Shown in pieces: positions 1 through 32,752 of a DNA stretch of 32,752 bases. The DNA comes from Indolivaga alginatilytica (GTDB lineage Bacteria > Bacteroidota > Bacteroidia > Bacteroidales > Dysgonomonadaceae). The stretch spans positions 1 to 32,752 of the forward strand of contig NZ_QICL01000025.1 of the NCBI RefSeq assembly GCF_003201355.1, in the 5' to 3' direction. Each line of letters starts with the position of its first letter. Position 1 is the first letter of the stretch. The position numbers and the translations under genes were made by a program. The notes beneath the pieces were generated by a model, which saw only the letters and a list, made by a program, of their open reading frames with translations, was not told the origin of the DNA and searched no databases.

Positions 1-638
1 TTCGATGCGTTAAAAAATGCTCCGCCGTTTGCGCTCGAGGTGAACACTTGAAGTTCTATCTGTTTTGTTCCTGTGGGTATTGCAGCCGAATGGGCAATAT
101 GATTTGGACTTGCTGCCTGTACTCCTGTGGCTGCATTAATGACATAGTTACCAATATTAGTGAATGGAATCAAAACAAATCCATTAGAGCCGTATGAATA
201 TATTATGATTTGCCCTAACGCTCTTAAAGTTGTTGTAACGGCATTGCGAGCAGTTGTTTTGTCTGCATAGGCATAATTTCCGCTGGCTTGGGAAACATTG
301 TAGATAACCGTTTTATCTACTTTTCCCGAAATATCGACAATGGGAATTTTGCCATCTACTGTTCTTACGACTGTTCCTTCTGCTGTTGTCGTTTTTGCAT
401 ACGGAGTTAGATCGACCGAAGGTATTGTTCCATCAGGTGAATAAGCTACTTTGTAGCTATCAGCCGCTCTGATAATATCGGCTTTTTTAGCTAAAGCATC
501 AGAAACAGCTTTATTTGCAGGCGTAGTTGTAGTTTGCTGCGTAATTTGCTGAGTGATTACAGGCGTTGATCCTTCACCATAAATTATGACAGTTCCACCT
601 ATAGTTATTTCAATTACAGCATTAATTAAAGTTGCCAT
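1..638 (-). CDS. Phage fibre-like structural protein, C-terminus beyond the window
   Basis: An open frame of 212 codons runs from the ATG at 638 to the left edge without a stop, so the C-terminus is missing. The start overlaps the stop of the preceding gene (TAATG), indicating translational coupling. The visible part begins MATLINAVIEITIGG. It has a Thr/Gln-rich stretch (QQITQQTTTTPANKAVSDAL), then short beta-rich segments built around PDGTIPSVDLTPYAK and DGKIPIVDISGKVDK. Such low-complexity joints between small beta units are usual in tail-fibre or baseplate-appended proteins. Its place after the baseplate-like gene fits a receptor-binding or adaptor role. No specific family is recognised, so the function is inferred from composition and position. 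Confidence 0.6.
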   Translation of the reverse strand, partial: MATLINAVIEITIGGTVIIYGEGSTPVITQQITQQTTTTPANKAVSDALAKKADIIRAADSYKVAYSPDGTIPSVDLTPYAKTTTAEGTVVRTVDGKIPIVDISGKVDKTVIYNVSQASGNYAYADKTTARNAVTTTLRALGQIIIYSYGSNGFVLIPFTNIGNYVINAATGVQAASPNHIAHSAAIPTGTKQIELQVFTSSANGGAFFNAS

Positions 639-1003
639 TAGCTTTCAATTTTAATCAAAGATTTTTTGAGGACTCCAAAAGTCGCTCTTTGTATTAAGTT
701 CCATTTTCCATCTGGAATAGAAGCTTCAGTTTCTGCAATATTAATTTCAATCTTCAATGCTCCGGGAGCCAATAAGCTGGTGATTGAGGAATCAAGTATA
801 GCTGAATATTCAGTGTTTGAGACTTTAGATAATTTTATATATCCTTCTTTTATAGTTTTTGAAAACATTGCTTTTTTACATCCATCAGTGTAGATGTAGA
901 CTATTATTTCAGCTACAGAATCAAGATCTAATAACTGACTTTTAGTGTTATCAGTCCAAACCTTGATCGAAAAACCGATATCTTCTCCTTGATATTTGTT
1001 CAT
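638..1003 (-). CDS. Small baseplate-like structural protein (BppU N-domain-like)
   Basis: A 121-residue protein starting MNKYQGEDIGFSIKVWTDN. The opening pattern (GED, alternating hydrophobics, then a polar turn and LDLDSVAEIIVYIY) resembles the small beta-sandwich N-terminal domain of lactococcal-type upper baseplate proteins, though the match is by eye only. There is no signal peptide or membrane segment. It follows the probable tail tube gene across a terminator hairpin and is coupled by TAATG to the fibre-like gene. A role in attaching fibres to the tail tip is plausible but not demonstrated. Confidence 0.55.
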   Translation of the reverse strand: MNKYQGEDIGFSIKVWTDNTKSQLLDLDSVAEIIVYIYTDGCKKAMFSKTIKEGYIKLSKVSNTEYSAILDSSITSLLAPGALKIEINIAETEASIPDGKWNLIQRATFGVLKKSLIKIES

Positions 1004-1013
1004 AAAAATGAAG

Positions 1014-1046
1014 ATTAAAAAGAAAGGAGCCTTTGCTCCTTTCTTT
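1014..1046 (-). terminator. Rho-independent terminator after the probable tail tube gene
   Basis: A perfect 12-bp stem (1019-1030 with 1035-1046, AAAGAAAGGAGC and its complement) closes a 4-base loop. On the minus strand it is followed by a T-rich tail. It lies 16 bases after the stop of the gene at 1062-1673. The plus-strand reading also forms the hairpin but with a poorer tail. Placement after a highly expressed structural gene, with weaker expression downstream, is typical of phage late operons. Confidence 0.75.
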
Positions 1047-1061
1047 GGTTATTAGCGTTTA

Positions 1062-1673
1062 TTAAGGAGTTGAACCTTCTTCATCTATGCAATAGAATAC
1101 ATCTTTTACTTCTCCTAAATTATAGATTGGTACATTCTTTTTCGATCCTCGTTGATCCCATGTACATGTCACCGACCAAACTACAAAAGAATCAATATCC
1201 TCTTCTACTGCATCTTTAGCATCTACAGTAGATAAAGTTTCGTTTGCTACACGAAGTTCAGACTCAGTTCTCCATGCAAGCAGAAAGTTTTCTGCATTAT
1301 CTTCCAATGATTGATAAAAATCATCGTTTCCGGTGTGATTCGGATCATTGAAGACTGTTACATGAGTCTTGCTCGATTTCATTTCTTTTTTATCACCAAA
1401 TCCAGTAACCATATTGGGAGTACCTCCATCATAGGTACCTCTGGTTGTTGGTACGACTATAATTAACCCGGCTTGAATTTGAGTTTCCCACCATGTTTTG
1501 GATTCGACATTCTTTGTACCTGGAGTTCCGGATACAGCTTCAAGCAAATCCTTTAAAGATTTGTCAATAAAAGCCACGCTTCGAACTCTTCCATGTTCTG
1601 CATTCACACAAGGATCACACATGTATTCTGGAATACCACCGTCAGCTACACATTTTTTATATACTATTGTCAT
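1062..1673 (-). CDS. Probable major tail tube protein
   Basis: A 203-residue protein with no signal peptide or membrane segment. It has Cys residues near the N-terminus (YKKCVADGGIPEYMCDPCVN), a segment GRVRSVAFIDKSLKDL, and a central region (VTGFGDKKEMKSSKTHVTVF) compatible with the beta-sandwich and loop of a tail tube subunit. It is the last gene of the connector cluster (adaptor, gp10-like, terminator-like, then this one), where siphoviruses normally place the tail tube. A strong terminator directly downstream fits a product needed in many copies. Family identity is inferred from order rather than a recognised signature. A different virion protein is the main alternative. Confidence 0.55.
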   Translation of the reverse strand: MTIVYKKCVADGGIPEYMCDPCVNAEHGRVRSVAFIDKSLKDLLEAVSGTPGTKNVESKTWWETQIQAGLIIVVPTTRGTYDGGTPNMVTGFGDKKEMKSSKTHVTVFNDPNHTGNDDFYQSLEDNAENFLLAWRTESELRVANETLSTVDAKDAVEEDIDSFVVWSVTCTWDQRGSKKNVPIYNLGEVKDVFYCIDEEGSTP

Positions 1674-1687
1674 AACCTATTGTATTA

Positions 1688-2251
1688 TTAGCATTTATTT
1701 TGTTCGCTTATTTCCACACATTCACGATTGAATGTATATTGGACTTTATATTTTATTGAAAACAAGAATAGTTCAGGAATAAGATTATAAACTACGTTCT
1801 TGAACTCATTGTTAAAAACACTGAATTGATCGAAATTAGACTGAACAAGAAGAGCCTCTTTAGGCAAAGAAGGAACTATTATCTGACTTTCGAAAGTTAG
1901 TGAGTCCATCTTCAACAGGTCACGAAACCCCCAGCATATAAGAATCATTTCATCAGTAGCGATGTCATAATTAGTATCTCCGTACCCTTTTTTTGTTTGA
2001 GAATAACTTCTATTTAGGATTCTGTGATATACACCAAAGGAATAATCATCATCAGCAAATACATACTTGCATTCTCCTTCATTGTCAACAATTGCAGGAT
2101 ATGCTATCTGATCTTCATCTTCATCTTCATCTAATGATCTAACAAGAATAGATAAAGCTAAACCATATAAAATAGGAACTTCAACATCACACAATTCACC
2201 GGACCTGTTACCGATGTTTGCATTAATTTTTGTTATAATATTCTCAATCAT
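1688..2251 (-). CDS. Probable tail terminator / tail completion protein
   Basis: A 187-residue protein starting MIENIITKINANIG. It includes an acidic run (LDEDEDEDQ, about residues 40-48) and mixed alpha/beta sequence without membrane segments. Its start overlaps the end of the preceding gp10-like gene by 8 bases. Tail terminator proteins, which cap the tail tube and join it to the head, commonly follow the gp10-like completion protein and precede the tail tube gene, as here. No family motif is recognised, so the assignment rests on gene order. Confidence 0.45.
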   Translation of the reverse strand: MIENIITKINANIGNRSGELCDVEVPILYGLALSILVRSLDEDEDEDQIAYPAIVDNEGECKYVFADDDYSFGVYHRILNRSYSQTKKGYGDTNYDIATDEMILICWGFRDLLKMDSLTFESQIIVPSLPKEALLVQSNFDQFSVFNNEFKNVVYNLIPELFLFSIKYKVQYTFNRECVEISEQNKC

Positions 2252-2801
2252 TTAGTTTCTCTGTTATATATCGTTCCGAAATAGCTTTCATCACATCCAA
2301 TTCTGCAATTGCTAAACTCCAGATTGCCTTTTTATATCTTTTTTCATTCCAGATTGCCTTATTGTAATTGAGCTCGTTGGAATAGCCAATACCATATCCA
2401 TTTTCGGTTTCAAAAACCTGCATATACTGCTCCATCTGCCTAGTTAGCGATAGAATAACATTGTTATCTGTCGATCTATTGTAAGTTGGTCTTGGTTGTC
2501 CTTGATTGCGTCCCTTTGTGAAGACTCCAGCTTGACCTTGTTCCTTCCTTTCTCTGAATTGACCTTTGTTCTTCCCTTTGCTTACAACCGTTTCCGGATA
2601 ATTACCGGTTCTAACCTTCATATAGCCTTTAGAGTATGTACCAATAGGAGATCCATCGGAATCTTGACCATTAACATGTACTCTAATTCGCATCATAGGC
2701 ATAACGTTGGTCGCAATTTCTCTCAACATGACATCTTTATCGATTGAATTCAAATTAAGTATAATGGCATCTACTGAAAATGGTATAGATATATCAATCA
2801 T
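2244..2801 (-). CDS. Phage virion morphogenesis / gp10-like tail completion protein
   Basis: A 185-residue protein. The N-terminal part has a helix followed by MLREIATNVMPMMRIRVHVNGQ. A basic, Gln/Gly-rich middle (about residues 75-110; repeated KGxNxGQ pieces) leads to the C-terminal part with ENGYGIGYSNELNYNKAIWN. An early conserved helix, a basic linker and a late GxxIGysN..YA-like segment is the pattern of the HK97-gp10 / Mu gpG morphogenesis families at the head-tail junction. It overlaps both neighbours by a few bases, so the cluster is translationally coupled. Confidence 0.55.
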   Translation of the reverse strand: MIDISIPFSVDAIILNLNSIDKDVMLREIATNVMPMMRIRVHVNGQDSDGSPIGTYSKGYMKVRTGNYPETVVSKGKNKGQFRERKEQGQAGVFTKGRNQGQPRPTYNRSTDNNVILSLTRQMEQYMQVFETENGYGIGYSNELNYNKAIWNEKRYKKAIWSLAIAELDVMKAISERYITEKLND

Positions 2802-3316
2802 GGTGTTGTTTCTTCAAAAGTTATAAATCTATTATGATCTGGAAGATTATCTTCGAAGCAATCAGAGTTCTTGATATCGATCCCAATAACCGCAACATGC
2901 AACTCAGAATAAAACTGTTCCTCAAACTCAATTCTCGATCTTTGAGCGGTTATCTTATCGATGGTGGTGTATTTGTTGATTCGGGAAGATGTGATCCTTT
3001 CAATCATCAATTCAGCCCCCATCAGATATTGAAGAGCTACTGCAAGAAGATCCTTATTCTCGCAAATAAGACATTCTGCTATATCTCTTTTACTTACTCT
3101 GAAGCATTTATTCAGCTCAATAATGAATTGCGTCCTTAAACGATTTATCGATCTGCTTTCAATGTCACTCATTACCTGAACATAGTCTTGTTGATCTTCA
3201 TCAGCAATTTTATTCACTGATGCAACATTTATGTTAGGAAGAGTATTAAGGTATAGACCTGAATCTGATACCTTAATACTACTGGACAAACCTATGTAAC
3301 CAATTAAACAATCCAC
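2798..3316 (-). CDS. Probable head-tail connector (adaptor) protein
   Basis: A 172-residue, largely helical protein starting MDCLIGYIGLSSSIKVSD. It has a central stretch with FRVSKRDIAECLICENKDLLAVALQYLMGAELM that suggests a helical bundle. It sits 12 bases after the capsid gene stop and overlaps the next gene by 4 bases (ATGA). In siphoviral head modules the first gene after the major capsid protein usually encodes the adaptor that binds the portal. The assignment is by position and helical character, with no recognised motif. Confidence 0.5.
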   Translation of the reverse strand: MDCLIGYIGLSSSIKVSDSGLYLNTLPNINVASVNKIADEDQQDYVQVMSDIESRSINRLRTQFIIELNKCFRVSKRDIAECLICENKDLLAVALQYLMGAELMIERITSSRINKYTTIDKITAQRSRIEFEEQFYSELHVAVIGIDIKNSDCFEDNLPDHNRFITFEETTP

Positions 3317-3328
3317 ATTAATGACTTT

Positions 3329-4465
3329 TTAAGTGATAGGCCATATAGAACCATCAGCAGGAGCTACAATAGTTCCGTTCTGAGCAGCACCTATATAATG
3401 GAATGATCCATTCACGCCCGACAGCCTGTCGGTGCTTTGGTACATGTCATCGGGAGCTGTGAATAGTCCATAACTTTTACTCAATATAAAGCCCCATCCT
3501 TCTTCTACGAGAAGATTGTCATCATCGTCATATACATTACAAGGATTGTTTACGAGTTGAGCGTCAAAAGTCATAGCAATAACACTACCATCGGATAGCA
3601 TTACCGGAAACGGTAATCTGAATTTGATGGATGAGCCTGTATCGTGGCTAAAACCGGGAGCGTACTTTTGAAAATCGACAAATCCAACTGAACCTTCAGC
3701 AAAAACGCCAAAATGATTATCACCCCAAGCAGATATCGAATTTAAATCTTCGTATGCCCTCCATGTTGTATTGCGTCCAAAGCCTTGCAAATCGGTTGAT
3801 ACTTTAAGCATTTGAGCCATGTTGTAATCTATAACAGATCCGTTACCGACAATCAGAGGCGTTCCAATCATTTCATTGAATTGAAAATCTCTAATCAACT
3901 TCATCACACCATCTCCGATAGTTATACCGTTTGAAAACGTTACAGATTGAGGTGCACTCGAAGAAGTCTTAGCATTTATACCCCATTTTGTGGATTGAGT
4001 TAAAAGAAGATTTTCATTGATCTTTTGAAACATGCCCTGCAATTTTGACAGCATGGTCTGATACATTGCGTTAGATACAGAGGCGGATGGGTCGCCAATA
4101 GATAGACCTTTACTAGCCTCTGTTTCCCAATCTCTCAGTTCTCTATCTTTTATAGAGATACCTATTTTAGAGAAGAAAGTCCTGTTGATGGTAGCTTCAC
4201 CCCATATAGGACTAAGAGGTGTTAGACAGTCATCCCTGTCGGTAACATCAGCTTTTGTACCTCTCTTCATGTAACGAAGTTTGACCTCGTGGTTATGCCC
4301 AGTTCCGGTGCGTTTTACCTCGTCAATTCTGGTTTTAATGTTGTTTTCGAGCAACATTTGTAAGAACCCAACAGGGGAAATCTTTGTTTGAGGATCATTA
4401 TCCCCTGCAATGATTCTTAGATTCTTCTTGTAAGATTCGGCTATTCCGATTAAATTAATTGCCAT
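3329..4465 (-). CDS. Major capsid protein (HK97-fold candidate)
   Basis: A 378-residue protein, normal size for an unprocessed HK97-type coat subunit. It starts MAINLIGIAESYKKNLRII and is rich in beta and turn sequence, with no membrane or secretion signals. A helical region around residues 135-170 (YQTMLSKLQGMFQKINENLL) could be the spine-helix area. The C-terminal third is beta-rich (RLPFPVMLSDGSVIAMTFDA). It directly follows the coiled-coil scaffold candidate with 5 bases between them and is followed by connector genes, the standard order scaffold, capsid, connectors. No decoration or protease domain is seen. The call rests on length, composition and context. Confidence 0.75.
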   Translation of the reverse strand: MAINLIGIAESYKKNLRIIAGDNDPQTKISPVGFLQMLLENNIKTRIDEVKRTGTGHNHEVKLRYMKRGTKADVTDRDDCLTPLSPIWGEATINRTFFSKIGISIKDRELRDWETEASKGLSIGDPSASVSNAMYQTMLSKLQGMFQKINENLLLTQSTKWGINAKTSSSAPQSVTFSNGITIGDGVMKLIRDFQFNEMIGTPLIVGNGSVIDYNMAQMLKVSTDLQGFGRNTTWRAYEDLNSISAWGDNHFGVFAEGSVGFVDFQKYAPGFSHDTGSSIKFRLPFPVMLSDGSVIAMTFDAQLVNNPCNVYDDDDNLLVEEGWGFILSKSYGLFTAPDDMYQSTDRLSGVNGSFHYIGAAQNGTIVAPADGSIWPIT

Positions 4466-4470
4466 AATTA

Positions 4471-5343
4471 TTAATTATCTTGACCGCCTATTGATTCAGT
4501 ATAAGCTTCATCAAATCGGGAGGTATTTACTTTAGCTCCTCCTGATGGTACTTGTACCAGAGAAGCAGGTGTATTCGGAGGTGTTCCGCTGTTGTTTACG
4601 GCTAACATCTTCTTAGATGCAAGAACCTGATCTGCAAAATCAGAAAAAGATATCTGCTTGTTATCATGATAATAATCAAGATCCGGAGAATTAGCTTGTT
4701 TTAACTTCAAGCTGTTTCCATCTTTCACAATAACAGCTCCTTTTTCTTTCAATGCATTCTCGATGAGGGTACGGGAAAAAGCGGTATTATCTTCAATCGT
4801 CCAATCCTTATTTGCATAAGGTTTCCCGGAAAGATGGTTCATGATAATAAAATCCTTGATCTCATTATCATGCTTTGATTGCAAATCTTTTACCGTTTGT
4901 TCGCTTTGCTGTTTTGCAGAAGCAAGTTGTTCATTTAGTTCTTTGATTTGCTTTTCAATTTCTGCTTTCTTTGTTTTGTTGTCCGGATCACCACTGGTTT
5001 TCAGCTTTTCAATTTGCTGTTTCAAGGCAGTTTTTACCAGTTGAATTTTATTGTATGAACTCTTTTCTGACTGAACAGAAGCAAGAGTTTCCTCATCCAA
5101 TTCCAAATCTTCTAATAGTTTTGCATCTACAGCATTTAGTATTGTCGCTGAAAAATGGTTTTTAAGACCAAAGTTGTTTTTGGCACTATCAAGTGACATT
5201 AAACCGTTATCCAGAGGTTTTGCAAAAGAATCATCGATTTCTTTATTCGCAATATCTGAATTAGACAAAATGGCAATAAGTGCCGGATCGTTTTGCAACC
5301 CTAATTTAGTTGCCTGGTTATTGAGAAAATCTCCTAGTTTCAT
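4471..5343 (-). CDS. Scaffold protein candidate
   Basis: A 290-residue protein with a long, highly charged coiled coil at about residues 95-165 (KTALKQQIEKLK, KKAEIEKQIKELNEQL, EQTVKDLQSKHDNEIKDF). A low-complexity C-terminal tail is rich in Pro, Ser and Gly. Scaffolds of the GP20-like type share this design: an N-terminal globular part, a central coiled coil and a flexible tail, encoded immediately before the major capsid gene. No protease Ser-His motif is visible, so maturation protease activity is not supported. It would guide capsid assembly and leave the finished head. Confidence 0.7.
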   Translation of the reverse strand: MKLGDFLNNQATKLGLQNDPALIAILSNSDIANKEIDDSFAKPLDNGLMSLDSAKNNFGLKNHFSATILNAVDAKLLEDLELDEETLASVQSEKSSYNKIQLVKTALKQQIEKLKTSGDPDNKTKKAEIEKQIKELNEQLASAKQQSEQTVKDLQSKHDNEIKDFIIMNHLSGKPYANKDWTIEDNTAFSRTLIENALKEKGAVIVKDGNSLKLKQANSPDLDYYHDNKQISFSDFADQVLASKKMLAVNNSGTPPNTPASLVQVPSGGAKVNTSRFDEAYTESIGGQDN

Positions 5344-5369
5344 AGTTTAATGAATTATATTATTAGTAA

Positions 5370-5942
5370 TTAAGCTTTCTTCTTAAGCTCTGATTGAAGC
5401 TTTTCAATTTCAGCTTTGTGAGTGTCCTTTAAATTTTCCAGAGCTAGCTTTGTATCAGCATGAGCTTGCTTCTCTTTCCCAAACTCAATGTTTAATGCTT
5501 CAAGAGCATTCTTAGTAGATGCGTGACCTTCTTGTTCTAACTTTAGCTTGTTGCCTGTATCAGCATGAGCTTGCTTCTCTTTCCCAAACTCAATGTTTAA
5601 TGCTTCAAGAGCATTCTTAGTAGATGCGTGACCTTCTTGTTCTAACTTTAGCTTGTTGCCTGTATCAGCATGAGCTTGCTTCTCGGTTAACAAATCGTTT
5701 TTTGTAGTGAGATGATCCTCTTTCTCTTTGTGTAAATCAACATTCACTTTTTCTGGTGTTGAAGGGATTGAATTGGCACTCGGAGCTATATCTCTCACTG
5801 ATGGGAAATACTCTTGAATTTCTTCTTTAGTAGGTTCACTTATCTTATACTTCTGAGATCTATAGAAAGCCTCATTTATTCCAAGAACTACAGATGATTT
5901 ACCTTTTTCGTCTGTAACTTTAATGTATTTACTTTTTGCCAT
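5370..5942 (-). CDS. Repetitive coiled-coil protein, first gene of the capsid operon
   Basis: The start is placed at the ATG at 5942 (MAKSKYIKVTDEKGKSSVVL), giving 190 residues. In-frame ATGs further upstream, up to 5993, lie within or before the promoter-like box at 5972-5979, so they are unlikely starts. The N-terminal 70 residues are globular. The rest is a coiled coil made of 35-residue units beginning EKQAHADTGNKLKLEQEGHA; two units are identical at DNA level (105 bp each, 5456-5665) and a third is partial. A KAEIEKLQSELKKKA tail closes the protein. It lies between the MuF and scaffold genes and may be a head-associated or scaffold-assisting protein. Function unknown. Confidence 0.75.
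   Translation of the reverse strand: MAKSKYIKVTDEKGKSSVVLGINEAFYRSQKYKISEPTKEEIQEYFPSVRDIAPSANSIPSTPEKVNVDLHKEKEDHLTTKNDLLTEKQAHADTGNKLKLEQEGHASTKNALEALNIEFGKEKQAHADTGNKLKLEQEGHASTKNALEALNIEFGKEKQAHADTKLALENLKDTHKAEIEKLQSELKKKA
5456..5665. repeat. Exact tandem duplication, 2 x 105 bp, within a coiled-coil gene
   Basis: The 105-base unit starting CAGCATGAGCTTGCTTCTCT at 5456 is repeated without change at 5561, and a shortened copy of its beginning follows at 5666. Each unit codes for 35 residues, so copy number changes stay in frame. The lack of any silent differences indicates a recent duplication. Confidence 0.95.
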
Positions 5943-5969
5943 AGCTGTAATTTGTTTATAAAAATTCAT

Positions 5970-5995
5970 CACAAATATAATCATTATGATCATTA
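5970..5995 (-). promoter_or_regulatory. Late-type promoter with palindromic activator site, copy 1 (capsid operon)
   Basis: On the minus strand a TATATTTG box (5972-5979) matches the Bacteroidota -7 consensus TAnnTTTG. Immediately upstream and overlapping it is ATGATCATAATGATTAT (5977-5993), an 8+1+8 inverted repeat with one mismatch. No TTTG -33 element is seen. The start codon of the coiled-coil gene lies 30 bases downstream. The same arrangement recurs at 10031-10052 and 22275-22296. Confidence 0.65.
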
Positions 5996-6031
5996 TATAA
6001 TCTTTTAGGATTTATTATTTGCATTCATTAT

Positions 6032-6063
6032 TTTGTTTTCTCGTAAAAAGAGTTATATATTTG
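6032..6063 (+). promoter_or_regulatory. Canonical Bacteroidota promoter driving a candidate small RNA
   Basis: TTTG (6032-6035) and TATATTTG (6056-6063) are separated by exactly 20 bases, matching the Bacteroidota housekeeping consensus TTTG-N19-21-TAnnTTTG. It points rightwards into a short non-coding stretch that ends at the convergent MuF gene. Transcription would begin near 6067. Confidence 0.65.
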
Positions 6064-6065
6064 TA

Positions 6066-6138
6066 TCACAAAGTGGGTAAAGCTTATGCTCCCACATTGT
6101 GCCAGCCGTTATAGTCTCGTATTATAGCGGCTTTCTCG
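6066..6138 (+). ncRNA. Candidate small RNA with two stable hairpins
   Basis: Downstream of the promoter at 6032-6063 lie two hairpins and no reading frame. Hairpin 1 pairs CACAAAGTGGG (6067-6077) with CCCACATTGTG (6091-6101) through an A-A mismatch, and its loop can add an AGC/GCT pair. Hairpin 2 pairs AGCCGTTATA (6104-6113) with TATAGCGGCT (6123-6132), with one U-G wobble. It is followed by TTCTC, a weak U-tract that could act as terminator. The RNA would be about 70 bases and converge on the 3' end of the MuF-toxin gene, whose stop is only about 10 bases past hairpin 2. Read from the minus strand the same hairpins could instead end the MuF transcript, though no T-tail follows them. No known RNA family is recognised. 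Confidence 0.5.
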
Positions 6139-6142
6139 TTGC

Positions 6143-7486
6143 CTAATACCTATAAACTTTCCCATCAACTATAAATACTATTTCTTTGAATTGATAATCC
6201 GATTGACCTTTAAACATGGCAAGTCCTTTACTTATACGCTCCATAGAGAATAATTCTTTATCAGGAAAATACAATATTACCGATTCTGCTTCTTGTGATT
6301 GAGCTTCTTGAAATTTGCGTTTTATCGTATTCTTTCCAGATCCTTCAACAGCTTTAATATCGGTTTTAACCCCGTTCAAATATCCATCGGAAAACTTTTT
6401 ACCGGGTTCTCCTTTTTCATTCTCTAAAATAATCACATCTCCATTCTTATATAATATATCTTGGACCTCTTTCTCATAATGTCCTTTTGTCGGATGGAAA
6501 GAATGATCTTTGTGCGTAGCTTTTACACCTCCATTATCATTGTGTTCTACATTTGTATAGTCCGGATTTTTCTTTAGTCTATCGAATTCATTCTTGTTAG
6601 CATATTTCCCGATATTATCCTCAAACCTCATTCTCAATTGAAGCGGAACTTGTTCTTTAGATATCGGGTATAATTGATGTCCGCAATTATACCCCCCTCT
6701 GTTTACCTGGAAATTATTTGCAGTGGTATCTTCGAACATCCCAAGAGGTAATCCATCTTTACCTAGCTTACATTGATGCCCATCGATTAAGCCGTTTACT
6801 ATATCCGGTATTTCCGATGTATGAACATATTTTTTATCAGTGAGGTGCTCGCAAAATTCCCTGGTAGTCGTTTTATTGGATCCTACATAAATAAACCATT
6901 CATAGTTTAAATCAGCAGTTATCAGTTTAGTGTGTTCTGCCGAAAAGATACTCAAAGCGTCAACAACAGGAGTTTGAACTTGCTTTTTTATAAGACTCTG
7001 CTTTTCATCTCCAACTATAAGCTTCTCCAGATTGAGTGTCAGGTCTTTGTAAGAACCTCCTGTTGTAACCGATGTCCGGATAACATCTCTTATCTTGCTT
7101 ACAACCGTTTCAGTATATCCTTTTCCGGTCAGAGTTTCCAGTGTATTATCAATGGCCGTATTTGTAACAACCTTCGATATTGGTTTTTTGCTATCAAACG
7201 ATTGATTCTGTAGATTTGCGACAATAGAAAATTGTCTTACATACTCTTTAACTGAAGATAGATACTCTTTGGACAGTAGAGCTTTAAACAACTGCGTTTT
7301 AATCTCATTCAGTTTTTTGAGATTGGCAATTGACGCTCTAATATTACCGGATGAATCGACATCTAAATCCTTAACTACTCCAAGTATTTTTTTATATACC
7401 TCTTGTTCGGTTTTGGATAATTGCCCTATAAAGTTATCCGGAGCATTAGATATTATCTTCAGTACCTTCTGAAGATCCTTCTCCAT
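6143..7486 (-). CDS. MuF-type minor head protein with C-terminal CdiA-like tRNA nuclease domain
   Basis: A 447-residue two-part protein. Residues about 1-290 are a phage Mu gpF / SPP1 gp7-like head morphogenesis protein. This part shows the C-terminal signature of the family: TTTREFCEHLTDKKYVH (206-222), then a Cys/His element GHQCKLG (236-242) and RGGYNCGHQLYPIS (263-276). Residues about 318-447 form a separate domain with HPTKGHYEKEVQDIL (331-345), DGYLNGVKTDIKAVE (367-381) and ESVILYFPDK (401-410). This resembles the CdiA C-terminal tRNA-nuclease family known from contact-dependent inhibition toxins. MuF proteins with toxin tails are described as polymorphic toxins of temperate phages, probably delivered with the virion. 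It overlaps the portal gene by 41 bases. No immunity gene is evident nearby. Catalytic residues are not assigned with confidence. Confidence 0.8.
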   Translation of the reverse strand: MEKDLQKVLKIISNAPDNFIGQLSKTEQEVYKKILGVVKDLDVDSSGNIRASIANLKKLNEIKTQLFKALLSKEYLSSVKEYVRQFSIVANLQNQSFDSKKPISKVVTNTAIDNTLETLTGKGYTETVVSKIRDVIRTSVTTGGSYKDLTLNLEKLIVGDEKQSLIKKQVQTPVVDALSIFSAEHTKLITADLNYEWFIYVGSNKTTTREFCEHLTDKKYVHTSEIPDIVNGLIDGHQCKLGKDGLPLGMFEDTTANNFQVNRGGYNCGHQLYPISKEQVPLQLRMRFEDNIGKYANKNEFDRLKKNPDYTNVEHNDNGGVKATHKDHSFHPTKGHYEKEVQDILYKNGDVIILENEKGEPGKKFSDGYLNGVKTDIKAVEGSGKNTIKRKFQEAQSQEAESVILYFPDKELFSMERISKGLAMFKGQSDYQFKEIVFIVDGKVYRY

Positions 7487-9212
7487 TTAGCTCTACTTTA
7501 ATGGTGTTTTGGGGTGTGTTCTCAGCTATTATTGCTTGAGCATAGGTTTTAATAATTTCTCTTTTCTCTTTAAATGTTTTCCTTAAGAAATTATCATTTT
7601 CATTGATGGCTATATTTACCAACTGAACGATGTTACAACTAATAACGTAATCAACTTCTGTAATACCTCCATTTGAAAGCATTGTCATTTTTTCATCTTG
7701 TGAATTTCCATAGAAAGGATCCATATCGAATATACATTGTAATTCATCGGCTTTATCCGGATCTGCATTGTATCTCTTCCTGATGAATTCGACTTCCATA
7801 TTCTTTTTGACAACAGGATTAACCTGAGCTGTATTTGCCTCACGAATCTCACCCATCAAATAACTGGAGTTTAACAAATCAAATCTCTCTGGAACTGCAA
7901 TTCTTGGTAATAGATTCTGTCTGGCTTCTTTGTCAGTAATAATAACTGAATATCTAACATCACATATAAATCTATAAGCATTATCCAAAATCCTTACTAT
8001 ATCTTCTGCTATCGAACTTACAAACGTGTTAAGAGCATCTCTGTCAACCTCTTTTGCTACTCCCGATTGATTTAATGACACGTTAGATAGGAATTCCATA
8101 TTGATAGACGCCAAAGCCTTATACAGATGCTTATCGACTCTCTGATCCTGTAATTCTGCTATTTTTGTGTCTTTATAGATATAACCAATAGGAGGGGTTG
8201 GGGCTTGTGCTTCTCCTGCCTTTGCCATATCTACCAAGAAAACACCATAAGGAGAAACGTTAGTGATCCTTCCTGATCCGGTACATTTACTACATGTAGA
8301 TTTATTTTTCAGTTTACCGGCACCGTTACAATCGGGACAATCGGTATTTGTATAATAATACTTCTCAGAATGGATGTGCTGGACTATTTCGGCTTGGAGA
8401 TCGGAATACTCCCGAGCAGCTTCATCCAGTTCAGGTACCATATACTGAATACGGCTTTCATATATCGTATCATTATTAACTCTACATTTGTACTCACCGC
8501 CTGCCTTAAAAGCCGGTAGATATCCTAAATTGTGGTTATATTCCAAATCGAGTTCCAAGTCATATTTACCTGTGACTTGCTTGTATCTGAGTATCTGTTC
8601 CATGGTAATAATATAAATAATATCTCCTTGGTAAATCCTGTTATTACCGGCTCGATAGACATTTTTATCAGCACTTTTCAGTACTACATAGCCACCTTCT
8701 ACATAATCAAGAACCTGCTCCGATGAGAATACCTCAACAATAGGTTTAATATACTCATTCGATTGAGCAGGCATATTTTTTAGAACCAATGCAATGATAG
8801 AGTTAGCATCTATCAGATATCTTCTTAGGAGCTCTGAAAATGCCCAATTTGTCAAAGATGAAAAGCCTGGGTAATTCTCTTCACAATATCTCTCCAATGT
8901 TTCATCACCGGATATTTTTTTAGGAATATCATCATCATTATATGAGATATTCCAGTCTTGGGATCGTCTTATTTTTTGAAGTTCGGTTAGTACTTTGCCG
9001 ATTTCCTTTTTAGTTACCGACTTATATATCTTTTTCCTATATTCGAAAATAGCCTTAGATTCCGAAGGTCTTCGTTCGGCTATAAGTTTATCGGGAAATA
9101 AACCATCTGCGTGTATCTTTATCGCTTCAGCAAGCTCTACAGTTGCAGTATAATTAGGATGTCTGTAATTTATGGCATTTCTTACAAATTCGGGAGTTAT
9201 AATTGGAGGCAT
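7446..9212 (-). CDS. Portal protein with embedded zinc-knuckle motif
   Basis: A 588-residue protein of portal size and position, directly before the MuF head protein with overlapping frames, as in SPP1/HK97-type head modules. The middle has AREYSDLQAEIVQHIHSEKY, a long helix. Around residues 292-314 are two CxxC pairs in a DnaJ-like pattern (C292PDCNGAGK and C307SKCTGSG), which would bind one zinc ion. The C-terminal part has a helical QxGxAKE-like element (NQSGVAKEVDRDALN) followed by a long helical region, as seen in portal stems and crowns. It would form the dodecameric channel for DNA entry and the docking point for terminase. Confidence 0.8.
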   Translation of the reverse strand: MPPIITPEFVRNAINYRHPNYTATVELAEAIKIHADGLFPDKLIAERRPSESKAIFEYRKKIYKSVTKKEIGKVLTELQKIRRSQDWNISYNDDDIPKKISGDETLERYCEENYPGFSSLTNWAFSELLRRYLIDANSIIALVLKNMPAQSNEYIKPIVEVFSSEQVLDYVEGGYVVLKSADKNVYRAGNNRIYQGDIIYIITMEQILRYKQVTGKYDLELDLEYNHNLGYLPAFKAGGEYKCRVNNDTIYESRIQYMVPELDEAAREYSDLQAEIVQHIHSEKYYYTNTDCPDCNGAGKLKNKSTCSKCTGSGRITNVSPYGVFLVDMAKAGEAQAPTPPIGYIYKDTKIAELQDQRVDKHLYKALASINMEFLSNVSLNQSGVAKEVDRDALNTFVSSIAEDIVRILDNAYRFICDVRYSVIITDKEARQNLLPRIAVPERFDLLNSSYLMGEIREANTAQVNPVVKKNMEVEFIRKRYNADPDKADELQCIFDMDPFYGNSQDEKMTMLSNGGITEVDYVISCNIVQLVNIAINENDNFLRKTFKEKREIIKTYAQAIIAENTPQNTIKVELNGEGSSEGTEDNI

Positions 9213-9260
9213 ATAACATACATATTCATTGTTTTATGTTTTTGTATTGTCATTTGACCT

Positions 9261-10010
9261 TTAATAATTTCGCATTAATAATATTTCTTGTTCGGACACC
9301 TTTGTAGATGCTTTATATAATGTGGAATCACCTTCATGTATCGACTCTTCATAATCTATTTGATAATCTCCTGTTTCATTCACCTGAATGTCATCAATGA
9401 CAACATCATGCATTAACATGACTTGTATCTTCTTGTGAAAGTCTACCGGACTATAGTTAATGTTTAAATCGTAAACATCTCTCCTTAGTTTAAAGGGATT
9501 ATGAATATGTCCATTGGCATCAATATATTCTTCTGTTTCCGTTTTGGGATTTTTGTTTGCCATTTCGATAGGAAGCCTAACATATAATCTATATCCGTCA
9601 TAAAACGGAAAATAAGTGCGAACCTCGCTGTAATAACTTACAAGTAAACCCTTAGATTCATTGTCATAAGAAAAGATGTTAGAATAGCATTTAGTGCCAT
9701 CCTTGTTTGTTTCCATAATACGAAAACAATCTCCACATGCCAGATATTTTGAAATATCGAAGTCAGGGAAATTAAAATATGCTAAATATAGATTTGTCGC
9801 GTGCTCAATTCTCGTGATCTCCGTAATAATATCTCCACTAATATTACATAGATTAAGTATAAGCGTGTTACCAAGTTGGTGATAATTACTTTCAAAATAT
9901 GCATAAAAAGAGATATCTGATAATTCGGATACTTCCAAAATCGGAGAACAGTTACATTCAATAAGTTCTTTATCGAATTGTATAAATGAGTATTGGGGCG
10001 TTGTAAGCAT
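9261..10010 (-). CDS. Phage structural protein of unknown role, first gene of the portal operon
   Basis: The start is set at the ATG at 10010 (MLTTPQYSFIQFDKELIECN), 249 residues. An upstream in-frame ATG at 10043 falls inside the promoter palindrome and cannot be transcribed from it. The protein is beta-rich, with NIFSYDNESKGLLVSYYSEV, PFYDGYRLYVRLPI, then EEYIDANGHIHNPFKLRRDV and IQVMLMHDVVIDDI. It has no signal peptide or membrane helix. Proteins of this composition accompany virion genes in Bacteroidota phages, but no function is recognised. It heads an operon with portal and MuF, so a virion or assembly role is likely. A baseplate or tail role is the main alternative. Confidence 0.65.
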   Translation of the reverse strand: MLTTPQYSFIQFDKELIECNCSPILEVSELSDISFYAYFESNYHQLGNTLILNLCNISGDIITEITRIEHATNLYLAYFNFPDFDISKYLACGDCFRIMETNKDGTKCYSNIFSYDNESKGLLVSYYSEVRTYFPFYDGYRLYVRLPIEMANKNPKTETEEYIDANGHIHNPFKLRRDVYDLNINYSPVDFHKKIQVMLMHDVVIDDIQVNETGDYQIDYEESIHEGDSTLYKASTKVSEQEILLMRNY

Positions 10011-10030
10011 ATTCTTTAGATAATAGTATA

Positions 10031-10052
10031 CAAATATAATCATTGTGATTAT
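10031..10052 (-). promoter_or_regulatory. Late-type promoter with palindromic activator site, copy 2 (portal operon)
   Basis: Minus-strand TATATTTG (10031-10038) overlaps ATAATCACAATGATTAT (10036-10052), an inverted repeat differing from the perfect copy at 22280-22296 by one base. The gene start at 10010 lies 21 bases downstream of the box. No -33 TTTG is present at the expected distance. Confidence 0.65.
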
Positions 10053-10342
10053 TATTACATCATATTAGACTATTCAAATTCTGCTAGATTTTTATTTAGT
10101 AATATTTAACCAAAATACTTCCTTTTTCAGTGAACAAGACTGATTTGATTGCATAATTTTGAAGAGTATACAAAAAAATGATGGGCAAAAACTTACATTC
10201 CAAATTAATAATATTATCACAAACAATCACTTATAAAGGTCATGCAGAATCGACTACCTTATAATTTATCTATCTACCACGATCGAACAAATGAATCAAT
10301 GTATATGTTATTAACAATAGACGTACATTTATAGACTGAGCA
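10053..10342. other. Divergent intergenic region without a gene
   Basis: An AT-rich 290-base spacer between the portal operon promoter and the plus-strand accessory pair. No convincing coding frame is seen on either strand. TACATTTA (10324-10331), 12 bases before the ATG at 10343, matches the -7 consensus in 7 of 8 positions and may drive the accessory pair. No matching -33 element was found. Confidence 0.45.
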
Positions 10343-10768
10343 ATGATAAAAGAAAATAAAAAAAGTTCTATTCCTGAGAAATCTATCCTTTTAAGGGATT
10401 TGGAAGCCAAACGCATGTATTTACAATATTTGCCAGTTTGTATTGCTCAAAACTCAGTGCCTTCAAATAGTATAGATCTGAGCTGTGTTATGAAAGAAAT
10501 GGACAAACTGAGACAAGAATATGAGATGCTTAAAACTTCATTAAAAGCTGAAGAGTTACGCAACTATAATCAAAATTTAGCCCATAATAAAAACACTCAA
10601 ATTTCAGTTAATGATATAATCGAATGCATTGGAATGATTAACAAGAAAAATGCTAGATCAATATTAGAGAAAATCGGTATTATTAATAAGGATGGCAGTT
10701 TGTCCGAAAATTATATAGAATCCGAAGATAAAATTTCATATCGTTACCACACAGCTACACAAAAATAA
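10343..10768 (+). CDS. Small protein paired with ADP-ribosyltransferase-like gene, possible antitoxin
   Basis: A 141-residue soluble protein with no recognised family. It has a helical, coiled-coil-like middle (CVMKEMDKLRQEYEMLKTSLKAEEL, about residues 50-75) followed by a compact C-terminal part (SVNDIIECIGMINKKNARSI) that could be a small helical DNA- or protein-binding domain. Its stop is immediately followed by the ATG of the next gene with no gap, so the two are co-translated. It points opposite to the phage structural genes, like a cargo gene. Small-gene-first pairing with an ADP-ribosyltransferase-like protein suggests an antitoxin or partner, which is inference only. Confidence 0.7.
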   Translation: MIKENKKSSIPEKSILLRDLEAKRMYLQYLPVCIAQNSVPSNSIDLSCVMKEMDKLRQEYEMLKTSLKAEELRNYNQNLAHNKNTQISVNDIIECIGMINKKNARSILEKIGIINKDGSLSENYIESEDKISYRYHTATQK

Positions 10769-11380
10769 ATGTATTCTAAATCTCGTAATATTATAATCGG
10801 ATTTCACGGTTGTGATAAATCCGTAAGGGATGACATTATCCTGGGAAGAACACCAATGGACAAAAGCGACAATGACTATGATTGGCTTGGAGGAGGTTTT
10901 TACTTCTGGGAAAACAATTTAGACAGAGCTTTATATTTTGCACAAGAAAAACAGATAAGAAAACCTGAAGAAATAAAAGAACCTTCTGTACTTGGAGCTT
11001 TTATTGATCTAGGATATTGTCTAGATTTATTAGATACTAAATATCTAAGTCTATTACCTCCAGCACATGAGTTTCTATGTAAAACAATGGCAATGAGTGG
11101 AAAGGTAATACCTAAAAATGGAGGAAAATTCACCTGTACAAATGATTTATTATTAAGATTCCTTGATTGTGCTGTCATCGAAAGTTTGCATCTGTTAAAT
11201 ATAGAAACCAAGAATAATCAATTCGATTCTGTACGTGGAGTCTTTTGGGAAGGCGTAGATCTATATCCAGACGCAGGATTTAAGGAAAAGAATCACATCC
11301 AAATTTGTGTAAGAAACCCTAATTGCATAAAGGGATATTTTATACCAAGAGATAAAGATGGTAATTTTATAAATCCTTAA
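10769..11380 (+). CDS. ADP-ribosyltransferase-like protein, candidate toxin
   Basis: A 203-residue protein. The N-terminal GFHGCDKSV (H13), then DYDWLGGGFYFWENNLDRAL (Y45) and a late VFWEGVDLYP (E161) resemble the spaced H-Y-E elements of diphtheria-toxin/PARP-like ADP-ribosyltransferases: FHG for NAD binding, GxGFYF as the second motif, and a late Glu. It belongs to a widespread set of uncharacterised bacterial proteins with the GFHGCDxSV...DYDWLGxGxYFWE pattern, from memory. There is no secretion signal, so it would act in the cytoplasm. It is directly fused in operon with the 141-residue partner, which suggests a toxin-antitoxin or phage-defence unit carried as cargo. The enzymatic assignment is by motif only. 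Confidence 0.7.
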   Translation: MYSKSRNIIIGFHGCDKSVRDDIILGRTPMDKSDNDYDWLGGGFYFWENNLDRALYFAQEKQIRKPEEIKEPSVLGAFIDLGYCLDLLDTKYLSLLPPAHEFLCKTMAMSGKVIPKNGGKFTCTNDLLLRFLDCAVIESLHLLNIETKNNQFDSVRGVFWEGVDLYPDAGFKEKNHIQICVRNPNCIKGYFIPRDKDGNFINP

Positions 11381-11388
11381 AACTATAC

Positions 11389-11414
11389 AAAAAAAAAGCC
11401 TCGATTAAGAGGCT
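11389..11414 (-). terminator. Rho-independent terminator after the small gene at 11440
   Basis: Stem AGCCTC/GAGGCT (11397-11402 with 11409-11414), loop of six, followed on the minus strand by nine Ts (11389-11397). The plus-strand gene ending at 11380 can also use the hairpin, but its downstream tail is weaker. It therefore insulates two convergent accessory units. Confidence 0.8.
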
Positions 11415-11439
11415 CTACCTATATTTTTATTTAAAAGGA

Positions 11440-11688
11440 TTATTGTTTAAAGACCACATTGAACTTTGAGAATTCGACTGCATTAAACATGGGTAAATTA
11501 CCTCTATTTTGAGCTATCAATTGCTTTCTCTCATCTTCAAAAATCAAAGCTGCTTGTGTTATTTTATTCTTCAACCTATTCTCTGTAAATACACATCCAG
11601 CCACTTCTTCTAACATAAATTCGTTAAATAGTTTCATCAATGTTCTTACATATAAGTTGTTTGTGTCTATTACTATTTCTTTTTTCAT
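11440..11688 (-). CDS. Small hypothetical protein downstream of the antirepressor
   Basis: An 82-residue soluble protein starting MKKEIVIDTNNLYVRTLMKL. It is mainly helical with a Cys at residue 32, and has no recognised motif. It lies 32 bases after the antirepressor gene on the same strand and is followed by a strong terminator, so the two form a short operon. It may assist or modulate the antirepressor, but nothing in its sequence shows this. Confidence 0.6.
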   Translation of the reverse strand: MKKEIVIDTNNLYVRTLMKLFNEFMLEEVAGCVFTENRLKNKITQAALIFEDERKQLIAQNRGNLPMFNAVEFSKFNVVFKQ

Positions 11689-11720
11689 ATTATTTTAGGT
11701 ATTATACAATTAATAATTAG

Positions 11721-12419
11721 TTAACCTTCTCTTTCGAATAACAGGAACATTTCACGTGCATATTTTTTACATGCCAAGTGTTGCTTTTTCAAAAGATCAT
11801 TCAACCTCCTGTTTTCAAGTTCCGCCAATAGCATCCTATTAACAGCCTTAAATGTCTTCATCGAATTGTCGTGGTAACTGGTTATCATTTGGCAGATATT
11901 CCATTTGTAGCTGTAGTTCTCATCCCATTGGTGAAGAATGACAGCATTATTATCAGTAAAGAATTCATTCTCTCTCAAATGCCTGAGAATACTATCCTGA
12001 TACATCTCATAGGCTCTGCGAATAGTTTTGTCGTAATCTTCGTAACGGGGTTTAATGGCTTTGGGCTGTTTAGCTGCTTTGTGGAATACTTTCCGGTATA
12101 CCTCAAACACCGGGCGGATCTTTCGGGCAATAAAATATTCTAAGCAGGAAACCGAAAGAAGGTAAAAAGTAGTTGGACGACCGCCTTTAGAGTTTTCAGC
12201 ATTTTTGCTGAAAACTTGATAATCAATATTTTCAATAAAATTTACTCTTAATGAACGTACTGCTTCATTCTTTCCAGAATAAACTAACATCCATACCTCA
12301 TCTAAATTAATAGGGAATGATTCTTCCAGTTGTGATAGTTGCAAAACCTTTTGAAAATAGGCTTTAATTTCGCTTGTGCTGCTACTCTTGGATAGAGTAA
12401 TTTGATTGTTTTTGTTCAT
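11721..12419 (-). CDS. AntA/AntB-like phage antirepressor
   Basis: The chosen start is the ATG at 12419 (MNKNNQITLSKSSS), 232 residues. The frame extends upstream to 12548, but that part covers a nested hairpin and is unlikely to be translated. Residues about 30-110 show an AntA/AntB-type pattern: FPINLDEVWMLV, then FIENIDYQVFSKNAENSKGGRP, then TFYLLSVSCLEYFIARKIRPVFEVYRKVFHKA. In phages these proteins inactivate lytic repressors or act as DNA-binding switches. The C-terminal half is helical (WDENYSYKWNICQMI, LLKKQHLACKKYAREMF) with no recognised domain. It lies in the accessory island, divergent from a lipoprotein operon. Confidence 0.7.
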   Translation of the reverse strand: MNKNNQITLSKSSSTSEIKAYFQKVLQLSQLEESFPINLDEVWMLVYSGKNEAVRSLRVNFIENIDYQVFSKNAENSKGGRPTTFYLLSVSCLEYFIARKIRPVFEVYRKVFHKAAKQPKAIKPRYEDYDKTIRRAYEMYQDSILRHLRENEFFTDNNAVILHQWDENYSYKWNICQMITSYHDNSMKTFKAVNRMLLAELENRRLNDLLKKQHLACKKYAREMFLLFEREG

Positions 12420-12425
12420 GATTAT

Positions 12426-12490
12426 GTATGTTTGGCTATTATAGGCAGAAAAAAAGAACGGCTGCCATATCCCATTGTCGCCAAACATAC
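12426..12490 (-). promoter_or_regulatory. Nested hairpin in the antirepressor leader
   Basis: A perfect 11-bp inverted repeat (GTATGTTTGGC at 12426-12436, GCCAAACATAC at 12480-12490) encloses a smaller GGCAG/CTGCC repeat (12444-12448 and 12462-12466). On the minus strand the 3' arm ends 6 bases before the ATG at 12419, so the folded RNA would cover the ribosome landing site. A TAATTTTG -7 box (12548-12555) would give a leader of about 120 bases containing the whole structure. It could be a translational switch or a DNA operator. Confidence 0.55.
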
Positions 12491-12547
12491 AAACTAACAG
12501 TATTCCTGAGAGAATGTTGGGATAGACAACCGTCTTATTTTGTATCA

Positions 12548-12638
12548 CAAAATTAGGGTATGTCTTTAAATAAGAAAATACTCCAAAAGGAGTATAACAG
12601 TTTTACTGTCACTTGTATATTTGGCTGATACAAATATA
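12548..12638. promoter_or_regulatory. Divergent control region with facing promoters and two palindromes
   Basis: A perfect inverted pair of -7 boxes, TATATTTG (12616-12623, plus) and its complement CAAATATA (12631-12638, minus), lies 7 bases apart. The two divergent promoters therefore overlap. Two palindromes lie to the left: ATACTCC-AAAA-GGAGTAT (12578-12595) and ACAGT-TTT-ACTGT (12597-12609). On the minus strand the first is followed by TTTCTTATTT and could be an attenuator of leftward transcription. A further minus box TAATTTTG is at 12548-12555. These are candidate operators for a phage regulator. Confidence 0.5.
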
Positions 12639-12741
12639 TAAATATTTTTATTACATTCGCATAATTGATTGATTATTAACAATATAGAAATCATATTGAT
12701 TGTATTATAATCTTAATGATTGCTCGAAAAGCATAAAAAAA

Positions 12742-13452
12742 ATGGAAATATTTTTGTATTTAATAGCTCTAGCAATAATTGTAATATTATGTGGTGCATC
12801 TGCAAATAATAGAAGAAAAAAACAGGGGAGAACCTCAGAGTCCGTAAGTACACCTTCAGAAAATACAGTTAACGGAACCTCAGAGGAACTAAAGTTATTA
12901 ACTAAAGTGAGAGAGATATTTGAGTCCGGTAAAGCAATGCCATTATATGATATTTACAAAGAAGTTGAATATAATGAAGCTATTGAAATCTTACCTACAA
13001 AAGAGAATTCCAAAGCCTCTGAATTATTTCATCAGTATTGCCATGCAATAAGTAATAGATATTATATTAAATATTACGAATTAAAACCTTCTGAATCAAA
13101 TAAAATAAATTTAAGAGATGGTGAATTAATATATTACACTATATGTGACTCCAAATTGTTTGATAGTAAAAATTTGTATAGAGCTGTTGATCTCGGTAAT
13201 ATATATTTTACGAATAAAAGATTGTTGTTTGTAGGCAAACAATTTAATGTAGTAAAATCCTACACATATAAAAGTATTATCACTTATAATAGATATAAAG
13301 ATGCTGTATCAATATCTATAGAAAACCAGAATCCGAAATTGTTTAAGTTTGAACCATCAAAAGATAGTTTATTCATACAAGATGGATTAAATGAATTATC
13401 TATACTTTTACCAAGATTTATAAATAATAACTATACTCAAGATTCGGTATGA
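12742..13452 (+). CDS. Membrane-anchored protein with PH/GRAM-like domain
   Basis: The start is taken at the ATG at 12742 (MEIFLYLIALAIIVILCGAS), 236 residues. An upstream TTG at 12700 would put polar residues before the membrane helix and is less likely. One N-terminal transmembrane helix (about residues 2-19) is followed by a basic stop-transfer segment (NNRRKKQ) and a soluble cytoplasmic region. Residues about 125-210 contain DGELIYYTICDSK, GNIYFTNKRLLFVGKQF, a KSII segment and ISIENQNPKLFKFE, a layout like bacterial PH/GRAM-like domains. It overlaps the downstream lipoprotein start by ATGA. It is a cargo gene candidate that may alter the host envelope or block superinfection. This role is inferred. 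Confidence 0.65.
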   Translation: MEIFLYLIALAIIVILCGASANNRRKKQGRTSESVSTPSENTVNGTSEELKLLTKVREIFESGKAMPLYDIYKEVEYNEAIEILPTKENSKASELFHQYCHAISNRYYIKYYELKPSESNKINLRDGELIYYTICDSKLFDSKNLYRAVDLGNIYFTNKRLLFVGKQFNVVKSYTYKSIITYNRYKDAVSISIENQNPKLFKFEPSKDSLFIQDGLNELSILLPRFINNNYTQDSV

Positions 13453-13790
13453 AACAATTATCAATTATACTACTATTCATTACAGCTTTTTTATCTTCTT
13501 GTGGCAGTCATGCGGATGATGATCCGTATGATGAGTTAGTCACATATGACAATTGGTATAGAATAGGTGATGATAAGCTAAATAAAGAATTTATACGATT
13601 CAATAGAACCGACTTTATCTGGGGGCAGGGAAATGCAGCACCTATGTATAATTATAAAATAACAGAAAAGGGCAGGATTAAATACTATCTTAAATTCAAA
13701 GATAATCCTGATACATTGTATACGAATTATTTTATTCAAAATGGAATACTTCAAATATTTAATGGGCGAACTTATGAAAGAGGTAAATAA
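13449..13790 (+). CDS. Surface lipoprotein
   Basis: A 113-residue protein with a clear lipoprotein signal: MKQLSIILLFITAFLSSC, the lipobox Cys being residue 18. The first residues after the Cys (GSHADDDPYDE) include an acidic cluster, the pattern of the Bacteroidota lipoprotein export signal that sends lipoproteins to the outer surface. The mature part of about 95 residues is beta-rich with aromatic residues. It is translationally coupled to the membrane PH-like gene before it. A phage-encoded surface lipoprotein commonly blocks receptors against other phages, so superinfection exclusion is a reasonable inference. No family is recognised. Confidence 0.75.
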   Translation: MKQLSIILLFITAFLSSCGSHADDDPYDELVTYDNWYRIGDDKLNKEFIRFNRTDFIWGQGNAAPMYNYKITEKGRIKYYLKFKDNPDTLYTNYFIQNGILQIFNGRTYERGK

Positions 13791-13799
13791 TTTTACCTC
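13780..13799. terminator. Convergent terminator covering both stop codons
   Basis: Perfect 8-bp stem GAGGTAAA/TTTACCTC (13780-13787 with 13792-13799) with loop TAAT. The plus-strand lipoprotein stop is in the loop side (13788-13790) and the minus-strand tail gene ends at 13793. It can serve both convergent transcripts, but both tails are short on T residues, so efficiency is uncertain. Confidence 0.45.
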
Positions 13800-15871
13800 A
13801 TTCTTGGTATCAATGTAAAATCAGCCATACATTTTAGCAGGTCGAATTCTATCTCACTTATCCATCCATATTCACCATTGAATTCTATCAATCCGTATGG
13901 GTTTGATTTTATACGATTAAAATCATCTCTGGTTATAGGGTGTTGAAACGAGATAAGTTCCGGTTTGAATATCGGAGTATACAATTCAGACTCCTTAAAA
14001 TCAGATGGAAGAATATCTTGAGACTCCTTAATTACACTTGTTTCAATAGAACAAATAGTATTGATCAACAGTTTAGCTCTTACATAGCCTTCACCACCTG
14101 CAAAGATCAATGCTTCATCTTTCACCCCTTGCATAATCCAGCTATACCACCTCATTGCATTTCTCGCAGGAGATATAGATACGTTGTAAATACTATCAGG
14201 ATCTATAACCGTACCATCAGGATCAATAGCACCTGTCTCAACAATAATAGTATTACCAATATCTCTTTCCAGTGAGACAATAAACACGTCATTATCATAC
14301 CTCCAGTCCTTTGTATCACTCTCTATTTGCCTTCTCCTGGTTGCTTCTATTGCATAGCCGTCAGCCACAAAGGAGCATTCTTTCTCAAGCTTGGTATCTA
14401 TCATTTTTAAGGAGGTTCGATATTGTCTTTTTCCGTGAAATCCATCGATACCGTTGTATTCTTCTGCTTCCCATTTCTTATAACCGTTATTGAATAGCTG
14501 ATAAGATCGGGATAGATCTACTTTCCGCTCAACATTGCTAACATTCACACAAGTCATTATCACATCGTTGTTGTAGAAATGCTTATATGGCTCTACAATC
14601 AACTTATTGCCCTGCACGCCGTAACCGATACAATCAATTGAGATAAGAGCGTCCAGGTAATCTTTTAACGAGATATAAGTTACAGGGAGACTTCCATCTG
14701 TAAGAAGTCCGTTTCTGAGGTTAAGTCCTGTAAGAATACCACGCATTGAGCCACATCCATCTATTTCCGATGGGTTAACATCACTATCTATTCGAGAGTA
14801 GTAATCTGACTTAACGGTTATTTCTCCATTAGTAATAGATTCAACAATCCTACTCAGTGACTCATGCACGAGGCTTAGATTTGCATTAGTAGATTTATAT
14901 TTCGATGTTCCGGTTACTTCAAAAAAAGCAATAGCATCATCAGATATTGGAGCGATATAGTATCTCCATTCTAAAGCTGCATCAGATTCAGCCATTCCAT
15001 ATAAATAAAACCTATCCCCAGCGTTTAAATTTATATTGATATCTAAATCAACAATTACATAAGGCCCATAATAAGGATCATCCGCCGGAGTACCTATATT
15101 AATTGGGCTCTCACTATTAATTCTATAATACGCAAAAGTATTGAAATTACGAACTCCACGCGTGTATCTTGCATATACTTTATATCTCGCTTTAATTCTG
15201 ATATTAGTATATGTAATATCATTATCAGGAACAATGAAGATGGGTTGTACATCATTTAGATCTCCATCATGTGACGTAATCGCATTTAAATCAAATAGCT
15301 CACTTTTTACCTCAACACTAAATATTATATTAAAATATGTATTTCCGTCTCTTGTAGAAAGAGATGAGGCATAATCATTGGTTTCCGCTCTACTCGAAGT
15401 AAAAACGGATTTCCCTTCTAATAAGATATTCTTTTTCAGATTCGGATATTCCGGTAATACTTGACCATCAAAACCGACTAATGATTCAAGCTCCACTTTA
15501 GTATTTATCCTGTTTCTTATTGTTGTCTGAACATCTATCTGAGCCACTCCCAATTCAATTATAATTGAATTGCCTTTTTTCTCAACATATTGAGCGAAGT
15601 CAAGTCTACCGGTATAGAATTCATCCCATATTTGATTTACCTTTTCTTGTACTATGAGAATAACATCTGCTTCAATACCTTCATTTTCATAAGCTGTTTT
15701 ACAAATATCATAACTTAACCCTCCAAAACCAAGAGTTACCTCTGCATATTCCCAAATGGTGCCATGGGATATACCTCTTAGTAGCTTTGGTTTGAATCCA
15801 TCAAAACCGATTGGTTCTTTTATCTCGGTCTGAGTGCCTTTGTAGGAAAGAAAATATCTTCTAAAATCCAT
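13793..15871 (-). CDS. Large tail protein downstream of the tape measure (distal tail / tail-tip hub candidate)
   Basis: A 692-residue protein starting MDFRRYFLSYKGTQTEIKEP, overlapping the end of the tape measure gene. The sequence is beta-rich throughout, with no membrane segment. The N-terminal 110 residues (IKEPIGFDGFKPKLLRG; TLGFGGLSYDICKTAYENEG; FYTGRLDFAQY) look like a tail-tip ring domain. The C-terminal part includes KVDLSRSYQLFNNGYKKWEAEEYNGIDG and ends with RDDFNRIKSNPYGLIEFN. In siphoviruses the genes after the tape measure encode the distal tail and tail-associated hub proteins. Here one long gene fills that place and might combine both. No peptidase or lysozyme motif is visible. 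Confidence 0.65.
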   Translation of the reverse strand: MDFRRYFLSYKGTQTEIKEPIGFDGFKPKLLRGISHGTIWEYAEVTLGFGGLSYDICKTAYENEGIEADVILIVQEKVNQIWDEFYTGRLDFAQYVEKKGNSIIIELGVAQIDVQTTIRNRINTKVELESLVGFDGQVLPEYPNLKKNILLEGKSVFTSSRAETNDYASSLSTRDGNTYFNIIFSVEVKSELFDLNAITSHDGDLNDVQPIFIVPDNDITYTNIRIKARYKVYARYTRGVRNFNTFAYYRINSESPINIGTPADDPYYGPYVIVDLDININLNAGDRFYLYGMAESDAALEWRYYIAPISDDAIAFFEVTGTSKYKSTNANLSLVHESLSRIVESITNGEITVKSDYYSRIDSDVNPSEIDGCGSMRGILTGLNLRNGLLTDGSLPVTYISLKDYLDALISIDCIGYGVQGNKLIVEPYKHFYNNDVIMTCVNVSNVERKVDLSRSYQLFNNGYKKWEAEEYNGIDGFHGKRQYRTSLKMIDTKLEKECSFVADGYAIEATRRRQIESDTKDWRYDNDVFIVSLERDIGNTIIVETGAIDPDGTVIDPDSIYNVSISPARNAMRWYSWIMQGVKDEALIFAGGEGYVRAKLLINTICSIETSVIKESQDILPSDFKESELYTPIFKPELISFQHPITRDDFNRIKSNPYGLIEFNGEYGWISEIEFDLLKCMADFTLIPRMR

Positions 15872-18800
15872 TACATTGTAGTTTTAAATTTACTATTCAG
15901 GTGCTTTACTTTTGTATTTCCGTCTGTTACAGTAGTTCCCGATCGATCAACAGATACATATACCGGGCGTTGAACGGGAGTCTTTTGATACTTAGCAACA
16001 GATCTTCCAACCCTATCATAATCTATCTCTGTATTATAAGTTCTTCTTGCATCGCTTATTAATTGTTGACTGATAACAGGTGATACAGGATAAGAAGGAT
16101 CTATTGCCGGCATATTCCACTTTGACATAACCGATCGGTCACCATTCATGGCTCTTATTGAATCATGAGCCGGCATAATTGAGGCTCCTTTAGGAATCCA
16201 CATAATCTCGGGACCGTATTCACCAACCAGAGCATGTTCACCTTCTCCTCCTTTTCGTCCTTTCCAGTATCTGGGAAGAGGTTGTGACCTTATCGCATTC
16301 AACTGAGCGAACGTCTGAACACCGACAAGAGCAGCGACAATTGCAGAGTATGGAAAAGGAAAATCTTTAAATGCTCGAGCGATAGCTTGCCCGTTAGTTA
16401 AAATCAGATTGAAAATAGCTTGATTTTTTTCGGCTTGGGCTGCTTTTCTCTTTAACTCCAACTGTCTTCTGTTATATTCTTCTTCTGAAATAAGTTTTAA
16501 ACTTGAATTGCTTTTAGCCTTTTCAGCATCAGTTGTATAATAGTGATCAAGGTCAGAAAGCTGTTGCTGTATTTGAGCTTTCTGATTATCAAAACTCAAT
16601 GTTGCAAGAGTTGAGATTGTATTAAATAACTCGTCTTGGATAGCAGCTCGACTTTCAGCTTCTTGTTCAGCTATTTGAATACGTTTTTCAGATAACTCTT
16701 GTTCAAGATCAATCGTATCTTCTCCATTCTTTCTTCTTGTTGAAATTTGCTTATTGAGAGAATCAATGGTTATCTTGTTCAATTCACTCTCATAGGCTCT
16801 TCTGGATAACTTTCCATTCTCATATTGTTGAGTAGCAATGAGAGTCTCAGTGTTGACTTGCTTTTGGAGATTTGTCGAATCCTGCTCTGTAAGTATCTCT
16901 TTTTTCTCTTTAGCTAATTCTGCATTTATTTCTTTTATCCTTGCTGCTTTAAATTCCTCATTCTTAATTGTATTTTCCACATCCTGTAGTTCAAGTTTAG
17001 CTTTTTCTTCAGCTAAATCAAGTCTTAACTGATATTCTTCTGTGGATCCGGAGTGTGTTTGAGCTAATTTTGCATTAATTACGGAAATATTACCGTTAAT
17101 TGTATTTTCAGCGACTTTATTGGTAAAGTCTTCATCTAATTTAAGAGCTTCTTTTCTGTATTTAGCCTCAATTGCTTTAATTTGATTTATTGTAAGGTTG
17201 CGTTCGGAGAGTTCTATTTCTTTTTGTTTTTCTAACTGATTTACCTTTAAATTATACTCCTCAAGAGAACCCTCTTTTGCTGCTGATAACCCGGCATTGA
17301 TCAATTCCACTTCATCTTGAAGTTGTTTCTTGGTGAATTCATCCCTTAATTGCTGAATCTGCAATTCGGTTTCCTTGGTAATCAGGAGACGTTCACCCTT
17401 TGTAATGTCAGCATTCTGGAGATCAACATTCTTTTTAACTTCAAGAGCAGCGATTTGAGCGTTGAGCTCTTCCATGGTTCCCTTTTTAGTGAGAATTACT
17501 TTATATTGGGCAAGTGCAACAGCTGACTTTTTACCAGCCTCAGCAGCTCTCTTATTAGATTCTATTTCATCAAGTTCTCTTTGATGCCTAGCTTCTTCGT
17601 CCTCTTTTTCGGCTTCTTGTGCATTACTTATTTTTAAACGGAAATTACCAAGTCTTTCTTGAATGTTTTCTTTGAATTTCTGGAACTTCTCTTCATCGAT
17701 ATCAAATTTTTGAATTTTACCATCAATTTTAAACTTCATTACAGTTTTTCCTTGATCTCGTAATTTTTGAGACTCATCATTGATGAGCTTAAGTTGCTTT
17801 TCGAGTTCTTCAGCTTTCTTTTTATTATTTTCAAGACTACTTATTTCTTCACCATAATGCAGACGCAAAGAATTAGCTACTCTAACCCTCTCATCATTGA
17901 TTTGCTTCCTTTTCTGAGCTAGTTGAGCCTCACTAGCTCCACCAGCTTTCATTAATTCATATTCACGTTCCAACAATCTGATAGAATCTTCTCCATTTTC
18001 TTTAATCCTATCTGCCATTTCTTTTTTAATCTCAATGGATTCCCGTTGAAGATCATTAAGTTTTTTCTGTTTTTCAGAAGCAGTTTCCGTATTTCTAGAA
18101 AATATGTACAATGCTCCAACAACTGATAAAAGCGCAACAGCTAATAATACATAAGGATTAGCCATTGCAACCAGATTAAAGGCTTTCTGTGCTATGGTTG
18201 CTAAAATAGTATTTTTAGTAGCTAATGATTCAGCAATAGCTTTTGCTCTTAACTGAAGGGCTGCAACAGCCATCATGAGGTTACTTTCTTTCTGAACTGC
18301 ATTCTGTATTTGTTGCAATCCAGTATTGATTGCGATCAATGATTGCATTTTAAGCATCAGTTGTTGAACATCTTTATTCTCTTCACCGAAGATACTCATT
18401 GCGCCGGTCAATACCGAAAACCCTCCAGATGCGAGTTGTGTTCCTTCGAGAATAGTATCGAATATTCTTGTATCAGAGGCTTCGTTATTGATTTGTCTAT
18501 TTACGTCTCCCTGTATATCAGCGAGCCTTCCGGCTTCTTCAACCAATCTTTGGTATTCATCTGATCCTGTATCTCCCATGACTTCCATCATGGCGATTTG
18601 CTCTCTAATATTCCGGAGCATAGTCCGGAATGATTGATTCATAGCTTCAGTAGGAATACTATTTTGTAATTCTCTCTGAGCTTGAGAAAGATCAGTTATA
18701 CTTCTTCTAGTTTGCGTTAGTTGATTTCTGACCTCTTGAATTCTTCTCCCATATTCTTGAGTAGCTCGTGACTGATCTTGTGTATTTCGGGCATTCAATT

Positions 18801-18942
18801 GAGCTGCTTGTTGTTCTCTTCGTAGTTGAGCAACTTTATCTATGAGTTCTTGTTCTCGCTTCTTTAGTTCTTCGAGTTTCTTATTTGCTTCATCCAATCC
18901 ACCGGTATCAGCCGTGAAATTGATTAATACATTATTTGCCAT
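15871..18942 (-). CDS. Tape measure protein
   Basis: A 1023-residue protein that sets tail length. It starts MANNVLINFTADTGGLDEAN and has long coiled coils at about residues 20-110 and 290-750. A hydrophobic helix around 255-280 (ANPYVLLAVALLSVVGALYIF) and a late hydrophobic region (FPFPYSAIVAALVGVQTFAQL) are typical of the transmembrane segments used in genome delivery. The middle has at least three divergent units of about 65-75 residues, each with a G-(T/S)-x-EEYxL-type core: KKGTMEELNAQIAALE, KEGSLEEYNLKVNQLE and HSGSTEEYQLRLDLAE. Near the C-terminus is GEHALVGEYGPEIMWIPKGA, a segment common in tape measures. It follows the frameshifted tail chaperone, the expected order. Confidence 0.9.
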   Translation of the reverse strand: MANNVLINFTADTGGLDEANKKLEELKKREQELIDKVAQLRREQQAAQLNARNTQDQSRATQEYGRRIQEVRNQLTQTRRSITDLSQAQRELQNSIPTEAMNQSFRTMLRNIREQIAMMEVMGDTGSDEYQRLVEEAGRLADIQGDVNRQINNEASDTRIFDTILEGTQLASGGFSVLTGAMSIFGEENKDVQQLMLKMQSLIAINTGLQQIQNAVQKESNLMMAVAALQLRAKAIAESLATKNTILATIAQKAFNLVAMANPYVLLAVALLSVVGALYIFSRNTETASEKQKKLNDLQRESIEIKKEMADRIKENGEDSIRLLEREYELMKAGGASEAQLAQKRKQINDERVRVANSLRLHYGEEISSLENNKKKAEELEKQLKLINDESQKLRDQGKTVMKFKIDGKIQKFDIDEEKFQKFKENIQERLGNFRLKISNAQEAEKEDEEARHQRELDEIESNKRAAEAGKKSAVALAQYKVILTKKGTMEELNAQIAALEVKKNVDLQNADITKGERLLITKETELQIQQLRDEFTKKQLQDEVELINAGLSAAKEGSLEEYNLKVNQLEKQKEIELSERNLTINQIKAIEAKYRKEALKLDEDFTNKVAENTINGNISVINAKLAQTHSGSTEEYQLRLDLAEEKAKLELQDVENTIKNEEFKAARIKEINAELAKEKKEILTEQDSTNLQKQVNTETLIATQQYENGKLSRRAYESELNKITIDSLNKQISTRRKNGEDTIDLEQELSEKRIQIAEQEAESRAAIQDELFNTISTLATLSFDNQKAQIQQQLSDLDHYYTTDAEKAKSNSSLKLISEEEYNRRQLELKRKAAQAEKNQAIFNLILTNGQAIARAFKDFPFPYSAIVAALVGVQTFAQLNAIRSQPLPRYWKGRKGGEGEHALVGEYGPEIMWIPKGASIMPAHDSIRAMNGDRSVMSKWNMPAIDPSYPVSPVISQQLISDARRTYNTEIDYDRVGRSVAKYQKTPVQRPVYVSVDRSGTTVTDGNTKVKHLNSKFKTTM

Positions 18943-19680
18943 CGCTTTTAGGCGGTTTTGGTTTCAAGGCTTTATTAAGTTGGAAGAAAAATTCATAAAT
19001 AGTAAGTGTTGGTAAGTCTACATTCTTTTCTATTAGAATTTGTTTCCAATCTTCAAAGGAATCAATCAGTTTTTGGACTTGGAAAGCCGTAAACGCTCCA
19101 AATGTATCTTGTCTAACTTGTCTATCAGATCTGAATACGTTTCCAAATCGAAGTCTACATTCTGCAAAAATGGAATTAATTCCAGTAACGGCTTTTGTAA
19201 AAAAAAATCAGTCACACCTCTATGTTCTTTCCAAAATGCTATTTTTTTATCACAATATTCTGGTTCATACAAGGATGGATTCTCATTCTTATCAAAGAAA
19301 ACTACAGATGCTAGCTTATATAGAAGCGAGACATCAAAGGATATGTTCAATCGCTCTTTGATCTGCTCATTTAGTTGATTTATTTTAAAAATATCAACTT
19401 GATTAGAATGTAGGAGCTCATGCATTACCTCTACATGCTTTTCAAGATATTCTCTACTGCAATTCATCCTTGTTTCTTCGTATATAGCCAAAGCCATAAG
19501 CCCACGCTCATAAGGAATATTAAACACATCATCAAATTGATAATAGTCAACACCTCCAACAGAGAATGCAATATTGATAATATGGTGTGTATGTGGAAAC
19601 ACTCTCTTCGGATCCTTCCTGTTATGCTTCCAAGTTCTTATTTTCTGTGGTATCTTTCTGAATAAGTTCATATCTTTCAA
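18932..19680 (-). CDS. Tail assembly chaperone GT, made by -1 ribosomal frameshift
   Basis: A shift of reading frame on the T9A run at 19207-19198 (heptamer T TTT TTA, codons 160-161) takes ribosomes from the 204-residue G frame into an 88-codon extension. The extension starts TKAVTGINSIFAECRL, includes DTFGAFTAFQVQKLIDSFED and ends KPPKSDGK at 18932. The -1 frame has TGA immediately before the slip site and further stops upstream, so it is open exactly from the site to a TAA overlapping the tape measure ATG. The predicted product has 249 residues. In lambda and many siphoviruses, G and GT proteins bind the tape measure and recruit tail tube subunits, with GT a minority product. Confidence 0.85.
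19066..19680 (-). CDS. Tail assembly chaperone G (unshifted product)
   Basis: A 204-residue protein, helical, starting MKDMNLFRKIPQKIRTWKHN; an in-frame ATG at 19671 is an alternative start. It contains HHIINIAFSVGGVDYYQFDD and ERGLMALAIYEETRMNC, then a helical C-terminus ending LRLSKSKN. It precedes the tape measure and shares its first 161 residues with the frameshifted GT form. Its 5' end overlaps the upstream 83-residue gene by 59 bases, an unusually large overlap. The family is assigned from position, size and the frameshift rather than from sequence similarity. Confidence 0.75.
   Translation of the reverse strand: MKDMNLFRKIPQKIRTWKHNRKDPKRVFPHTHHIINIAFSVGGVDYYQFDDVFNIPYERGLMALAIYEETRMNCSREYLEKHVEVMHELLHSNQVDIFKINQLNEQIKERLNISFDVSLLYKLASVVFFDKNENPSLYEPEYCDKKIAFWKEHRGVTDFFLQKPLLELIPFLQNVDFDLETYSDLIDKLDKIHLERLRLSKSKN
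19198..19207 (-). other. Slippery site for programmed -1 frameshifting
   Basis: The mRNA reads GAT TTT TTT TTA CAA. Both P- and A-site tRNAs can re-pair after slipping one base back (TTT TTA to TTT TTT), and the new frame continues ACA AAA GCC. TGA ends the -1 frame directly upstream of the run, so the extension cannot be expressed without a shift. Confidence 0.8.
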
Positions 19681-19873
19681 GTGCTTGTTTTAATTGTTCT
19701 GGTTTGTCTGTTATTAGAACCTCATTCCCTTTTTTAATAGAGAATCGATTATTCCGAACTATTACATTATAGTCGAAATGATCGGAATGTTTGTAAAATC
19801 TAGGAGAGCCATTGCAACTACATCCGGTTTTATAATGCTCCCATCCATTAACGAGTAGTAATTCTTTCATCAT
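19622..19873 (-). CDS. Small hypothetical protein with CxC motif
   Basis: An 83-residue soluble protein, with GCSCNGSPRFYKHSDH at about residues 17-32, which may bind metal, followed by a beta-rich part. It overlaps the membrane protein gene before it by 4 bases and the tail chaperone gene after it by 59 bases. It is part of the terminase-tail operon. It is not recognised, and could be a tail assembly factor given its place. Confidence 0.65.
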   Translation of the reverse strand: MMKELLLVNGWEHYKTGCSCNGSPRFYKHSDHFDYNVIVRNNRFSIKKGNEVLITDKPEQLKQALERYELIQKDTTENKNLEA

Positions 19874-20223
19874 TCATCGGGTAAGAGATTAGATATTATT
19901 GCTGTGATAATTGTATTGATGCCACAAACAACGAGGATCATTAATCCAAGATTGAAGTTCCAAAAGAACCAAAACATAATAGTCCAGAAGCTACTCATGC
20001 AAATAATGCATCTGTAAATAGGCGTTAACAGATATAATGTAAGATTCCATGATTTACCTTCTGACATATAAAAAAACTTTCGAAAGAATGCTCTTAGAGA
20101 TTTATCTAGTGTCTTAGAAGTTGAATGAAGAATCATTCCTTTCCATGTCGTAACATGAATAGCAACACAGCATAGACTAATCACCAGAGCTTGAAGCAGC
20201 GTCTGTATCAGATATAGAATCAT
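19870..20223 (-). CDS. Small membrane protein
   Basis: A 117-residue protein with an N-terminal hydrophobic helix (LYLIQTLLQALVISLCCVAI), an amphipathic basic middle (LDKSLRAFFRKFFYMSEGKS) and a long hydrophobic C-terminal half (CIICMSSFWTIMFWFFW; GLMILVVCGINTIITAII). Three membrane helices are likely. PIYRCIICMSSFW is reminiscent of phage small membrane proteins with a CxxCxxFW element. A holin role cannot be excluded but no lysin is nearby. It overlaps the preceding gene by 47 bases. Confidence 0.65.
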   Translation of the reverse strand: MILYLIQTLLQALVISLCCVAIHVTTWKGMILHSTSKTLDKSLRAFFRKFFYMSEGKSWNLTLYLLTPIYRCIICMSSFWTIMFWFFWNFNLGLMILVVCGINTIITAIISNLLPDE

Positions 20224-20395
20224 CTTTTACCTCCTTTTCTTTATATTTGTAACATCCGAAACTTGAAGTTGTCTGAAGATATCGACCACTAATAAAAACA
20301 TCAGTGCCAACTCTTATTTCAGAACAGAGATTTCTGTCAGGATCCTTTCCTATCCAGAATATGCAACTACTACATTGCTTTATTTTCTTTGCCAT
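20177..20395 (-). CDS. Small Cys-containing hypothetical protein
   Basis: A 72-residue protein with CSSCIFW at residues 8-14 and further Cys residues at about 24 and 48, compatible with a small zinc-binding fold. The C-terminal third is acidic and disordered (VKDDSISDTDAASSSGD) and overlaps the next gene. It follows terminase with 71 bases between, where a TATATTTG box (minus, 20421-20428) may be a secondary promoter without a clear -33 element. Function unknown. Confidence 0.6.
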   Translation of the reverse strand: MAKKIKQCSSCIFWIGKDPDRNLCSEIRVGTDVFISGRYLQTTSSFGCYKYKEKEVKDDSISDTDAASSSGD

Positions 20396-20466
20396 AAGTG
20401 AATATTAATTGATTTACATACAAATATACTAATCCGTTTGATTTATATATGTTCATACTGATTATT

Positions 20467-21741
20467 TTATGCTGCGAAATATTTTAGGTAATCTTTAAAG
20501 AATCTATGCAGATAGTACCTAAATGTGTCTAAACAGTCGGCTCTTTGAGATAAGTCCTTTCTATCATCCTTTATTGGCTTACCTTCATTATCAGATTTAA
20601 CATTCATGAGGTCAAATATCAGAGGCTTGCACTTTTGTTCATCAAATACAATATTGTATTGCTCCAACATGGCATTAACAAGTTGTCTGCTTTCTGCCAA
20701 AGGAGGATTTGCTCCGGAATATTGCATCTGATTTCTTGATAATTCAAGAGATAGCTTAATAACATCAAAGTTATTTAGCTGTGACATAGTTGTTTTTGCT
20801 TTGCCAGATATATCTCCTGTGACAATAAAAAAGCAATCAGCATACCTTTCTATTATCTCATCGCAAAGCCTATATATTGTCGAATCATCGATATCAATAA
20901 CCTCAAGGCAATATACAGTATCGTTATAGTGCTGATAAACGGTGCAAACAATTGGATTTCGGTTAAAGTCAAAGGATAGGTAGACAGTTTCTTCTCTATT
21001 AAGTGTACAAGATCCAATATGCTTTTCAGGCCTGAATGAGAACGTCCATTTATCAGTAATATCCAAATAATCCCAATTGCCTTTGAGGAGCCTCTCTTTA
21101 CTTACTTCATCAAGCATTTCAAGATTCTCAATATAGTGTTTAGATATAAATGGATTATCGGTTACCAAGGCTTGAACAAAAGCTCTGTAAGGTTCTAGTC
21201 TGCTTTCCTTAGATGGAAGGTAAAATTCTTCATAAACCCAATTCCTAGCGGGATTACATGATCCCATTATTTTAGGGGTTAACCCGTATTCATCGAGCTT
21301 GTAACGAATCCGGGATTTTAGAATACTCCAGCATTTTTTTGTAATCTGATTACACTCGTCAACGAAAGCTCCGGTTATTTCAAGAGAACCTAATTCATCA
21401 TAATTTGGATCAGATGGATAATAAGCAAGATCTTTGAGAAGTATTTCAGAGCCGTTCGGAAAGAATATTCCTTTGTTCTCTACATAACGATAAGCTATAC
21501 CTAGCTTTGTTGTTAAGTCGAAAAAAGACTTAAGAGTGGTCTCCTTAAGGGTTTTTAAAGATTTTCGCCCCATCACCCATCTTGTGCCTGGATAAGTTAA
21601 ACTTTGTCCTGTGAGCCAAAGCACACCGAGCATTGATTTACCTCCACCAGCAGCTCCTCCATACAACAATTCAGATATATGGGAGAACTGAGGTTCTGTA
21701 AGATAATCATATGCTCTAGTCTGCTTTATTGTCAGTTTCAT
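20467..21741 (-). CDS. Terminase large subunit
   Basis: A 424-residue DNA-packaging motor and nuclease. Walker A GGAAGGGKS (28-36) and Walker B GAFVDEC (124-130, with catalytic E129) form the ATPase. The C-terminal nuclease has the acidic residues expected of the RNase H-like fold: D258 in LSFDFNRNP, D310 in VTGDISGKA, and D402/D405 in RADCLDTFRYYL. Length and motif spacing are normal for phage large terminases. It overlaps the small subunit gene by 26 bases. Confidence 0.95.
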   Translation of the reverse strand: MKLTIKQTRAYDYLTEPQFSHISELLYGGAAGGGKSMLGVLWLTGQSLTYPGTRWVMGRKSLKTLKETTLKSFFDLTTKLGIAYRYVENKGIFFPNGSEILLKDLAYYPSDPNYDELGSLEITGAFVDECNQITKKCWSILKSRIRYKLDEYGLTPKIMGSCNPARNWVYEEFYLPSKESRLEPYRAFVQALVTDNPFISKHYIENLEMLDEVSKERLLKGNWDYLDITDKWTFSFRPEKHIGSCTLNREETVYLSFDFNRNPIVCTVYQHYNDTVYCLEVIDIDDSTIYRLCDEIIERYADCFFIVTGDISGKAKTTMSQLNNFDVIKLSLELSRNQMQYSGANPPLAESRQLVNAMLEQYNIVFDEQKCKPLIFDLMNVKSDNEGKPIKDDRKDLSQRADCLDTFRYYLHRFFKDYLKYFAA

Positions 21742-22267
21742 AAGTCTTTTGGATTATGATTTGCTGATTCTTATGCTCAACTGTCGAATCTATTTTTTGA
21801 GACGGCCTATGTCCGAGAATGTCTGTTAAACTGTCAAGACTTTTCTGCTTGTCATATAGTTTCACTTTTACATACTCCTCTTCAACCGGTTCATCACCCA
21901 TAGTCCTATGGACCGTCTTTGTTGCCACTTCTTGAATACATGCTTTTTGATCATCGGTTAGTTTTTTAAAGTCTTTCAGTTTTATCCAACCATCTCTGAG
22001 TTGACCAACATTAGAGAAAGCAATCTTTGCATGTTCACGAACAATCATCAATGCAGATATCCCAGCTGTTTCTGCAAGGTTAGCTTGCATTTGCTTAACT
22101 CTGGTTTGAACGTCAACATTCGTCAACAATCTCGATCCTATCTGTTTAGCCGTCTTTTTAGAATATCCGGAACGAATAGCAGCTTGAGTTGCATTGAAAT
22201 CAATACAATACTCATAACAGAATCTTTCCTGCTTATCGTTTAATGCTATTTTGTTTTCTTCATTCAT
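21716..22267 (-). CDS. Terminase small subunit
   Basis: A 183-residue DNA-recognition subunit of the packaging terminase. LNDKQERFCYEYCIDFNATQ with AAIRSGYSKKTAKQIGSRLL (about residues 8-47) is the helix-turn-helix pattern of the Terminase_2 family. VKQMQANLAETAGISALMI follows as the oligomerisation helix region. The start codon lies only 7 bases after the TATTTTTG box, so the transcript would have almost no leader. First gene of the late terminase-tail operon. Confidence 0.92.
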   Translation of the reverse strand: MNEENKIALNDKQERFCYEYCIDFNATQAAIRSGYSKKTAKQIGSRLLTNVDVQTRVKQMQANLAETAGISALMIVREHAKIAFSNVGQLRDGWIKLKDFKKLTDDQKACIQEVATKTVHRTMGDEPVEEEYVKVKLYDKQKSLDSLTDILGHRPSQKIDSTVEHKNQQIIIQKTYETDNKAD

Positions 22268-22274
22268 CTACATA

Positions 22275-22296
22275 CAAAAATAATCATTATGATTAT
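22275..22296 (-). promoter_or_regulatory. Late-type promoter with perfect palindrome, copy 3 (terminase operon)
   Basis: Minus-strand TATTTTTG (22275-22282) overlaps the perfect 8+1+8 palindrome ATAATCATAATGATTAT (22280-22296). It lies between the terminator of the early/middle block and the terminase start. It is the best copy of the motif shared with 5970-5995 and 10031-10052. Confidence 0.7.
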
Positions 22297-22321
22297 AATA
22301 TCATCATTTAGATTATACATT

Positions 22322-22355
22322 TAAAAGAAAGTGCTGAACTATATCCAACACTTTC
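22322..22355 (-). terminator. Terminator ending the early/middle gene block
   Basis: Minus-strand stem GAAAGTGTTG/CAGCACTTTC (22346-22355 with 22327-22336; one U-G pair) with a 9-base loop, then TTTTA. It separates the leftward replication/modification block from the late terminase promoter. Confidence 0.7.
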
Positions 22356-22370
22356 ACTAATAAATCACTA

Positions 22371-22685
22371 TTATATCTCAATCCAACTGATAATTATATG
22401 CAATTCTTTTGCATTAAACCAAATATTAGGAAAGTTATCCCATGATTTAATATTCAATTTTACATCAATATCCAGATGTTTCATTTTAAATAATCTTATT
22501 GCAGCATAATATTGACTTATCATGTGATGAGAGAAACTTGATACAGTCCATTCTGGTTCGTAATCTCCTTTCTCTGCACATCTCTTTACTTGCTTTCGGA
22601 TAGCTTTGTACTTCGACAATACATCTTTTCTCCACTTGCTTCTATTATACTCTTTTGCTTTTGTATTTAATTGTAGGATGTTCAT
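22371..22685 (-). CDS. Small basic hypothetical protein
   Basis: A 104-residue protein, strongly basic at its N-terminal third (KAKEYNRSKWRKDVLSKYKA; AIRKQVKRCAEKGD) and without membrane segments. It is the last gene before the terminator at 22322-22355. A 166-base spacer with a perfect 11-bp inverted repeat precedes it. The charge suggests nucleic-acid binding, but no family is recognised. Confidence 0.55.
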   Translation of the reverse strand: MNILQLNTKAKEYNRSKWRKDVLSKYKAIRKQVKRCAEKGDYEPEWTVSSFSHHMISQYYAAIRLFKMKHLDIDVKLNIKSWDNFPNIWFNAKELHIIISWIEI

Positions 22686-22701
22686 GGTATTTTTTATTTA
22701 A

Positions 22702-22750
22702 TCGGCGAAATAGATTGTGAATTTTACATTACGCCTCTTTATTTCGCCGA
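22702..22750. repeat. Perfect 11-bp inverted repeat upstream of the small basic gene
   Basis: TCGGCGAAATA (22702-22712) and TATTTCGCCGA (22740-22750) pair perfectly with a 27-base loop. The gene downstream on the minus strand starts at 22685. Part of the left arm matches leader-like sequences at 23256-23262 and 25823-25833. It may be an RNA leader fold. The rest of the 22686-22851 spacer holds only a weak GTGAG/CTCAC hairpin (22788-22802). Confidence 0.5.
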
Positions 22751-22851
22751 ATTATATCATTTTATTACATTTGTTTGTATCCATACGGTGAGAGACCCTC
22801 ACTTTGTCTTAAAAATCGGTTGTTTTATCGACAAAATGAAAGCAATAATTC

Positions 22852-23241
22852 CTATTGAGTTTTCTCCATTGTTTTGACTTTTGTTTTTAACTTTTGTATT
22901 AACTCATCTAATTCGAAGTCTGTCCAGTGTTTTATGACATTCTTTTTCTTATCCAGATACTCAACATGAGCAATACCGAATTTCTCAGTTAATGCTTCAC
23001 GGTATTTAGCTTCATTTCCATCTTTATACTCATTACATTCTTTGCATTGAGGAAAACAATTCATAATACTAAATCGCAAAGTCATATTTCCACGTGGTAT
23101 AAAATGACCGTTCTGCATTTCGCTGATTCTGTAAGCCTTTCCACATGTAAAACAACTTACATATCCATCCTTGGAATAAAACAACCTTATGAACCGGGAG
23201 AGTATATTATCTGCTTCTTTTACTTTATTGGGTGATGGCAT
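22852..23241 (-). CDS. NinG/Rap-like recombination nuclease
   Basis: A 129-residue protein with the NinG arrangement: CFTCG (C30, C33), MQNGHFIPRGNMTLRF (H46), CFPQCKECNEYKDGNEAKYR (C66, C69), and a helical C-terminus. Lambda NinG (Rap) is a structure-specific endonuclease acting on recombination intermediates such as Holliday junctions and D-loops. The four Cys residues would bind zinc beside the HNH-like active site. It is shorter than lambda Rap, mainly at the N-terminus. Confidence 0.8.
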   Translation of the reverse strand: MPSPNKVKEADNILSRFIRLFYSKDGYVSCFTCGKAYRISEMQNGHFIPRGNMTLRFSIMNCFPQCKECNEYKDGNEAKYREALTEKFGIAHVEYLDKKKNVIKHWTDFELDELIQKLKTKVKTMEKTQ

Positions 23242-23254
23242 CTTTTCTTTCTTT

Positions 23255-23581
23255 TTAATCGGTGAAATTCATTGTTGATTTTTCAGCTTTATTTTCTTCA
23301 AAAACAATTTCCATTCCTAAACCCCGGGCTATATCTAACTCCATACACGCCCCCATGGATTTATGCCATCCTTGAAGTAGATAGATGGCTTCACAATCAA
23401 GCAAAAGCTTTAAATCTGCTCTCATGTGTTCGTTCCAGGTAGATTCTTTTGGCAATCCGTTATTGAGAGGATTGATAGTTTCCCATTCGTTCAATCTCAA
23501 TACTCTTTCAGCTTCATTGAAAGCCTTTTGAACTTCTTCAAATGGAAGACCTGATATAGGCCCTGATATGTATATTCTCAT
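23255..23581 (-). CDS. DUF4406 protein (nucleoside deoxyribosyltransferase-like)
   Basis: A 108-residue protein starting MRIYISGPISGLPFEEVQKA, with the YISGPISG opening of the DUF4406 family and a later HMRADLKLLLDCEAIYLLQG and MGACMELDIARGLGM. The fold is that of nucleoside 2-deoxyribosyltransferases, suggesting a role with nucleotides. Phages often carry this family in their replication blocks. Its exact reaction is unknown. It is 13 bases from the NinG-like gene. Confidence 0.8.
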   Translation of the reverse strand: MRIYISGPISGLPFEEVQKAFNEAERVLRLNEWETINPLNNGLPKESTWNEHMRADLKLLLDCEAIYLLQGWHKSMGACMELDIARGLGMEIVFEENKAEKSTMNFTD

Positions 23582-23586
23582 ATTAT

Positions 23587-23844
23587 TTAGTTTATTTGAT
23601 ATTCTTTGGGCAATCTATAATCTTCTTTTAACCAACCTTTAGCATATAAGAAGCCTACAATTAGATAATTTGTGTCTGAGTCATGTTTTACATTTCTAAA
23701 CTCTTCAATAGTATCACCACGTCTGTTTATTATTCTTATTTCGGATGAAGACAGTATAAAACATATACCTTTGTCATTAGCGTATACGCAGCTATCCATC
23801 TTTGAAAAGCCGTCATCTTTAAGTATGTTAATTACTTTTCTCAT
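23587..23844 (-). CDS. Small hypothetical protein
   Basis: An 85-residue soluble protein starting MRKVINILKDDGFSKMDSCV. It alternates short beta-like segments (CFILSSSEIRIINRRGD) and ends KEYQIN. Its ATG overlaps the stop of the zinc-ribbon gene before it (ATGA), and it lies 5 bases before the DUF4406 gene. No motif is recognised. Confidence 0.65.
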   Translation of the reverse strand: MRKVINILKDDGFSKMDSCVYANDKGICFILSSSEIRIINRRGDTIEEFRNVKHDSDTNYLIVGFLYAKGWLKEDYRLPKEYQIN

Positions 23845-23993
23845 TTTGAGATATTTATAATTGTTAATTCATGACACAAGCAGTATGGGCAATAATAACC
23901 TGCAACAGTTATAAGCATTTCCCCTGCATCTGCATCTTTTATCCTGGTGTATTCCATATATTCATTACAGATAGGACATTCTTTTTCGTTCAT
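23841..23993 (-). CDS. 50-residue zinc-ribbon protein
   Basis: A short frame of 50 codons from ATG at 23993, overlapping the next start by ATGA. The sequence begins MNEKECPICNEYMEYTRIKD and contains a second CxxC in YYCPYCLCHEL, so CPIC and CPYC could form a zinc ribbon. The tight packing between neighbours and the paired CxxC motifs support it as a real gene. Small zinc-ribbon proteins are common in phage replication blocks, with roles mostly unknown. Confidence 0.75.
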   Translation of the reverse strand: MNEKECPICNEYMEYTRIKDADAGEMLITVAGYYCPYCLCHELTIINISK

Positions 23994-24010
23994 AATATTT
24001 AGTTTTGTTT

Positions 24011-24880
24011 TTAATAACTAATTGCAAATGGTTCACATGATTCTTCACAGCCATATGTTAGATCTAAATCATCCCATAAATCTTCTTGCTTAAATTTTAC
24101 TGTATCTCTCGAATCGTCTTTTGCTTTTTTAAATGGGGTTTTGGATTGCTTCAATAGCTCCATTATTGAGCGATTTTTGCGATAGAAATAGTATTGACCT
24201 TTGCCGTACTTTTGCTGCATTTCATCCCACCAATTAGCACTATCAGGATGTTCTAGTAGAATGGTTAATATTTTACGATCCGACTTTTTATGACACAAAT
24301 CACAATTACCCTCATACCCTTTTAGTTCTAATCTAAAGTTCTGCATTAACCAGAATATATTTACATCTATCTTATCGGATGGTTTCATGTTTAGAGCAAT
24401 GAAAGGATAAACAAACTTTCTCTTTTTATAATTTCTATCTATTCTATCAATCTCATCTTTCCGAATGCCTATTGCTGTGTAGTAACCTTTCCACTTTATA
24501 GATTTTATGTATTTATGGATAGGAACTGTTTTTAGTTCTCTTGTGCAATGAGGAAATGAGCTGTTAGGTATACCATATTTAGCAATGACAGCTTCAAACG
24601 GCTCTCCTTGTCGGGATGCTGTTTCGAAGGTTACAATTTTGAATGTTGTTCCATGTCCATAGCCTTTTTTAGGATCCACAACAGCTTCTACCCAGACAGT
24701 ATTAAAATTCCATAGACTGTCGCACTCGTTTACAAATTGAAGTGTCTCTTCTCTCTCTTTGCCGGTATTGGCAAATACAACTACTATGTCGTATTTCTCT
24801 GAGAGATTGTCAATACACCATTTAGTCATATATGCTGATGTTTGACCGCCCGAAAAACTGACGAGTAGTTTTTGTTTCAT
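24011..24880 (-). CDS. PAPS-reductase-family (PP-loop) protein
   Basis: A 289-residue protein with the PP-loop SFSGGQTSAYM (10-15 core) that binds the AMP moiety. VVVFANTGKEREETLQFVNE and the later PHCTRELKTVPIHKYI (C112) fit the phosphoadenosine-phosphosulfate reductase superfamily. Extra Cys residues in GNCDLCHKKSDRK (C193, C196) and near the C-terminus (GCEESCEP) suggest an iron-sulfur or zinc site. Phage members are not classic sulfate reducers; some take part in sulfur transfer or DNA modification. It adjoins the MazG-like gene with 11 bases between. Function beyond the fold is uncertain. Confidence 0.8.
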   Translation of the reverse strand: MKQKLLVSFSGGQTSAYMTKWCIDNLSEKYDIVVVFANTGKEREETLQFVNECDSLWNFNTVWVEAVVDPKKGYGHGTTFKIVTFETASRQGEPFEAVIAKYGIPNSSFPHCTRELKTVPIHKYIKSIKWKGYYTAIGIRKDEIDRIDRNYKKRKFVYPFIALNMKPSDKIDVNIFWLMQNFRLELKGYEGNCDLCHKKSDRKILTILLEHPDSANWWDEMQQKYGKGQYYFYRKNRSIMELLKQSKTPFKKAKDDSRDTVKFKQEDLWDDLDLTYGCEESCEPFAISY

Positions 24881-24891
24881 CTTATTTTCTT

Positions 24892-25494
24892 TTAATAAGC
24901 CTTCCCATGTTTATAGGGTCGGCTTTGGTTGTACTTCAATTTTAATTCAACATGAGACCATAGGTCGATAGAGAGAGTGTCGCATAGATATTCTATTGAG
25001 AGTATAGTTAGTTCTACTATTTCATCTGGCGAAAAGTCCATGTCATAATTGCCACTTATGAGCTTTACAACTGCGAATACATGTTCTATAAAGCTTTCAA
25101 ACTTCTCATCAATCGGAGAACAATGCACAAACTCGACAATAGTTGCATCTTCTGTACATAGCTTATAGCCTCTCAACCCTGCTAAATCTAACAACCTTAT
25201 AACTGCATCGGCTAATTCATCTTCGATGGAGTCTTTAATAGCCCATTCAAAAGCGTAGTTAAAACAATCAGGAATAATATTAGATAATTCATTATGCCAT
25301 ACTAATTTTCTATTTTCATATTCTACAAAATTGGCTCTCTTACCTTTTCTATCCGATTCTACTGCTTCGGATAGTTCAGTTATCACTAGCATCAGATAAG
25401 CTTCATTGCTTTGCTCTTTATCGTGGAAGCCTTTTTCTTTATTGGCTTGATACACCTCTTTAGAGAGGGTGTTTAAATCGGGTCTTGGTTTCAT
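24892..25494 (-). CDS. MazG-like NTP pyrophosphohydrolase
   Basis: A 200-residue, helical protein. VITELSEAVESDRKGKRANF (about residues 36-55) and DSIEDELADAVIRLLDLAGL (about 88-107) give the EExxE..D/ExxD pattern of the all-alpha NTP pyrophosphohydrolases, which hydrolyse nucleoside triphosphates or alarmone-like nucleotides. The C-terminus VELKLKYNQSRPYKHGK (KxxYNxxRxxxHGK) is typical of phage MazG-like proteins. It overlaps the preceding gene by 4 bases. Confidence 0.8.
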   Translation of the reverse strand: MKPRPDLNTLSKEVYQANKEKGFHDKEQSNEAYLMLVITELSEAVESDRKGKRANFVEYENRKLVWHNELSNIIPDCFNYAFEWAIKDSIEDELADAVIRLLDLAGLRGYKLCTEDATIVEFVHCSPIDEKFESFIEHVFAVVKLISGNYDMDFSPDEIVELTILSIEYLCDTLSIDLWSHVELKLKYNQSRPYKHGKAY

Positions 25495-25775
25495 AAATAT
25501 GTAGTTAAATCAGATAATTTAATTTTCTCGTCTTTTTTTAATTCAGATATACGGTCTATCATTTCATTGACAGATACACCTCGATCTCCAATCATAAAGG
25601 CAAAGCCATCACCCGAAAAACAATCAACGCAAATATCGCCCTGCTCTATTTCCATATCGTTATAAACATGAGGTTTTATTAATAAAAACAGATCATCTTT
25701 TATGGATTGGAATTGATTGTATATCACAGATGCTTCTTGCTGACTTTTCTGTATCTTTTTAGCATCTAGTTTCAT
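25491..25775 (-). CDS. Small hypothetical protein
   Basis: A 94-residue soluble protein starting MKLDAKKIQKSQQEASVIYN, followed by QGDICVDCFSGDGFAFMIGD (about residues 44-63). It has no recognised family. Its ATG overlaps a possible 21-codon upstream frame (ATGA), and its stop overlaps the MazG-like gene. Confidence 0.6.
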   Translation of the reverse strand: MKLDAKKIQKSQQEASVIYNQFQSIKDDLFLLIKPHVYNDMEIEQGDICVDCFSGDGFAFMIGDRGVSVNEMIDRISELKKDEKIKLSDLTTYL

Positions 25776-25837
25776 ATTCCTAGTGCTTTAAAATGTTTCT
25801 TTTCCATATTGTTCTTTCTTTTGAATCGGCGAAACAT
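25772..25837 (-). CDS. Possible leader peptide
   Basis: A 21-codon frame, MFRRFKRKNNMEKKHFKALG plus Ile, ends in a TGA overlapping the next ATG (ATGA). It is very basic. The first codons coincide with the CGCCGATT leader-like repeat also seen near 22700 and 23258, so the frame may be incidental. It could couple translation of the next gene. Confidence 0.3.
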   Translation of the reverse strand: MFRRFKRKNNMEKKHFKALGI

Positions 25838-25881
25838 ATTGTGTGTTTACCTCTTCTTGATGTTTAATTGGTTTTATTTTA

Positions 25882-26514
25882 CTATTTGCGAAAACTTTTC
25901 CCGTTCATATTGATAATATTGAACATTTCCTTCACCCGATCTGAGATATAAGGCCCATAAAGATCTAAATCTCCAATGCTGTCAGGATCTAAGTTTGTGG
26001 TTACATGTGTTCTTGCAAGTCTATAATTCTCATATCTGGTTTGAAATATATATTGCATCACATTCATTTCAGTACCGTAACTTTTTACAGGAATAGGCTC
26101 TCTTCCAAGTTCATCAAATCCGATCTCAATTTTATTTAGATATGGATCTAAACCTTGAGAACCTTCTTTTGCCGATTTACCATAATCATTTGCAACTTTT
26201 GTACAGTTGTATATTTTAAAACCTCCTGAGTATGGTTCGTTATGATAACTTTTTATCATTGGCATTGGATATTGACGTTTCATATAGGTTGAAACAATGT
26301 TAAGTAGAGTTGACTTTCCAGTTCCAATTGACCCCCATAACCAAAGACCTTTCATTGAATTGTATTTTCCATCCATAAAATTGCAATACTTGAAAATATC
26401 ATTCAACAAATCACGATTTTTCTCATTTACAACATAATCAGGACAAATATCAAATACTGTTTTCTTAAAGAGTTTAACTCTCAACTCCACAGAATCGGCT
26501 TCCTTTGTCGCCAT
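25882..26514 (-). CDS. DnaC/IstB-like replicative helicase loader
   Basis: A 210-residue AAA+ ATPase. Walker A GSIGTGKST (61-69), Walker B IEIGFDELGRE (about 129-139), sensor 1 THVTTNLDPDS (169-179) and an arginine finger in YISDRVKEMF (R193) are all present. The product would load the host or phage DnaB-type helicase at the origin. It overlaps the initiator gene by 41 bases, an initiator-loader pair as in lambda O and P. The short N-terminal region (about 25 residues before VNEKNRDLLND) is reduced compared with host DnaC. Confidence 0.85.
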   Translation of the reverse strand: MATKEADSVELRVKLFKKTVFDICPDYVVNEKNRDLLNDIFKYCNFMDGKYNSMKGLWLWGSIGTGKSTLLNIVSTYMKRQYPMPMIKSYHNEPYSGGFKIYNCTKVANDYGKSAKEGSQGLDPYLNKIEIGFDELGREPIPVKSYGTEMNVMQYIFQTRYENYRLARTHVTTNLDPDSIGDLDLYGPYISDRVKEMFNIINMNGKSFRK

Positions 26515-27196
26515 CGTTACCTCCTTTCTCTATTTTACCTAGTTCCGTTTCCCATCGCCTTTGATTAATCCAAGTTTGGAGATTAGGATAGTCCGGTACA
26601 AATTGATTTAAAGCTTTTTTCTGATCGCGCCAGTCGATCATGTTTTCCAGAGCTGGCAGAAGAAATGATAAAACTTCTTTATAATCCTTATGCTTCTTTT
26701 TTAAATTCTCAAATTCAGTATCAAGACCTCTTTTTGTCCCCGGATATAATTTTCTAAAATTGTCAAATTCTATCTTTATATCTTCTTCTTTAGTTTCGTT
26801 TATGTTTAGTTTATATAGTAGTCGGTTTTGTGTATCCTTTTGCGTCCGCACTTGTGTCGGGTTTGCGTCCGCACTTGTGTCCGCACTTGTGTCCGCTATT
26901 GCGTCCGTATTATGGACGCTAAAGGGTATTATATTATAAACTGCTGATAAATTACCACCTCTGGACTTCCATGTTATGCGACCTTTCTGAGCTAATACAT
27001 TACGAGCTTCACATAGTTCTGAACGTTTAAATCCTGTTTTGAATTCTAACGTGGATATAGCTACCTCAAATGATTGTGTCCAATTGGTTTTATTGTTTAT
27101 GTGCATAAGTGCATTCCATAAGGCAATTACCGATTTTGACACAGGGTTTGTTTCGAGCCAATCGTAAAAACTATTTATCTCTCTGATATAATTCAT
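26474..27196 (-). CDS. Replication initiator-like protein (winged-helix N-domain)
   Basis: A 240-residue protein. Residues about 1-95 form a DNA-binding winged-helix-like domain (WLETNPVSKSVIALWNALMH; LEFKTGFKRSELCEARNVLA; ITWKSRGGNLSAVYN). A linker of Ala-Asp-Thr-Ser repeats (ADTSADTSADANPTQVRTQK, about 103-122) follows. The C-terminal part has ENMIDWRDQKKALNQFVPDY and LQTWINQRRWETELG, the pattern of phage DnaD/RepO-like proteins. The linker is encoded by 14-base direct repeats at 26845-26905, so the gene may hold its own origin, as in lambda O. It overlaps the helicase loader gene. Confidence 0.8.
   Translation of the reverse strand: MNYIREINSFYDWLETNPVSKSVIALWNALMHINNKTNWTQSFEVAISTLEFKTGFKRSELCEARNVLAQKGRITWKSRGGNLSAVYNIIPFSVHNTDAIADTSADTSADANPTQVRTQKDTQNRLLYKLNINETKEEDIKIEFDNFRKLYPGTKRGLDTEFENLKKKHKDYKEVLSFLLPALENMIDWRDQKKALNQFVPDYPNLQTWINQRRWETELGKIEKGGNDGDKGSRFCGVES
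26845..26940. other. Candidate replication origin: iteron-like repeats plus AT-rich tract
   Basis: TCCGCACTTGTGTC occurs exactly at 26845-26858, 26868-26881 and 26880-26893, with a fourth degenerate copy (TCCGCTATTGCGTC) at 26892-26905; the last three are 12 bases apart. An AT-rich stretch, GTATTATATTATAAA (26926-26940), adjoins. All lie in the linker codons of the initiator gene. The arrangement matches lambda ori inside gene O, but codon repetition in a low-complexity linker could also produce it. Confidence 0.55.
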
Positions 27197-27274
27197 GTTA
27201 TAAGAATAAATTACTTAATTCATCGAATTTTTTGCTAGTTAGAAAATGAAGTTTTAGTTGGAAATATTTATATT

Positions 27275-29233
27275 TCATACTGCCATTTCAAGTTTAATTA
27301 ACTTTTTAGCATTTGCTTCACATATTACACGAGCCATGTTAACCTCAACTGCATTTCCTATGTATTTCTTTTGTTCGGCCTGAGTACCGATCAAAACATA
27401 ATCTTTCGGAAATCCCATAATCATCTTTAACTCAGGAATACGAAGCATTCTCATTTTAATATCAAGAATACCATACAATGCCATAAACTCTTTTATTTTT
27501 TTCATTTTGAGAGTATCATCTTCATAAATCTCGTAAATAATAGAATTATCTATTATCTTAATAAATGAGGGTATATGATGGGCATCATTAGTAGCTTCAA
27601 TAAGATAGGGGGGCATCTTATCCATTCTGGCGATAAGAGTAAAGCATGGCATATTTACATTGCCTCCTTTACTCTTAAATTGCGGATTCATCAAATAGTG
27701 CCATTTTCTATTTGCCGTTATTACGGGCGATGGTTCATTAACACTACTGCCTACATTTTTGAAATTTGTATTCATAAGCCAATTATCACATTGTACCAAC
27801 TTATGTTTTGGGTTAGTAGTTAATGTTGTAGCTGGCTTATCGATACTTGAAGGTGTTCCGTTTCCATATTGCAGATCAATAAAATACTGAGGGCTGACAA
27901 GTGAAAACCTATCCTTTGTCAGTACTGTAGGACATGGAGAGTTTAAGTCTTTCGGCTCATCTTTATAGTTATAAGAACATAGGAATTTAGGATTTACGAA
28001 AGCTAATCTATCTTTTGTAGTTACTACTGGTGATGGACTATTCAACGAATGATTATGTCCATTTCCATAGTATGCAGAAAGGAAAGATGTAGATATTAAT
28101 GATTGGGAATCTTTAGTTCTCAAGGTCGCTGCAGGATCATCTACACCCGATACCATTTGATTAGGGTTACCAGAATAATACTTTGTGATGAAATTAGCTT
28201 TTACCAAAGAGTGATGATCTATTGCGGTTATCGTATGTGCAGGACCATCTACGCTTATGTTTTTACTGTCTGGATGTCCGCTAAAGTGTTTAGACAGAAA
28301 GTTTACATTACAAATCTGAAGTCTCCCTTGTGTACTTATGGTTGGACATGGTTCCTCAATTCCAGGAGCATTGTATTTACCAGTTCTACCCATTGAATTG
28401 TATTTCAATAGAAATTTATCTTTTCCACCTGCTACAAACTTTATTAATCCCGAATATATACGATCTAAAGTAGCTTCTACAAGTGGTTTTTTACGACCAA
28501 ATATGCTTTCTCCCTCATCCGTAAAGTCAAGGCAATCCTTAACAGGTTTCCACTTCGATAAACTACTGAATAAATCCTTTGCTCCTGATTTGCTATGAGT
28601 TTGTTTCGGCCATGCTATGGGTAGATTATTTTTAGCAAATATTCCAAAGAAACGCTTCCTACTTGTGTATGCTCCGAAATCAGCAGCATTAAGAATACGA
28701 TAATCAAAATCATATCCGTATTTCTTTACATCATTTATCCATCTACGATAATGCTTGCCATTTGTAGATGAGATAGGTTTACCTTTTTCATCCAAGTCGC
28801 CCCACGACATAAATTCTTCTACATTCTCAATCTGTATGTAATCAGGTTTCAGAGCATCAATGTATCGGAACAGGTGTTCTGCAAGTGTACGGCTATCAGC
28901 GTCTCGTGCCATGCCTCCTTTCGCTTTACTGAAATTGGTACATTCGAGAGAAGCCCAAAGAACAATCTTTGCATTAGAATATTTAATTCTATTCAATCTG
29001 ATACATTCGCACAACATTGTCAAATCAAGAATTCTTATGTCCTCTGTAAAATGCAAGGATTCCGGATGATTCTCAGCATGAGAAGCAATAGCATTTGAAT
29101 CGTGATTAACACAAGCTATTACTTTAGCACATTTATCATTATTAATTCTTGCGTCTTCTACACCTGTGGATGTACCTCCTGCACCACAAAAAAGATCAAT
29201 ATATAGAAATTGAATATCTGCATCTATTTTCAT
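27275..29233 (-). CDS. C5-cytosine DNA methyltransferase with expanded repeat region
   Basis: A 652-residue protein. Motif I DLFCGAGG (13-20), the ENV motif at 136-138 and the motif-VIII-like SRKRFFGIF (191-199) identify the C5 family. The catalytic Cys is C98 in ASLECTNFSKAKGG, where the usual Pro before Cys is Glu. Residues about 274-545 hold eight units of about 28-38 residues with the pattern F(L/I)xxYxxxxxxxSxxxPxPTxxTxDRxxLV. This PxPTxT element normally occurs once, before motif IX. Motifs IX-X (PELKMIMGFPKDY; KKYIGNAVEVNMAR) close the protein. It may protect phage DNA against host restriction. The altered motif IV leaves activity unproven. Confidence 0.85.
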   Translation of the reverse strand: MKIDADIQFLYIDLFCGAGGTSTGVEDARINNDKCAKVIACVNHDSNAIASHAENHPESLHFTEDIRILDLTMLCECIRLNRIKYSNAKIVLWASLECTNFSKAKGGMARDADSRTLAEHLFRYIDALKPDYIQIENVEEFMSWGDLDEKGKPISSTNGKHYRRWINDVKKYGYDFDYRILNAADFGAYTSRKRFFGIFAKNNLPIAWPKQTHSKSGAKDLFSSLSKWKPVKDCLDFTDEGESIFGRKKPLVEATLDRIYSGLIKFVAGGKDKFLLKYNSMGRTGKYNAPGIEEPCPTISTQGRLQICNVNFLSKHFSGHPDSKNISVDGPAHTITAIDHHSLVKANFITKYYSGNPNQMVSGVDDPAATLRTKDSQSLISTSFLSAYYGNGHNHSLNSPSPVVTTKDRLAFVNPKFLCSYNYKDEPKDLNSPCPTVLTKDRFSLVSPQYFIDLQYGNGTPSSIDKPATTLTTNPKHKLVQCDNWLMNTNFKNVGSSVNEPSPVITANRKWHYLMNPQFKSKGGNVNMPCFTLIARMDKMPPYLIEATNDAHHIPSFIKIIDNSIIYEIYEDDTLKMKKIKEFMALYGILDIKMRMLRIPELKMIMGFPKDYVLIGTQAEQKKYIGNAVEVNMARVICEANAKKLIKLEMAV

Positions 29234-29246
29234 TATTCATTTTGTT

Positions 29247-29420
29247 TTAGATTTTACTCTTATTGTATTTGATGTAATCCGGAACGAAATATTCACACTT
29301 ACGAATTCCGGTAGAGGAATATAAGCCACTTCTGGTATTCAATGGAGCATCGCTTCTGCTCCTAGTTTGCAATATTTACAGTTCGGTTTAAGTTCCACAG
29401 GCTTCAAATTCCATTAAATC
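29247..29420 (-). pseudogene. Possible frame-disrupted small CxxC gene
   Basis: The spacer between the two methyltransferase genes holds two protein-like fragments in different frames. One reads LKPNCKYCKLGAEAMLH then stop (ending near 29340). The other continues with LNTRSGLYSSTGIRKCEYF and ends at 29247. Joined, they would give a small protein with CxxC and a later Cys. The shift lies near 29335-29345. It could be a decayed gene, a frameshift in the read, or chance. Confidence 0.25.
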
Positions 29421-31925
29421 AAACAATGTTGGAGATAATACATCATTCTCAGCCTCTCTGAGATATATAAGCCCATCTTTCCAATAATCATAATTCAACT
29501 CAGTAGATAATCCTTTGCGGCCTAACTTTATGGCACAATAAGGGACTGTCTGAATACCTCCAAAAGGATCGAAAACAATATCTCCTTTATTACTATATCG
29601 CTCAATTAGCCTGTTAACAATATCCAACTGAAGAGGGCAAATATGATTTTGTCTATTTTTCTGTGCTTGTTTTGTATTAAGGGTCCTCATACGAACTACA
29701 TCATCCCATATATATTCCTTTTTGCTAACAGGATCTATTGCCATGAATTTTTTAGGAAGCATGTTTTTTCCAAGTAGGTATTCAGCAAATCCAACATGTC
29801 TCTCAAAATTATATATGTTTTCACGCTCAAAATTTCGAAATAAAAACCTTATCTTATCTACACCCATTCCGGTAATATCATGTTTGCTCAATAGCGTATT
29901 CCCTGAGGACTTCCAATCAGAATGAGCATCTATCTGCCATTTAGCTAACGAATACTCAGCTTTGTTCTTTACAACAGGGATATCAGCATAAGCCTTACTT
30001 GTATCTGTTTGAGGTTTCCTGAATAGCAGAATATATTCAGGACAACCAACCCCCATCTTAGATCCATCCTTTACCATCTCGGAATATCCCAATCTGTAAG
30101 TCTGATTGTTTTCACGAACAACATCTGTATCAACTGTAATCATTCCAAAGAATTCAAACTTATGCTTCATATAATGAAATATGCACATTGCATGAAAAGG
30201 ATCTAAAGTTGGCATTCCCTTTCCTGTAGCATTTCCAAATAAGATTCTATCTTTCACGTGAACAGCAAGTACCCTTCCAGGTTGAAGCATACGGTATAAT
30301 TCAGGAGATAAGAAGTCCATTTGGTCAAAGAATTTATCATTATTCGTATTATGCCCAAAATCGTTATATGTAGGTGTGTATTCGTAATGATTGGAGAAGG
30401 GAACAGACGTAACTACCAATCCAACAGAATTATCCGGTCTACTCAAACATTCCAGTACATTGTCGTTGTTGATAGCCTCCCATAACTTACTTTCTTGTAC
30501 CTCACGACTGGCAAACATCCACCTCATTAGTTTTTCATCAGTATTGGTTGATGTTAAACCGTTTTCACGAACCAGACTTACCATATTATCAACCATATTA
30601 TTATGTTGTGCCCACTTTTGCATGAATGATTTAAATATTTCAGACTCTGATTCTGCATAGACAAAGAACATCCAGACATCAAATTTTTGCATGAAGCGAT
30701 AAATACGATGTATTGCTTGAAATTTATCATTAAACCGGTAATCGATAAACATAATAGCTTTATGGCAGTGGTATTGAAAGTTAAGACCTTCACCCAGCAT
30801 TTCGGGTTTAGCTGCTAAGTATTTTAATTTCCCGGTTTTGAAATCCTCTATTATTTGATCTGCTTCATCATCATTTTGAGAACCGTATACAGCTTTACAT
30901 TCGGGAATAGCTTTACATAATGCCTGACGTTCCAATTCGGTATCGTGCCAAAAGATAAAATGGTCATCTTTGTTTTCGGGACGGTTAATTATTTCAAGTA
31001 CTCTCTCTATTTTTGATGATAAACTGTCACGTTTCTCTTTAGCTGCATCTGGTAGAGATAATGCTGCTTCACGATACATCTTCACTTGACCGTCACGATC
31101 TGTTCCTGCTGTGGAATTATCGACATCCACAACCTCTTCAAAGCATTCTAACTTTGGCAATTCATATCCTTCATCCGAATATCCCAAGTCAGATGGCTTT
31201 GTAATAACCAGTGCCCAAGTAGACACCCATAACCAGAACTCATTTTCTTTGTGAGGATATAATGTGAGGTTATTGGCTTTAGTGCTGTCACGCTGAAAAA
31301 ATCGAGTGAGAGCTTGACCTGTGTCCATAACTCCCAAATAGCCGGCATAGTGAATTATCTCTTTATACCTATTAGGAGCCGGTGTTGCTGTAGCTAAGAA
31401 TTTATATGGAACATTTGCGAATAATGGCAAAAACTCCTGATAAGTTTTTGTTCCATATCCACGAAGAACTGAGGCTTCATCAAGAGAAGTAGCTATAAAA
31501 TAATCCGGATCTATGCGAACTCCTTTTTCACCATCTCGGACTCTCTCATAATTAGTTATCATAATGTCAGATGTACATGCTTCAACTTCTTGCATGTTTT
31601 TGATATAGACAACATTCATATTCAGGTATTTTTTAGCTTGTTCAACAAACTCTACAACTACACGTTTAGGACAAACGATCAGACCTTTACCGCCTTTATA
31701 TTTGGTTATAAGTCTAAGTATCTCTAGTTGAGTGACTGTTTTTTGAAGTCCAAAATTGGAAAATATAGCACGACATCCTCCACGAATTGCCCAGCTCACA
31801 GAGTCTTTTACATGTGGATAGAGTGTTTGAGTTAATTTATCGGAAACGATATTGAATCCTGTTTGGCTACTGATAGCCATCTTTGATTTAAGAAAATCAA
31901 TGTATTCTTGCTTCTTGCAATCCAT
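29388..31925 (-). CDS. Helicase-DNA methyltransferase fusion
   Basis: The start is the ATG at 31925 (MDCKKQEYIDFLKSKMA), 845 residues. An upstream GTG at 31967 lies in a stem-loop. The N-terminal half is an SNF2/DEAD-like helicase: a changed Walker A, FGLQKTVTQLEIL; VCPKRVVVEF (Ia); a changed Walker B, TSLDEASVLRG; FLATATPAPNRYKE (III); and FQAIHRIYRF (VI). The C-terminal half is an N4/N6 DNA methyltransferase of the circularly permuted class, with a motif-IV-like VVTSVPFSNHYEYTP in place of TSPPY and motif I VFDPFGGIQTVPYCAIKLGR near the end. This two-domain layout recurs in Bacteroidota phages. It may mark phage DNA. Both active-site changes make activity uncertain. Confidence 0.75.
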   Translation of the reverse strand: MDCKKQEYIDFLKSKMAISSQTGFNIVSDKLTQTLYPHVKDSVSWAIRGGCRAIFSNFGLQKTVTQLEILRLITKYKGGKGLIVCPKRVVVEFVEQAKKYLNMNVVYIKNMQEVEACTSDIMITNYERVRDGEKGVRIDPDYFIATSLDEASVLRGYGTKTYQEFLPLFANVPYKFLATATPAPNRYKEIIHYAGYLGVMDTGQALTRFFQRDSTKANNLTLYPHKENEFWLWVSTWALVITKPSDLGYSDEGYELPKLECFEEVVDVDNSTAGTDRDGQVKMYREAALSLPDAAKEKRDSLSSKIERVLEIINRPENKDDHFIFWHDTELERQALCKAIPECKAVYGSQNDDEADQIIEDFKTGKLKYLAAKPEMLGEGLNFQYHCHKAIMFIDYRFNDKFQAIHRIYRFMQKFDVWMFFVYAESESEIFKSFMQKWAQHNNMVDNMVSLVRENGLTSTNTDEKLMRWMFASREVQESKLWEAINNDNVLECLSRPDNSVGLVVTSVPFSNHYEYTPTYNDFGHNTNNDKFFDQMDFLSPELYRMLQPGRVLAVHVKDRILFGNATGKGMPTLDPFHAMCIFHYMKHKFEFFGMITVDTDVVRENNQTYRLGYSEMVKDGSKMGVGCPEYILLFRKPQTDTSKAYADIPVVKNKAEYSLAKWQIDAHSDWKSSGNTLLSKHDITGMGVDKIRFLFRNFERENIYNFERHVGFAEYLLGKNMLPKKFMAIDPVSKKEYIWDDVVRMRTLNTKQAQKNRQNHICPLQLDIVNRLIERYSNKGDIVFDPFGGIQTVPYCAIKLGRKGLSTELNYDYWKDGLIYLREAENDVLSPTLFDLMEFEACGT

Positions 31926-31950
31926 AATCTGATGTTTAATTGGTTGTGAG

Positions 31951-31975
31951 GACAGCCGGAATAACACCGGCTGTC
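31951..31975. terminator. Stem-loop between repeat gene and helicase-methyltransferase
   Basis: A perfect 9-bp stem, GACAGCCGG/CCGGCTGTC (31951-31959 with 31967-31975), loop of seven, begins 8 bases after the repeat gene stop (minus strand). It is not followed by a T-tract on the minus strand, so it may be an RNA-stabilising or partial terminator element. Confidence 0.5.
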
Positions 31976-31983
31976 AGATGCTT

Positions 31984-32752
31984 TTATTTACCGAATGTCT
32001 CATTAAATTTTTTATCCAGAATACCCAGAATTACCATCCTTTCATTCCAGTTATTACCTCCATCATAGTTTATTTTCCCAATTAACTGATCTTTTGTTCC
32101 GATAAAGCAACCGCAAACATAGAAAGGTATGTCTGCATTAAACTTATACCATAAATAAGTAGTTCCCTGTGTTGCAACATATTTGTCTGTGATATAATAT
32201 TTTCTAGTATCTACATAGCCAGGAGTATTCGGATTCGATGCAGCACGTCTGCGTACATCATTGTCGCTATCTTTCGACAATACAGTCAATACCTCAACAG
32301 GAGTATTCGGATTCGATGCAGCACTGCTGCGTACATCATTGTCGCTATCTTTCGACAATACAGTCAATACCTCAACAGGAGTATTCGGATTCGATGCAGC
32401 ACGTCTGCGTACATCATTGTCGCTATCTTTCGACAATACAGTCAATACCTCAACAGGAGTATTCGGATTCGATGCAGCACTGCTGCGTACATCATTGTGG
32501 CTATCTTTCGACAATACAGTCAATACCTCAACAGGAGTATTCGGATTCGATGCAGCACTGCTGCGTACATCATTGTCGCTATCTTTCGACAATACAGTCA
32601 ATACCTCAACAGGAGTATTCGGATTCGATGCAGCACGTCTGCGTACATCCCAGTGACTATCTTTCGACAATACAGTCAATACCTCAACAGGAGTATTCGG
32701 ATTCGATGCAGCACTGCTGCGTACATCATTGTCGCTATCTTTCGACAATACA
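31984..32752 (-). CDS. Leucine-rich-repeat-variant (LRV) protein, N-terminus beyond the window
   Basis: A partial frame of 256 codons without a start. The first visible codons (GTA TTG TCG) are mid-repeat and the frame is open at the right edge. Seven tandem units of 26 residues, SxDVR(R/S)(R/S)AASNPNTPVEVLTVL-type, match the LRV repeat (alpha-solenoid with NPNTPxEVL). They differ only at D/H, N/W and RR/SS positions. The C-terminal 78 residues are non-repeat (YYITDKYVATQGTTYLWYKF; YVCGCFIGTKDQLIG). LRV solenoids usually mediate protein binding. Function unknown. Confidence 0.75.
   Translation of the reverse strand, partial: VLSKDSDNDVRSSAASNPNTPVEVLTVLSKDSHWDVRRRAASNPNTPVEVLTVLSKDSDNDVRSSAASNPNTPVEVLTVLSKDSHNDVRSSAASNPNTPVEVLTVLSKDSDNDVRRRAASNPNTPVEVLTVLSKDSDNDVRSSAASNPNTPVEVLTVLSKDSDNDVRRRAASNPNTPGYVDTRKYYITDKYVATQGTTYLWYKFNADIPFYVCGCFIGTKDQLIGKINYDGGNNWNERMVILGILDKKFNETFGK
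32221..32752. repeat. Tandem 78-bp repeats encoding LRV units
   Basis: Units start with AGGAGTATTCGGATTCGATG at about 32221, 32299, 32377, 32455, 32533, 32611 and 32689; the last is cut by the window end. Differences are confined to CGTCTGCG/CTGCTGCG in one place and GTCGCT/GTGGCT or CAGTGACT in another. The near identity points to recent duplication or gene conversion. Confidence 0.95.

What the first reader, a model, noticed from the sequence alone, without database searches (positions are those of the whole stretch)
5970..22296. One palindromic late-promoter element heads three structural operons
ATAATCATAATGATTAT (perfect at 22280-22296, one mismatch at 5977-5993 and 10036-10052) sits at a fixed phase over a TAnnTTTG -7 box, before terminase, the portal operon and the capsid operon. 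No -33 TTTG is present in any copy. Replacement of the -33 element by a palindrome is how activator-dependent phage late promoters are built. It suggests a phage-encoded dimeric activator of late genes, not obviously encoded in this window, in a phylum where late control is little described.
Basis: partly seen in the sequence, partly recalled or inferred. Interest (0 to 1): 0.7.

Follow-up and report, generated by a model that had tools for sequence, protein, structure and literature searches.

The report
Tandem-operator late promoters of Bacteroidota phages
This prophage marks its late-gene promoters with pairs of small mirror-image DNA sites set 20 letters apart, and a number of other viruses of the same bacterial phylum do the same, pointing to an undescribed switch that times when they build new particles.

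Summary
The palindrome abuts a TAnnTTTG box before terS, the portal operon and the capsid operon. It is the proximal half of a larger element: a second dyad lies 20 bp upstream, clear at terS, with one core mismatch at the capsid, degenerate at the portal. A further tandem element heads the tail operon after terL. Core: TC-N5-GA twice, then usually one base, then TAnnTTTG.

Of 15 IMG/VR records read whole (nearly all chosen for good-looking hits), 12 carry two or more such sites, 11 if a shared operator counts once. Over 23 records, 39 of 44 sites lie outside ORFs of 100 aa or more; reversed control 0.

A motif-independent portal set is less kind: 11 of 86 loci have it, two of those probably by chance. 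Some others show a different palindrome there.

Best reading: late promoters under a phage-encoded dimeric regulator, more likely an activator. The missing -33 does not prove that: it is weak in F. johnsoniae promoters too (PMC6847099, passages). The regulator is unidentified; a LuxR-type protein was tested and does not track the operator.

The parts
22275..22282 (-). -7 box TATTTTTG of the terS/terL promoter
22280..22296 (.). promoter-proximal dyad (perfect palindrome) of the terS promoter, centre about -18
22300..22316 (.). distal dyad of the terS promoter, centre 20 bp upstream of the proximal one (about -38)
21716..22267 (-). terminase small subunit, first gene after the element (Terminase_2)
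20467..21741 (-). terminase large subunit
20421..20428 (-). -7 box TATATTTG of the tail-operon promoter (gap of 4 instead of 1 to the operator)
20429..20445 (.). proximal dyad of the tail-operon promoter
20449..20465 (.). distal dyad of the tail-operon promoter
   Evidence: orthologous element in L011 at 1969-2013
10031..10038 (-). -7 box TATATTTG of the portal-operon promoter
10036..10052 (.). proximal dyad of the portal-operon promoter
10056..10072 (.). degenerate distal dyad of the portal promoter (right half at 20 bp, left half 1 bp off)
   Evidence: read by eye in the sequence printed; fails the tandem rule
7446..9212 (-). portal protein
5972..5979 (-). -7 box TATATTTG of the capsid-operon promoter
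5977..5993 (.). proximal dyad of the capsid-operon promoter
5997..6013 (.). distal dyad of the capsid-operon promoter (one core mismatch)
3329..5942 (-). capsid operon (190-aa, 290-aa and 378-aa genes); the head role is inferred from place and synteny, PHROGs gives no match for the 378-aa protein
12687..12723 (.). two dyads 20 bp apart in the accessory (moron) region, without a TAnnTTTG box at the usual distance; membership uncertain

Best explanation
These are the late promoters of a temperate Bacteroidota phage. Shown in the sequence: each carries a housekeeping-type TAnnTTTG box, and directly upstream inverted repeats with TC-N5-GA cores, in the clear cases two of them with centres 20 bp apart (about -18 and -38), fill the place of the -33 element; they stand before the terS, tail and capsid operons, and in degenerate form before the portal operon. 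Inferred: a phage-encoded dimeric regulator made during lytic growth binds the two sites as adjacent dimers on one face of the helix. The distal dimer at -38 replaces the -33 contact and recruits RNA polymerase, so the late operons switch on together. The proximal dimer abuts the -7 box and either completes the complex or shuts the promoter at high dose.
For: No tandem pair was found in the early region of this prophage. In the closest relative, found by TerL, elements stand at the three orthologous places plus the tail operon. Spacing of exactly 20 bp in 16 of 16 sites that do not fit the discovery pattern although 12-32 was allowed (6-pair threshold; 16 of 17 at 5 pairs); 4 of the 16 read the other side of an operator that does fit it, which leaves 12. 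30 of 44 sites have a 1-base gap to the box (this gap was part of the discovery pattern). In phages found without the motif (window, G117, G063) most gaps are 1, the others 0, 2, 4 or 6. Reversed controls 0. Opposite-strand boxes sharing an operator in six records have gap 12, one helical turn more than 1. Operator letters differ between phage groups, as expected of a phage-encoded regulator.
Against: No transcription start, binding or expression data. No regulator identified. A dyad at -18 lies where polymerase sits, which also fits a repressor. 75 of 86 portal-selected loci, many of them fragments, lack the strict element. G131, whose portal is 71% identical, has none and may use another motif. 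Nearly all records read whole were collected with a pattern that required spacing 20 and gap 1, and were picked by me from the better-looking hits; some are close kin of each other (G104/G116, G102/G111). A weak -33 is normal in at least one member of the phylum (PMC6847099).
Confidence: 0.58

Rival explanations
1. Repressor operator. A phage protein of the lysogeny module (for example the small XRE protein coded between CI and integrase) binds both dyads, covers the -7 box and keeps the late operons silent in the lysogen and early in infection.
For: The proximal dyad abuts the -7 box, a classical repressor position. A family of small XRE-like proteins, in the window phage coded between CI and integrase, occurs in 14 of 23 records. 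The moron-region pair at 12687-12723 lacks a good -7 box.
Against: A fixed register between dyads and box (30 of 44 at gap 1, partly imposed by the search) is not needed for repression. The CI/cro region carries a different palindrome. G131 has the XRE family but no operator.
Confidence: 0.23
2. The LuxR/GerE-type HTH protein with a probable membrane segment, second gene of the lytic operon (C25:35886-36227), is the late regulator and the dyads are its boxes.
For: PF00196 over cut-off. Homologues in the four group-A phages whose early region is held: window, G101, G105, G106. Among the TerL-selected loci the only phage with sites (G063) is also the only one with a match to this protein (many loci are fragments). 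GerE proteins bind palindromes (recalled).
Against: No GerE match over cut-off in the group B and C records that carry the operator (some are fragments). Present in G131 and G120, in which no tandem operator was found (G120 seems to hold more than one element). The four phages share other early genes too.
Confidence: 0.13
3. A conserved host DNA-binding protein is used, so no phage regulator is needed.
For: No phage protein was seen to track the operator across groups A, B and C (clustering at BLAST level and reading by eye).
Against: Operator letters change from phage group to phage group. In 604,447 bases of TerL-selected loci, host flanks included, the only three sites were in a prophage.
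Confidence: 0.08
4. Unregulated strong promoter: phased AT tracts at -18, -28 and -38 act as a structural upstream element.
For: AT-rich motifs at -18 and -28 are reported for F. johnsoniae promoters (PMC6847099, passages read); the spacers here are AT-rich.
Against: TC and GA sit as dyads with 20-bp spacing also in sites outside the discovery pattern. No tandem pair was found in the early region. The invariance of TC and GA in the 27 aligned sites is largely imposed by how they were chosen.
Confidence: 0.06

Closest known systems
Housekeeping promoters of Bacteroidota (sigma-ABfr; -7 TAnnTTTG, -33 TTTG)
   Same: The sites keep TAnnTTTG (consensus: PMC6847099, passages read).
   Different: TTTG at 19-21 bp in 0 of 31; the place is filled by dyads.
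Phage Mu late promoters activated by C
   Same: One phage regulator is thought to serve several late operons from sites at or upstream of a poor -35 element (PMC4461284, passages read).
   Different: Here two dyads 20 bp apart, the proximal one abutting the -7 box; no C/Mor-family match among the 20 proteins scanned with PHROGs or the 10 with Pfam.
C-boxes of R-M controller proteins, especially C.Csp231I (two CTAAG-N5-CTTAG repeats)
   Same: Two inverted repeats of 5-N5-5 design in one promoter; the protein acts positively and negatively by dose (PMC4824078, passages read).
   Different: Different letters, 20-bp centres rather than an 18-nt AT-rich spacer between repeats, many operons rather than one, no controller gene seen beside the sites.
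P22 Arc operator (ribbon-helix-helix)
   Same: Adjacent major grooves bound by a dimer of dimers (PMC12645479, passages read); works-like comparison only.
   Different: Arc is a repressor; no ribbon-helix-helix protein was confirmed here.

Membership tests
Bacteroidota sigma-ABfr promoter | TAnnTTTG -7 box | tested here: met
   terS, tail, portal and capsid sites of the window
Bacteroidota sigma-ABfr promoter | TTTG -33 element at 19-21 bp | tested here: not met
   0 of 31 hand-listed late promoters; the element is weak in F. johnsoniae promoters too (PMC6847099, passages)
Activator-dependent phage late promoter | common operator before several late operons at a fixed place | tested here: met
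   terS, tail and capsid in the window, portal degenerate; 12 of 15 chosen records with two or more sites
Activator-dependent phage late promoter | phage activator required for transcription | not testable with these tools
   no expression data; no protein seen to track the operator
CI repressor operator of this phage | same site in the CI/cro control region | tested here: not met
   that region has a different repeated palindrome and no tandem pair
LuxR/GerE-regulated promoter | GerE protein present wherever the operator is | tested here: not met
   over cut-off in 3 of 15 records plus the window, some records being fragments; present in G131 and G120 without a tandem operator
R-M controller C-box | two inverted repeats of 5-N5-5 type in one promoter | tested here: met
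   shape only
R-M controller C-box | controller-protein gene next to the operator | tested here: not met
   no XRE or controller match among the 10 terS-, portal- and capsid-region proteins scanned
Ribbon-helix-helix operator | RHH protein encoded by the phage | tested here: inconclusive
   small divergent genes in groups B and D only; no RHH match in Pfam, PHROGs, NCBIfam or PDB sequences; model with two helices, no significant Foldseek match

The most novel reading that the evidence does not exclude
Bacteroidota siphophages share an undescribed class of late promoter in which two phased dyads replace the -33 element. It exists in several operator dialects (TC-N5-GA at 20 bp; ATAGA-N5-TCTAT at 31-32 bp) and in bidirectional form. 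It is read by a fast-evolving phage regulator, possibly the unannotated 50-70 aa proteins coded divergently from the capsid promoter in six records of group B and three of group D.
Probability: 0.3. Interest if true: 0.8.

Novelty: new variant of a known kind. Interest (0 to 1): 0.6.

Why it matters
I found no description of late gene control in phages of Bacteroidota, dominant gut and environmental bacteria, in the paper searches run here. A motif that marks late promoters from sequence alone would let operons be called in uncultured phages. The 20-bp and 1-base geometry gives a testable model for how a regulator works with the unusual sigma factor of this phylum.

Tried and rejected
CI operator: rejected, because the CI/cro region has other repeats. 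LuxR protein as the sole regulator: rejected as a general answer. The 104-aa gene before terS: no PHROG or NCBIfam match and one weak Pfam match far below cut-off, and the relative's sequence upstream of terS looks different (by eye). GerE in groups B and C: none over cut-off, one weak match in G103 inside a probable terS gene. Ribbon-helix-helix identity of the small divergent proteins: seen by eye only; Pfam, NCBIfam, PHROGs, PDB sequence and Foldseek searches did not support it. The second structure job (A4) had not finished at the last look. The single-dyad scan of IMG/VR (36 stretches) gave mostly isolated hits that look like chance. The window portal protein has no match in 50,697 phage records. 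A shorter pattern over 101 genomes of the family gave 10 places in 8 genomes against 2 for the backward control; those outside the window were looked at only briefly. Papers: the searches were seen as listings; passages were read in five papers, none whole.

Limits: one search reported 101 stretches; 80 loci were listed and their 82 matches read, of which 42 have dyad scores of 6 or less out of 12 and look like chance. I picked 18 loci (17 of those plus L107, found by protein); 15 of their 18 records were read whole. Sites count a box, so one operator with boxes on both sides counts twice. In one search, 153 relatives matched and 80 were kept; L106 and L107 were not rescanned. One search left out L010 (the window's own record) and L011 (the closest relative), and some of its loci overlap. 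G131 was read to base 60,000 of 60,898. Groups A to D are my labels from shared genes, not from a tree.

Full report
Setting. The window is the first 32,752 bases of a 67,225-base contig (G000:C25). It is a prophage: structural genes on the - strand; beyond the window lie a lytic operon, a CI-type S24 repressor at C25:36624-37304 and an integrase-like gene at C25:37583-38905 (integrase by eye). The host family is probably Dysgonomonadaceae: a 'same family' genome, G063, has a contig of the length of one of Proteiniphilum sp. X52 (inference, family name recalled).

The observation. Using the numbering of PMC6847099 (passages), where the box spans -12 to -5, the dyad centre is about -18. The dyad by itself is not rare: over the whole genome it is little above its control (149 against 121), and weaker dyads lie inside genes.

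What was missed. Aligned promoters show a second dyad 20 bp further up, centre about -38: clear at terS (22300-22316), with one core mismatch at the capsid (5997-6013) and degenerate at the portal. A further element heads the tail operon after terL (20421-20465), with its box 3 bp further away. A pair of dyads at 12687-12723 in the accessory region has no good box. The tandem rule is met 3 times in the window against a mean of 0 and a largest of 0 in 200 shuffles.

Conservation near by. IMGVR_3300009856_000219 (TerL 88%, portal 80% identical), found by protein, has the element at the three orthologous places, at the tail operon and before one accessory gene. TC, GA and TTTG stay while the N5 letters change. 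The Proteiniphilum prophage (TerL 41%) has three elements; in what I take to be the same prophage in IMG/VR (G106) they stand before probable terS, lysis and capsid genes. In 604,447 bases of TerL-selected loci, the window's own record and its closest relative left out, these three were the only sites.

Conservation further away. A scan of IMG/VR for the tandem pattern gave 101 stretches; the 80 listed loci held 82 matches, 42 of them with low dyad scores. I picked the better-looking ones; 15 records, one of them found by protein, were read whole. Twelve of 15 have two or more sites, 11 if an operator shared by two boxes counts once; G112 and G118 have one each, inside an ORF, and look like chance. 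Genes just downstream read as terS/terL, holin and endolysin, capsid-region and tail-region genes (by translation and clustering, not tested by profile), and the portal operon in the closest relative. Over 23 records and 949,415 bases there are 44 sites, 39 outside ORFs of 100 aa or more, and 0 in the reversed sequences. Sites outside the discovery pattern have spacing 20 in 16 of 16 at the 6-pair threshold and 16 of 17 at 5 pairs; 4 of them read the other side of an operator that fits the pattern, and one lies inside an ORF. Gap to the box: 1 in 30, 4 in 4, 12 in 6, others in 4. The six gap-12 sites are opposite-strand boxes at the capsid operator of G102, G103, G104, G110, G111 and G116.

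Against it. A portal-based set, independent of the motif, was scanned: 86 loci, 11 with the strict element, 7 of them in records already seen, 2 new with spacing 20, 2 with spacing 19 that look like chance; reversed control 3 hits, none at spacing 20. Reading the capsid promoters by eye, some others show a different palindrome in the same place, for instance ATAGA-N5-TCTAT-like dyads, two copies 31-32 bp apart, in five loci; in three of these records read whole such dyads recur at bidirectional promoters. A large group shows a bare box. G131 has no tandem element; TTATATTTTA lies just before its tail, portal and scaffold genes, but this motif occurs 6 times in the 60,000 bases read. So the element is widespread but far from universal.

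The regulator. A LuxR/GerE protein with a probable membrane segment (by eye) is present in the four group-A phages whose early genes are held, has no match over cut-off in groups B and C, and is present in G120 and G131, where no tandem operator was found. Small proteins coded divergently from the capsid operator occur in six group-B and three group-D records. They match no family well; one model has two helices after an extended start, and Foldseek found nothing significant. The regulator is not identified.

How it probably works. Two dimers side by side on one face of the helix, the upstream one at the place of the -33 element. A strict register with the box favours contact with polymerase, hence activation; the dyad at -18 would also allow repression. 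R-M controller proteins show how one protein can do both on two 5-N5-5 repeats (PMC4824078, passages). The missing -33 is not in itself evidence (PMC6847099, passages).

Verdict. A real, conserved late-promoter element, larger than reported; its direction of control and its protein remain open.

Noticed in passing
window 6143-7486 (-): The gene after portal has a weak Mu-F-like stretch (below cut-off) and a C-terminal CdiA_C domain (PF18451, E 5e-07), so it looks like a phage head-associated protein carrying a contact-inhibition toxin-type tail.
   Followed up: no
window 31984-32748 (-), continuing in L008 1985-2926: Protein built of near-identical repeats (DSDNDVR..AASNPNTPVEVLTVLSK), part of it masked as N in the genome copy.
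   Followed up: no
window 5370-5942 (-): The first gene of the capsid operon holds an internal duplication (EKQAHADTGNKLKLEQEGHASTKNALEALNIEFG).
   Followed up: no
G131 (L375-L377) 29326, 45118, 48893: A close relative of the window phage has TTATATTTTA just before the tail, portal and scaffold genes (3 of 6 occurrences; a fourth lies before a probable terS), perhaps another late-promoter type.
   Followed up: partly
G128 44120/44163 and 31088/31134; G129 32675/32719 and 19185/19230; G130 13431/13475 and 38/84: Bidirectional promoters with ATAGA-N5-TCTAT-like dyads and a TAnnTTTG box on each side.
   Followed up: partly
C25:36432-36623 (L008): The CI/cro intergenic region holds two copies of a different palindrome, ACAGATATTTTCTGT, probably the CI operator.
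   Followed up: no
L008 13356-18239 (C25:43355-48238): Beyond the prophage integrase lie genes resembling a phage/plasmid-type primase and other mobile-element genes, perhaps a second integrated element (by eye).
   Followed up: no
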